Shown in pieces: positions 1 through 64,000 of a DNA stretch of 64,000 nucleotides. Numbering within the stretch: position 1 is the first letter of the stretch; the number at the start of each line of letters is the position of its first letter. The DNA comes from Tupaia tana (Eukaryota > Chordata > Mammalia > Scandentia > Tupaiidae): assembly GCA_026018925.1 (NCBI GenBank), contig JAKSZU010000029.1, positions 13,043,863 to 13,107,862 of the forward strand, in the 5' to 3' direction. Both the position numbers and the translations under genes were made by a program. The notes beneath the pieces were generated by a model. The model was not told where the DNA came from and ran no database searches. It saw only the letters and a program-made list of their open reading frames with translations.

Positions 1-3000
1 GATACCATAAATCAATTGGACTTAACAGACATCTATAGAACTTTCCACCCAAAACCCACAAGATATAGTTTTTTCTCACCCCGACATGGAACTTTCTCGA
101 ATATTGACCACATCATAGGACACAAAGCAAGCCTCTGCAGATTCAGAGGCATAGAAACTATTTCCAGCATCTTCTCTGACCATGATGGAATTAAACTTGA
201 GTTTAATTTCAAGAGAAATCCTCAAAAATACCTAAAAACATGGAAACTAAATAACCTACTCCTGAATGACTCCACTATTACCGAAGAAATAAAGACTGAA
301 ATCAAAAGATTCATGGAAGCCAATGACAGTGAAGACACGAGTTTCCACAATCTTTGGGACACTGCCAAAGCAGTCATAAGAGGGAAGTTCATAGCAATTA
401 GTGCACATAAGAGGAAGACAGAGAGAAGGCTAATGGATCACCTAACATCAAGCCTCAGAGAATTGGAAAAGCAACAGAAAAATAATCCAAAAAATTACAG
501 GAGAAAGGAAATAATAAAGATCCGAGCAGAAATAAATGAAATAGAAAATAAACGTACTATACAGAAAATAAGTGTAAGCAAAAGCTGGTTCTTTGAAAGG
601 ATAAGCAAAATTGATACCCCAATAGCGAGACTTATTAAGAAGAAGAGAGAAATGAACCAGGTGAATCAAATCTGCAATGAGGCTGGTAACATAACAACAG
701 ACATAGTAGAAATTCAAAACATCATTAGAGGATACTTTGAACATCTATATGCTAAGAAACAAGATAATCTGGATGAGATGGACAAATTCCTGGACAAATA
801 TAATCTACCAAGAATGAGCCAGGAAGAAATAGAAAGTCTGAAAAGGCCCATAACAAGCCAGGAGATTGAATCAGTAATAAATAACCTTCCAACTAAGAAA
901 AGCCCTGGCCCCGATGGATTCACCTCTAAATTCTACAAAACTTTCAAAGAAGAGTTAACTCCCATTCTGCTCAAATTATTTCTAAAGATCCAAAAGGGTG
1001 AATCTCTCCCTAATTCATTCTATGAAGCCTCTGTCACCCTCATCCTTAAAACAGATAAGGACAGGACAAGGAAGGAAAACTATAGACCAATATCTCTGAT
1101 TAACATAGACTCAAAGATTCTCAACAAGATACTAGCAAATCGTATTGAACAACTTATAAAGAAGATCATACATCATGATCAAGTTGGCTTTATTCCAGGA
1201 GTGCAAGGTTGGTTCAACATACGCAAAACCATAAATGTAATACACCATATTAATAGGAAGAAAGACAAAAACCATATGGTTGTATCGATTTGATAAGATA
1301 CAACATCCCTTCATGATCAAGACTCTTAGCAAAATCGGCATACAAGGGCCATTTCTCAATACAATAAAAGCCATCTATGAAAAACCCATAGCGAACATCA
1401 TCCTGAATGGAGAAAAGCTGAAAGCTTTCCCACTTAACACAGGAACAAGACAAGGATGCCCACTTTCTCCTCTCCTTTTCAATATAGTACTGGAAGTCCT
1501 CGCCAACACAATCAGAAAAGAGGAAATAATAAAGGTTATTCAAATAGGAAAAGAAGAGGTGAAACTCCCTCTATTTGCAGATGACATGATTGTATACATA
1601 GAAGACCCAATGGTCTCCATGGAAAAATTACTGGAAGTAATACATGATTACAGTAAAGTTTCAGGATATAAAATCAATATACAGAAAATGATAGCATTTC
1701 TATATACGAATAACAGGCAGACTGAGATAGAACTGAAAAAAGTTATTCCATTTACCATAGCCACTAAAGTATAAGATATTTATGAATAAATCTAACCAAA
1801 GAAGTTAAAGACCTCCACAAGGAAAACTATGAGAAACTAAAAGAAGAAATTGAAAACGACACAAAAAAATGGAAGGACATCCCATATTCATGGATTGGAA
1901 GAGTTAATATAATCAAAATGGCAATTCTACCCAAATTAATCTCCATATTTAAAGCAATGCCAATCAAAGTACCAGACACATTCTTCACAGATCTAGAAAA
2001 GACAATCTTAAAATTTGTCTGGAATCATGAAAGACCCCGTATTGCCAAAGCAATTCTACACAAGAAGAGTGGAGTGGGCGGCATCTCACTCCCCGATCCA
2101 AAAATATATTACAAAGCTGTGGTAATAAAGACAGCATGGTACTGGCACAGAAACAGACATGTGGACCAATGGAACAGAATAGAGTCCCCAGAAATAAGTG
2201 ACCAAACATAGAGTCAACTGACCTTTGACAAGGGGTACCAGTCAATCCAGTGGGAAAATGAAAGCCTCTTTAGCAAGAGGTGCTGAAAAAATTGGACCTC
2301 CACTTGCAGAAAGATGAATCTGAACCCCTACCTCTCTCCTTTGACAAAAATCAAGTCAAGGTGGATCAAGGATCTAAATCTAACACCTCAAACTATAAAG
2401 CTGCTCCTGGAAAACACTGGGGAAACTCTGGGAGACATTGGTGTAGGGAAAGACTTCCTAAAGAAGACCCTCAAGGCAGTCAATCATCCCCAAAATAGAC
2501 AAATGGGATTACATCAGACTAAGAAGTTTCTGCATGGCCAAAGACACAGTAGTTAGTGTGAATCGACAGCCCTCAGAATGGGAAAATATTTTTCTAAATG
2601 TTGCATCAAATAAGGGACTGATAACCAGAATACACAAGGAACTAAAAAAGGTGTTTGGAAAAAAAATGATCAACCCTATTAAAAGATGGTAGAAGGAGAT
2701 GAAAAAACACTCTCTAAAGATGACATATGAATGACCAAAAGGCATATGAAAAAATGTTCAACCTCCCTCATCATAAGGGAAATGCAGATAAAAACAACAA
2801 TGAGGTACCACCTAACCCCAGTCAGAATGTCTAATATTAAAAAAACAAAAAATGATAAGTGTTGGCGGGGGTGTGGTGAAAGGTGAACTCTTTTACACTG
2901 CTGGTGGGAATGTAGATTGGTCCAACCACTGTGGAGAATAATTTGGAGATTCCTCAAAAATCTACAGATAGATCTGCCATATGATCCAGGGATCCCACTC

Positions 3001-3318
3001 CTCTGTATCTACCCAAAGGACAGAAGAATTCTTCATTGGAAAAGTACTTGCACATTGATGTTTATTGCGGCACTATTCACAATTGCTAAGTCATGGAACC
3101 AACCCAAATGCCCCCGTATGGAGGAATGGATTGAAAAACTGTGGCACATATACTCTATGGAATACTACTCAGCCATAAAAACCAACAGAGCCCTGGCTTT
3201 TGACAGAAAGTGGAAGAATATGGAAGATGTACTGCTGAGTGAGGCAAGCCAGGCTATGAAGGAGAGACATTGTATGTCCCCACTTAACAAATACCGTTTG
3301 TCTGCATTCTATGTCTGA
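1..3318 (+). pseudogene. L1 ORF2 remnant (endonuclease C-end, reverse transcriptase, C-terminal region)
   Basis: ORF2 of L1 encodes the endonuclease and reverse transcriptase used for target-primed reverse transcription. The first open piece (16-1293, 425 aa) carries the endonuclease end, with an SDH triad at residues 54-56, then the linker and the start of RT ([17 protein letters not shown]). Next to L1-B, 17 bp are missing near 1290. This removes the RT motif A aspartate block (IDAEKAFD in L1-B) and shifts the frame. The second piece (1280-1774) has [13 protein letters not shown] and the catalytic FADD box. Later pieces at 1918-2211 and 2917-3318 hold the C-terminal region with the CWWECRLVQPLWR-type zinc-knuckle area degraded. 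Missing motif A plus several stops make it non-functional. Confidence 0.92.
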
Positions 3319-3612
3319 AACTGATTGACTAACAGTTGAACAAACACAAGAGATGGGTGTGAATGTCAGATTAGGTGTATGTGGAGGAGTGGGGCCTAAC
3401 GAAAGACATTTGGAGAAGGGATACAGAGGTATCCCTTGACGGGATGGGGAGGTGTGGTGTTATCTGTTGAAGATATTTCGATCAACGGGTCTGGGGAGAA
3501 ATGTTCACGTATTGAAATGGTCTCATTGTAAGCCAAACAATATGATTGAAAGTATATACAAAAAAATAATAATAATAAATAATGTGAAAAAATAAAAATA
3601 AAAAAAAAGAGA
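1..3612 (+). mobile_element. L1 LINE, 3' part (L1-A), ORF2 and 3' UTR
   Basis: This is the downstream part of an L1 retrotransposon whose 5' end lies before the window. It opens inside the ORF2 endonuclease domain, continues through reverse transcriptase and the C-terminal region to a stop at 3318, and has a roughly 290-bp 3' UTR ending in an A-rich tail near 3550-3612. It matches the L1 copies at 6324 and 24610 in order throughout, with point stops and frameshifts, so it is immobile. A second 3'-terminal module of another family follows directly (3613-4110). The combined insertion interrupts the left arm of the inverted duplication, whose unique DNA resumes near 4115. Confidence 0.93.
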
Positions 3613-3630
3613 TAGGGAATCAAGGATGGG

Positions 3631-3675
<45 letters not shown>

Positions 3676-4112
3676 CATACAGGAAACAAGAAATGGAAAA
3701 TTATTTGCTGACGGTAACATGTATGTTGATGTGCTTGATTGAGACAATATACAGCGTACTCTAGATGGAAAATCTCACTTTTTTTTTTTTTTTTTTTGGA
3801 GAGGTTTTTGCTATAGGGCGCGTGCGTTCGCCAGACACAGACAGACAGAGAGATAGAAAGCGAGAAATCACCCCCCGGGGGGATGGCCACACCGCAATCC
3901 CTTCTCCTCCATTCTCCTGTCGGGATCTTGGGCATGCACGCACACGCGCCCGGCGTGAGTTTAAGCCACCGGGTCCGAGACTCAAACCGCGGTCGACTAC
4001 GTGGGAGTCCAGCGACATAGCCATTACGCTAACTGCCGGTCCCAGAAAATCTCACTTTGTATGCTGTAATGATGTACAGTGAATGAATGTAAATAAATAA
4101 ATTTAATTAAAA
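3613..4112 (+). mobile_element. 5'-truncated L1/HAL1-type 3'-terminal module, split by a SINE
   Basis: The sequence from GAGATAGGGAATCAAGGA to the A-rich end near 4112 matches the tail of the ORF1-only element at 35990-36240 (AAGAAATGGAAAATTATTTG, CAATATACAG, ATGATGTACAGTGAATGAATGTAAATAAAT). It holds a (TA)n run at 3639-3675 and is split by a SINE at 3781-4044. It lies directly after the L1-A tail, so it either inserted in that tail or belongs to a composite 3' end. Confidence 0.75.
3781..4044 (-). mobile_element. tRNA-headed SINE, long young type
   Basis: Full-length minus-strand copy: poly-T first, then the CT-rich end, the CCCCGGGG palindrome, and the tRNA-like head with its B box. Target-site duplication GAAAATCTCACTT at 3768-3780 and 4045-4057. 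It is CpG-rich and close to the apparent consensus, so it is recent. Confidence 0.93.
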
Positions 4113-4114
4113 AA

Positions 4115-4640
4115 AAGAATATTAACTGACTGTCTCTAGTCAACACTTAAGTATGCATATTATGAAAATAAATAATTCATCCTATCTTAAAAAGGCAGCA
4201 TGGTCACTGAAGCAGCATAAAAATCAAGATATGAATGGTCATTTATAAAAATGTGTTGATGATAATGTCTAGGATAATATCTTTGACTTGACTAATATGC
4301 ACTGTATTCATGCTGGGAAAAATCATGTTACCCTATAAAGTGACTAAATGTAAATTTTAATAATATTTTTAAAATGTGATCAGGAAAATACAATGATGAT
4401 AATTCATATGGTCATATCTTTGGCTGGACCAATATACAATAAATACATACTGGGGAAGCTAAATAAAAATGTGAACAAGAAAATGCCTTATTTTATTAAA
4501 AAAAAACAGCAAAGGGAATTTGTAGATTGTCCTAAGATTTAAAAAAATACAAATATAAAATTTACATAAATAATGACAATACTTGTCATAAGTAAATTTC
4601 AGCAAGAAAGTAAGTGTACCAAAATGCATAAGGGTTTAAA
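4115..4640. other. Left-arm unique DNA with two old tandem L1/HAL1-type 3'-terminal modules
   Basis: Matches the reverse complement of about 41690-42005. It contains two related A-rich 3'-terminal modules in + orientation (about 4245-4365 and 4395-4490), each with a block like CAATATAC/TAATATGC, a TGCTGGG box and CTAAATGTAAA-like end. The right arm retains the same block, so these modules predate the duplication. Confidence 0.65.
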
Positions 4641-4650
4641 GGTGGATTTT

Positions 4651-5188
4651 GTGGACTAGCCTTTAGTATTGAGGTTAAGGAGCTGAATCACACGTAGTCA
4701 GCTGCAAGGTTTTTGAATCCCAGACCTGGTGGTTAAAAAATCACATTGAGGGGAACCAGCAGTTAGCGTAATGGCTATGTCACTGGACTCCCACGTAGTC
4801 GACCACGGTTCGCGTCTCGGACCCGGTGGCTTACAACTCACGCCGGGCGCGTGTGCGTGCGTGCCCAAGATCCCGAGAGGAGAATGGAGGAGAAGGGATT
4901 GCGGCGTGACCATCGCCCCTGGGGGGTGATTTCTCGCTTTCTGTCTCTATGTCTCTCTCTGTCTGTCTGGCGAGCGCACGCTCCCTATAGCGAAAAACCT
5001 CTCAAAAAAAAAAAAAATCACATTGAGTACATGTGCAGGCATGCCCCCAAATTAGAGAGGAGACTGGAGGAAAGGGATTGCAGCCTAGTCTTTCCCTCAG
5101 GGGGTGATTTTTCACTTTCTAGTCTTTGTCTCTCTCTCATGAGCACCCATATCCTATAGCAAAAGCTGAAAATAAAATAATAAATAAG
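4651..5188 (+). mobile_element. Old long-type SINE, interrupted by a younger SINE
   Basis: The tRNA-like head (AGTATTGAGGTTAAGG, GAATCCCAGACCTGGTGG) is at 4651-4750 and the body and tail resume at 5012-5188. A SINE at 4751-5011 splits it. The right arm keeps the body of the same copy inverted at about 41270-41455, so this insertion is older than the inverted duplication. Confidence 0.85.
4751..5011 (+). mobile_element. tRNA-headed SINE, young type, nested in an older copy
   Basis: Near-consensus copy starting GGGAACCAGCAGTTAGCG. Target-site duplication AAAAAATCACATTGAG at 4735-4750 and about 5012-5027. The right arm lacks it, so it inserted after the duplication. Confidence 0.93.
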
Positions 5189-5189
5189 A

Positions 5190-5610
5190 TGGATTTCATT
5201 TGGTGAGATATGTTGATCTGAAGAGAATGGGTAAGGTTGGAAATTGTGTATTAGATTCTCATCTAAAAAAAGAGGAGAATCTATTCTGAACTTGATATTT
5301 AAAAATGACCTTTAGGTTGAATATATGGAAGACAAAATGATGACATATATTAAACACGAGCAATGATTAATTATAAAAGTTTTTATTTAAAAACTCGTAG
5401 CTAAAGGAGTAGCAAAAGTCCAGATACCAAACATGTAGAAATCACACCATGAAAGAATTTCTGGATGATTTTCACATTCCTAAATCAAAGCCCTAAGAAT
5501 TCAAAAGACCTTGTCCAATTCCCTGCATCAGGACTATAATGTGGTAAATTATGGCAGCTAAATATAGAGGAGATTCCCAATATATTCTGTTTCTTCAATA
5601 ATTCTCTGAG
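5190..5610. other. Unique DNA shared with the right arm
   Basis: No gene seen. The stretch aligns by eye, inverted, with about 40850-41240; for example ATTAATCATTGCTTGTGTTT on + at 41080 matches the complement of the block near 5358. Divergence is substantial but collinearity is clear. Confidence 0.7.
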
Positions 5611-5874
5611 GGACCAGCAGTTAGCGTAATGGCTATGTCGCTTGACTCCCATGTAGTCGACCGCGGTTCAAATCCTGGATCCAGTGGCTTAAACTCATGC
5701 CGGGCTTGTGTGCGAGCATGCCCAAGATCCCAAGAGGAGAATGGAGGAGAAGGGATTGCGGTGTGGCCATCCCCCCGGGGGGTGATTTCTCGCTTTCTAT
5801 CTCTCTCTCTCTCTGTCTTTCTGGTGAGTGCACGTGCCCTATAGTGAAAACCTCTCCAAAAAAAGAAAAAAAAA
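5611..5874 (+). mobile_element. tRNA-headed SINE, young type
   Basis: Near-consensus copy with poly-A. Imperfect target-site duplication AATTCTCTGAG (5600-5610) and AATTATCTGAG (5875-5885). Absent from the matching right-arm site near 40830. Confidence 0.92.
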
Positions 5875-5885
5875 ATTATCTGAGG

Positions 5886-6308
5886 AAAGAAGACAGACTG
5901 TGGCTCCAATATTACCCCAAGGGGTAGGACACTCAAAAACTGTTTACTTGTTTTAGCTCCTTAGCTTTTAAAGAATTATATTCCTCAGAGAATTCAGTAA
6001 CAATACAACAACTTATTTAATGAGAAACCATGGGAATTCTGTACTAGTATCCTCACATATTGTAAGGAGTTCCTGTTATTGGACTTCTACTCCAATTTGG
6101 TTTAATCATTGACAGGATACACTACTGGGTCACCCAGAGATCCCATGCGTAACTCTGTCTCTCTGCTCTTCCTGGGGACAGACCTATTTTGTAGCAATTG
6201 TTCATGGGAAGAACAGAACCAGTGAAAGTGGACACTTTGAGGATCTTGAGACATCAGAACATCCTTGTAAGTGCAGATGAATAAGCTATGGAGAGTGGGT
6301 TTTCTTTT
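5886..6308. other. Unique DNA shared with the right arm
   Basis: No gene seen. It matches the reverse complement of about 40400-40830, including GGACTTCTACTCCAATTTGG (left) against CCAAATTGGAGTAGAAGTCC (right, 40631-40650), an exact 20-bp anchor. Confidence 0.8.
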
Positions 6309-6323
6309 AAAAGCATAACTTCC

Positions 6324-7031
6324 TGAGCTGCCTGGCATATCTGAAGGCAACTGGTGAGCAAGGGGGCATTCTGCCCCCACTGCTTCCCTTCCAGACCCCC
6401 TGTCCAGGAGCCACCCAGACCCCTAGACAGCTTGCGCCTCCAGCTGCAGCTGCCTGGCACATCTGAAGGCAACTGGAGAGCAAGGGAGCACCCTGCCCCC
6501 ACTGCTTCCCTTCCAGACACCCAGTCCAGGAGTCACCCAGACCCCTAGAGAGGTAGAAATTTCCTCCATTTTTTTTTCTCCTTTACTGTACCCCATTCTT
6601 TTGTAAATTCCTCTTCTCTGTCTCTCCACAGCTTGTGCCTCTGGCTGCAGCTGCCTGGCACATCTGACGGCAACTGGCGAAATCTTTATTCCTTTATTTC
6701 TTTGTTTTCCTCTCTGCTCCTTTCCTTTCTCTTATATTGTCTTCTCTCCTTCTTCTTCCATCTTGCCAGAGGGACTAGCTAGATCTAGAATTAGAGATCT
6801 GAATGTTTCTAGTCATATAAAGTTATATTGGTTCCTCTTTATATGGAACCAACTGTGAAAAAGGAGATTCTGCTCTTCAGACACCTGACTATAGTGTCTT
6901 TTTTGAGACCACATTACTAAAAACAACAGAACAGAGACTTCGGCCAACGTCAATTCCCATCAAAAGGGAGAGACACTCCGAGCCAGTGAAACATTCGCCT
7001 AACAGGTACTTAAAAGTTAGCACATCTTCCA
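6324..7031 (+). promoter_or_regulatory. L1-B 5' UTR with repeated monomer-like units
   Basis: In L1 elements the 5' UTR carries the internal promoter. Here a GC-rich unit beginning AGCTGCCTGGC starts at 6326, recurs at 6448 (period 122 bp) and starts a third partial copy at 6649 after a T-rich insert. Each unit contains CATCTGAAGGCAACTGG and CCACTGCTTCCCTTCCAG. Tandem 5' monomers are known from mouse L1 promoters; promoter activity here is inference. Confidence 0.75.
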
Positions 7032-7785
7032 ATGGCTAGAAGTAGAAGAGCCTCCGGTATGAATAAACAAGGAAATATATCTCCATCAAAGGTACAGAGT
7101 AACTCCCCTCGATCTTCAGGGCTAATGGACGATGTTACCAAGATGACAGACAAATTGCGAACATTTATAGTGAACAAACTCTTCGAATTGGAACAGAAAA
7201 GAGACAACGAACTACAGGAGATGAGAAAGTCATTCCACGATATGAAAGAAGAAATGGACACTCTGAGAAAGAACCAGATGGAGCTATTTGAGATAAAGTC
7301 TGGAATAGAGGAAATCAAAAACTACCTTGAAAGTATTAAAAGTTGATTAGATCATGCTAAGATCGAATCTCTGATGTAGAAGATAAAACCTCTGACCTAG
7401 AAAGAACCACAAAGAAGATAGAGAAAATAACTAAAAAACACAAGGATAACATACGAGAAATACTAGATTCCATAAGATGCCCAAATATCAAAATAATTGG
7501 TATCCCAGAGGGTGAAGAAACAAATAACGGCATGGAAAATCTATTCCATAAAATCCTGGAAGAAAATTTCCCAAGTCTAGAGAGGCACTCAAGTATCAAG
7601 ACACAAGAAATACAAAGGACCCCAGCTAGAATCAACCCCAGAAGATCTTCCCCAAGGCACATCATAGCCAGACTATCCAAGACCACTGATAAAGACATGA
7701 TACTAAAACTGGCAAGAGAGAAACGAGAAGTGATGTACAAAGGTCATCCCATCAGGCTAACTCTGGACCTCTCAAGAGGAAGACA
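7032..7785 (+). pseudogene. L1 ORF1 remnant (coiled coil and RRM; C-terminal domain deleted)
   Basis: L1 ORF1 encodes an RNA-binding chaperone. The open frame starting MARSRRASGMNKQG (104 aa) carries a heptad-rich coiled coil (ELEQKRDNELQEMRKSF, MDTLRKNQMEL). It stops at 7344-7346 just before the RRM. The RRM continues in another frame (IIGIPEGEE, PRHIIARLSKTTDKDMILK, 7532-7785). The sequence then jumps from LTLDLS straight into ORF2 linker sequence (RKTER region), so the C-terminal domain is gone. Confidence 0.9.
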
Positions 7786-10674
7786 GAAAGAAGGCAAATG
7801 GATCACTTAACATCATGCCTCAGAGAATTGGAGAAGCAACAGCAAAATGATCCAAAAAACTCCAGGAGAAAGGAAATAATAAAGATATGAACAGAAATAA
7901 ATGAAATAGAAAATAAGCGAACTATACAGAAAATAAATGAAAGTAAAAGCTGGTTCTTTGAAAAGATAAACAAAATTGATACACCACTAGCGAGACTTAT
8001 TAAGAAGAGAGAAAGGAACCAGGTGAATCAAATCTGCAATGAAGCAGGAAATATAACAACAGACAAAGCAGAAATACAGAACATAATTAGAGGATATTAT
8101 GAACAACTATATGCCAAGAAACAAGACAATCTGGACGAGACGGATGAATTCCTGGACACGTATAATCTACCAAGATTGAGCCAGGAGGATACAGAAAGCC
8201 TAAATAGGCCCATAACAAGCAAGGAGGTTGAATCAGTAATAAACACCCTTCCAACAAAGAAAAGCCCTGGCCTGGATGGGTTCGCCTCTGAGTTCTATAA
8301 AACTTTCAAAGAAGAGCTAACACCCATTCTGCTCAAGTTATTTGTAAAGATCCAAAAGGGTGAATCTCTCCCGAATTCATTCTATGAAGCCTCTGTCACC
8401 CTTATCCTCAAAACAGATAAGGACGGAACAAGGAAGGAAAACTATAGACCAATATCTCTGATGAATATAGACTCAAAGATTCTCAACAAGATACTAGCAA
8501 ACCATATCCAACAACTTATAAAAAAGATCATACACCATGATAAGGTAGGCTTTTTTCCAGGAATGCAAAGTTGGTTCAACATACGCAAAACCATAAATGT
8601 AATGCACCATATTAACAGGAAAAAAGACAAAAACCATATGGTCATATCGATTGATGCAGAAAAAGCATTTGATAAGATACAACATCCCTTTATGATCAAT
8701 ACGCTCAGCAAAATTGGCATACAAGGGTCATTTCTCAACACAATAAAAGATATCTATGAACAACATCGCGAATATCATCCTGAATGGAAAAAAGCTGAAA
8801 GCTTTTCCACTAAAAACGGGTACAAAACAAGGATGCCCACTTTCTCCACTCCTTTTCAACATAGTACTGGAAGTCCTCGCCAACGCAATCAGAAAAGAGG
8901 AAAAAATTAAAGGCATCCAAATAGGAAAAGAAGAGGTGAAACTCTCTCTATTCACAGATGACATGATTGTGTACATAGAAGACCCAATGATTTCCATGAA
9001 GAAATTTCTGGAAGTAATGCATGAATACAGTAAAGTTGCAGGATACAAAATTAATATACAGAAGTCTATAGCATTTCTATATACAAACAACAGGCAGACG
9101 GAGATGAATCTGAAAAAAGTTATTCCATTTACCATAGCCACAAAAAGTATAAGATACTTAGGGATAAATCTAACCAAAGAAGTTAAAGACCTCCACAAGG
9201 AAAACTATGAGAAGCTAAAAAACGAAATTGAAAATGACACAAAAAAGTGGAAGGACATCCCATGTTCCTGGATTGGAAGAATTAATATAACCAAAATGGC
9301 AATTCTGCCCAAATTAATCTACCTATTTAATGCAATGCCAATCAAATTACCAGACACATTCTTCACAGATTTAGAAAAGACAATCATAAAATTGGTCTGG
9401 AATAATAAAAGACCCCGCATTGCCAAAGCAATTCTACAAAAGAAGAATGGAGTGGGCAGCATCTCACTCCCTAACCCAAAAATATACTACAAAGCTGTGG
9501 TAATCAAAACACCATGGTATTGGCACAGGAACAGACATGTGGACCAATGGAACAGAATTGAGTTTACAGGAATAAACTCCCAATCATTCAGTCAACTGAT
9601 TTTTGACAAGGGGTACCAGTCAATCCAGTGGGAAAAAGAAAACCTCTTCAGCAAATGGTGCTGGAAAAACTAGATTTACATCTGCAGAAGGATGAATCTG
9701 AACCCCTACCTCTCACCTTTGACAAAAATCAAGTCAAGGTAGATCAAGGATCTAAATCAAAGACCCCAAACTATTAAACTGCTTCTAGAAAACACTGGGG
9801 AAACTGTGGGAGACATTGGGGTAGGTAATGACTTCTTACATAAGACCCCTAAAGCACAGTTGATAATCCCCAAAATAGACAAATGGGATTACATCAGACT
9901 AAGAAGTTTCTGCATGGCAAAAGACACAGTAATTAGTGTGAATCGAAAGCCCTCAGAATGGGAAAATATTTTTGTAAACTATGCATCAGATAAGGGATTG
10001 ATAACCAGAATACATAAGTAACTAAAGAAGCTGTTTGGAAAAAAGATGATGAACCCCATTAAAAGATGGGAGAAGGAGTTGAAAAGAACACTCACTAAAG
10101 ATAACATACGAATAGCCAGGAGGCATAAGAAAAAATGCTCAACATCCCTCATCTTAAGGGAAATGCAGATCAAAACAACAATGAGATACCACCTAACCCC
10201 AGAATGACGAAGATTAAAAAAACAAAGAATGATAAGTGTTGGCGGGGATGTGGTGAAAGGAGAACTCTCTTACACTGCTGGTGGGAATGTAAATTAGTCC
10301 AACCACTGTGGAGAACCATTTGGAGATTCCTCAAAAATCTACAAATAGAACTGCCATATGATCCAGCAATTCCATTTCTTGGCATCTACCCTAAGGACAG
10401 AAGAATTTCTCATTGGAAAACTGCTTGCACATCAATGTTTATTGCGGCACTTTTCATGATTGTTAAGACATGGAACCAACCGAAATGCCCCCGTATGGCT
10501 GAATGGATTGAAAAACTGTGGCACATATACTCTATGGAATACTATTCAGCCATTAAGAACAACAAAACCCTGGCTTTTGACAGAATGTGGAAGAATATGG
10601 AAGATTTACTGCTGAGTGAAGCAAGCCAGGATGTGAAGGAGAGACACTGTATCTCCCCACTTAATATATACTGA
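7786..10674 (+). pseudogene. L1 ORF2 remnant (linker, RT and C-terminal region; endonuclease absent)
   Basis: ORF2 is present from just after the endonuclease. Open pieces are 8023-8910, 8756-9673, 9806-10021 and 10135-10674. RT motif A ([13 protein letters not shown]) is intact near 8647-8690. The FADD catalytic box is changed to FTDD (about 8954). The C-terminal region keeps [15 protein letters not shown], the cysteine-rich motif. The endonuclease was lost in the internal deletion, and frameshifts and stops separate the blocks, so the element is dead. Confidence 0.92.
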
Positions 10675-10895
10675 ATGTCCGCAGTCTATAACTGAAACTG
10701 ACGGGCTAAAGGATGTAAAAACACAAGAGGTGGATGTGAATGCCAGATGTGGTATGTGTGGAGGAGTGGGGCCTGGGGAAGAACATTTGGAGGAGGGATA
10801 CGAAGAAAGCATTGTTGAGACAGGGAGGTAGTGTTGTTATATTTTGATCAACTCGACTGGGGAGAAATGTTCATATATTAAAATGATCACCTTGT

Positions 10896-11176
10896 GGGAC
10901 CAGCAGTTAGCGTAATGGCTATGTCGCTGGACTCCCATGTAGTCGTAGTCGACTGCGGTTCAAGTCCCAGACCCGGCAGCTTAAACTCACGCCGGGCGCG
11001 TGTGCGTGCGTGCCCAAGATCCCGAGAGGAGAATAGAGGAGAGGGGATTGTGGCATGGCCATCCCCCCGGGGGGTGATTTCCTGCTTTCTGTCTCTCTGT
11101 CTCTCTCTGTCTGTCTGGCAAGTGCACACGCCCTATAGCAAAAAATAAAACCTCTCCAAAAAAAGAAAAAAAAAAG
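10896..11176 (+). mobile_element. tRNA-headed SINE inserted in the L1-B 3' UTR
   Basis: Near-consensus copy with a short duplication in the anticodon region (GTAGTCGTAGTCGAC). Target-site duplication TGATCACCTTGT at 10884-10895 and 11177-11188. It inserted after L1-B. Confidence 0.93.
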
Positions 11177-11259
11177 TGATCACCTTGTAAGCTAAATAAT
11201 GTGATTGAATGTATTAAAAAATGTAAATAAAAAAATAAACATATAAAAATAAGAAAAAA

Positions 11260-11469
11260 AGGAGAAAGACAGAGAGACAGAAAGCAAGAAATCACCCCCC
11301 AGGGGGAATGGTCACGCCGCAGTCTCTCCTCTTCCATTCTCCTCTCAGGATCTTGGGCATGCACGCACACAGACTCAGCGTGAGTTTAAGCCACCTGGTT
11401 TGGGACTCAAAACTGAGGTCAACTTCACAGTAGTCCAGCAACATAGCCATTACACTAACTGTTGGTCCC
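11260..11469 (-). mobile_element. Long-type SINE lacking its 3' end
   Basis: Minus-strand body and tRNA head (ends GTTGGTCCC, matching GGGACCAAC). The poly-A end is missing and the copy abuts the L1-B tail directly. Confidence 0.85.
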
Positions 11470-11764
11470 TGAAGTAATATTCTTTTTAGAGCTGAGAATC
11501 TCCAAATGGAAAATAAACAATTATAAAGACCAGTTCACTGCATAGAAAAATGTATTTGCAAATTAGTAAAAAAGACATGGTGCAGTCAATAATTGACTAG
11601 AAGATCTGAATTTAATATATTATTATCAGCAAAAAAAATTTAAAAACACTTTTTTTCAGAGTTAATGTAACAGTGTATAAAACTATAGAAAAGTGATGAA
11701 AAAGTACCTGAAATTTGCCAAATGGTTAAGAAACTGCCAAGCCAGATGCTATTTCTTTTTTCTT

Positions 11765-11957
11765 TTTCTTTAAATAGTTTGTTATTTAATTTTATTATTA
11801 TTATTATTTGTTTAATTTACAAGAGGGCATCACCTGTGCTCACCAGATAGATAGGGGATGTAGGAGTGAGAAAGCAGGCCACTAGGTCTGAGATTTGAGC
11901 CATGAACAACCATGTGTGAATCCAATGCCTTAGTTACCATGGTACTGTTTCCCTTCC
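11765..11957 (-). mobile_element. Old short-type SINE
   Basis: Minus-strand copy of the short form, which lacks the central GGAGAATGGAGGAGAAGGG block. The CACCTGTGCTCACCAGA end and a degraded tRNA head are visible. Confidence 0.7.
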
Positions 11958-12166
11958 AGAGACTATTTTAAGATTCTAGAACATAGGGAAAATTAAAAAT
12001 CCTTCAATCATAGTTTCTGGCCCTACAGAGGAACAAGATGACATGTGGGATACATTCAATTATAGAAGGGTTGTAAAGGTTAGTATAAGCATGGGGAATG
12101 TGACTCATAATTGAGTACCATTCATCATAATAGTTTCAAAAGTGTATGATACCAATGCTCTTATCA

Positions 12167-12415
12167 CAGAAAATGTTGGGCATAATGGTTACATGGTTGG
12201 ACTCCCACGTGGTCAACCACAGTTTGGTTCACACCTGGCAGCTTAAAATTCATGCTGGATGCATGTGTATGCCCAGGATCCCGAGAGGAGAATGGAGGAG
12301 GGGGGATTGCGTTGTGGCCATCCCCTCTGGAAGTGATGTCTTGCTTTCTGTCTCTCTGTTTATCTCTGTCTTTATGGTGAGCACACATGTCCTAAGGCAA
12401 AAACCTCTTGAGACA
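12167..12415 (+). mobile_element. Long-type SINE, first of a head-to-tail pair
   Basis: Head (GGGCATAATGGTTACATGG), body and tail are present, but there is almost no poly-A before the next copy starts. Confidence 0.85.
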
Positions 12416-12668
12416 AGCAAATATCATAGTGGTTACATTGCTGGACTCCCACATAGTCGACTGCGGTTTGGGTCCCAGACCCAGCAGCTTAAGCTCACAC
12501 CAGGCACATGTGTGCGTGTGCCTGAGACTTGAGAAGAAGGGATTGTGGCGTGGCCATCCCCCAGGAGGTGATTTCTCACTTTCTGTCTTTCTGTCTCTCT
12601 GTCTCTTTCTCTTTATGGTGAGTGCACACGCCCTATGGCAACAACCTCCATAAAAAAAAAAAACCTGT
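12416..12668 (+). mobile_element. Long-type SINE, second of a head-to-tail pair
   Basis: Starts immediately after the previous copy and ends in poly-A (12650-12661). The pair looks like a SINE dimer or an insertion in the first copy's tail. Confidence 0.85.
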
Positions 12669-12902
12669 CAAAAAAATAGAATGTGAAATATTTCAGGTGA
12701 CATACATGCTAACTACTTTGTCCAATTGTTCCATGTTATATTTAAAAATCCAAAAACTACTTTGTATTTTATAATTATTATACATATAACTTATGTGTAT
12801 ATATTTTATAGATATATACATATCTGTAATTTTCCTCTATATAATTTTAAAAATGTATAAAAATGGAAAAAAAGAAAAAAAGCATAACTTCCCAAGATTC
12901 TT

Positions 12903-13167
12903 TTTCTTTTCTTTTCTTTTAAATTTTTTATATACATTCAATCATATTATTTAGCTTACAAAGTGAACATTTTAATATATGAACATTTCTCCCCAGTCCA
13001 GTTGATCAGAATATCTTCCACCAATAACACCACACCTCCCCATCCCATCAATGCTCTGTCTCCGTATCCCTCCTCCAAATGTCCTTCCTTAGGTCCCTCT
13101 TCTCCATACACTCCATTTCTGGCACTAACCCCCATCTCTTGTGTTTGTACAACCTTAGGTCAATCAG
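12903..13167 (-). mobile_element. 5'-truncated L1 3' end
   Basis: Reverse complement of the L1-B/L1-C 3' UTR: poly-T, then CATTCAATCATATTATTTAGC, then CCCCAGTCCAGTTGATC and CTCTTGTGTTTGTACAAC. Short target-site duplication AGATTCTT at 12895-12902 and 13168-13175. Absent from the right arm. Confidence 0.85.
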
Positions 13168-13261
13168 AGATTCTTAACAGACAAAAAGGTAAAAGTTCAA
13201 TAAGACCAAGATCTTCCCATTTCTAGATCCTGGACTTGGAAATAGCTGCAGCCTAATGTTT

Positions 13262-13573
13262 CTTCTTCTTTTTTATTTTTGTTTTGTTCTTGTTTTTGTT
13301 TGTTTGTTTTGGTTTTCATTGTTTGTTTGTTTGCCATAGGGTATGTGTGCTCACCAGAGAGAGACAGACAGAGACAGAGAGGGAAAGTGAGAAATCACAT
13401 CCCCAAGGGGGTTGGTCACACCACAATCCCTTCTCTTCCATTCTCCTCTTGGGATTTTGGGCATTCATGCACACAGACTCAGCATGATTTTCAAGTCACC
13501 AGTCTGGGGCTTGAACTGTGGTCAGCCATGTGGGAGTCCAGCACTTTAACCACTATGCTACTTTCTGGTCCCT
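13262..13573 (-). mobile_element. Long-type SINE with an extended T/G-rich tail
   Basis: Minus-strand copy; the poly-T end has grown into TTTG/TTTC-rich sequence. The tRNA head ends near 13573 (CTGGTCCC). Confidence 0.85.
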
Positions 13574-13815
13574 AAAAATTTTTTTTTTTTGAGAAGTTTT
13601 GCTATAGGGCACGTACCAGAAAGACAGAGATAGAGAAAGTGAGAAATCACCCTGCAGGGGGTATGGCCACACTACAATTCCATCTCCTCCATTCCATTCT
13701 CGGGATCTCGGGCACACATGCACACGCACCTGGCATAAGTTTAAGCCACCAAGTCTGGGATTTGAACTACATGGGAGTCCAGCGACATAACCATTACACC
13801 AACTGCTAGTTTCCC
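13574..13815 (-). mobile_element. Long-type SINE
   Basis: Minus-strand copy adjoining the previous one. The head ends at CTGCTAGTTTCCC and part of the anticodon region is missing. Confidence 0.85.
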
Positions 13816-13829
13816 TAACATTTAATATT

Positions 13830-14058
13830 ATTTCTTTGCTATGGTTTTTTATTCAGTACTATCAGCTGTCCTTTTTGTTTTGCTTGTCCCTCCTTTGTAT
13901 CCTCCACATTCACTTCACCTTTTCTTTCTGTATCCTTGATCCTTTCTTCCATTACTAACGACTTTCCTTTAAAGTCATGTAATTATGTATTTATTCTTGC
14001 ATTTGCTTCTCCATTCACTGAGGCAATAACAACCAGGAATTACTCTATGCTGAACATC
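13830..14058. other. Unique DNA shared with the right arm
   Basis: No gene seen. It matches the reverse complement of about 38640-39080 (TCCTCCACATTCACTTCACC against GTGAGTGTGGAGGATGC), with an L1 tail inserted in the right copy only. Confidence 0.75.
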
Positions 14059-14064
14059 AAATGT

Positions 14065-14816
14065 TGTGGGGACACATTTAGAGAGAGAACCTGAGGTGTG
14101 GGTACATGCTCTGAGCAAACATCACCTGTCCTTCTGGGGTTTGGCAGAACCTTGTAACTTGTCTTTTCCTTGACCTTTGCTGCAGACAGAGCAAGGGCTG
14201 AAATTGTTAGTGGAGTGCCAACAGACACATCTGATGGACTTCAAGAAACATCTTGACCCCAATTAGCAAAGTCCAATCCCTGCTCTGCATCTGAAAGGTT
14301 CTTTAGTCTTCTCTGGGTGTGGTGGTGCACTCCTTATGGAGAAGTTCTTTAGCTCCTTCCCCACACCTATAGCTAGGTTTCTCTGCATTAGAAAAGAAGA
14401 TGAGACTTTCTCTTGATGGGATTATCACCATGGGATACACCTGGCCCAGTATGACTAAGCCCTTATAGATTTGTTAACTGCTTCTTATTGTCTGTAACCT
14501 GGCAGCCAATCTATGAAGTGTCATGAAACATACATGTGTAATGTCTCCTTGTACTATAAATAAAGAGGCCCAGTTTGTCTGGGTGGCTCAAGCAGCTCAA
14601 GCAGCAGTAGCGGCTCAAGTACAGCATGAGTTCCTTGGGCTACCTAGGCTCAGGCTGCCTGTGTCCATTTCTACTCTATGTCTTTGTCTCATTCTTTCCA
14701 ATTCCCTGGTCCTGGCAAGATGGAGGGCTTTGTCTTTCTCGTCCTCTTTCTCTTCCTCACCAGCAGCCCACTGATCATGATTCAGCTAGACACAAGCCCT
14801 GGGATGGACACTGACA
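14065..14816 (+). mobile_element. Solo LTR, class II (ERVK-like) by its 6-bp target duplication
   Basis: A 752-bp block begins TGTGGGGACACATTTA and ends GGACACTGACA, the TG...CA ends of an LTR. It is flanked by AAATGT (14059-14064) and AAATCT (14817-14822), a 6-bp duplication with one mismatch. The right arm has the uninterrupted site near 38625-38645. ACTATAAATAAAG at 14553-14565 could be a TATA box and/or polyadenylation signal. No internal proviral sequence is present. The class assignment is inference. Confidence 0.7.
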
Positions 14817-14822
14817 AAATCT

Positions 14823-15062
14823 GTTGTGAAATAAAGGAAGGGATAAGACAAAGAGTAGACAAAAACAAAAAAAAAAAATCAACTCAATATAATACTCTGT
14901 GATAGGCAACATAATGTAGACTAAACGCAATGAAGAATGTTCAGCTTTTCCTAGGGGCAGTTATTTGAGAAGAAGAAACACAAGAAAAAAGGCTATCTGA
15001 AAGGGAGGGGGATGAATCTTGTAAAAAGAATTGGAGTTTTCAAGGTAAGAGTCCTCTAGGCA
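14823..15062. other. Unique DNA shared with the right arm
   Basis: No gene seen. It matches the reverse complement of about 38340-38620; TACTCTGTGATAGGCAACAT at 14892 mirrors GTTGCCTATCACAGAGTA at 38504. Confidence 0.8.
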
Positions 15063-15314
15063 GGGGCCATCAGGTGGCATAGTGGTTAAGGCACTGGACT
15101 GGACTCCCACATGGTCAACTGCGGTTCCAGTCCTGGATCTGGCAGCTTGCAACTCATGCCAGGTTTGTGTGCCCAAAATTCCAGGAGAATGGAATAGAAG
15201 AGACTGCAGTGTGGCCAACCCCTTTGGGGGCTGATACCTTACTTTTCCTCTCACTCTCTCTCTCTGTCTCTCTGGTGAGTGAACATGCCCTATGGCAAAA
15301 AAACTTAAGAAAAA
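15063..15314 (+). mobile_element. Long-type SINE shared by both arms
   Basis: Starts GGGGCCATCAGGTGGCATAGTGG. Target-site duplication AGTCCTCTAGGCA / AGTCCTTTAGGCA at 15050-15062 and 15315-15327. The same copy is inverted at 38104-38334 in the right arm. Confidence 0.92.
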
Positions 15315-15327
15315 AGTCCTTTAGGCA

Positions 15328-15615
15328 GAAGAAATTGGGGTGCAAACATGTTGAGTAATAAACAGTGAATGAAGCCAGACATGACACAATGCATTTGCTG
15401 ACGCCATTCTTATAACATATCCAGAATAAACAAATCTGTAGAGAAAGAAAGATTAGTAATTTTCAAGTCTGGTTGAGAGATGACTGGTGAATGATTGCCA
15501 AAGGAATGTGGTTTTCTTTTGGGGAGGTAAAATGAGTTCTGGAACTAGATAATGGTTATGTGGACATCACTTTGTGACATGCCACTGAATTGTACACTCT
15601 AAAATGGTTACATTA
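15328..15615. other. Unique DNA shared with the right arm
   Basis: No gene seen. It matches the reverse complement of 37805-38100, for example TGGTTATGTGGACATCAC against ATGTCCACATCACCATTA. Confidence 0.8.
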
Positions 15616-15880
15616 GGGGTCAGCTAATGGCATGGTGGTTAAGGCACTGGATTCCCATATTGTCAACAGCAGTTCAAGTTCTGGACCTGGTGACTTGAAA
15701 ATACACAGGGTTTGTATGCATATGTGCCCATGATCTGGAGAAGAAAATGGAGGAGGAGAAGGGATTGCAGTATGACCATCATTCCTAGGGGATGATTTTT
15801 CACTTTGTTCTGTTTCTCTCTGTTTCTCTCCAGTGAGCATGTGCACCCTATACCAAAAACCTTAAAAAAAAAAAAAAGGA
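15616..15880 (+). mobile_element. Long-type SINE shared by both arms
   Basis: Starts GGGGTCAGCTAATGGC and ends in poly-A. Its inverted counterpart is at 37552-37804, so it predates the duplication. Confidence 0.9.
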
Positions 15881-16149
15881 TGAAAAAAATTTAATGTTAC
15901 AATGTTGAATTTTATGCTATGTGGCACAATAAATAACATCAGGATAGCCCTAAATGGCTGGGCAACAATGAGAGAAAAAACAGGCACACTAGAGATGTTA
16001 CTGCCTTAGGAGGTCATAATCATAAAAGGCCCTATATTTGTAGCTATCTAATATTGGCTATTTCTGAATTTAGTGAGAGCCAGCCTGGGGGTAGGATATG
16101 AATACCAGAAGAATGAAAAAAACCTGAGTAATAGAATGCACAAAAATGA
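15881..16149. other. Unique DNA shared with the right arm
   Basis: No gene seen. It matches the reverse complement of 37262-37540, including AATGTTGAATTTTATGCTA mirrored near 37516. Confidence 0.8.
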
Positions 16150-16425
16150 AGCCAGCAGATAGTATGGTGGTTAGGGCACTGGGTCAGATATGGCCAAATC
16201 CATGATTTGAGTCCCAGACCCAGCAGCTTGAAAAACACACCAGACTTGTGTGTGTGCGTGCATGCATGTGTGCCCACAATCCAGAGAGAAGGTAGGAGAG
16301 AAGATTGCAATGTGGCCATCCCCCCAGAGGGGTGATTCTTCACTTTCCCTCTCTCTCTGTCTCTTTCCAGCAAAGCAAGTGCACAAACCATATTACAAAA
16401 CTCTAAAAAAAAAGATAAAAAAAGA
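16150..16425 (+). mobile_element. Long-type SINE shared by both arms
   Basis: Begins AGCCAGCAGATAGTATGGTGG and ends in poly-A. The same copy is inverted at 36978-37258. Confidence 0.9.
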
Positions 16426-16566
16426 AGTCAGCATTTACTGAATTGAATGCCTTTTCATAAATGGAGAAACCAGGATCTAAAACTTTTGGTGTTGATATGA
16501 TTCCTAAACTCAGCTCTCAGTGGTAAATGTGGAACATCTGTGAACACTGGATAAATAACTACAGAC

Positions 16567-16597
<31 letters not shown>

Positions 16598-16875
16598 TTG
16601 TGTGTGTTTATGCTTTGGCAGATCCTCAAGGCTAGAACCTTAAATTCCTCTTTCCTTCACAAAGGTGACATGCCCAGAGGAGTCTCAGACACAGTCCCTT
16701 ACACGCAAACATATGGAATTTGGCCTACAGCCTGTCCCTTCCTCCTCTGCTTGGTTCTCCTTCTCCAGAGAGTGGGGCCAAGGCAACTCCAGAGCTCTCA
16801 CCTTCCTCTCCATTCAACACAGTTGAATATAAATTTTGCATATCATGACCTAACAGCCCTCACTGAGTCTCAATG
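16426..16875. other. Unique DNA with a (TG)n microsatellite, shared with the right arm
   Basis: No gene seen. It matches the reverse complement of about 36575-36960. The (TG)n tract at 16570-16610 corresponds to a much shorter (AC)n near 36805-36830. Confidence 0.8.
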
Positions 16876-17492
16876 TCTTTCTTTTTTTGATTTTTTTAGT
16901 TTATTTTACACATTTAATCACTACCTTATAAAGCGAATTTACACAGCCGAAAACACTTCACACCAGTCCAGTTAAGGATACTATACACATTATCATCAAC
17001 AGACACTATACACATTATCATGCATTTCTGTGTTCCACAAATGTCCTGTCTCTCCATTTTTCTCCTGTCTTTCTTCACCCACTCCTGCTTCTCCCATCCT
17101 CTTCCCACACTGTCTTCAGTAGCCATAACCATTTTCCATACTTCTATATCCTCTGATATTTCAGTTTCCACCACAGAGTGTGGACAGTCAGTATATGTCA
17201 AGTGGAGAAATACAATGTTTCTCTTTCATAGCGGGATTGCTTCACTCAGCAGTAAATCTTCCATATTCATCCACTTTCTATCAATGCTAGGATCTTGTTT
17301 TTTATGGTTGAGTGGTATTCCATAGTGTATGTGGCACACACTTTTTCAACCCATTAATTTGTTCATGGACATTTGGGTTGGTTCCATGTCTTAGCAATTG
17401 TGAATAATGCTGCAATAAACATAGATGTGCAAGCAGTTTTCTAACTAGGCATTCTTCTGTCCTTTGGGTAGATACCCAGGAGTGGAATTTAT
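16876..17492 (-). mobile_element. 5'-truncated L1 3' end (ORF2 C-terminus and 3' UTR)
   Basis: Reverse complement of the L1 end: 3' UTR from 16876 (ATTTAATCACTACCTTATAAAGC), then the end of ORF2 (GGTTCCATGTCTTAGCAATTG, CTTTGGGTAGATACCC). It is truncated at 17492. The right arm lacks it. Confidence 0.88.
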
Positions 17493-17493
17493 T

Positions 17494-17690
17494 TGGGGGC
17501 CAGAAGGTGCCATGATGGTTGAGTCACTGGACCCCCACAGTTCGAGTTCCAGACTGGAGGCTTGCTTCCTCACTTTCCTTTTTTCTCTATATTATTTTTT
17601 CTCTGTCTCTCTGTCCCTCTCTAGGGAGCCTTATAACAAATTAAAAAGAATAATAATAAATAAAATTAAATTAAAAAATTCTTTTAAAAA
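17494..17690 (+). mobile_element. Short-type SINE shared by both arms
   Basis: Head GGGGGCCAGAAGGTGCC, then GGCTTGCTTCCTCACTTTCC with the central block absent. The tail is A/T-rich. Its counterpart is inverted at 36400-36561. Confidence 0.85.
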
Positions 17691-17937
17691 TATTTATAAT
17701 TCGGAATCATGAAATGTATGAGAATCAGCATTTCATGCCATGGCAGTGTGGGATTTTAGGGCTGATCATTCCCTTATAGGGAGCTATCTTGGGCACTGCA
17801 TGATGTTCAGCAGTATTATTAGATTTTTTTCCTACTTTTTGTGGAAAACAAAAATGTCTCCAGGCATGCCCAAGTATCCCCTGGAAGGCAGAATCACTCC
17901 TGACACATGTAGACTACTGACCTAAGGAACATTCAGG
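17691..17937. other. Unique DNA shared with the right arm; empty site for the HAL1-like element
   Basis: No gene seen. It matches the reverse complement of 36240-36390 plus 33690-33830. The uninterrupted stretch here shows that the 2.4-kb element at 33830-36241 is absent from this arm. Confidence 0.8.
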
Positions 17938-18138
17938 TTTTTTTTTTTTTTTTTTAGATTCATTTATCTAATTTTATTTATTTATTATTAGTATTATTTT
18001 TGAATTTGCTATAGGGCATATACACTCATCATAGAGATGAAGAGAGAGGGAAAGTGAGAAAGTAAGCCTCCAGGTCTGGGACTCAGATCACAGCCATGTA
18101 GGAATCTAGTACCTTAATCACCATGCCACCGGCTAGCA
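17938..18138 (-). mobile_element. Short-type SINE shared by both arms
   Basis: Minus-strand short form with an AATAATAAATAAATAAAATTA-like tail (on the minus strand). The matching + copy with a very similar tail is at 33507-33690. Confidence 0.82.
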
Positions 18139-18149
18139 TCTATACACAT

Positions 18150-18401
18150 TATTTTTTTTAGAAAGAGTTTTTGCTATAGGGCATGGGTGCTCGCCAGAGA
18201 GACAGCAAGACAGAAAGTGAGAAACTACACCTCAGGGGGGATGACCACATCACAATCCTTTCTTCTCCATTCTCCTCTTGGGATCTTGAGTACACATGCA
18301 CATGCTCCCAGAGTGACATTCAAATCTCGGTCCAGGACTTGAACCGTGGTTGGACATCTGGGAGTCCAGTGATGTAACCATTATGCCATCTGCTGATCCC
18401 T
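18150..18401 (-). mobile_element. Long-type SINE
   Basis: Minus-strand copy from the T-rich end near 18150 to the head (CTGCTGATCCC) at 18401. No right-arm counterpart recognised. Confidence 0.88.
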
Positions 18402-19289
18402 ATACACATGTTTTAAGGACTATGAAGTTCCTGGTGGCCTTGACACATGCTGAGGACTGTACAGGGAACTTCTCAGCCATGCATCCCTCTGAATGCAGAG
18501 TGAGAAGTTGACTTGAAATCCTTGGCCCTAGGTTTTCTAGAGTCAGTGTACTTATTCAGACTTCCCAGAACAATATGGAAATGGTATCTTTTGACCAGAA
18601 ACTACCTAAGACTTCAAAAATCCATTGTTTTCTCTACACTTCTGTCACTCTGATTTTAAGGTTATAATAATAAAGAGTGGTGATAACCATGGCCATAGAT
18701 TTCTGAGGATAATTTTACATTCTACCTGCTAATACAGAAAAACAGAGAACAACTTTTGACATGTCCTAGGTCTGAGTGATTGCCCAATACCTTCATGGTC
18801 TTGAGAATATGCTGCAAGGTTCTGGGTTGTCATGTATTAGTCTGCTATTGCTGCATAACAAATTAGCTTAAAGTAACACACATCTATATTTTTATCTCAA
18901 AGTTGTGCAAGTAAAAATTCTAGATGTGGATGACTGGATTCTCTACTTTGGGCATCCCAACGTTGAAATCAAAGTGTTTCCTGGATCATCATCTCATCTG
19001 GAGGCTCTGGGGAAGAATCTGCCTCCAAGCTTATTCAAGGTGGTGGCAGAATTAAGTTCCCTGCTGTTGTAGGTCTGTGGTTCCTGTGCCTCTCAGTTCT
19101 TAAGGCTATGCATATTCATTGCAACTCCCTCCTACATTTTCAAGTATAAAGGATGTGTTCAATCCTTCCCAAATTTATCTTGTGGAGGCTTTAACTCAGT
19201 TTTTCAATACATGTAATCATCATTATCAGTGTTATCATAAGGCTTATTTACATGATAGTTGAGCCTTACCAATGCCATGTTTTAAAATA
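18402..19289. other. Left-arm-only DNA with an ancient interspersed repeat
   Basis: No gene seen. The block around 18835-18895 (GTATTAGTCTGCTATTGCTG, CATAACAAATTAG) resembles a widespread ancient mammalian repeat, but I cannot name the family. No counterpart was recognised in the right arm. Confidence 0.4.
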
Positions 19290-19783
19290 ATCATTTTATG
19301 TATTCATTTCTAATTTGCTATAGGGCACATGTGCTAACCTGAAAGACAGGGGTGGTGGAAACAGAGATTGGAGAACACAGAAGCATTGAAAATGGATATA
19401 GATTCTGGAGACAATATGGGAGGAGGGTAGGGGAAGGGGGAGAGTGTAAGGAAGGAAATTAAAGAGGAAAATGGAGAGGAAGGACATTTATGAGTCACAG
19501 AAATGGGTTATTATCTGCTGATGATAGTGTTTTGTATCCTCAACTGAACTGATGTGAAGTATATTCATATTCGGTAAATTCAATTTACAAACAAAGAGAT
19601 GTAGAGTGATTAAATGTATAAAATAGAATAATAATAACAATAAAAGAAAAAAGAAAGAAAGAAAGAGACATGGGTGTGGGAGGAAGAGTGAGAAAACAAA
19701 TCGCCAGGTCCGGGACTTGAGCCACAGTCAGCCATATGGGAGTGCAGAGCCTCAGCCACCACTCCACCTGCTGTCCTACCAAT
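19290..19783 (-). mobile_element. Old short-type SINE split by an L1/HAL1-type tail
   Basis: The SINE tail (TTTGCTATAGGGCACATGTGC) is at 19310-19350, and the body and head resume at about 19655-19783 (CCAGGTCCGGGACTTGAGCC). The + strand insertion at 19352-19655 separates them. Confidence 0.75.
19352..19655 (+). mobile_element. 5'-truncated L1/HAL1-type 3' end
   Basis: Shows the block with ATGGGAGGAGGGTAGGGG, TCATATTCGGTAAATTC and GTGATTAAATGTATAAAA, similar to the tail at 38752-38945. It lies inside an older SINE. Confidence 0.7.
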
Positions 19784-19925
19784 GACATTATTACACTATA
19801 TCACAGTGTATCGATGGTACAATTCAGTTTTGTTACAAATAAATCTACAAAAATTACAGAAACATTTTCTGAACCAGAAGGTTAATTATTTTATTATTAT
19901 TATTTTAAAAATTAATTAATTAAAT

Positions 19926-20192
19926 TTTTTTTTTTTTGGAGAGGTTTTCGCTATAGGGCGTGTGCGCTCACCAGACAGACAGAGAGAGACATAGAGACAG
20001 AAAGTGAGAAATCACCCACCCGGGAGGGATGGTCATGCCGCAATCCCTTCTCCTCCATTCTCCTCTAGGGATCTTGGGCACGCATGCACACGTGCCCGGA
20101 GTGAGTTTTAAGCCACCGGGTCCGGTACGCAAACCGTGGTCGACTACATGGGAGTACAACGACATAGCCATTATGCTAACTGCTGGTTCCCT
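19926..20192 (-). mobile_element. tRNA-headed SINE, young type
   Basis: Near-consensus minus-strand copy (GGAGAGGTTTTCGCTATAGG to CTGCTGGTTCCC) in AT-rich flank. The likely target duplication is AATTA-rich and cannot be delimited. Confidence 0.92.
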
Positions 20193-20254
20193 AATTATTT
20201 AATTATTTTTAAAGGTTTTTGTCATTGTTAAATTTTAAATTATTTATTTACTAT

Positions 20255-20419
20255 TATTATTTTAAGTTTTTGCTATAGGGCATGTGTGCTCACCAGAGAA
20301 AGACACACAGAGGGAGAAAAAGAGAAAGTGAGAAAGCAAGCCACCAGGTTCAGGACTCGAATCATGTTCGACCATGTGAGAGCCCAGAATCTTAACCACT
20401 ATACCATCTGCTGGCCCCA
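20255..20419 (-). mobile_element. Short-type SINE
   Basis: Minus strand; GTGAGAAAGCAAGCCACC joins the tail directly to the head, the hallmark of the short form. The head ends CTGCTGGCCCC. Confidence 0.87.
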
Positions 20420-20626
20420 CCCTTGCTAATTATTAACAAGCAGTCCAGTTCAGAAGTTTCTTGGTTTTGCCATTGTCCATGCAGACTACTTTTCTGGAGA
20501 CCAGAAATCTTTAAAAAGATATTTGTTTTTCTAGCATAATCTTTTTCTTTTGCAGGCTAGTGGCTGTGATTCAAACTTACTAAAATCTGGACTGAGGCTC
20601 AGCATCAAGATCTACCACAAGGGAAC

Positions 20627-20882
20627 AGCAGATGGTGTAGTGGTTATACTGCTGGACTCCCACATGAGCAACTATAGTTCAAATCCTGGACCTGGCAGCT
20701 TGAAACTCATACCAGGCACATGTGCACTGGTGCCCAAAATCCCAAGAGGAGAATAGAGGAGAAGAGACTGCAGTGTAGTCATTCCTCCTGGGATGAGGGT
20801 GGTGGTGATTTCTTGCTTTCTGACTGTCTCTCTCTGGTGAGCACACATGCACTATAGCAAAAAATTTTCTTAAAAAAATAGA
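20627..20882 (+). mobile_element. Long-type SINE
   Basis: Head GGAACAGCAGATGGTGTAGTGG, B-box-like AGTTCAAATCC, body and poly-A present. Confidence 0.87.
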
Positions 20883-21535
20883 CCCACCACAATATTCAGT
20901 TTAACATTCAATTTAGCTATTACAGAAAACAATAAAAAGGGATAGTATATTTAGCCTGTTTCTAACTATTTTGCATTTTTTCTTGTATTTAGTCAGCCAG
21001 TTCCCTGGAAGGTGTAGTCATCATGCAAAATTTATGTTCACTCATTTTCCAAGTGGAAGATGATAATTCTGATCCATCTGGGCTTTATTCGCAGGTTGAA
21101 TAATGTCCACAACAGATATTCAGGCCTTAATGCTCAGATCCTGAGAATTTACTTAACTGTCTCTAGATCCATGTTGATCACACTATAATGTGTATTTGTA
21201 TTACTTGAGAATTTGATAAAATGCACATTCTGATTCAGCAGATGCAGCCAGAGGTCTTGCATGGATAACAAACTTTCCAGAAATACAGATGTTTTTGGTC
21301 TATGGACCATACTCTGAGAAGCAAGGATATAGATAACTCTCCCTCACAGACATTGCAGCAGGAAGCTGGCATTGAAGGGTACATTTTGACTAAGGACCAG
21401 TTTGCTAACTTGAGTCAGGGCAGTGGCAAGCAGATAATGGATATATTTTTAATCCTCTGAATATTTAATGGATCCATTGACAAAAACAGGAATGCATTTG
21501 TTTTACATAAAAATATGTTAGATTGTCGAGAAAGT
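20883..21535. other. Left-arm-only DNA, nothing recognised
   Basis: No ORF, RNA gene or clear repeat seen; composition is ordinary. TTTTTAATCCTCTGAATA-like text near 21448 has no obvious family. Confidence 0.4.
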
Positions 21536-21550
21536 CATGATGTATTTTTC

Positions 21551-21833
21551 TTTTCTTTTTTTTTTTTTTTTTGAGAGAGAGAGATGATTAGTATAGGACA
21601 TGTGTGCTCACCAGAAAGACAGAGAAAGACAAAGGGACAAAAAATGAGAAATCACCCCCACCCCAGAGAAATGGCCATACCATAATCCTTTCTCCTCCAT
21701 TCTTTTCTAAGGGTCTTGGGCATGCATGCACACATGCCCAGTGTATATTTCAAATTGCTGGGTCCGGGACTTGAACCACAGTCAACTAAATGGGAGTCCA
21801 GCAATATAACCTTTATGATATCTGCTGGTCCAT
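21551..21833 (-). mobile_element. Long-type SINE
   Basis: Minus-strand copy. Target-site duplication CATGATGTATTTTTC at 21536-21550 and 21834-21848. Confidence 0.93.
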
Positions 21834-21901
21834 CATGATGTATTTTTCCAAAATGTTTTTCTATGCAAAAATGTATCATGACTTTTCCATCAACCCAATA
21901 G

Positions 21902-22020
21902 AATCAGTATGTGGTGTGGTGGATTGCACATGGCCTACAGTGTAGTTTGGATCCCAGACCCATTAACTTGTAAAACAGGCATTCACACACATCTGAATAT
22001 GTGTTTGTGTGTGTGTGCAT
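21902..22020 (+). mobile_element. SINE head fragment with GT-rich end
   Basis: Degraded tRNA-like head (TATGTGGTGTGGTGGATTGC, TTTGGATCCCAGACCC) followed by a GT-rich run. The remainder is cut off by the next SINE. Confidence 0.6.
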
Positions 22021-22023
22021 GTG

Positions 22024-22281
22024 TTTTGAGAGAATTTTTTACTATAGGGCATGAGCATTCACCAGAGAGACAGAGAGAGACAGAGTGACAGAAAGCAAGA
22101 GATCTCTACACAAGGGGGATAGCCATTCTGCAATTTCTTCTTCTCCATTCTTCTCTCAGGATTTTAAGTACACATGCACACATGTGCAATGGGAGTTTTA
22201 AGTTGCTAGATCTGGGACTTGAACCACAGTCAACTATGTGGGAATCCAGCAGCAGAAGCATTACATCATCTGCTGGTCCCC
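22024..22281 (-). mobile_element. Long-type SINE
   Basis: Minus-strand copy, ACTATAGGGCATGAGC to CTGCTGGTCCCC. Confidence 0.88.
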
Positions 22282-22317
22282 TAAATGTGTTTTTCAAGTT
22301 CTACATAGGGTCAGGAA

Positions 22318-22370
22318 CTTGATTCCCTCATTCAATCATTTAAGTAACCACCATATCACCAGCTGGTCCC
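22318..22370 (-). mobile_element. SINE head fragment
   Basis: Only the head end (TAACCACCATATCACCAGC, TGGTCCCC) of a minus-strand copy. Confidence 0.55.
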
Positions 22371-22379
22371 CAACATTTC

Positions 22380-22575
22380 TTTCTTTATACAGAAGGTTTC
22401 ACTGGGATATGATCCTCCCTCTCGAGTAGGTGGGACCACAAGGGTATACCACCATGCCCAGGTCTTCTATACAGGGTTTGCTATCTTGGCTGTTTTGGCC
22501 CTGAGATCATAATCCTCCTGTATCAGCCTCCCATTTGGGATTACAGGACCCACCATTATGCTTGGCCTTTTAGGG
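22380..22575 (-). mobile_element. 7SL-derived (Alu/B1-like) SINE, apparently two monomers
   Basis: Two successive minus-strand 7SL-like blocks: GATCCTCCCTCTCGAGTAGG with TACCACCATGCCCAGG, then ATCCTCCTGTATCAGCCTCC with GGGATTACAGG and ATTATGCTTGGCC. These are the complement of the Alu-type start and the region around CTGGGAGGCTGAGGC. The second monomer is also present, inverted, at about 33235-33330. 7SL-derived SINEs are established as a Euarchontoglires marker. Confidence 0.7.
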
Positions 22576-22720
22576 TGGGTGGGGAAACAAACCTGAGCTT
22601 CCCATGTGCCCTCAGCCTGCCAAGCAGCACTGTCCAGAGCACACCATTGCAAGAAGTCCTGATAACATCTCTGTAAATTACTGCTGTTATTGCCTCTTTT
22701 CTGACAGTCACCCCAGCTCC

Positions 22721-23651
22721 ATGGAACCAGAAAATCACACACATTTTTCAGAATTCATCCTCCTCTTACTCTTACAAGAGGCAGACCTTCATTCCATCCT
22801 TTTTGGGCTGTTCCTATCCATGTACCTGATTGACTGGCAACCTACTCATTATCCTGGCCACCATCACCAACTCCCACCTGCACACCCCCATGTACTTTTT
22901 CCTCTCCAACCTGTCTGTCTGTGATATCTGTTTCACCTCTCTCACTGTTCCAAAGATGCTGGTGAACATTCACATCCAGAACAAAACCATCACCTATGAT
23001 GGCTTCCTTGCCCAAATACAGTTTTTCATCCTTTTTGGAGAGTTGGACATTTTTCTCCTATCTATGATGGCCTATGACTGGTTCATGGCAATCTGTCACC
23101 CCCTACGCTACGCGGTCATCATGAACCCGCAGTTCTGTGGCATGGTGCTGCTGACATTCTGGATTTTGAGTGTCCTGGACTCCCTGTTCAAGGTTTTGCT
23201 GATATTATGGTTGTCCTGTTCCAACATGGAGATCCTCCACTTCTTTTGTGAAATAAACCAGGTCGTCCAGCTGGCCTGTTCAGACACCCTGTTTAATGTT
23301 ATCAAGACATATCTCACCACTGGGCTGATGGATATTATTCCCTTTTCTGGAATCCTTTATTCTTACTCCCGGATTGTCTCCTTCATACTGAGGATTACAT
23401 CCACCAGAGGGAAGTATAAGGCATTTTCCACCTGTGGGTCTCACCTCTCTGTTGTGTTCTTGTTTTATGGCACAGGTCTTGGGATGTACCTCAGTTAGGC
23501 TGCTACCCACAATTCTAAGGCCAGTGCAACTGCTTCAGTGATATACACTGTGGTCACCCCAATGCTGAACCCGTTTACCTGCAGCCTGAGCAACAAGGAC
23601 ATAAAGAGGGCCCTGAAGCATCTTTTCAGCACAGCCCCTTCCAATGAGTGA
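22721..23651 (+). pseudogene. Olfactory receptor pseudogene (OR7-type), left arm
   Basis: ORs are seven-transmembrane G-protein-coupled odorant receptors encoded by one exon of about 930 bp, and this relic has that length. It starts MEPENHTHFSEF, and a frameshift follows [10 protein letters not shown] near 22830. The second frame runs from [10 protein letters not shown] through [33 protein letters not shown] and [16 protein letters not shown] at 23496-23498 ends it early; sequence beyond still reads as the OR end ([15 protein letters not shown]) to TGA at 23649-23651. The MAYDRY-type motif is MAYDW, losing the DRY arginine. It is the inverted paralogue of the relic at 32161-33080. The OR7 assignment rests on motif recall. 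Confidence 0.93.
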
Positions 23652-23934
23652 CAGGAATATTTGCCTTGGAGTTTGACAAGTACCTAAGAGCTAGGAACAA
23701 AAGTGGCATCTAGGTAGGTGGTGATGTTGGGGCCATGTAAGTGCACCCACAAGGAAAGGTCCCCAGCTCAATCCCAGGGGCTGTTTGTACATACTGGGTG
23801 TTAATGTGCCATGATCCAGGCTGGGTGAGGCTGGGGGTGGATTGTAGTGTGAGGATCCTTTTGGGTGTTAGGGACTCTCTTGTTCCCTGACTGGTAGAAG
23901 AAATAAGTAAATAAACTTTAAAAAGTAATGGCTA
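23652..23934 (+). repeat. Old SINE-like repeat downstream of the OR relic, shared by both arms
   Basis: A block with a B-box-like segment (CCAGCTCAATCCCAGGGGC) and a tail running to AATAAGTAAATAAAC lies just downstream of the OR. The right arm has it inverted at about 31880-32150 (on that strand GGTTCAGCCCTGGG). It could be an older tRNA-derived SINE; family unknown. Confidence 0.45.
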
Positions 23935-24108
23935 GAGACAGTGTAGGAGAAGGGTGGGTAGTAGGAGAGAGTGGGGAGAGAATCAAGGGGAAAAATTATA
24001 TTTGGACTTGTATGCAATGTATTCACACTGGGAAGATTCATTTTGTCTGCTGTAAAGATGTACCATGACCAAATGTAAAAAAAATAAGAAAATAAAAGAC
24101 AAGAAAGA
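23935..24108 (+). mobile_element. 5'-truncated L1/HAL1-type 3' end
   Basis: AGAGACAGTGTAGGAGAAGG to AAATGTAAAAAAAATAAG, matching other terminal modules. It is absent from the matching right-arm site, where AAAAAGAGTGGCATCCAG is continuous. Confidence 0.72.
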
Positions 24109-24121
24109 GTGGCGTTCTAAA

Positions 24122-24360
24122 ATCCTGACTTTTTTCCCCCAGGTTTTTGCTGTAGGGTGACTGTACTTGCTAGAGAAGACAGAGAAAGAGAACATGAGAA
24201 ATCACCCCCAGGGTTTATGGCCATCCCACAATCCCTTCTCCTCCATTTCCCTCTCGGAACTTAGGGCAAGCACACTTACATGCCCAGCAGCTGGGTCCAG
24301 GACTTAAACCTGTCAACCACAGGGGAGTCCAGCAACATAATCATCATGCCATCTGCTTGC
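24122..24360 (-). mobile_element. Long-type SINE
   Basis: Minus-strand copy from TTTTTTCCCCCAGGTTTTTGC to the head (CCATCTGCTTGCC). Confidence 0.82.
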
Positions 24361-24361
24361 C

Positions 24362-24462
24362 ACTCAAGCATGATTTTTAAGCCACCAAGTCCAGAACATG
24401 AACCACCATTGGCCATGTGAGGGTCCAGTGCCTTAGCTACCACATCACCTGCTGGCCCCCAA
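24362..24462 (-). mobile_element. SINE head fragment
   Basis: 5' half of a minus-strand copy (AAGCCACCAAGTCCAG to CCTGCTGGCCCCC); tail half absent. Confidence 0.7.
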
Positions 24463-25026
24463 ATACTGACATTTTTGGTATTTCAAATATCTTTCTCCTT
24501 TATCTCTCTTTATCTCTATGGCCCTTAAATCAATGATTCCATATGCTTCATGTATTTTTTATTTTTTTATGACTATCCCACAACATAAAAAAGTAATAAT
24601 TATACATAGTTATGGAACTTCCCAGCGAGGGACATTGAGGCCAGGGCACAACTGTCCCCCAGCCCACACTAGGCTCCCAAGACTAAGACCTCACCTTCTT
24701 TAAAGGTAGGCAGGGCCTCATTTTTTCAATTTTTTTCTTCTTTGCTATTTCTTTTTGATTTGCTAATTCTCTCCTCCCCCTTGTCCCACAGACAGACAGG
24801 TCCTTGCCCTGCAGGAGTTCTCCTGTTCCATCTATAGCCCACTGGTGAAATTGGGCAGTGCGTGACTTTTTCTTTCATCTCCTCTGTACTCTTTTCTTTC
24901 CTCTTACATTATCCTTTCTTCTTCATCCTCCACTCTTCCTGAGGGATTTGACAGATCTCGAATCCCAGTTCTGAACTTCCATAGTATATTGGAAGGTTCC
25001 TGGGATCCTCTTCAATACTGAACCAA

Positions 25027-25867
25027 TGCCGGGGTCCAGCCTCAGCGGAAGTGGGTTGACTCATTGGAGGCGGTGCAGGAAATGAAGAAGACTAAGGCCT
25101 CAGTGCCATTTTTATGCACGTCCTCAGTCAGACACTCCTCAGATATTGCTCTCTGAAGAGTGACAACTGCTAGGAATTATCATGCGTTTTTATTGAAAAT
25201 GTGATACATGCAAGTAAACGGGAGGGGGCTATGTGTTTTAATTATTAGCTCATAAAGTCTTAACAATAGGGAACATAGATTCTATTCAGGGTTGGATTAA
25301 GGGTGGGTCTAGTGCAGTTCCACAATTGTTTGCTTGATGTAGGTGGGTCTTTATGGAATGCAGTTTCGGGAAAGTGGCAGATTGGCACCCAATGTGGGGT
25401 GGGAGTGCCCTTGGCCTGTTTTGGCCTAAAAAATTATTCTCAAGCTTAAGTTAAATGTATCTTAAAAGGCATTCCAAAGGTCAAAAAAATTTCTGCCTAA
25501 ATGTGACTTTATCACACTCTCTATTGTAACTGTCCAGAATAAGGCATTTTAATTAACAATAGGTGGTCAAAGCAAAGGGGAACAGTCAGGGGACTTCCTA
25601 AAAAATTTTATCATATAGTCAAAATGTATAAGAGAGCTATATAAATCTTTTATGTAGTATATTGGAGAGTCAGAGGGGAGTCGCTTCCCAGCAAGGCTAC
25701 CACAGTTTTCTAAAACAAATAGCAAGCAGCCTTGCTGACATGCTATTTCGACCTAAGTCTTATTCCTACGTTGGGGTTGGGTTTACACAGCAGCGGCCTT
25801 GCCAACATGCTGGCCTGACCTAAGAAGTAAAAGTCAAAAGCTCAACACAGATGCTGGGGCCCTACCA
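25027..25867 (-). mobile_element. Antisense LTR (ERV, class II-like) in the L1-C 5' UTR
   Basis: About 840 bp with no L1 similarity splits 5' UTR sequence that is continuous in L1-B (compare 6834-6930). On the minus strand it ends GGCTGGACCCCGGCA, and AATAAA (25189-25194) lies about 160 bp before that end, as in an LTR U3-R-U5 layout. The distal boundary is uncertain and no clean target duplication was found. No proviral coding sequence is present. Confidence 0.55.
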
Positions 25868-26049
25868 GGTCGGACTCCTCCAAACTACCTGTAATTATCT
25901 AGAATAGAGTACACCTCTTGAGATCACATTACTAAAAACACCAGGAGAGGTATTTCTACACATATCAATTCACAGAAAAGAGATGCAAACTTACTCCTAG
26001 TTGAAGAAACTTTCTCCTAAGAGATATTCAAAAGTGAATATATCATCTA

Positions 26050-27012
26050 ATGGCTAGAAGTAGGAGAACAGCCTCAGGTCTGAACAAGTCAGGAAATGTC
26101 TCCATCAAAGGAACAGAGTAACTCCCCTCCATCTCTCCTAAAATCTGAGAATGTCACCAAAATGTCAGAAAAAGAATATAGAACCTTCCTGATGAGCAAA
26201 TTCTATGAGTTGGAACAGAAAAGAGAGAACGAACTTTGGGAGATTAAGAAGTTTTTCCACGATATGAAAGAAGAAATGGACACTCTGAGAAAGAATCAGA
26301 TGGAGCTATTACAGATGAAGTCTGCAATCGAGGAAATCAAAAACTCTCCTGAAAGTATTAAAAGTCAATTAGACCATGCAGAAGATCGAATCTCCGATGT
26401 AGAAAATAAAACCTCTGACCTTGAAAAAACCACCAAGAAGATAGAAAAAATAACTAAAAAACATGAGGATAATATATGAGAAATACTAGATTCCGTAAGA
26501 CGCCCAAACATCAGAATAATTGGCATCCCAGAAGGTGAAGAAAGTAATAACATCATGGAAAATTTATTTCATGAAATTCTGGAAGAGAATTTCCCAAGAC
26601 TAGAAAGGCACTCAAGTATCCAGACCCAAGAAATACAAAGGACCCCAAATAGACTCAACCCCAGAAGATCTTCCCCAAGGCACATTATAGACAGACTCTC
26701 AAAAACCACAGATAAAGACATGATACTAAAACTGGCAAGAGAGAAAAGAGGAGTGACTTACAAAGGCCATTCCATTAGGCTAACACCGAACCTCTCAATG
26801 GAAACAATGCTAGCAAGGAAAGAATGGGAAGATGTATTGAGAGTTTTAAGAGAGAAACAATTTCAACCAAGACTATTATACCCAGCAAGATTATCCTTCA
26901 TATGGGAAATAAAGATTAAAATCTACTCAGGCAAACACAACCTGAAAGAATTTGCCAACACCAGAACAGCTCTTCAAGAAACCCTGAAGAAAGTATTGTT
27001 ACAGGAAAACTA
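26050..27012 (+). pseudogene. L1-C ORF1 remnant
   Basis: It begins at ATG 26050 (MARSRRTASGLNKSG). A 2-bp deletion near 26097 shifts the frame. The 26096-26479 frame holds the coiled coil (YELEQKRENEL, MDTLRKNQMELL). It ends at TGA 26477-26479, where L1-B has CGA, consistent with CpG decay. The RRM (IIGIPEGEE, PRHIIDRLSKTTDKDM) and C-terminal domain (ARKEWEDVLRVLREKQFQP, LLYPARLSF) continue to 27012, so unlike L1-B all three domains are present. Confidence 0.92.
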
Positions 27013-27058
27013 AAGAATTAACAGCCAGAAACAAAGAAATAAAAGTCAACTAAGACAA

Positions 27059-30000
27059 TGGCCTACTTAAACGTCTGTACAAATTCTGTAACATCGATAA
27101 TAACATTATGTTAATGGATTAAATTCTCGAATCAAGAGACAGAGACTGGCTGAATGGATAAAAAAAACCAGAAACCCTCTATCTGTTGCCTACATGAAAC
27201 CCACCTCATGGAAAAAGACATACATAGGCTCAAAGTGAAGGGTTGGAAAAAGGTTTTCCATGCAAATGGGAACCAAAAAAGAGCTGGACTTGCGATACTA
27301 ATTTCCGACAAAATAGGCTTTAAAACAAAAATGGTTCGAAGAGACAAAGAATGGCACTATATCATAGTAAAAGGCTCTATAGATCAAGAAGATATAATGC
27401 TTATAAATATCTATGCATCTAACACAGGAGCACCCAAATATGTGAAGGAAAGACTGTAAGATCTAAAAGGGGAGATAGACTGCAACACACTAATTCTTGG
27501 AGACCTCAACAATGCACTATCCCCTCGGATAGATCATCTAGGCAAAAAATAGGTAAAGAAATCAAGGATCTAAACGATACCATAAATCAAATGGACTTAA
27601 CAGACATCTCTAGAACTTTCCATCCAAAAACCATGAGATACAGCTTTTTCTCACCCTGACATGGAACCTTTTTGAAGATTGACCACATCATAGGGCACAA
27701 AGCAAGCCTCTACAGATTCAGAGGCATTAAAACTATATCCAGCATCTTCTCTGACCATGATGAAATTAAACTTAATTTTAATTTCAAGAGAAATCCTTAA
27801 AAATACCCAAATACATGGAAACTAAATAACCTACTCCTGAATGACTCCTCTACTACCGAAGAAATAAAGACTGAAATCAAAAGATTCATGGAAACCAATG
27901 ACAATGAGGACACGAGTTTTCATAATCTTTGGGACACTGCTAAAGCAGTCATAAGAGGAAAGTTCATAGCAATTAGTGCACATAAGAAGAAGATGGAAAG
28001 AAGGCTAATGGATCACCTAACATCATGCCCCAAAGAAATGGAAAAGCAACAGCAAAATAATCCAAAAACCTCCAGGAGAAAGGAAATAATAAATATATAA
28101 GCAGAAATAAATGAAATAGAAAATAAACATAATAGAAAAAAAATAAATGAAAGTAAAAGCTGGTTCTTTGAAAGGATAAATAAAATTGATACACTTAATA
28201 AGTGAGACTTATTAAGAAGAAGAGGGAAAGGAATCAGGTGAATCAAATCTACAATGAAGGTGGTTATATAACAACAGAGTAGAAATTCAAAACATCATTA
28301 GAGGTTACTTTGAACATCTATATGCTAAGAAACAAGACAACCTGGATGAGATGGACAAATATAATTTACCAAGTATGAGCCAGGAGGATATAGAAAGTCT
28401 GAATAGGCCCATAACAAGCCAGGAGATTGGATCAGTAATAAATAGCCTCCCAAAAAAGAAAAGACCTGGCCCTGATGGATTCACCTAAATTCTACAAAAC
28501 CTTCAAAGAAGAGTTAACCCCCAATCTGCTCAAGTTATTTCTAAAGATTCAAAAGGGTGAATCTCTCCCTAATTCATTCTATGAAGCCTCTATCACCCTT
28601 ATCCTTAAAACAGGTAAGGAAAGGACAAGGAAGGAAAACTATAGACAAATATCTCTGATGAATAGACACGAAGATTCTCAACAAGATACTAGCAAACCAT
28701 ATCCAATAACTTATAAAAAAGATCATACACCATGATCAGGTAGGCTTTTTTCTGGGAATGCAAAGTTGGTTCAACATACGCAAAATCATAAATGTAATAC
28801 ATCATATTGACAGGAATAAGGATAAAAACCATATGGTCATATCGATTGATGCAGAAAAAGCATCTGATAAGATACAACATCCCTTCATGATCAAGCCTCT
28901 CAGAAAAATTGAGGAGGGATACGAAGACAGCATTGTTGAAACAGGGAGGTAGTGTTGTTATATTTTGATCAACTTGACCGGGGAGAAATGTTCATATATT
29001 GAAATGATCACCTTGTAAGCTAAATAATGTAATTGAAGGTATTAAAAACATGTAAATAAAAAAAATCGGTATAGAAGGTCCATTTCTCAACACAATAAAA
29101 GCCATCTATGAAAAACCCATAGCAAACATCATCCTAAATGGAAAAAAGCTGAAAGCTTTCCGACTAAATACGGGAACGAGATAAGGGTGCCCACTTTCTC
29201 CACTCCTTTTTAATATAGTACTGGAAGCCCTTGCGAATGCAATCAGTAAGGAGAAAAAAATAAAAGGCATCAGTATAGGAAAAGAAGAGATGAAACTCTC
29301 TCTATTTGCAGACGATATGATTGTATACATAGAAGACCCAATGGTCTCTATGGAAAAATTACTGGAAGTAATACATGATTACAGTAAAGTTGCAGGATAT
29401 AAAATCAATATACAGAAAATGATAGCATTTTTATATACGAATAACAGGCAGACTGAGATAGAACTGAAGAAAGTTATTCCATTTACCATAGCGACCAAAA
29501 GTATAAGATACTTAGGGATAAATCTAACCAAAGAAGTTAAAGACTTCCACAAGGAAAACTATGAGAAGCTAAAAAAAGAAATTGAAAATGACACAAAAAA
29601 ATGGAAGGACATCCCATGTTCCTGGATTGGAAGAATTAATATAGTCAAAATGGCAATTCTACCCAAACTAATCTCCATATTTAAAGCAATGCCAATCAAA
29701 GTACCAGACACATTCTTCACTGATCTAGAAAAGACAATCATGAAATTCGTCTGGAATCATAAAAGACCCCGTATTGCCAAAACAATTCTACACAAAAAGA
29801 GTGCAGTGGGTAGCATTTTACTCCCTGACCCAAAAATATACTGCAAAGCTGTGGTAATCAAAACAGCATAGTATTGGCACAGAAACAGACAGGAGGACCA
29901 ATGGAACAGAACAGAATCCCCAGAAATAAATTCCCAAATATACAGTCAACTTATTTTTGACAAGGGGTACCAGTCAATCCAGTGGGAAAAGGAAAACCCC

Positions 30001-31028
30001 TTCAGCAAGTGGTGCTGGAAAAACTGGATTTCCACCTGTAGAAACATGAATCTGAATCCCTACCTCTCACCGTTGACAAAAATCAAGTCAAGGTGGATCA
30101 AAGATCTAAATCTAACACCTCAAACTATAAAGCTGCTCCTGGAAAACACTGAGGAAACTCTGGGAGACATTGATGTAGGGAAAGACTTCTTAAATAAGAC
30201 CCCCAAAGCACAGTCGATCATCCCCAAAATAGACAAGTGGGATTACATCAGACTAAGAAGTTTCTGCATGGCAAAAGACACAGTAATTAGTGTGAATCGA
30301 AAGCCCTCAGAATGGGAAAATATTTTTGTAAATTTTGCATCAAATAAGGGACTGATAACCAGAATACACAAGGAACTAAAAAAGGTGTTTGGAAAAAAGA
30401 TGATCAACCCTATTAAAAGATGGGAGAAGGAGATGAAAAAAACACTCTCTAAAGATGACATACGAATAGCCAAAAGGCATATGAAAAAATGTTCAACCTC
30501 CCTCTTCGTAAGGGAAATGCAGATAAAAACAACAATGAGGTACCACCTAACCCCAGTCAGAATGTCTAATATTAAAAAAACAAAAAATAAGTGTTGGCGG
30601 GGGTGTGGTGAAAGGGGAACTCTTTTACACTGCTGGTGGGAATGTAGATTGGTCCAACCACTGTGGAGAATAATTTGGAGATTCCTCAAAAATCTACAAA
30701 TAGAACTACCATATGATCCAGCAGTCCCACTCCTTGGTATCTACCCAAAGGACAGAAGAATTCTTAATTGAAAAAGTGCTTCCACATCGATGTTTATTGT
30801 GGCATTATTCACGATTGCTAAGACATGGAACCAACCCAAATGCCCTCGTATGGATTAATGGATTGAAAAACTGTGGCACATATACTCAATGGAATACTAT
30901 TCAGCCATAAAAAACAACAAAACCCTGGCTTTTAACAAAAAGTGGAAGAATATGAAGATTTACTGCTGAGTGAAGCAAGACAGGTTATGAAGGAGAGACA
31001 CTGTATGTCTCCAGTTAATATATACTGA
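27059..31028 (+). pseudogene. L1-C ORF2 remnant
   Basis: The remnant starts near MAYLNVCTNSV. Endonuclease pieces are 27154-27459 (CCLHETHL, GLAILISDK) and a degraded SDH region at about 27750. [15 protein letters not shown] (motif A, 28840-28880) and [13 protein letters not shown] (29296 on). A 153-bp L1 tail sits between these motifs at 28912-29064. The C-terminal part is open from 30046 to 30771 with [15 protein letters not shown]. Many stops and frameshifts make it inactive. Confidence 0.92.
28912..29064 (+). mobile_element. Short L1 3'-end insertion inside L1-C ORF2
   Basis: GAGGAGGGATACGAAGACAG to TGTAAATAAAAAAA is the last 150 bp of the L1-B-type 3' UTR, inserted in the same orientation between RT motif A and the CPLSP region. 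Flanks AAAAATTG and AAAAAATCG suggest a short target duplication. Confidence 0.85.
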
Positions 31029-31033
31029 ATGTC

Positions 31034-31300
31034 GGGAACCAGCAGTTAGCGTAATGGCTATGTCACTGGACTCCCACATAGTCGACTGTGGTTCGCATCC
31101 CAGACCCGGTGGCTTAAAACTCATGCCAGGCGCATGTGCGTGTGTGCCCAAGATCCCGAGAAGAGAATGGAGGAGAAGGGATTGCGGCATGACCATCCTC
31201 CCTGGGGGCGATTTCTCACTTTCTGTCTGTATGTCTCTCTCTGTCTGGCGAGCGCACGCGCCCTATAACAAAAACCTCTCAAAAAAAAAAATATATATAT
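31034..31300 (+). mobile_element. tRNA-headed SINE, young type, in the L1-C 3' end
   Basis: Near-consensus copy with an A/TA tail. Target-site duplication ATATATACTGAATGTC at 31018-31033 and ATATATACTGAGTGTC at 31301-31316. Confidence 0.93.
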
Positions 31301-31594
31301 ATATATACTGAGTGTCTGCACTATATAACTGAAACTGATTGACGTCACGTTGTACAAACACAAGAGATGGGTGTTAGTGCCAGAAGTGGAGTGTGTGGAG
31401 AAGAGGGACCTAAGGAAGGACATTTAGAAGAGGGATATGAAGAGAGAGCATTGACGAGATGGGGAAGTGTGGTGTTATTGGTGGAAGATACTCTGATCAA
31501 CTGGACTGCAGAGAAATGTTCACACACATACTGAAATGTCCACTTTGTAAGCTAAATAATATGATTGAATTTATATAAAAAATTAAAATAAAAA

Positions 31595-31847
31595 TATTTA
31601 TTTATTTAAGTTTTTGCCATAGAGAGCATATGCTTGCCAGAGGCAGAGAGATGAAAAGTGAGAAATCATCCCTCAACAGAGATGGCCACACCGCAATCCC
31701 TTCTCCTTTATTCTCCTCTCAGGATTTTAGTCATGTACATACATGTGCCTGGTGTGATTTTCAAGCCACCAGGTCCAGGACTCAAACTGCAGCTGCCCAT
31801 GTGGAAAAACAGTGCCATAAATACTACTTCACCTGTTGGCCCCAAGA
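31595..31847 (-). mobile_element. Long-type SINE
   Basis: Minus-strand copy adjoining the L1-C tail, AAGTTTTTGCCATAGAGAGC to ACCTGTTGGCCCC. Confidence 0.87.
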
Positions 31848-31859
31848 ATTAAATACTTG

Positions 31860-32160
31860 AAGACTCCAAATGGTTATGTTCTGGATGCCACTCTTTTTTT
31901 TTCAAAATTTTATGTATTTGTTTCATCAATGAGTGTGAGAAAGGAATAGAGAGAGGCACCCCCAAAAGGGTCTTCATCCCAGAGTCTATCCGCCACCTCA
32001 GCCAGCCTGCATCATGGCACATGCACATCCAGTGTGTACAAACATGCCCAGGGCTGAACCAGGGACCTTCCTTGTGTGTGCTCTTACATTGCCCCTGCAC
32101 CACCACCTGCCTGGATGACACTCTTGTTCCTAGCTCTTGTCAAACTCTAAGGTAAATATT
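31860..32160 (-). repeat. Right-arm copy of the old SINE-like repeat downstream of the OR relic
   Basis: The inverted counterpart of 23652-24120: on the minus strand it reads through GAGTTTGACAAGAGCTAGGA and CCTTTTGGGGGTGCCTCTC to GAGTGGCATCCAG. It marks the inner end of the right arm. Confidence 0.6.
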
Positions 32161-33080
32161 CTAGTCACTCATGGGAAGGGACATGCTAAAAAGACGTCTC
32201 AGGACCCTCTTTATGTCCTTTTTCCTCAGGCTATAGATAAACTGGTTCAGTATTAGGGTGACCACAGTGTACACCACTGAAGCAGTTGCACTGGCCTTGG
32301 AATTATGGGTAGCAGTCGAACTGAGGTATACCCCAAGACCTGTGCCATAAAACAAGAACACAACGGAGAGGTGAGACCCACATGTGGAAAACACCTTATA
32401 CTTCCCTCTGGTGGATGTAATCCTCAGTATGGAGGAGACAATCTGGGAGTAAGGATAAAGGATTCCAGAAAAGAGAATAATACCCATCAGTTCAGAGGAG
32501 AGATACATCTCAATAACATTGAACAGGGTGTCTGAACAGGCCAGCTGGATGACCTGGTTGATTTCACAGAAGAAGTGGGGGATCTCCATGTCAGTGGAGA
32601 AGGACAACCATAATACCAGCAAAGTCCAGAGTAGAGAGTCCAGGATGCTCAAAGTCCAGAATGTCAACAGCCCAAAGCCACAAAGCCAGGGGGTTCATGA
32701 TGACTGTGTAGTGCAAGGGGAGACAGATAGCCACAAGCCGGTCATAGGCCATCACAGTCAGGAGGAAGATGTCCCACTCTCAAAAAATGAGGAAAAAATA
32801 CATTTGAGCGAGGTAGCCATCATAAGTGACAGTCTTGTTCTGGATGCAGATGTTCACCAGCATCTTTGGGACGGTGGTGGAGGTGAAACAGATGTCACAG
32901 AAAGACAGGTTGGAGAGGAAGAAGTACATGGGGGTGTTTAGGTGGGAGTCAGTGATGGTGGCCAGGATAATGAGTAGGTTTCTGGTCAGAGTAATCAGGT
33001 ACATAAATAGGAACAGCCCAAAAAGGATGGGCTGAAGGCCTGCCTCTTGTGAGAGTCTGAGGAAAATTAATTCTGGAAAA
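32161..33080 (-). pseudogene. Olfactory receptor pseudogene (OR7-type), right arm
   Basis: Inverted paralogue of the relic at 22721. The expected start is VESENHMYF, with GTG where the left copy has ATG. The first frame runs through [29 protein letters not shown] and [10 protein letters not shown] to an in-frame TGA near 32777. [10 protein letters not shown] follows, so the DRY arginine is kept here. A frameshift after VIMNP near 32680 moves the rest ([38 protein letters not shown]) to the frame that stops at 32161. Lost start, nonsense and frameshift make it a pseudogene. Confidence 0.93.
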
Positions 33081-33224
33081 TACATGTGATTTTCTGATTC
33101 CACAGAGCTGGAATGACTGTTGGGAAAGAGGCAATACCAGCAATACCTCACAAAGACATTCTTGGGACTAACTGTAATGGTGTGTACTGGACAGTTCTGC
33201 TTGGCAGGCAGAGGGCATATGAGA

Positions 33225-33330
33225 AGCTCAGGTTTGTTTCCCCACCCGCCCTAAAAGGCGAAGCATAATGGTGGATTCTATAATCCCAATTGGAAGGTTG
33301 AGACAGGAGGATTATGAGCTCAAGGAACAT
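33225..33330 (+). mobile_element. 7SL-derived (Alu/B1-like) monomer, right arm
   Basis: On + : GCATAATGGTGGATTCTATAA, then CCCAATTGGAAGGTTGAGAC and AGGAGGATTATGAGCTCAAGG, an Alu-type monomer. It corresponds to the second monomer at 22470-22575; the other monomer is missing here. Confidence 0.7.
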
Positions 33331-33339
33331 CTCAGTCAA

Positions 33340-33500
33340 TAGGCATTCATGTATGCATGCATGCCCTAGATCTCAAGAGGAGAATAGAGGAGAAGGGATT
33401 GTGGCATGGCCATTCCTTCTGGGAGGGGGGTGATTTCCAGCCTCTCTTTCTGGCAAACATATGTGTCTGATAGCAAAAATTTCACTAATAAAAAGAAATG
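33340..33500 (+). mobile_element. SINE body fragment without head
   Basis: Starts at CATGTATGCATGCATGCCC and runs through GAGGAGAATAGAGGAGAAGG to the CTATAGCAAAA-like end. Confidence 0.75.
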
Positions 33501-33506
33501 TGTATA

Positions 33507-33690
33507 GGGGCCAGCAGGTGGCACAGTAATTAAGGCACTGGGCTCTCATATGACTGACTGTGGTTGGAGTCTCAAACGTGACAACTTGTTTCTCACTTTC
33601 CCTCTCTCTATATATATCTTCCTGATGAGTGCATGTGTCCTATAGCAAATGGGAAAATAATAGTAATTATAAATAAGTAAAATTATATAA
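33507..33690 (+). mobile_element. Short-type SINE shared by both arms
   Basis: GGGGCCAGCAGGTGGCACAG, then CTTGTTTCTCACTTTCCC with no central block. It matches the minus-strand copy at 17938-18138. Confidence 0.85.
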
Positions 33691-33829
33691 ATGACTCTTA
33701 AAAAAAGAATCTATTATTTAGATCAGTGGTTTACATGCAGGAGTGATTCTGCCCTCCTGGGGACACTTAGGCATGTCTAGAGACATTTCTATTTTCCACA
33801 AAAAGAATGAAAAAATTTAAAGATGCTGC

Positions 33830-36241
33830 CAGAAGATCCCTCATGACTCCTGTGAAATAGTCAATTCGGGGTACAAGAGAAATGAAGATTTTCTACTGAT
33901 AACTCAGCCTCCAGCAAACCAGCTAGCATGATGGATCTAAGGGCACTGTAGCTAAACATCCAAATACTATTACAGTTAACATATTCTTCAATAGCTACTG
34001 AATCTACTGCACAAAGCGATCACAACAGAATGACCGAGAGATCATCTCTTTCTGCTTGCTCCTGAATGTTCGGATTGAACTTCAAGAATTAGGAAGAAAC
34101 ACACCATCCATCAGATGACTAAAAATCACAACAGAACCACAAGAAATATGAGAAAGCAAGAAAATACCTCTCCTCCAAGGGAAAAGAATAACTCGTATTC
34201 ATTCACAAGCAGTTCAAAGGAAATCATGGGAATGTCTGATAAAGAATTTAGAACATCCATTGATGGCGAAGCTAACAGAGATGGAAGAGAAAAGAGACAT
34301 GAACTGCTGAAGATAAAGGAGAAAGAAGTTGATGAGCTCCAGGAGGTGAGGAAATTCTTGCAAGATCTAAGAGAGGAATTACACACTTTAAAAATGAATC
34401 AAAGGGACCTGTTAGAGATGAAGACTATAATAGAGGAAGTTAAAATCTCCCTTGAAAGTATTAAAAGCAGACTAGATCATACAGAAAATAGAATCTCAGA
34501 CACAGAAGAGAAAATTGCAGGCCTAGAAAAATCCACCACAGAGACTGAGAAAATTGCCCCCAAAATTTGAGAATAATATACAAGAAGTACTAGATACCAT
34601 CAAACGTCCAAACATCTGGATAATTGGCATTCCAGAAGGCGAAGAGACCCATAAGGGCATTGATAATCTATTCCATGAAATCCTGCAAGAAAATTTTTCA
34701 AACCTAGAGAGGCACTCAAAGATCCAGTCCCAAGAAATACAAAGGACCCCAAACAGAATCAACCCAAGAAGATCTTCTCCAAGACATATTATAGCCAGGT
34801 TGACCAAAACCACAGACAAAGACAAGATACTAAGGCTGGGAAGAGAAAAACATTAAAGTTACCTACAAAGGATATCCCATCAGGCTAACAGCAGACCTCT
34901 CATCGGAAACAATGCGAGCGAGGAAAGAATGGGAAAATATATTCAAAGTGTTAAGAGAAAAGCAATTTCAGCCAAGAATACTGTACCTGGCAAGACTATC
35001 TTTTGTGTGGGAAGAAAAGTCAAGAACTTTCTCAGATAAACAAAACCTGAAAGAATTTACCAGCACCAGACCAAGTCTCCAAGAAGTTCTCAAGGGAGTG
35101 CTATATCAGGAAAGTTAAATACAGACACACGGAAATAAGAGTTCAAAAACTAAGAGTGGCCAACTTAATCATAGGGAGAAGTCTGGAATTGAATATTATA
35201 TCCCAGAATTTAATTGGGAAAATTGAACCACAACAGAGGATAAAGTACATGAGACTGAATTGGTGAAGTATAATTTTATGACTTTTGACTAAAATATTGC
35301 TGATTTTCTTGTAGGCTTTGTTATTTGGTTGTAAGGATTTGTGTCCTCTCTTGAGATATGGATAGGTTCATGCACCTATCATTTGATCAGAATCCTAACC
35401 TATTTTCTGGCTTTAAGCAAAGTTCCTTAGGATTTCTTTGACTTAAGTTAAATCTGGTTTTCTTAATAGTATCAAGTGAACTTGCTATTGAAAGTAGTTA
35501 GATTATTTAAGAAATTGTGTGATCAATACAATGTGGGTGGGAAAGGGGAAGACAATTGCAGACTCCAGAGATAGTGTGAGAAGAGGGTAGGAAAGGACAG
35601 AGGGTTAGAAATAGGGGTAAAAAAAATTTTCTAGAAACTAGAAATAGAAAATTTGTTATAATATGCATGATTAAGTCACTATGCAGTATATTCTGGATGG
35701 GAAATCACATTTTGTATGCTGTGATGATGCTTAGGGAAAGAATGTAAATTAAGTTGGAAAAAAAAGTTTCAAAAAAAAATACCTATTTGATGACTGCAGT
35801 ATGATATATAGCCCCAGCTAGGTGCTACTTTATAGGATTTTCATTCTACTCATTGAGGCTTATGCCTAAAGTTGGACTTGTGTTCATAGAAATGTATATA
35901 TCAGCTGTGCTTGCTATGAAAACATTTAGATTAATTAAGATCTTTAGTGACTCAATAAAATGTGGGGGAAAACAGTAGCAAACATAGATACCAGAGACAG
36001 TGGGAGGAGAGTGGGAGATAGCAGAGGGTAAGAGATAGGGAATCAAGGACGAGAAAAAAAAGGCAAAACATATAGAAAACAAGAAATGGAAAATTATTTG
36101 TTGATGATAACATGTACGCTGATGTGCTTGATTGAACCAATATACAGTGTACTCTGGATTGAAAATCTCATTTTGTTTGTTGTCATGATGTACAGTGAAT
36201 GAATGTAAATAAATAAATTTAAATAAAAATAAATTAATTAA
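33830..36241 (+). mobile_element. ORF1-only L1 derivative (HAL1-like) with two tandem 3' ends
   Basis: A 2.4-kb insertion flanked by a 20-bp duplication, AAAAAATTTAAAGATGCTGC at 33810-33829 and 36242-36261. The left arm keeps the empty site (about 17800-17840). It holds a 5' leader, an ORF1 remnant (34115-35118) and then non-coding sequence straight to an A-rich end near 35770, with no trace of ORF2. A second copy of the same 3' end follows (35771-36241) inside the same duplication. HAL1 (half-L1) elements with ORF1 but no ORF2 are known in mammals and must borrow ORF2 activity. Confidence 0.85.
34115..35118 (+). pseudogene. ORF1 remnant of the HAL1-like element
   Basis: MTKNHNRTTRNMRKQENTSP begins a 151-aa frame with a coiled coil (KIKEKEVDELQEVRKFLQDL, LHTLKMNQRDLLEMK). 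A frameshift near 34556 moves the RRM (IIGIPEGEE, PRHIIARLTKTTDKDK) to 34554-34856. A further shift moves the C-terminal domain (ARKEWENIFKVLREKQFQP, ILYLARLSF) to 34912-35118, ending at a stop. All three ORF1p domains are represented. The sequence is clearly divergent from ORF1 of L1-B and L1-C. Confidence 0.9.
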
Positions 36242-36399
36242 AAAAAATTTAAAGATGCTGCTCAACATCATATGCTGCCCAAGATAGCTCCCTACAAAGG
36301 ATAGTCAGCCCAAATTTTCACACTGTCATGGCGAGAAATGCTGATTCTCATACATTTCATGATTATAAACAATAACTTTTCTAAATAATTATTTATTTT

Positions 36400-36561
36400 G
36401 TTTTATTATTTTTTTTTAAATTTTGCTGTAGGGCTCACCAGAGAGTGAGAAAGATAGATAGACAGAGAAGAAAAGGGAGAAAGCAAGCTGTCAAGTTCTC
36501 AACTTGAACTATGGTCGACCATGTGGGAGTCCAGTGATTCAACCACCATGCCACCTGCCAC
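36400..36561 (-). mobile_element. Short-type SINE shared by both arms
   Basis: Minus-strand short form (GGGAGAAAGCAAGCTGTC join; head ends CCATGCCACCTGCC). Counterpart of 17494-17690. A (TGATA)-like run follows at 36562-36582. Confidence 0.85.
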
Positions 36562-36574
36562 ATGATATGATATG

Positions 36575-36977
36575 ATATGATATTCACTTGTTGAATGAAG
36601 AAGGTGAGAGCTCTGGAGCTGCCCTGGCCCACCACTCTTTGGAGAAGGAGATCCAAGCAGAGGAGGAAGAAACAGGCTGTAGGACAAATTCCATGTATTT
36701 GAGTGTGATGGACAGTGTCTGAGAGTCTTTTGGGCATATTGCCTTTGTGAAGGAAAGTGTGATTAAAGGTCCTAGCCTTGAGGACCTGTCAAAGCATAAA
36801 CACACCTACATATACACACACACAGTCTGTAGTCATTTATCCAGTATCCACAGATTTCCAACATTTACCACTGAGAGCTGAGCTTAGGAATCTTATCAAC
36901 ACCTATAGTTTTAGATCCTAGTTTCTCTATTTAAGAGCAGGCATTCAATTCATTAAGTGCTGCCTATTTTCTTTTGC
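36575..36977. other. Right-arm unique DNA
   Basis: No gene seen. Inverted counterpart of 16426-16850. Confidence 0.8.
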
Positions 36978-36979
36978 TT

Positions 36980-37014
<35 letters not shown>

Positions 37015-37258
37015 ATTTTTGTCATAGGTTTTGTGCACTTGCTGGAGAGAGACAGAGAGAAAGGGAAAGTGACATATCATTCCCCACATGGAGGGATGGA
37101 GATGTTACAATCTCCTCTCCTCCATTCTCCTTTCTATATTATGGGTATGTGTGCACACATGTCTCGTGTGTTTTTCAAGTTGCTAGGTCTAGGACTTGAA
37201 CCATGGGGTTTGCCATGTATGACCCAGTGCCTTAACCACCATGCCACCTGCTGGCTTT
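36978..37258 (-). mobile_element. Long-type SINE shared by both arms
   Basis: Long poly-T (36982-37010), tail, body and head (CTGCTGGCTTT). Counterpart of 16150-16425. Confidence 0.9.
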
Positions 37259-37551
37259 ATTTTTGTGCATTCTGTCTCTCAGATATTTTTGTTCTTCTCT
37301 TGCTGTTCATGTCCTACCTCCAGGCTGGTTCTCACTAAATTCGGAAATAACCAGAATTGGATAGCTGCAAATATAGGGCCCTTGGTGATTATGACCTACC
37401 AAGCCAGTAACATCTTTAGTGTGCCTATTCTTTCCCCCATTGTTGCCCAGCCATTTAGGGTTATCCAAATGGTCTAATGATGCAATGTACTTCTATGTTT
37501 ATTGTGGTAAAACTCACGTAGCATAAAATTCAACATTATAATCTTTTTAAC
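37259..37551. other. Right-arm unique DNA
   Basis: No gene seen. Inverted counterpart of 15881-16149. Confidence 0.8.
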
Positions 37552-37804
37552 ATTTTTTTTTTCATTTTCTTTTTAAGTTTTTGCCATAGGGTGTATGTGC
37601 TTGCTGGAAAAAGACAGAGAGAAAAAGTGAAAAATCACCCTGCAAGCAGGACGGTCATGCTGCAATCCTTTCTCCTCCATTCTCCTCTTAGGATTTTGAA
37701 CACTTACACATACACACCCACCTTGTTTTCAAGTTGCCAGGTCCAGGACTTGAGCTGCAGTTGACAACATGGGAAGCCAGCACTTTAACCATCAGCTGGC
37801 CCCT
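37552..37804 (-). mobile_element. Long-type SINE shared by both arms
   Basis: Minus strand, TTTTTGCCATAGGGTGTATG to CAGCTGGCCCC. Counterpart of 15616-15880. Confidence 0.9.
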
Positions 37805-38103
37805 AATGTAACCATTTTAAAGGGTACAATACAGTGGCATTTTCACAATGCTATGTCCACATCACCATTATCTAGTTCCAGAACTCTTTTTGCCTCCCCC
37901 AAAGAAAACTGCATTTTCCCTGGAAGTCATTCACCATTCATCTCTCCACCAGCCTTAATAACCACTAATCTTTCTTTCTCTATGGATTTGTTTATTCTGT
38001 ATATTTTGTAAAAATGGTATCAGCAAATGCATCTTGTCATGTCTGTCTTCATTCACTGTTTATCACTTACCATGTCTGCACCCTAAGTCCTTCTGACTAG
38101 AGG
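37805..38103. other. Right-arm unique DNA
   Basis: No gene seen. Inverted counterpart of 15328-15615. Confidence 0.8.
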
Positions 38104-38334
38104 ACTTTTTTTTAAGGTTTTTGCTACATGGCATGTCCACTCACCAGAAAGACAGTGAAAGGGAAAGTAAGAAATCATCACCCAAGGGGAATGGCCCACT
38201 GCAGTCCCTTGTCCTCCAGGAATTTTGGGCACACACACACATACATGCCTGGTGTGAGGTTTGAGTTGCCAAATCTGAGACTGGAACAGCAGTAAAAATT
38301 CCAGTGCCTTAACCACTACACTACCTGCTGGTCC
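38104..38334 (-). mobile_element. Long-type SINE shared by both arms
   Basis: Minus strand, CTACATGGCATGTCCACTC to CTGCTGGTCCCC. Counterpart of 15063-15314. Confidence 0.9.
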
Positions 38335-38751
38335 CCTGCCTAGAAGATTCTTACCTTGACAACTCCAACTCCTCTTTCAAGGTTTATTTCTATGGTTTTC
38401 TTTTTCCTTTCAGATATCCTCTTTTCTTTTCTTATGTTTCTTCCTCTCAAATAACTGCCCCTAGGCAAAGTTGGACATTCTTCATTGCATTCAGTCTCCA
38501 TTATGTTGCCTATCACAGAGTATTGATTTGATTTTTTTTTTTTTTTTTTGGTCTTTGTCCACTCTTTGATGGAAAGAGAAATATCTTATCCCTTCCTTTA
38601 TTCTACAACACAGTTGAATGCTTACAATAGAGTAATTCCTGGTTGTTCCTGCCTCAGTGAATGGAGAAGCAAATGCATTAATACATAATTACATGAGTAA
38701 TACATGATTACATGACTTTAAAAGGAAATCATTAATAATGGATGAAAGGAA
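38335..38751. other. Right-arm unique DNA; empty site of the left-arm LTR
   Basis: No gene seen. Inverted counterpart of 14823-15062 and 14000-14058. CTTTATTCTACAACACAGTT (38600-38619) spans the position where the LTR sits in the left arm. Confidence 0.78.
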
Positions 38752-38945
38752 ATTTGGGGGGGAAATGGAGAGGTAAGATACTTGTGAGACACAGATAAGA
38801 TTTATTATCTGTTGACAAGGATGCGTATGGTGGTCTCAACTGGGCTGGACTGAGGTGCATATCATGCTGGGTAAAGTATCTTCACAATCTAAATGCTGTA
38901 TAGTGATTTAATGTATGAATAATAATAAAAATATTTTTAAAAATA
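38752..38945 (+). mobile_element. 5'-truncated L1/HAL1-type 3' end
   Basis: AATTTGGGGGGGAAATGGAG through CATGCTGGGTAAAG to ATTTAATGTATGAATAATAA. It splits right-arm DNA that is continuous in the left arm near 13960. Confidence 0.8.
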
Positions 38946-39097
38946 ATGAAAAAAAGAATCAGGGACACAGAAATAAAAGCGAAAGTGAGTGTGGAGGATG
39001 CAAAGGAGGGAATGGAATGAATAGGACAGCTGAAGCTACAAAATTGAAAGCCATAGAAGAGAAACCATATTTTTCCCCAGTGTATTCATTTGTAAAT

Positions 39098-39387
39098 TTA
39101 TTTTATTTTTTTAATACATTCAATCACTATACATCATTTAGCTTGTACAGAGAATCTACCCAATATGAAATACACCTCACACCAATCCAGTTGAGAATAT
39201 TACACATTATCATCAACAGGTAATAAACCTGCAAATGTCTTACTTCTCTATTTGTCTCCCTAATTTCCTTCCTTACACTCCTCCCCTCTCCCACACTCCT
39301 TCTACACTGTCTCCAGTGTCCATAACTATTTTCAACACTTTATGCCCTCCAATATTTCAGTGCAGAAAAACTATATTAAGAAATATT
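39098..39387 (-). mobile_element. 5'-truncated L1 3' end
   Basis: Reverse-complement L1 3' UTR: TTTTTTTAATACATTCAATC, CCAATCCAGTTGAGAATATT and CATAACTATTTTCAACAC. Confidence 0.8.
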
Positions 39388-39389
39388 AG

Positions 39390-39662
39390 GGAACCAGGAG
39401 GTGGCATAGTGATTAAGGTGCTCGATTCACATGGCTGAGCACGGTTCAAGCCACAGACCTGGAGGCTTAAAAATCACACAGGGTGCATGTACATGAGTGT
39501 CCCAAATCCCTAGAGTAGAATGGAGAAAGAACTGTAGCATGGCCATACCCCTGAGAGGTGATTTCTCACTTTCCCTCTCTCTGTTTCTCTCTCTCTCTCT
39601 GGCAAGTGCACATACCTATGGCAAAAAGAAAAAAAAAAAAAAAAAGAAAAGAAAAATCAAAA
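39390..39662 (+). mobile_element. Long-type SINE
   Basis: GGAACCAGGAGGTGGCATAGTG head, body and a long A-rich tail (39620-39662). Confidence 0.9.
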
Positions 39663-39680
39663 CAAACAAACAACAAAACA

Positions 39681-40300
39681 GGAACCAGAAGATAGCATCA
39701 GGAGGGACCAGCAGTTAGCATAATGGCTATGTCGCTGGATTCCCATGTAGTCGACCGCAGTTTGAGTCCCAGACCCGGTGGCTTAAACTCAAACTGGGCG
39801 TGTGTGCGTACTTGCCCAAGATCCCAAGAGGAGAATGGAGGAGAAGGGATTGAGGTGTGGCCATCCCCCCTGGGGGGGGGGGGGTGATTTCTCACTTCCT
39901 GTCTCTCTGTCTCTCTGTCTGTCTCTGTCTGTCTGGCAAGTGCACACACCCAATGGGGGGGAAAAAAACCTCTCCAAAAATTTTTTAAAAATAATAAAAT
40001 AATAAAAAAAGATAGCATCAGGATTATATCACTGGACTTGCACATAGTTGATCATAGTCTAAGTCCCAGACCCAGTAGCTTAAAACTCATGCTGGTTGCT
40101 TGTGCATGGGTGTCCAAAAATCCTGAAAAGAGACTGGAGGAGAAGGGATTATGGCATGTCCATCCCCCTGTGGGGAGGGGGTGTGACTTTTTGCTTTCAG
40201 TCTCTCTGTCTCTGTCCCTCTGGTGAGAACACACACAACCTATACCAAAATCTCTCTTAAAAATAATAATAATAAAATGAACTTTTTTAAAAAAGAGAAA
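39681..40300 (+). mobile_element. Older long-type SINE interrupted by a young copy
   Basis: The head starts at 39681 (GGAACCAGAAGATAGCATC) and resumes at 40010 after the insertion, running through the body to the A-rich end near 40300. Confidence 0.88.
39704..40009 (+). mobile_element. tRNA-headed SINE, young type, nested
   Basis: Target-site duplication AGATAGCATCAGGA at 39690-39703 and 40010-40023. The palindrome region carries an expanded G run (39869-39886). Confidence 0.93.
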
Positions 40301-41269
40301 GAAACATTAGGTTGCAGCTATTTCCAAGTCCAGTATCTTAAAATGGGAAGGTCTTGATCTTGAACTTTTACCTTTTTCCCTGTTTGAAACCTTGGGAAGT
40401 TATCCTTTTAAGAGGAAACCCACCCTCAATAGCTTATTCTTATTTTTCTGCACTTACAAGGATGCTCTGTCTTCTCAAGATGCTACCACTGAAGAGTCCA
40501 CTTTCACTGGTTTTGTTCATCCCATAAACAATTGTTAAGAAAGAAGTCTGTTCCCAGGAAGGGCAGAGAGACAGAGCTACTCATGAGATCTCTAAGAGAC
40601 ACAGCAAGGTTTCTTCTGCTAATGGTTAAACCAAATTGGAGTAGAAGTCCAATAAGAGGAAGTCCTTACAGTATGTGAGGCTTTTAGGACAGAATTCTCA
40701 TGGTGTCTCATTAAATAAACTGCTGTTTTTGTATTCTCTGAGGAATATAATTATTTAGAAGCTAAGGAGCTAAAACAAAGTAGACTTTTTGACAGTCCTA
40801 CCCTTGAGGTAATATCGGAACCAAAGCCAGTATCCTTTCCATAGATAGTTATTTAGGAGGCAGAGTATATTAAGACTCCCCTCTACATTTAGATGCTATA
40901 GTTTACCTATTATAGTCCTGATACAAGGGATTGGACAAGGGTTTTTGAATTCTTAGGGCTTTGATCCAGGAATGTGAAAATCATCCAAAAATTTTTCATT
41001 GTGTCATTTCTACATGTTTGGTATCTGGCCCTTTGCCACCCTGTCAGCTAAAAAAAAATTTAATAACCACTGTTATAATTAATCATTGCTTGTGTTTAAT
41101 ATATGTCATCATTTTGTCTTCCATACATTCAACCTGAAGAATATTTCTAAATATCGAGTTCAAAATAGATTCTCTTCTTTCTTTTTTTTATAGAAGAGAA
41201 TCTAATACACAATTTCCAACATTACTCATTCTTATCAGATCAAAATATCTCACCAAATGAAACCTCTTA
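40301..41269. other. Right-arm unique DNA; empty site of L1-B
   Basis: No gene seen. Inverted counterpart of 13178-13250, 5886-6323 and 5190-5610. At 40385-40400 the DNA is continuous where the left arm carries the 6.5-kb L1-B unit. Confidence 0.8.
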
Positions 41270-41455
41270 TTTTATTTTTTTAGTTTCAGTTTTTGCTATA
41301 GGGCAAAGATGCTTGTCAGAGAGATAGAGAGACAGAGACACAGAGAAAGTGAGAAATCACCCCCCTTCCAGAAAAGCCAGACTGCAATCCCCTCTCCACC
41401 AGTCTCCTCTCTGGATTTTTGAGCAGGTACACACATGTACCTGGTGTGATTTATG
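41270..41455 (-). mobile_element. Long-type SINE without its tRNA head, shared by both arms
   Basis: TTTTTGCTATAGGGCAAAG, body and CTGGTGTGATTTA; the head is missing. Counterpart of 4651-5188. Confidence 0.8.
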
Positions 41456-41539
41456 TCAAATATTATTTTGATTTGTGTTAATTTTATGTTTCATTTTATC
41501 TTAGGACAATCTACAATTCCCTTTGCTAAGTTATAGATA

Positions 41540-41547
41540 GATAGATT

Positions 41548-41605
<58 letters not shown>
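41540..41605. repeat. (TA)n microsatellite
   Basis: About 60 bp of nearly pure TA in AT-rich right-arm DNA. The left-arm equivalent near 4480-4520 has no such run. Confidence 0.95.
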
Positions 41606-41606
<1 letters not shown>

Positions 41607-41689
41607 TGCTAATTTATATATATGCATATATATAAACATGTATATATGTATGTATATATATAAAGACATTTTCTTGCTTACATTTTTAT

Positions 41690-42005
41690 TTTTCCCAGTA
41701 TGAATACATTGTATATTGGTCCAGCCAAAGATATTAACATATAAATTATCATCTTTGTATGTCCCTGCTCACATTCCTAAAATTATTGTTTTAATTTACA
41801 TTTAGTCACTGTACATCCCTACAGTGTGCTACATGGTTTTTCCCAGCATGAATACAGTGCATATTTGTCAAGTCAAAGATAATACCATAGACATTATCAT
41901 CAGCACACTTTGTAAATGATCATCCACATTATGATTTTATGCTGTTTCAGTGAGCATGTTGTCTTTATAATATAGTTTTAATTATTTATCTTCATAGTAG
42001 GCATA
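41690..42005 (-). mobile_element. Old tandem L1/HAL1-type 3'-terminal modules, right arm
   Basis: Inverted counterpart of 4115-4490: two modules, each with a complement of the CAATATAC and TGCTGGG boxes (CCAGTATGAATACATTG and CCCAGCATGAATACAGTG). Confidence 0.65.
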
Positions 42006-42520
42006 CTTAAGGGTTGACTAGAGATACTCAGGTAATATTACCTCTGTCTGCAATAATGTTATTTCTGATGTCAGTTTATTCTTACAGATTAATGGTAAAA
42101 TCATCTAGCATTGTGGCAAGGAAAATGCCATTGAAATTTATTGGATGTTCCATTAGAATTATAAACGAATTTAGGAAAAAATTGACATTCTTGTTATGTT
42201 CATATTCCCATTATAGTAACAGTAATTTTCCTCTAGATATTTCAGTCTTTTTTGGTATAAATTTTCCTGTAGCTTTTTTTGAAATGTAGATTATGATAAT
42301 TAATATGCAATAATGTTCTAAAAATTTTAGGCTTAATTTCATTAACAATGATACTCCATCACATTATATCTCCAATATTATTAGTATTAATATTTTAGGA
42401 AAGTTTTTTATTTTTTCTGTTCTTATAAAGTATCATGATTCTTTGCAGAATTTTCTTAATATTTAAGAATTGTTTCATAAATTAATTCAAAAATTCTTTC
42501 TTCAAATAATATTAATTTTT
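42006..42520. other. AT-rich unique DNA, nothing recognised
   Basis: No gene or clear repeat. If the right arm continues here, its left counterpart lies beyond L1-A and outside the window. Confidence 0.4.
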
Positions 42521-43246
42521 AAATTTCAAGTTCTTTTATACATCCAATCACATTATTTAGCTTGCAAAGTGAATATTCCAACATGTGTACATTTCTCCCC
42601 AGTCCAGTTGACAGTCCAGTTGATAATACTATAAAGTTATCTTCAACAAATAATGCCCTATTTCTTTGTCCCATTAATGCTATGCCTCTCTTTCTCCTCA
42701 GTGTCCTTTCTCAGACTCTATTCCTTTACCCACCCTCTTTCCATCATATATCTGGTATTCACAACTATTTACTCTGTTTCTATATCCTTTAGTCATTCAG
42801 TTTCGGTCATAGAGTGTGGACACTCAGTATATATTAAGTGGAGACATACAATGTCTCTCCTTCATAGCCTGGCCTGCTTCACTCAGCAGTAAATCTTTCA
42901 TATTCATCCACTTTCTGTCAAAAGCCAGGCTCTTGTTATTTTTTATGTCTGAGTAGTATTCCATAGAGTATATGTGCAGTTTTTCAATCCATTCATCTGT
43001 TCATGGGCATTTGGGTCGGTTCCATGACTTAGCAATTGTGAATAATGCCGCAATAAATATCAATGTGCAAGCACTTTCCTGATTAAGAATTCTTCTGTCC
43101 TTTGTGTAGATACCAAGGAGTGAAATTGCTGGATCATATGGAAGTTCTACTTGTAGATTTTTGAGGAATCTCCAAATTGTTCTCCGCAGAAGTTGGACCA
43201 ATTTACATTTCCACCAGCAGTGTAAGAGAGTTCCCCCTTTCACCAC
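42521..43246 (-). mobile_element. 5'-truncated L1 3' end (ORF2 C-terminus and 3' UTR)
   Basis: 3' UTR in reverse complement from ATACATCCAATCACATTATT. The minus-strand frame 43001-43246 reads [21 protein letters not shown] and [13 protein letters not shown], the end of L1 ORF2. A small tandem duplication (CAGTCCAGTTGA twice) lies at 42600-42620. Truncated at 43246. Confidence 0.9.
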
Positions 43247-43249
43247 ACC

Positions 43250-43640
43250 CCAGGATCTATTTCACGATTAGCTTACATTGCCTTGGCTGTAAATTTCAGA
43301 ACACTGTTAAAATTTATGATAAGGGTTGAAACTACTTTTCTCCCTTTCTTTCAAGAGAATAAATTTAGAGTTTTATAATTGAATAAAATGCCTAATATTC
43401 TTTGAGATATATTTTGCTATCATGTTATCTTGTACTTTTTATTTCTAGCTGTCATAAGTTTTTCTTTAAAGGTACAACTAAGTATTTAGTGATCAATTGT
43501 TTAGAAAAATAAAAGATACTGTCTCCATATCGCTAAGTAAGTTTCAAGTGTAAAATGTGAAAGCAGATCATATGAAAGATAAGAAAAAAACACAGATAGA
43601 TACATATATCCAATACATATATAATTGATGGATTGATTGA
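43250..43640. other. AT-rich unique DNA, nothing recognised
   Basis: No ORF or repeat family recognised; a (TTGA)n run lies at 43626-43651. Confidence 0.4.
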
Positions 43641-43649
43641 TTGATTGAT

Positions 43650-43890
43650 TTTAGATTTTTACCATAGGGCATGTGCAATAACCAGAGAGAGAGAGAGAGA
43701 AAGTGAAAGAGATAAAGTGAGAAATCACTGACTGGTGGAATTTGCCACTTCACAATCATTCTCATTCTGGGATTTCAGGCATGCACATACACAAACGCAG
43801 TGTGATGTTCAAGCAGCCAGGTCCAGGACTCAAACCATGATTGTCCATGTGGAGGTCCAATGCCTTAATCACCATACCACCTGCTGGCAC
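43650..43890 (-). mobile_element. Long-type SINE
   Basis: TTTTTACCATAGGGCATGTG, an (AG)n stretch, a degraded body and head ending CCACCTGCTGGC. Confidence 0.85.
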
Positions 43891-44425
43891 ATAAAATTTG
43901 ATTTTTAATAAATGAATCAACAATATATATACCTCTGTGGAGCACAATACATACATCTATATGTATACATTATGGAATGCCTAAATGAAGCTATTTATAC
44001 ATAAGTACATATAATCTTAGAAGGTAGAAGTTCTTCTGAACATAAGTCTTCAGCAAAAAAGAGAAAAAAAACAGTTATTGGACCATAAAATTTAAAATTC
44101 TGACTGAGAAAGCATGGTATGTTGAGAACTGTGTTGGAAAACATAATCTACTTGACTGACAAAAGTTAATTTACTTGATCTACTAGGTCTTAATTTTAAA
44201 TCCCAGGAAAATTAATGCACTACTGGGGAAAAGACACAAAACATTAATAATTTATAAAAGGCCATGTAAAACAGGTATAAAAAATGTTTGAGTAATATTA
44301 GCTTTAAGTTGATTCAGGATAGAGAAATAGGAGGCAAATAACTAAGGAAGAAATTTCAAAAATAAATAAGTAACTTCCAAAAATGTCTTGGTAGGGTCCC
44401 TATGGTAGGAATTAGGGATTATCCC

Positions 44426-44427
<2 letters not shown>
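43891..44427. other. AT-rich unique DNA, nothing recognised
   Basis: No gene, RNA or recognisable repeat. Confidence 0.4.

Positions 44428-44503
<76 letters not shown>
44428..44503. repeat. (TTTA)n microsatellite at a SINE tail
   Basis: About 19 repeats of TTTA with one interruption, at the tail of the minus-strand SINE that follows. It probably grew from that poly-A tail. Confidence 0.95.
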
Positions 44504-44505
<2 letters not shown>

Positions 44506-44726
44506 GTTTTCCTATTGGAAAAGAGAAAGAGAATAAGTGAGAAATCACCCCCCTAGGTAGGGAGATGGTCGCACTGCAGTCCCTTCACCCCCATTCTTCT
44601 CTTGGAATTTTTGAGCACACACACATATATACCTGGAGTGATTTTCAAGCTGCCAGGTCTAGAACTTGAACAGTGCAGTCAGCCATGTGGGATCCAGCAC
44701 CTTAACCTCCATGCCACCTGCTGCAC
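44504..44726 (-). mobile_element. Long-type SINE
   Basis: Tail, GTGAGAAATCACCCCCC body and head ending CACCTGCTGC. Confidence 0.87.
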
Positions 44727-44729
44727 CAA

Positions 44730-45280
44730 TAGAGAAATTCCCGTTTAAGCATGAGGTCCCTTCAGAAAGTTAGCAGAAATATGGACTTAAAGTACAAGTT
44801 TATTTTGGTGCAAAACTAAAAAAAAATCTATGCATAGTTTTTTCTATATTAGGCATTTTCATAAACTTTTTAAAGACATCCCTCTCTCTTCTCTTTCATA
44901 GAACCAAAAAAGAATTTTAAAAAACTTTTTAAACAAATAGATTATATATGGAGGCTAAAGAATCAAGAACACATATCTAGATGCAAGAGCACTCTAAACT
45001 TACAGATTCATCTGCCTCCTAGAGTAATGCTGAAGATAGTCAGGAGCCCATAAAAGCTGGAGTAAGCCATGGAACATTCTTTTTTTATTTTTTGTTTTTT
45101 TTTTTTTCTTTGTTTTGTAAAAGCCCTGGGTAGTTTATCAAGAAAAAGTGAAAGTATACTCCTGAGATGTAAAAGTAGTCCAAGAGTGAGAGAGAAAGTA
45201 TGACTCAAGGCCCCCGGCAGTTACATTCTGTGAGGTTTATAATTTTTAAATCCAGGTTGTGTTAATTGATCATGGGCTGA
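44730..45280. other. Unique DNA, nothing recognised
   Basis: No gene seen. A T-rich run at 45081-45118 may be a retroelement tail but no body follows. Confidence 0.35.
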
Positions 45281-45495
45281 GCCCACTGATTATTCTCATC
45301 TCAATGACTATACCAAATGTAGCTGATCCCACAGGTTCATTTCACTGGTTATATCAAATATGACTGGACCCACTGATTCATCTCATTGGCTATATCAGAC
45401 ATGATTGAAGTCATTGATTCATCTCATTGGCTATTTCAGACATGGCTGGGGCTATTGATTCATATCATTGTGTATATTAAATATGCTTTAATCAA
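45281..45495. repeat. Diverged minisatellite, period about 42 bp, five units
   Basis: Units start near 45285, 45330, 45372, 45413 and 45454. The core is (C)ATTGATTCATCTCATTGGC, then TATATCAGACATG. Units differ by substitutions and 1-4 bp indels. Confidence 0.8.
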
Positions 45496-45704
45496 CTGTA
45501 CGTCCACCACTAATCTCCCACCTACATGGAACAGACTCATACTCATGTCCACTAAGTGGAATCAACCCTGCCAACACACTGACATCACACTTCTCATCTC
45601 CAGAGTTGTGAGACAGAAGAGTAATGTTTAAATCATCTAGTTTTTGGTACTATGTTAAACTGTTCAAGTAAGTTAATAAATACACTGGCTTCAAAAATTT
45701 GTCT
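45496..45704. other. Possible ancient LTR-type repeat
   Basis: AAATCATCTAGTTTTTGGTAC with flanking GTGAGACAGAAGAGTAA resembles the end of old mammalian interspersed repeats. The family cannot be fixed by eye. Confidence 0.3.
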
Positions 45705-47020
45705 CACCTTTGACAAAAATCAAGTCAAAGTGGATCAAAGATCTAAATCTAAGACCTCACACTATAAAACTGCTCGTGGAAAACACTGGGGAAACTGGGA
45801 GACATTGGGGCAGGGAAAGACTTCTTAAATAAGACCCCCAAAGCACAGTCGATAATCCCCAAAATAGACAAGTGGGATTACATCAGACTAAGAAGTTTCT
45901 GCATGGCAAAAGACACAGTAATTTGTGTGAGTCAACAGCCCTCAGAATGAGAAATTATTTTTGTAAACTATGCGTCAGATAAGGGACTGATAACCAGAAT
46001 ACACAAGGAGCTCATATTGCTGTTTTGAAAAAAGATGGTCAACCCTATTAAAAGATGGAAGAATGAGTTGAATAAACCACTCTCTAAAGATGACATAGGA
46101 ATAGCCAAAAGGCATATGAAAAAATGCTCAACATCCCTCATTGTATGGGAAATGCATATCAAAACAACAATAAGATACCACCTCACCCCAGTCAGAATGA
46201 CTAAGATAAAAAAAAATAAAAAAATAAAAAGATAAATGCTGGTGGGAGTGTGGTGAAAGGAGAACTCTCTTACACTGCTGGTGGGAATGTAAATTGGTCC
46301 AGCCACTGTGGAGAATAATTTGGGGATTCCTCAAAAATCTACAAGTAGAACTACCATATGATCCAGCAATACCACTCCTTGGTATCTACCCAAAGGACGG
46401 AATTCTTAATCAGAAAAGTGCTTGCACATCAATGTTTATTGCAGCACTATTCACAATTGCCAAGACATGGAACCAACCCAAACGTCCACAAACAGATGAA
46501 TGGATCTAAAAACCATGGCACATATAATCTATGGAATATTATTCAGCCATAAAACAACAACAACAAAAAAACTCTGGCTTTTGATAGAAAGCAAATGAAT
46601 ATGGAAGATTTACTGCTGAGCGAAGCAAGCCAGGATATGAAGGAGAGACATTGTATGTACCCACTTAATATATACTGAGTGTCTGTACTCTATGACTGAA
46701 AGGGATTGACTGAAGTATATAGAAACACAGTAAACATATGTAAATACAGATATAGTGTATGTGATAGAGTAGGGTTTGAGGAAGAACAATTAGAAGAAAA
46801 ATGGGGAGTAAAAGCATTAATGGGACAAAGAAATGTGCAATTTTCTGTTAAAGATATTTTATTTTAGTCAGCTGGACTAGGGAGAAATATTCACATGTTA
46901 AAATATTCACTTTGTAAGCTAAATAATGTGATTGTATAAAAGAAAATGAAATTAAACATGAAATGTTCACTTTGTGAGCTAAATAATATGATTGAATTTA
47001 TATAAAAAATTAAAATAAAA
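45705..47020 (+). mobile_element. 5'-truncated L1 (ORF2 C-terminus and 3' UTR) with a repeated 3' end
   Basis: It starts at CTCACCTTTGACAAAAATC and follows L1-C from there through ORF2 to a stop near 46677, then the 3' UTR. The terminal block TTCACTTTGTAAGCTAAATA occurs at about 46906 and again at about 46967, so the 3' end is duplicated over about 60 bp. Point stops throughout. Confidence 0.9.
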
Positions 47021-47219
47021 AAGTAAAAAAATAAAGGCAAAAAACAAAAATCTATAAATATATTTTGAAATGCTGATAACTGTAGTAATATTGGCACATA
47101 ATAAACATAAGTAAATCAAAATTGTGATCAGATATGAAGGGTCCTCAGATGTGCATTATGGGAAAAAAAAACTATGCTAAGATATCAAAATTTCTTTGCA
47201 CCCAAATAAACACATACCT

Positions 47220-47445
47220 TAATTCAATTTTTCTGTAATTTTTTTTCCTTTGTCTATGCATTTTATTATTACTTTTAAATGTATTTTTATTATTGTTCTT
47301 CTATTGCATTTAATCACATATATCTTTACAGTGTATAACATTTCTTTTTCCAGCATATTACTATGCATATCAGTCAAGACAAAAACATTACTATACACAT
47401 CAGCAGCAGAAAATAGCTTTTCATTTTTTCAGATTATTATTTTAT
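47220..47445 (-). mobile_element. L1/HAL1-type 3'-terminal module
   Basis: Reverse complement of the type at 4245-4365 (CTATTGCATTTAATCACATA, TTTACAGTGTATAAC, CCAGCATATTACTATGC). It abuts the 3' end of the minus-strand L1 that follows, the same order as at 53020-53623. Confidence 0.7.
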
Positions 47446-47449
47446 ATTT

Positions 47450-48354
47450 TTTATTATTTGTTTTCAAACATTCGATTGCCATACGTCATTTGGCTTGTAA
47501 AGAGAATTTACCCAACATGAAATATTTCTAATATCAGTCCAGTTGAGAATAGTATACATGTTATCATTAACAAGTAATAAACCATTTCTGTGTCCCACAA
47601 ATGTTATGCCTGTTTCTTCTGATTTTCTTCTCTATGCTCTTCCTTTCTTCCCCCTATTCCACAGTCTTCAGTATCCATAACTATATTATGCCCTTCAATA
47701 TTTCAATCTCTATGCTAGAGTGCAGATAGTTGGTATGTATTAAGTGGATATATACAATACCTTTCTTTCATAGCCTGGCTTACTTCACTCAGCAATAAAT
47801 ATTCCATATTCAACCACTTTCTATCAAATGCCAGGGTCTTGTTTTTTATGGCTGAATGATATTCCACAGAGTATATGTGCCACACTTTTTCAATTCATTC
47901 ATCTGTTCATGGACATTTTGGTTTGTTCCATGTCTTAGCAATCATGAATAATGCCACAATAAACACTGACATGCAAGCACTTTTCTTTCTGAGCATTCTC
48001 CTGTGGTTTGGGTAGATACCCAGGAGTGGGATTGATGGATCGGATGGTAATTCTAGTTGTAGATCTTTGAGGAAACTCTATATTGTTTTCCACAGTGGTT
48101 GGACCAATTTACATTCCCATCAACTGTGTAGAATTCCCCTTTTGCCACAACCCCTCCATCACTTACAGATCTTTGCATTTTTGATCTTTGCCATTCTTGT
48201 TTTTGAAAGGTTTTTTGCTATAGAGTGCATGCACTCACCAGAAAGACAGAGAGAGACAGAGAGACAAAAAGTGAGAAATTAACCTCTGTGGGGATGGCCA
48301 CTCTGCAATCCCTTCTCCTCCATTCTCCTCTTGGGATCTTGGGTACACATGCAT

Positions 48355-48396
<42 letters not shown>

Positions 48397-48656
48397 CTGG
48401 CATGAGTTTAAGCCACTGGGTCTGGGACTTGAACCACGGTTGACTACATGGGAGTCCAGAGACGTAGCCACTACGCCATGTGCTGGTCCCTGATCTTTGC
48501 CATTCTGACAGGGGTTAGATGGAATCTCACTGTGGCTTTAACTGCATCTTCCTTATGATGAAGGATGTTGAGCATTTCTTCATATGCTTTTTGGCTGTTC
48601 ATATGTCTTCCTTAGAGAGTTTCTGGTTCAGATATTTTCCATTTTAATTGGTTTAA

Positions 48657-48693
<37 letters not shown>

Positions 48694-49910
48694 GTAAACC
48701 ACCGCTTGAGTTCTCTGTGTATTCTGGTTATCAGTCCCTTATCTGAGGCATATTTTACAAAAATATTCTTCCATCCCAAATGCTGTCAATTCACACTAAT
48801 ATCTGTGTTCTTTGCTATGCAGAAACTTAATCTTAATTGATCCTATTTGTCTATTTTAAGGATTATTACCCGTGCTTTGGGAGTCTTCTTTAAGAAGTCT
48901 ATGCCTACCCCAAATTCTTCCAGTTTCCCCAGTGTTTTCCATCAGTAGTTTTATAGTTCAAGGTCATAGGTTCAGATCTTTAATCCATTCTGAGTTGATT
49001 TTTATTAGTGGTGAAAGATGGGGATCCAGTTTCATCTCTCTGCAGGTGGACACCCATTTTTTCCAGTACAATTTGCTAAAGAGGTTTTCTTTTTCCCACT
49101 GGACTGATTGGTTTCCTTTGTCAAAAATCAGTTGTCTGTAAGCTTTGGGGATTATTTTGGGGCTCTATATTCTATTCCACTGTTCCACCTGTATTTTTGT
49201 TACCAATGCCATGTTGTTGTGATTATCACAGATTTATAGTATATTCTGGGGTCAAGGAGTGAGGTACCACCTACTCCACTTTTCTTGCACAGAATAGCTT
49301 TGGCCATTCTGAATCTTTTATGATTCTAGACAAATTCTATGATTGTCTTTTCTAGATCTGTAAAAAACATCCCTGGTATTTTGATTGGAATTGCATTAAA
49401 TATGTAGATTGAGTAAAATTGCCATTTTGACTATATTAATTCTTCCAATCCAGGAACTCGGGATGTCCTTCCACTTATTTGTGTAATTTTCAATATATTT
49501 TCAAAAAGATTTTTAGAGTTTTCTTTGTAAGGGTCTTTGATTTTCTTAGGTTTATCCCTAGGTATCATATACATTTTGTATTGTGGCTATGGTAAAAAGG
49601 ATTCCTTTCTGCAAATCTATCACATTCAACTTGTTCATAAAAAAAAAATGCTATAGATTTTTAGATGCTGATTTTGTAACCTGCCACTTTACTACATTCA
49701 TTTATTACTTCAAGAAGTTTTTTCATTGAAACTTTTGGGTCTTCTAAGTATACCATCATGTCATCTGCAAATAAAGATATTTTCAACTCTTCTTTGCTTA
49801 TTTGAATACCTTTTATGTTATTCTCTGTTCTAATTATGTTGGCTAAGATTTCCAACACTATATTGAAAAGTGGAGAAAGTGGACATCCATGTCTAGTGCC
49901 GGGTTTTAGC
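47450..49910 (-). mobile_element. Older L1 LINE, 3' 2.2 kb (ORF2 RT to 3' UTR), split by a SINE
   Basis: Reverse-complement L1 reading upstream from its 3' UTR (CATTCGATTGCCATACG) through the ORF2 C-terminus to the RT catalytic region. The minus frame 49661-49858 reads [20 protein letters not shown]. The segment ends near 49908 at the TR(H)GCPLSP block. Some residues differ from L1-A/B/C, so it is probably an older subfamily. A poly-T run of about 32 bp is at 48660-48692, and a SINE splits it at 48196-48492. Confidence 0.88.
48196..48492 (-). mobile_element. Long-type SINE with internal (AC)n expansion
   Basis: Tail, body and head (CATGTGCTGGTCCC) present. A 36-bp (AC)n tract (48358-48394) has grown in the CACACGTGCC region. 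Flanks GATCTTTGCCATTCT on both sides (48182 and 48491) are the target duplication. Confidence 0.92.
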
Positions 49911-50117
49911 TCTGACTTTTGCTGAAGCTGAATATCAAATTCAAGCTTAAGAGATCTGTGTGGGTAGGGAAGGGGCAGTGTAAGGGTAAGACAGAAGAAT
50001 TTGTCACTGAAAAATATGGCCTTATTTTGTAATTAATATATAATAGCTGTACATATGTGTGGCATACAATGTAATTTTTTAGTTCAAGACTATCATGTGC
50101 AATAAAAAAGAATATGT

Positions 50118-50561
50118 GAGGCCAACTGGTGGAATGGTGATATGGCTGACTGCATGGTTCAAGTCCCGGGTCCAGTGGCTTGAAAAACACATGAGGCATT
50201 GGGAACCAGCAGTTAGCATAATGGCTATGTCGCTGGACTCCCACGTAGTCGACCACGGTTCACGTCCCGGACCCGGTGACTTAAAACTCACGCTGGGTGC
50301 GTGTGCGTGCATGCCCAAGATCCCGAGAGGAGAATGGAGGAGAAGGGATTGCAGCGTGACCATCCCCCCTGGGGGGGGATCTCTTGCTTTCTGTCTCTAT
50401 GTCTCTCTCTGTCTGTCTGTCTGGCGAGCGCACATGCCCTATAGCAAAAAAAAAAAAAAACTCTCCAAAAACAAAACAAAACACATGAGGCATGTGTGCC
50501 CAAATTCCCAAAGAGATTGCAGCATGGCCACTCCCTCTGGAGGGTGATTTCTCCCTTTCCT

Positions 50562-50613
<52 letters not shown>

Positions 50614-50655
50614 CCTCTCTGGTGAGTCCACTCACCCTACAGCAAGTTAACAAAT
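50118..50655 (+). mobile_element. Older long-type SINE interrupted by a young copy
   Basis: Head 50118-50199 (GGCCAACTGGTGGAATGGTG); body and tail resume at 50478, with a (CT)n tract at 50563-50612 in the CT-rich region. Confidence 0.88.
50200..50477 (+). mobile_element. tRNA-headed SINE, young type, nested
   Basis: Near-consensus. Target-site duplication AAAACACATGAGGCAT at 50184-50199 and 50478-50493. Confidence 0.94.
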
Positions 50656-50769
50656 AAAATGTGTAGTGATTAAATGAGGGTAATTAGTACATTTGTCATC
50701 TCAAATATTTGCAATTATTTTGTATTAGGAAAAAAATCCCATTTAAAAATACTATTTTCTTAATTTTAC

Positions 50770-50955
50770 TTACAATTATTATTTTTATTATGTAATTTTG
50801 TTATAGGGCACATGCACTCATCAGAGAAAGAGAGATAAGAAAGAAGGAGTGAGAAGAAAAGTGACACAGCAAGCAGCCAGGACTAGGACTCCATTTAAGG
50901 TTGACCACATGGAAATCCAGCACCTTAACCTCTACACCACCTGCTGGTCACTCTT
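50770..50955 (-). mobile_element. Short-type SINE
   Basis: TTTTGTTATAGGGCACATGC; the body lacks the central block; head ends CCACCTGCTGGTC. Confidence 0.83.
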
Positions 50956-51008
50956 TTTTTTAATGAACTTGTGACTTCAATAGAAATTTTTAAAATTTGT
51001 ATTTAGGT

Positions 51009-51262
51009 TGGGACCTGCAGTTAGTGTAATGGCTATGTTGCTGGACTCCCATGTAGTTGACCGCGGTTCGAGTCCTGGACCCAGTGGCTTAAACTCACGC
51101 TGGGCACATGTGTATGCATGCCCAAGATCCTGAGAGGAGAATGGAGAAGGAATTGCGGTGTGGCCATCCCCCCTGGGGGGTGATTTCTCACTTTCTGTCT
51201 CTCTCTGTCTTTCTGGCAAGTGCACATGCCCTATAGAAAAAACCTCTCCCCCCCAAAAAAAG
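51009..51262 (+). mobile_element. tRNA-headed SINE, young type
   Basis: GGGACCTGCAGTTAGTGTAATGG to CTCTCCCCCCC and A-run. Flanks share GTATTTA. Confidence 0.92.
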
Positions 51263-51817
51263 TGTATTTATACTTAATCACTGTACATAATTACAGTGTA
51301 CAACATGGAGGAACAGACTCCAGTTTTAAATTTAATTTAGATATACAGTAAATTGTTAAACTTCTTGTTACTATTTTAAAGGGCTAGAATTGTGATAGTC
51401 TGGTATTTGAATCTGTAGAATTTTACCTCATTCTCCAGCTGGGAGTCATAGAAAAAAAAGGATGGATTAAATAGGAAGATTGGGTGATCTCATCTCTGTA
51501 ATATAGAAAGACCTGTCTGGATCAATGTGAGTACTGAGCTGTAGAGCTACCAGTCTGGGATAGCTGGAGAAGACAACAGGAAACTGAATAAGGTATGGGA
51601 CTGAGGACCATGAGGTGGGGAAGTAATTAAGATGTTTGAGAGGCAGAAGAAAAATATCAGCCTCATCTTCTCACCAGGTATAACTATTTATTTAGAAAAG
51701 AACTGCTAAAGTTTATTTACAGATGTACTGGGATTATATCTGTTGACCATTTTAGAAGGATACCATTATCCACAGTATATAGGTGAGGATAATAACATTT
51801 ACAATAGTTCAGTTGCT
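51263..51817. other. Unique DNA upstream of the third OR relic
   Basis: An L1-tail-like scrap (TAATCACTGTACATAATTAC, 51275-51310) and otherwise nothing recognised. Confidence 0.4.
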
Positions 51818-52045
51818 GGGGTTAGCAGCTAATATGTTGGTTAAGGTGCTGGACTCCCACATGGTAGTTCGACTCCCAAACCTGGTGGCTTAAATTCACA
51901 CTGGGGAGAATGAATGATAATGGAGGAGAAGGGATTGTGGCATGACTTTACCCCCTTAGGGGTGATTTCTCACTTTCTGTCTGTCTGTCTCTCTCTCTCT
52001 CTCTTGAATACACACACCGTATGGGGAAAAAAAGCAACAAAAAAA
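51818..52045 (+). mobile_element. Long-type SINE with an internal deletion
   Basis: GGGGTTAGCAGCTAATATGTTGG head, a shortened CACACTGGGGAGAATG junction, then the tail. Confidence 0.85.
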
Positions 52046-52281
52046 GAACAAAAACTAAAAAATTGTAGAATAATGACCATGTGGGGAAGAGGCTAAGGGT
52101 GGGTGATAATAAATAATGAAATACGCCAAGGAATCTTCAAAAGGTGACACTATTCATACACCTAATATAAAAATGAATTTATTGATTATAAAATACGAAT
52201 AGTGGCATTTCAGTGATGTACTATCCACCTCTGTGAAATTTGTCTTGTTATTTTTCTCTTTGTTGTAGTCATCTCCACAAC

Positions 52282-53852
52282 ATGGAAGCAGAAAATGATA
52301 CACAAATTTCAACATTTCTTCTTCAGGGATTTTCAGAACAATTGGAAATGCAGCCCATCGTATTTGGGCTTTTCCTCTCCATCTACCTGACCACTGTGTG
52401 TGGAAACCTGCTCATCATTCTGTTCACAATCTCAGACTCCCACTTGCACATGCCCATGTACTTCTTTCTCTCCATTCTCTCCTTCATAGACATCTGTTTC
52501 ACTTCCATGAGCATCCCAAAGAAGTGGGTGAATATCCAGACACAGAAAAGTTATTACTTATGCAGGCTGCATCACCCAGATGTACTTCTTACTGTTTTTT
52601 GCAAAGTTGGATGACTGTCTCCTGATAGTGATGGCCTATAACTGGTTTATGGCCATCTGACACCCCTTGCACTACAGTCATCATGAGCCCCCAGCTATGT
52701 GGATAGTTGGTTCTGGTGTCTGACGTTATCAGTGCCCTGCATTCTTTATTATAACATGTGATGGTGTTGTGGCTGTCCTTTTGTTCGCACTTGGAAATCC
52801 CCCACTTCTTCTGAGAACTTAATCAGGCACTCCACCTTGCCTGCTCTGACATCTTTCTTATAACCTGGTGATCTACTTTGCAGCAGTGTTGCTGGCTGGT
52901 TGTCCCCTTACCTCGATCCTTTACTCTTACTCTAAGATTGTTTATTCCATTCGTGCAACCTCACTAGCTCAGGGGAAGTATAAAGCATTTCCATGTGCCT
53001 CTCATCTCTCAGTTGTCTTTTTTTTCTTTCTTTTTAAAATTATCATCATAATCTTCTTTATATTACATTGGATTACATATAATTTTACAGTGTATTACAT
53101 TGCTTTTTAAAAAGGGAATGTCATGCATGTCAATCAATACAGAGACATTAATGTCCCCACTTCATCATTCAATATCTTTTCTATGTTTTTCCCAATCATT
53201 ATTATTATTCTAATTATTTTTTGAAACAATCACTATTTCTCATTTTGCTTGTAAAAAGACTTTACCCATCATGAAATACTTCTCAGACCAATCCAGTTGA
53301 GAATACTATACATGTCATCATCAACAGGTAATAAGCCATCTGTTTCTCACTAATGCCTTGCCTCTCTATTGTTCTCTTGCTATTTTTCTCTATCCTCTTC
53401 TCCTCATCCCCCCATTCCACACTGTCCTATTTTCGTTAAGTACTTTCACTGCTTTTATGTCCTCCAATTTTTTGCTCTGTACCATAGAGTGTGGATAGTC
53501 AGTATATATTGAGTGGATACATACAGTATCTTTCTTTCATAGCCTGGCTTACTTCACTCAGCAATAGATCCTCCATATCTGACCACTTTCTATCAAATTC
53601 CAGGGTCTTGTTATTTTTTATGGCTCTCAGTTGTCTTCTTATTTTATTGTACAAGCATGGGTGTGTACCTTAGTTCTGGTGCTACCCACAGCTCACACTC
53701 AAGTACAACAGCCTCTGTGATGTACACTGTGGTCACCCCCATGCTGAAACCCTTCATCTACAGTCTGAATAGACATAAAGAGGGCTCTGAAAGACACTGG
53801 GAGGGAAACTATGAAAAGGTCAATTAAACTGAGACTGAAGAAGTTCCTATGA
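52282..53852 (+). pseudogene. Olfactory receptor pseudogene (OR7-type), split by an L1 insertion
   Basis: It begins [20 protein letters not shown], then [25 protein letters not shown] and [12 protein letters not shown], and loses frame near 52545. Later relics read MAYNWFMAI followed by TGA (for the DRYVAIC region), then [20 protein letters not shown] 604-bp minus-strand L1 end splits the gene at 53020-53623, with CTCTCAGTTGTCTT duplicated at 53006-53019 and 53624-53637. The OR resumes as [18 protein letters not shown] sequence and ends near 53852. It is more distant from the two arm copies than they are from each other. Confidence 0.93.
53020..53623 (-). mobile_element. L1 3' end with an extra terminal module, inside the OR relic
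   Basis: In reverse complement the outer part (53030-53180) is the L1/HAL1-type module (GGATTACATATAATTTTACAG) and the inner part (53200-53620) is a standard L1 3' UTR and ORF2 end. One 14-bp target duplication, CTCTCAGTTGTCTT, encloses both, so they probably arrived together. Confidence 0.88.
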
Positions 53853-54269
53853 CTGTGGGACTCAAAGCCTTGGAGCCATAAATTGAGATTGTAGAAGTAA
53901 AACTTGCTCCTTAGATTTATTTTCTGTAATGTCCATGTCTTTGACTTTCACTTCTCTATATCATTTAAACAACTCACTTTATTATGCTTTCTTATATTTC
54001 TGTTGTCTAACATTTTTTCCATTGTTATTTTCCTACCTTCTCACAGTTTTTCCCCATCTTGGATCAGAAATATTTACAAATTCCCATTCATGTCACAGAA
54101 GAGCATACATTTCTGGTATATGAATTATATTTCAATAAAACTGTTCTTTCTTAGAGGGATATTTATTCTCAAGTAGCTTGTGTGATTGCACTGTTTTCCT
54201 TTTTCTTAAATGTTACTGAAGAAATATTTGACAGTTGTACTATTCTTTTTTTTAATTTATTTTTTAAGA
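53853..54269. other. Unique DNA downstream of the OR relic
   Basis: No gene or recognised repeat; T-rich. Confidence 0.35.
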
Positions 54270-54408
54270 ATTAAATAATTAATTAATTTTTAGTTTGACC
54301 ACAGAGAGAAAGTGAGAAAGCAGGCCTCCAGGTCCAGGACTTGAATCTTGACTGGCTGTGTGGGAATTCTGCACCTTAATCACTTTGCCACCTGCCAGCT
54401 TTCCCCTA
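54270..54408 (-). mobile_element. Short-type SINE
   Basis: GTGAGAAAGCAGGCCTCCAG join of tail and head; head ends TTGCCACCTGCCAGC. Confidence 0.8.
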
Positions 54409-54429
54409 ACAGTTCACATTTTGGAATTT

Positions 54430-54785
54430 GGTCTTCGTAAAGGATTAGTGGGTATCCCTCAACAGTTCATATGTTGGGACTTGGTTGTATTGTTAAGGTG
54501 TTAAGTGAAAATTTAACTCCCTCATGGTTTCTTTCCCAAAGTGGTATATTGGGTGAGATAAAATCACTAGGGTGGAGCTCTTGTGACAGATTTTTGTTGT
54601 ATCTACAAGGAGAGGAGATGGGCAGGCCAAGACCATATGGATGGAGACCAGAATGAGAAGAAATTTATGGACAACCACTTATGCCTACCACCATGTTGTA
54701 ACCTCACTGGAAAATGTTTCCTGGACCTTGGGTCTCCAACCATGAGCTAAATAAACTTCTATTCCTTTTATAAAACAAACATTAA
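54430..54785 (+). mobile_element. MaLR/ERVL-like LTR
   Basis: Text such as CATATGTTGGGACTTGG, TGGAGCTCTTGTGACAG and the end CCATGAGCTAAATAAACTTC (with AATAAA) is typical of mammalian MaLR LTRs. Exact family and ends are not determined; a short open frame inside it is incidental. Confidence 0.55.
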
Positions 54786-54990
54786 TTAATTAATTAATCT
54801 AGAGAGTGTGTGTACTTGCCAGAGAGAGTCAAGGGTCGGGATAAATGTGAGAACACACCTCCAACGTGGATGGCCACATTGAAATCCCTTTTCCTCCATT
54901 TTTCTCTTGGGATTTTGCACACTCATGCACACTTGTCTGACATATTTTTCAGGTCACCAACATCCCAGACACAAACTGCAGTCATAGGCT
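54785..54990 (-). mobile_element. Long-type SINE, head truncated
   Basis: ATTAATTAATTA tail, CTTGCCAGAGAGAG, body, and only part of the head. Confidence 0.8.
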
Positions 54991-55449
54991 TTGCATAAAA
55001 CTTGAACTCAAAGGGAGGATAAGTGACTTTGAGATTGGCAGAAGAATTCAAGGAGGAATAATAAAAACTGGGTCACTTGATTTATAACCTAGTCTCAGGG
55101 ACAGGGAATCAACAGGAAAGACGTCATTTTTGTCTATACCAGTGTCCCTCAGTCAGTCTGAGTTCTGGATACTTTGAGAATTCAGTTTGTGAACATCTTT
55201 GAGCCACCCTTATCTTCAAAGCTTATTTATTTCATGAGAGAAAGAGAGAGAGAGACAGAGAGAAGGGAATATTCCAAAAGGATTCCTCAACGCACTCAGA
55301 ACATTCACATGCCTCCTGTTCAACCTAGATCAGTTCCATTTTCTAAGTAAACTTGGACATCTCACCAGAGGTACACTTGCAGAGCACTCTCAGTACATAT
55401 GAGTAGTTTACAGGCTCTGAAACGACTTAGAATTTTTGTTTTGTTTTAT
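54991..55449. other. Unique DNA, nothing recognised
   Basis: No gene or clear family; an (AG)n run at 55240-55262 with flanking text could be a very old SINE tail. Confidence 0.35.
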
Positions 55450-55775
55450 TTTGTTAGGCCTTTATGGTATATTTTATTATTTTTAATTTATTTTTAATTT
55501 TAATTTATTTAATACAATTAATCCCTATACATCCCTTAGCTTGTAAGTTGAAATTATCCAAAATGAATATACTTCCCACCAGAACAGCTGAGGATACATA
55601 ACACATTACCATCAATACATTATAATCCATTTCTATATTTCAAAAATGCCTGCCTATTTTCTTCACGCTGTCCCCGTTCTCCCATCCTCTTCCCACATTG
55701 TCTCTAGTACCTATAACCATTTTCAATGCTTATATGGCCTCTAATCTGTCAGTTTCCACTATGTTTTGAAACACT
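55450..55775 (-). mobile_element. 5'-truncated L1 3' end
   Basis: Reverse-complement 3' UTR: CAATTAATCCCTATACATCC, TCTCTAGTACCTATAACC and TCAGTTTCCACTATG. Confidence 0.8.
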
Positions 55776-55916
55776 TTTTCTGTTGTCTTGCCTGCCATGA
55801 CCAGAAATGGAATCTAGAAAAAATTCTATATTTATTTTTATTTTGGCCAAAATCAGTGGTTATATTTTGTTGCATCCTTAAACATCAAACATGGATCATA
55901 GAAATAAACTTTTTCA

Positions 55917-56170
55917 GGAGCCGGCAGATGGTGTAATAGTTATGCCACTGGCCTCCCACATATTCAAATGCAGTTCAAGTCCCAGACTCAGAGACTTAAA
56001 ACTCAAGTCAATGTGTATACATGTGTGCCCAAGATCCTGAGAGGAGAATGGAGAAGGGATTGTGGTGTAGCCATCCCCCCAAGGGGTGGTTCGATGCTTT
56101 CTGTCACTCTATCTCTCTGTCTCTTCAGAGAGCACATGTACCCTATAGCAAAAATCGCTGTTTAAAAAAA
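55917..56170 (+). mobile_element. Long-type SINE
   Basis: AGGAGCCGGCAGATGGTGTAATAG head, body and A-run at 56162-56170. Confidence 0.88.
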
Positions 56171-56499
56171 AACTTGCCAAAATATGTGTGTTTCTCCTGT
56201 AGTTGGGAAACTCTTAGAACTTATTCACCAGCCTTCTGAAATGTTCTCTTTTTGTAGACAGATATCATCCCAGAATTTTATGGTATCCTTAATTTTAACT
56301 ACTGTGGCTTGCTGAATCAAAGCTGAATTTGAAAAAAAGCTCAATGTTGTTATCTTTGGGGATCAGTTCATAGTTCTGGAAATTTCAAGGATTTATAGCA
56401 CAGCTTACATTACTGAGCATTTTATCCCATTTGAGTTTACTGATGTAAGGTAAGCTTTTAATTTTAATAAAAAGATTTCTTCATTTTTCACATTCATTT
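56171..56499. other. DNA 3' of the zinc-finger array, nothing recognised
   Basis: No ORF seen. It may include 3' UTR of the minus-strand KZNF locus, but no polyadenylation site can be assigned with confidence. Confidence 0.35.
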
Positions 56500-57340
<841 letters not shown>

Positions 57341-58732
57341 TCAATGCCTAGTGAGAACTAACTTGCAGGAGAACCTTTTCCTACATTGTTCACATTCATA
57401 GGACTTCTCTCCTGTGTGAGTTCTCTTATGTACAGTTAGGTACCCCTTGCTGGAGAATGTTTTCCCACACTGTTCACAATCATAGAGCTTTTCTCCTGTG
57501 TGAGTCCTGTGATGCACAATGAGATATGACTTCCGGGAGAACATTTTCCTACATTGTTCACATTCATAGGGTTTTTCTCCTGTGTGAATTCTCTTATGTT
57601 CAGTTAGGTACCCCTTGCTGGAGAATGCTTTCCCACACTGTTCACAATCATAGAGTTTTTCTCCTGTGTGAGTTCTGTGATGCACAATGAGATATGACTT
57701 CCGGGAGAACATTTTCCTACATAGTTCACATTCATAGGATTTTTCTCCTGTGTGAATTCTCTTATGTTCAGTTAGGTACCCTTTTCTGGAGAATGCTTTC
57801 CCACATTGTTCACATTCATAGGGTTTTTCTCCTGTGTGCATTCTCCAATGGCTAGTGAGAACTGACTTGCGGGAGAACCTTTTCCTACATTGATCACATT
57901 CATAGGGCTTCTCTCCAGTATGAGTTCTCTTATGTACAGTTAGCTCCCACTTGCTGTAGACTGTTTTCCCACATTGTTTGCATTCATAGGGTTTTTTTCC
58001 TGTGTGTGTTCTCCGATGCCTAGCGAAATCTGTCTTGCAGGAGAACCTTTTCCTACATTGTTCACATTCATATGGCTTCTCTCCTGTGTGAGTTCTCTTA
58101 TGTACAGTTAGGTACTCCTTGCTGGAGAATGTTTTCCCACATTGTTCGCATTCATAGGGTTTTTCTCCTGTGTGAATTCTCTGATGCTTAGTGAGATGTG
58201 ACTTCTGAGAGCACATTTTCTGACATTGTTCACATTCATAAGGCTTCTCTCTTGTGTGAGTTCTCTTATGTACAGTTAGGTACCCCTTGCTGGAGAACCT
58301 TTTCCCACATTGTTCACATTCATAGGGTTTTTCTCTTCTGTGCATTCTCCAATGCCTAGTGAGAATTGACTTGCAGGAGAACATTTTCCTACATTGTTCA
58401 CATTTATAGGTTTTCTTTCTTGTATGAATTTTCCAATGTCTACTAAAGACTGACTTGAAACTGAAAGATTTTCCACATTCCCCACATTCATAGGATTTCT
58501 CTCCAGTGTGAGTTGTCTCATGCACAGTGAAGTCTACAAGTGACTTCTTGTAGAAAATTTTATCACATATTTTATTTTCATAGGATTTCTCTCCTATGTG
58601 ACTCCTCTGATGTACAGTGAGGTCTAAATTCTGGGAAAATCTTTTCTTACATTGTTTACACTCATAGGGCTTCTCTCCTGTATAAGTATTCAGACAGTCA
58701 GAAAGGGCTGTGTTCAGACACAATAAATTCAT
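57341..58732 (-). CDS. C2H2 zinc-finger array of a KRAB-ZNF gene (16 fingers; probably decayed)
   Basis: KZNF proteins bind DNA with tandem C2H2 fingers, and the KRAB domain recruits TRIM28/KAP1 for silencing, often of retroelements. The 463-residue frame holds 16 fingers at 28-residue spacing joined by TGEKP-type linkers, from about residue 22 to the end. Finger 2 lacks its first cysteine (YENKIC) and has two extra residues; the last finger breaks after its first histidine because one G is lost relative to its sisters. From finger 3 on, fingers alternate between a CGK(T/A)FSSKGYLTVH form and a CRKxFSxKSxLxxH form, giving a 168-bp two-finger repeat. An in-frame TAG lies just before the first methionine (near 58745), so this ATG is not the natural start. 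Confidence 0.85.
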   Translation of the reverse strand: MNLLCLNTALSDCLNTYTGEKPYECKQCKKRFSQNLDLTVHQRSHIGEKSYENKICDKIFYKKSLVDFTVHETTHTGEKSYECGECGKSFSFKSVFSRHWKIHTRKKTYKCEQCRKMFSCKSILTRHWRMHRREKPYECEQCGKRFSSKGYLTVHKRTHTREKPYECEQCQKMCSQKSHLTKHQRIHTGEKPYECEQCGKTFSSKEYLTVHKRTHTGEKPYECEQCRKRFSCKTDFARHRRTHTGKKPYECKQCGKTVYSKWELTVHKRTHTGEKPYECDQCRKRFSRKSVLTSHWRMHTGEKPYECEQCGKAFSRKGYLTEHKRIHTGEKSYECELCRKMFSRKSYLIVHHRTHTGEKLYDCEQCGKAFSSKGYLTEHKRIHTGEKPYECEQCRKMFSRKSYLIVHHRTHTGEKLYDCEQCGKTFSSKGYLTVHKRTHTGEKSYECEQCRKRFSCKLVLTRH

Positions 58733-59090
58733 ATATTGTTCTATCTACAAATTTTCTCTCCAGTAAGAGTTGTCTCATGTATAACAACAGTTGAAAGCTT
58801 TGGTAATTTATACACATTATAAGGGTTTACTTCTCTGTACTTTCTCTGGTTATCATAATTTTTGACCTCTGGAAAAAGGATTTTTGATATTTATTATATT
58901 TATAGGGTATTTCCCTTGTGTGCATTCACTGATGAAAGTGTAGATTTTAATTCTGCAATAAGGATGCCATTTCCTCTTTATATGAATAGAAACCTTCCAC
59001 TTTGTGATTAAAATCTATTATAAAAATGATTTCAAAAATACTTTCTCACATTCTCTACATTTATAGTGTGCATCTCATGTTTGTATCTTC
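58733..59090 (-). pseudogene. Degenerate 5' finger/linker part of the KZNF last exon
   Basis: On the minus strand, finger-like text (complements of CTCTACATTTATAG and of GTGTGCATTCACTGATG) continues with stops and broken cysteine/histidine spacing. The intron acceptor joining it to KRAB-B could not be located. Confidence 0.6.
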
Positions 59091-59246
59091 TGCTGAATGA
59101 GAAAGTTAGACTTTATGTAAAATGCTTTCTTCCACACCTGAATTATATACTGGGCAATAAGAACTATCTTAACACATGCTTTAGCATATTTATTTTATTT
59201 ACAAGCAGTCTCCCCATATCCTTCCTCTTTGGATGGAAAAAGACAG
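59091..59246. other. Probable KZNF intron end, nothing further recognised
   Basis: Short AT-rich stretch between finger relics and the SINE; no clear acceptor assigned. Confidence 0.3.
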
Positions 59247-59497
59247 GGACCAGAAGTTAGCATAATGGCTATGTCGCTGGACTCCCATGTAGTTGACCGC
59301 AGTTCGAGTCCTGGACCCAGTGGCTTAAACTCATGCCAGGCATGTGTGCATGTGTGCCCAAGATCCTAAGAGGAGAATGGAAGAGAAGGGATTGCAGCCT
59401 GGCCATCTTCTTGGGGGGTGATTTCTTGCTTTCTGTCTCTCTCTGTCTGGTGAGCACACACACCCTATGGCAAAAACCTCTCCAAAAAAAAAATAAA
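59247..59497 (+). mobile_element. tRNA-headed SINE, young type
   Basis: GGGACCAGAAGTTAGCATAATGG to poly-A. Flanks share AAAAAGACA. Confidence 0.92.
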
Positions 59498-60135
59498 AAG
59501 ACAACCATTTCCATAAATTATATTTGAGAATTTATTTTACACTGCTCATGTATATTTCAAATATTGGTACTGATCTATAATAAAAAATATGGTTCTTGGT
59601 CCTTAATGTTACTGTAGCAATTTACATTAATATTTTGAAAGCTAGGTGGATTTATTTTGTTCTTTTATGCATCCCTTTCCTTTAATACCTTTAACAATAT
59701 TCAAAATATCTACCTCCTGTCTTCCTATAATTTTACACTGAAAGATTTCCATGTGTCATCTTTTTCCCCTGTCCTTTTTCTCTTTCCTTTCTTATAACGG
59801 TGGGCATTGTGTACAGTTTCTTTGCTAAAGTGAACAGTTTTCTAGATCATCTATTTGTAGAAATCAAAAACAACTCTTGTCACTTAAGAATAAATATTAC
59901 TTAGGAAGCACTTATAGCCAATAAAAACACATACTAACTACCCTAAACATGTCATCATTCCGGATGCTTTAAAAATATATATACCCCATTTTTTCACACT
60001 CTTATCCCAGGAAAACATTTCTACATTTTTCTAACCTGACCAGCAGTAACATTTTGTTTTCCCCTCTCAATAAAATATAAATTCTTTAAAAGAAAATGCA
60101 TTACACTGGTCCCTGAAAATTATGCACTGACTAAC
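59498..60135. other. KZNF intron, nothing recognised
   Basis: AT-rich DNA between the finger exon and KRAB-B; no ORF, RNA or clear repeat. Confidence 0.5.
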
Positions 60136-60228
60136 CTGGGAGGCTCAAGCTGGGAAGTTCTTCTAATGTCCATGGATCTCCTCCTTGCTCCAACTTGATG
60201 ATAACTGCAGGTTTGGCAATGCTTTGTC
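60136..60228 (-). CDS. KRAB-B box exon
   Basis: On the minus strand, acceptor AACAG precedes a 93-bp exon ending at donor GTTAGT. Joined in phase after KRAB-A it reads GQSIAKPAVIIKLEQGGDP then WTLEELPSLSLPG, matching the KRAB-B pattern (KPxVIxKLEQGxxPW). Exon length is a multiple of three. No internal stop. Confidence 0.88.
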
Positions 60229-61849
<1,621 letters not shown>

Positions 61850-61970
61850 AAAATCTCAACTGGACTGGTGAGAAATGTATTCCTGTTGGAACATTCACTT
61901 TACAAGCTAAGTGACATATGTGATTCAATGTATAAAAGAAATTAAAATTAAATTAAACATAAAAATAATA
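61850..61970 (+). mobile_element. Short L1 3' end
   Basis: CTCAACTGGACTGGTGAGAAATG to GATTCAATGTATAAAAG and an A-rich tail, the last 120 bp of an L1 3' UTR. Confidence 0.8.
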
Positions 61971-62029
61971 TTTACTGATAGGGAAAGAGAAACAGACCAT
62001 TTAAAACAAGAAAATATTTATTAAATAAT

Positions 62030-62243
62030 TTATAAAGGTTCATGTGCTTCTGGGGGATGCAGATGGAAAGTGAAAAATCATACCCAAGGAGGAATGTTCA
62101 TGACACAATTCATGTTCCTCCATTTCTCCCTTCTTTCAGAATTTAGGTTGTACAAGTATATGTGCCTATCGTGATTCTCAAGATACTGGGTTCAGGCATG
62201 TGGGATCCTGCTGCCATAACCTTTATTCCATAAGCTGGTCTAA
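62030..62243 (-). mobile_element. Old long-type SINE
   Basis: Degraded body (GTGAAAAATCATACCCAAGG) and head ending TAAGCTGGTC. Confidence 0.7.
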
Positions 62244-62549
62244 ATTTTTACCATTTTAGAAATTTTTTAAAATGACTTAGTGCTAATATATTTTATAATA
62301 TTTACAGCTCTATCAGAAGAAATACTGTATTCTATCCACAGAGAGTATATTTAAAAATATTGATTTATAATAAATGACTTCAATAAAAGAAGATTTAGGA
62401 TGTTGTTTATATCTTGTTGTGAAAGGCAGTATCACAGTTAAGAGAGAAAAACTGAAGGATAAAGATATTCTACCACAATAACTAACACTATATGTAAGGT
62501 ACTAGTCAACTGAAATTAAAGAGGAACATTAAAAAAATATGAGCACAGG
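62244..62549. other. AT-rich intronic DNA, nothing recognised
   Basis: No gene or clear repeat. Confidence 0.35.
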
Positions 62550-62700
62550 GGAGCTGGCAGGCAGGTTAAGGTGCTGGAATATTACATATCTGACCATGGT
62601 TCAAGTTCTGGAACAGGACATGGTGGCTTGCTTTCTAGAACCCATCCTCCAATGCTCAGTGAGTACGTGTGCCATATAGTCAAATAATCATAATAATTAA
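62550..62700 (+). mobile_element. Short-type SINE
   Basis: GGGAGCTGGCAGGCAGGTTAAGG head, then GGCTTGCTTTCTAGAACCC with no central block; tail CATATAGTCAAATAAT. Confidence 0.78.
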
Positions 62701-62759
62701 AATTTAATAATTTATATATATCAGAGAGAAAGTCTACACAAGCTTGTACATGTAACTTA

Positions 62760-62985
62760 AGGCAGATGAGTCCCAAATTTCTGATTGTGCAGTTTTAGTC
62801 CCAGACTTGGAGGCTTGAAAATCACACCAAGTTCATGAGCATGCATACCAAACATCCTGAGAGGAGAATAGAGGAGAAGGAATTGCAGTGTAGCTATCCG
62901 TTCTGGGGGGTGATTTTTCACTTTTCTTCTCTCTCCTTTTGGTGAGAATGCATGTACCCTATTGTAAAAACATTTTTTTAAAAGA
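62760..62985 (+). mobile_element. Long-type SINE, degraded head
   Basis: Partial head (TTTTAGTCCCAGACTTGG), full body (GAGGAGAATAGAGGAGAAGG) and A-rich tail. Confidence 0.85.
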
Positions 62986-62989
62986 GTGT

Positions 62990-63668
62990 AAAAAGAGTCA
63001 GAGGCCATTGTGTATTAAAAAGATTAATTCACCAAGAAGATATGAAAATCATAAAACTTTATGCATTCAACATCAGAAAGGAAGACTGCTAGATATGAAC
63101 AGAAAGACTGATTATGACATGCTAATTCATGTGGACTTCAACACTGTACTGTCACCTCTGGATAGATCATTTAGACAAAAAGTAAAAAAGACAAAGAACA
63201 TAAATGATCCAATAATCCAAATAAACTAACCAACATTGACAGAAGATTTTGCAGAAAACAAAATACACATTTTTCTCAGCCACACATAGAATATTTCTGA
63301 TGACTGACCACATAATAGAGAAAAAATTAGTCTTTAAAACTAAAAAGAAAACAGAAATTATATATACCAATTTATTTGCTACCATATATAATAAAATTAA
63401 ACTCGAACAGAAAGTACTTTCAAAAATTCACAAATACATGAAAATTACATAATTTACCCTGAGTAACTTCAAAATTACTGAGTAAATTAAGAATACAAAT
63501 GAAAATTTCTTGAAAAAAGTAATAATTTAATCACAACCCTTCAGATGCTTTCAAACACATCAAAAGCACTCCTACAAGACAAGTCTATAACAATTAGCAC
63601 TCACACACACACGTTTAAAAAAGATGATAAATAACCTAATGACTTATGCCAGAAAACTGAAAAAGTGA
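62990..63668 (+). mobile_element. Ancient L1 fragment (ORF2 endonuclease region)
   Basis: Degraded text keeps the ORF2 endonuclease order: TTAATTCACCAAGAAGATAT, TATGCATTCAACATCAG, GTGGACTTCAACACTG (GDFNT region), CTGGATAGATCATTTAGAC, CACATAATAG and then AAATACATGAAAATTACA. It belongs to an older L1 subfamily than L1-A/B/C. Confidence 0.72.
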
Positions 63669-63728
63669 GAACAAGATATCTCAAAAGTATTAATAGTAGA
63701 ACAAGATATCTCAAAAGTATTAATAGTA
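63669..63728. repeat. Perfect 30-bp tandem duplication
   Basis: The unit GAACAAGATATCTCAAAAGT plus ATTAATAGTA occurs twice without a mismatch, at 63669-63698 and 63699-63728. It is a recent slip or duplication in old L1 sequence. Confidence 0.95.
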
Positions 63729-63762
63729 GAAGATACAAAATAATAAAAATTAGGACAGGCAT

Positions 63763-64000
63763 GGGACCAGCAGTTAGCATAATGGCTATGTCACTGAATG
63801 TGGTTTGAGTCCCAGATCCGGTGGCTTAAACTCACACTGGGCGTGTGTGCATGCATGCCCAAGATCTCAAGAGAATGGAGAAGGGATTGCAGCATTGCCA
63901 TCTCCCCTGGGGGGTGATTTCTTGCTTTCTGTCTCTCTGTCTCTCTCTGTCTTTCTGGTGAGCCCAGGCACCCTATAGCAAAAAAACTCTCAAAAAAAAA
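63763..64000 (+). mobile_element. tRNA-headed SINE, anticodon region deleted, cut by the window end
   Basis: GGGACCAGCAGTTAGCATAATGG, then a deletion of about 18 bp between TATGTCACTG and AATGTGGTTTGAG, full body, and poly-A to the window end. Confidence 0.92.

What the first reader, a model, noticed from the sequence alone, without database searches (positions are those of the whole stretch)
4115..42005. Old inverted duplication of about 10 kb of unique DNA, with arms at 4.1-24.1 kb and 31.9-42.0 kb
Reading the right arm in reverse complement recovers the left arm in order across at least twelve blocks, including 5886-6308/40400-40830, 14823-15062/38340-38620, 15328-15615/37805-38100, 15881-16149/37262-37540, 22721-23700/32150-33080 and 23700-24120/31860-32150. 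Four or more SINEs, a 7SL-derived monomer and an OR relic are shared. Length differences are mostly explained by arm-specific insertions. The true spacer is small, because L1-C fills most of 24.6-31.6 kb. Divergence is visible in every block, so this is an old event, not a recent palindrome.
Basis: seen in the sequence. Interest (0 to 1): 0.8.

Follow-up and report, generated by a model that had tools for sequence, protein, structure and literature searches.

The report
Ancient inverted olfactory-receptor gene pair
This stretch of a mammal-sized genome holds two long-dead smell-receptor genes facing each other inside an old mirror-image duplication, and that mirror-image pair has itself been copied to several other places, an ordinary if unusually clear example of how such gene clusters grow.

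Summary
Window 4118-23868 (+) and 42039-31958 (-) form one collinear inverted diagonal. Arm divergence is K2P 0.15-0.25 in 11 of 14 blocks, so it is old.

Two parts of the reading need correcting. First, the DNA is not unique. The inner block is an olfactory receptor (OR) gene, broken in both arms, with 25 copies at >=82% identity, 21 of them on the same 15.8-Mb contig. Second, the event is not local. The inverted structure recurs at locus B (pieces 96-99%) and, flipped, at locus C (92-97%). Receptor trees put left arms with left arms and right with right across five paired loci; sister arms at this locus are rejected. The inverted pair therefore predates these block copies.

The arms also extend further. 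The right arm reaches at least 45.7 kb; its partner lies left of the window, displaced by an insertion that copy C lacks.

No 7SL match was found. The most likely account is an ancient inverted duplication of an OR gene with its flanks, amplified as a unit by segmental duplication and padded by L1s and SINEs: a known kind of history.

The parts
4118..23868 (+). left arm (A_L) within the window
   Evidence: collinear inverted chain to 42039-31958
31958..42039 (-). right arm (A_R), the part whose partner lies in the window
42027..45699 (-). outward continuation of the right arm; partner at about -6508 to -2191, outside the window
4118..4489 (+). outer block, pairs with 42039-41663; part of it (about 4251-4374) also matches many other contigs and so holds a dispersed repeat
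5015..6323 (+). outer flank blocks (5015-5607 and 5870-6323), pair with 41452-40395; block 5886-6308 has 24 matches in the genome, 20 of them upstream of a copy of this receptor
6324..12877 (+). left-arm-only insertion containing L1 sequence, present in copy B, absent in copy C; 15-bp target-site duplication
13824..16830 (+). middle flank blocks with SINEs at matching places, pair with 39071-36580
17505..18300 (+). flank blocks, pair with 36556-33354
22499..23868 (+). left olfactory receptor pseudogene and flanks (Pfam 7tm_4): 5-bp deletion and a stop against an intact paralog
31958..33325 (-). right olfactory receptor pseudogene, convergent with the left one: frameshifts and a stop
52237..53791 (+). 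third, more distant olfactory receptor pseudogene (OR-b), right-hand outward member of the larger unit

Best explanation
The window holds one copy (locus A) of an old inverted duplication unit. An ancestral segment with an OR gene (OR-a) and its upstream flank, probably with a second OR (OR-b) further out, became duplicated in inverted orientation, giving the convergent order <-OR-b ... OR-a-> <-OR-a ... OR-b->. The whole unit was then copied to other places by segmental duplication: the line of loci E and F split off early, then C, then B and A. Some copies later lost one arm's receptor. L1 and SINE insertions stretched the arms unequally, and both receptors were already broken when the A/B/C block was copied. 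Shown: the inverted diagonal, the en-bloc copies, the mirrored arm trees, lesions shared by A/B/C and different ones in E/F, and an insertion with its empty site. Inferred: that the first step was a replication-based inverted duplication, and that the later copies arose by ordinary non-allelic recombination or template switching. No function is needed; the structure is a by-product of cluster growth.
For: Inverted chain and low-copy blocks. Copies B and C hold the same inverted pair with flanks over at least 60 kb. Sixteen of 25 receptor copies form 8 neighbouring pairs on opposite strands, all 8 convergent; one further close pair (5.090+/5.137+) is direct. Receptor tree: left clade (7 rows) 100/99, right clade (5 rows) 98/99, both ordered ((A,B),C),(E,F), the A/B/C with E/F node of the left arms at 80/82; A_L+A_R as sisters rejected, p-AU 1.1e-6; all A+B+C arms as one clade rejected, p 1.0e-9. 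The outer-flank tree (A_L+A_R p 8.5e-5; right arms of A, B, C only, F_m joining them) and the 3'-flank tree repeat the split. Single receptors at 12.07 Mb and C431:13.50 Mb are followed by an inverted outer block at 80% identity, the level of the known right arms (80-82%), as expected of collapsed pairs (not put in a tree). OR-b matches lie outward on both sides at 4 loci. A left-arm stop and a right-arm +1 are each shared by A, B and C; E and F carry other lesions.
Against: With a distant outgroup added, deeper supports fall: L+R 70/98, left clade with the two singles 72/99, G pair 86/81. Pairs D/H and G do not group by arm with L and R in the receptor body, nor in the outer flank, where L with the D_p/H_m type and G_p is rejected (p 1.3e-6); so either the inverted duplication happened more than once or exchange between arms reached the outer flank too. 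Middle block 15881-16149 occurs in both arms of A, B and C and in the right arms of E and F, but was not reported for the left arms of E and F or the two singles, which needs losses or an exchange. The left OR-b was not found within 30 kb left of the window nor reported for B or C among the scored hits. No outgroup genome with the single-copy state could be examined.
Confidence: 0.87

Rival explanations
1. Local inverted duplication at this very locus, old but private to it.
For: The two arms do face each other here with a short spacer.
Against: Left-arm relatives at other loci are closer than the right arm; sister arms rejected in three alignments; en-bloc copies exist.
Confidence: 0.03
2. 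The inverted orientation came from a tandem duplication in direct orientation followed by inversion of one copy, not from an inverted duplication in one step.
For: A direct neighbouring pair of this family exists (5.090+ and 5.137+); spacers of 21-76 kb in loci D-H leave room for an inversion.
Against: All 8 opposite-strand neighbouring pairs are convergent (not independent, since most descend from one unit); OR-b sits outward on both sides at 4 loci.
Confidence: 0.3
3. The convergent pair arose independently at least three times (L/R, D/H, G) in one receptor family.
For: Within each of the three lineages the receptor bodies group together (L+R 99/98, D/H lineages 100/99, G 100/99). In the outer flank L+R as one clade (p 0.126) and the D/H types as one clade (p 0.391) are not rejected, and arm-wise grouping of L with the D_p/H_m type and G_p is rejected (p 1.3e-6). 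In the 3' flank L+R as one clade is not rejected either (p 0.133).
Against: G arms as sisters are strongly rejected in the outer flank. In the 3' flank the D/H types as one clade are weakly rejected (p 0.034), and L groups with D_p/H_m, G_m and the 5-Mb/C531 copies (90/89).
Confidence: 0.35
4. Only chance alignment of repeat families, or an assembly artefact.
For: By my reading most of the 333 inverted self-matches are SINEs and L1s.
Against: Low-copy blocks pair on one diagonal; the same structure recurs at B and C with their own divergence.
Confidence: 0.01

Closest known systems
Segmentally duplicated olfactory receptor clusters, in particular the human OR7E pseudogene duplicons (Newman and Trask 2003, seen only as a reference in PMC1794568; the paper itself was not held)
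   Same: Dead receptors carried around in large segmental duplications (OR7E described as chiefly pseudogenes in the passages of PMC1794568 that I saw; the rest recalled).
   Different: Here a convergent, inverted pair is the copied unit, nearly all on two contigs. Whether these receptors belong to family 7 is my recollection of the sequence, not a test. PMC1794568 calls OR7E primate-specific.
Large inverted duplications formed by fold-back (PMC3907307, abstract read)
   Same: Inverted copies separated by a non-duplicated spacer.
   Different: Those are rearrangements in patients; here arms differ by about 15-25% and original junctions are no longer visible.
Palindromes of mammalian sex chromosomes (recalled; start of the abstract of PMC9122934 seen)
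   Same: Inverted arms carrying members of one gene family.
   Different: Arms here are diverged, not nearly identical.

Membership tests
Olfactory receptor gene family | seven-transmembrane receptor matching Pfam 7tm_4 (PF13853) | tested here: met
   left fragment E 1.3e-33, right fragment 2.5e-20, third receptor fragment 5e-08
Olfactory receptor gene family | intact reading frame of about 310 aa | tested here: not met
   longest ATG frame 202 aa in A_L, 142 aa in A_R, with lesions; some relatives such as G_p (312 aa) are intact
OR family 7 / OR7E duplicons | subfamily assignment by tree with named receptors | not tested
   no named receptor set was used; resemblance recalled only
Segmental duplication (>=1 kb, >=90% identity) | length and identity of locus A against B and C | tested here: met
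   pieces up to 12.5 kb at 96% (B) and 8.7 kb at 94% (C)
Segmental duplication (>=1 kb, >=90% identity) | the two arms against each other | tested here: not met
   per-block identity 73.0-89.9% over 14 blocks
Recent or homogenised palindrome | near-identical arms within a locus | tested here: not met
   A_L is no closer to A_R (83.3%) than to C_R (83.9%) or E_m (84.6%) in the receptor block
Inverted duplication by fold-back or template switch | short inverted homology at the original junction | tested here: inconclusive
   arm homology fades rather than stops near 23868/31958, with scattered matches beyond; no sharp junction

The most novel reading that the evidence does not exclude
A single ancestral inverted receptor pair lies behind nearly the whole OR-a family. 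The pair itself acts as a long-lived duplication core, in which facing arms repeatedly exchanged sequence: receptor bodies were homogenised within each pair lineage, and at pair G recombination between arms left the body and the outer flank with different histories, while the short 3' flanks still show the original left/right identity across lineages (90/89). For it: G bodies sisters 100/99 but outer flanks rejecting that, and the 3'-flank split. Against it: the outer flank rejects the arm-wise grouping (p 1.3e-6), so exchange would have had to reach there too. I lowered the probability from 0.35 to 0.25 on rechecking that result.
Probability: 0.25. Interest if true: 0.5.

Novelty: new member of a known kind. 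Interest (0 to 1): 0.3.

Why it matters
It gives a relatively dated, multi-locus example in which an inverted gene pair, rather than a single gene, is the unit copied in an olfactory receptor cluster, with a hint that facing arms can exchange receptor bodies while parts of their flanks keep an older history. It is useful to people studying how receptor clusters and other segmental duplications grow; it does not point to a new function.

Tried and rejected
Repeat-only and artefact readings were rejected. A local event was rejected. A 7SL-derived monomer was looked for in Rfam at gathering score and at E<=1: none. tRNA genes: none by ARAGORN, so calling the SINE tRNA-derived rests on my eye only. 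Species: not identified; one literature search on the SINE type listed one paper, on cow tRNA genes. Inner junction: no sharp end found. The left OR-b of locus A was not found in 30 kb left of the window. Literature searches for an inverted OR pair as a duplication unit listed no paper whose title or shown start of abstract describes this; that is not proof of absence. The single-copy state in a related species could not be tested: the tool states that this genome has no relatives on hand.

Rows dropped or unreliable. F_m was left out of the second flank tree because only 24% of its columns were filled. G_p fell out of the 3'-flank tree (0 letters in the cut). In one search three same-arm values compare the wrong or a broken partner (first block L-B and L-C, and probably R-C of block 17810-18060) and are not used. 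In one search five of 25 copies found no anchor; one search placed them. The genome searches score at most about 40 candidates, so copy numbers are lower bounds. The AU p-values are from tests of groups partly named after seeing the trees.
Full report
WHAT IS THERE. The window is C419:13043863-13107862 of a 2.95-Gb assembly, a mammal by its size, olfactory receptors and L1 content (inference). A self-comparison gives one collinear inverted diagonal from 4118-23868 (+) to 42039-31958 (-). The chain score is 6004 against 1544 for the best direct-orientation chain between the same regions, which by its coordinates looks like SINE/L1 matches. Of 19 low-copy pairs in the window, 7 are on this diagonal; the other 12 (10 direct, 2 inverted) are, by my assignment, L1 pairs, matches to a third receptor, or unassigned. 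The 2.1-kb piece 14822-16830/38610-36580 aligns through SINEs at matching places. Divergence per block is K2P 0.11-0.34, with 11 of 14 blocks between 0.15 and 0.25.

WHAT THE ARMS CARRY. The block 22499-23868/33325-31958 is an olfactory receptor gene, OR-a (Pfam 7tm_4 and, for the left fragment, 7tm_1). The two copies converge. Both are broken: against an intact paralog the left has a 5-bp deletion and a stop, the right a +1 shift, a 1-bp deletion and a stop. A third, more distant receptor, OR-b, lies at 52237-53791, and a zinc-finger array at 57341-58744.

NOT UNIQUE. Searching the genome with the left and right OR-a copies gave the same 25 places at 82% identity or more among 40 scored (of 809 and 934 candidates): 21 on C419, 3 on C431, 1 on C531. 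Sixteen of the 25 form 8 neighbouring pairs on opposite strands, all 8 convergent: A (this window), B 15.72/15.73, C 14.97/14.98, D C431 8.06/8.08, E 6.95/6.98, F 2.22/2.29, G 3.60/3.64, H 8.67/8.69 Mb; one further close pair, 5.090/5.137 Mb, is direct. The outer flank block 5886-6308 has 24 matches of 24 candidates, all on C419 and C431. Twenty of them sit upstream of an OR-a copy on the same strand, 2 have no OR-a copy near them in the lists, and 2 lie near more distant receptors in the other relative orientation; 5 of the 25 OR-a copies have no such match. The middle block 15881-16149 has 8 matches: both arms of A, B and C, and the right arms of E and F.

COPIED AS A UNIT. Loci B and C contain the whole inverted pair with its surroundings: B in the same orientation, collinear pieces 96-99%; C flipped, pieces 92-97% (which listed pieces at 90% or more). 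The homology runs on to the left of the window, to at least -5361 in B and -9999 in C, and to the right to at least 55.4 kb in B and 51 kb in C, where the fetched stretches end. In the receptor tree (25 rows) the left arms of A, B, C, E, F and the single copies at 12.07 Mb and C431:13.50 Mb form one clade (100/99), and the right arms of A, B, C, E, F another (98/99). Both arms repeat the order ((A,B),C),(E,F). Sister arms at this locus are rejected (p-AU 1.1e-06), as is one clade of all A, B and C arms (1.0e-09). With a distant outgroup the right clade stays at 98/99, while the left clade of seven falls to 72/99 and L+R to 70/98. The outer-flank tree and the 3'-flank tree give the same left/right split. 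The inverted pair is therefore older than the separation of loci E and F from A. The arms of A are no more alike (83.3%) than A_L and C_R (83.9%) or A_L and E_m (84.6%), so no recent homogenisation within the locus is visible.

LARGER THAN DESCRIBED. About 6.3 kb between -2191 and 4117, with L1 sequence by my reading, is present in B but absent from C, where the flanking sequence is continuous. Beyond it the diagonal continues: -2235 to -2191 with 42071-42027, -3279 to -2796 with 42522-42068, -5222 to -3280 with 45247-43254, -6508 to -6143 with 45699-45337; C shows a similar outward continuation. OR-b matches lie outward on both sides at four loci (12.05/12.09, C431 13.48/13.52, 8.96/9.00, 2.17/2.32 Mb), the third of which has no OR-a match, and on one side only at A, B, C and E. 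The copies at 5.09, 5.14, 5.48 Mb and on C531 also have an OR-b match 17-22 kb downstream on the same strand, as the collapsed units do. So the ancestral unit probably read <-OR-b ... OR-a-> <-OR-a ... OR-b->. The two single OR-a copies at 12.07 and C431:13.50 Mb are followed, 3.6-3.7 kb past the receptor match start, by an inverted copy of the outer block at 80%, the level of the known right arms (80-82%); I take them as collapsed pairs, though that block was not put in a tree.

ORDER OF EVENTS. Same-arm divergence is about 0.01 for A-B and about 0.04 for A-C, against about 0.18 between arms (three unreliable values set aside). A stop in the left receptor and a +1 insertion in the right one are each shared by A, B and C, while E and F have other lesions: the A/B/C block travelled with both receptors already broken, and E and F lost theirs separately. 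The stretch 6.3-12.9 kb of the left arm, with an L1 reverse transcriptase, is in A and B but not C; A carries a 15-bp target-site duplication and C one near-identical site. Turning these into years would need the species' rate, which I do not have.

WHAT IS UNSETTLED. The D/H pairs form a second mirrored lineage (D_p with H_m; D_m and H_p with three singles), and G a third. In the receptor bodies L+R (99/98), the D/H lineages (100/99) and G (100/99) each group within themselves, and arm-wise groupings across lineages are rejected (R with D_m/H_p type p 0.002; L with D_p/H_m p 1.3e-4). In the outer flank, G sisterhood is strongly rejected (p-AU 5e-62, not to be read literally) and G_p falls with L (90/87). 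There L+R (p 0.126) and the D/H types (p 0.391) as single clades are not rejected, and the arm-wise group of L, D_p/H_m and G_p is rejected (p 1.3e-6). In the 3' flank, left arms group with D_p/H_m, G_m and the 5-Mb/C531 copies (90/89, not starred), the D/H types as one clade are weakly rejected (p 0.034), and L+R is not rejected (p 0.133). This mixed picture suits either one ancient pair with later exchange between facing arms, or repeated inverted duplications with some exchange at G; it does not decide. The middle block 15881-16149, reported in both arms of A/B/C but only in the right arms of E and F, is also unexplained: losses in several left arms, or an exchange in the A/B/C ancestor.

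AGAINST KNOWN KINDS. This is an olfactory receptor segmental-duplication family. The nearest described case I know is the human OR7E duplicons; PMC1794568 calls OR7E a primate-specific subfamily of chiefly nonfunctional pseudogenes with a sparser cluster architecture and cites Newman and Trask 2003 (passages seen; that paper not held). PMC3961182 lists, in a table of human inversions, one with OR7E156P (passages seen). PMC3907307 (abstract) gives the fold-back model that could make the first inverted copy; no junction survives here to test it. I rate the finding a well-resolved member of a known kind.

Noticed in passing
C419:3604550-3606150 and 3636550-3638150 (L024, L025): Pair G: receptor bodies are sisters (100/99; 86/81 with an outgroup) but their outer flanks strongly reject this, a sign of exchange between facing arms. 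G_p has a 312-aa frame and G_m lacks frameshifts and stops against it.
   Followed up: partly
window 57341-58744 (-): Open frame of 467 aa (stop to stop) with an array of C2H2 zinc fingers (Pfam), next to the receptor duplications.
   Followed up: no
C111:28251551-28251915: A 98% copy of outer block 4118-4489 on another contig, with no receptor of this family listed there.
   Followed up: no
C419:12383335 and 12406825: Two copies of the outer flank block near more distant receptors, in the opposite relative orientation to the 20 that sit beside OR-a.
   Followed up: no
window -2191 to 4117 and 6324-12877: Two L1-bearing insertions in the left arm shared by loci A and B and absent from C, usable as time markers.
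   Followed up: partly
window 4751-5017 and many others: Very abundant SINE of about 265 bp that looks tRNA-derived by eye; no tRNA or 7SL match by ARAGORN or Rfam.
   Followed up: partly
window 15881-16149: Middle flank block found in both arms of A, B and C but only in the right arms of E and F (8 of 8 candidates matched), which the simple arm history does not explain.
   Followed up: no
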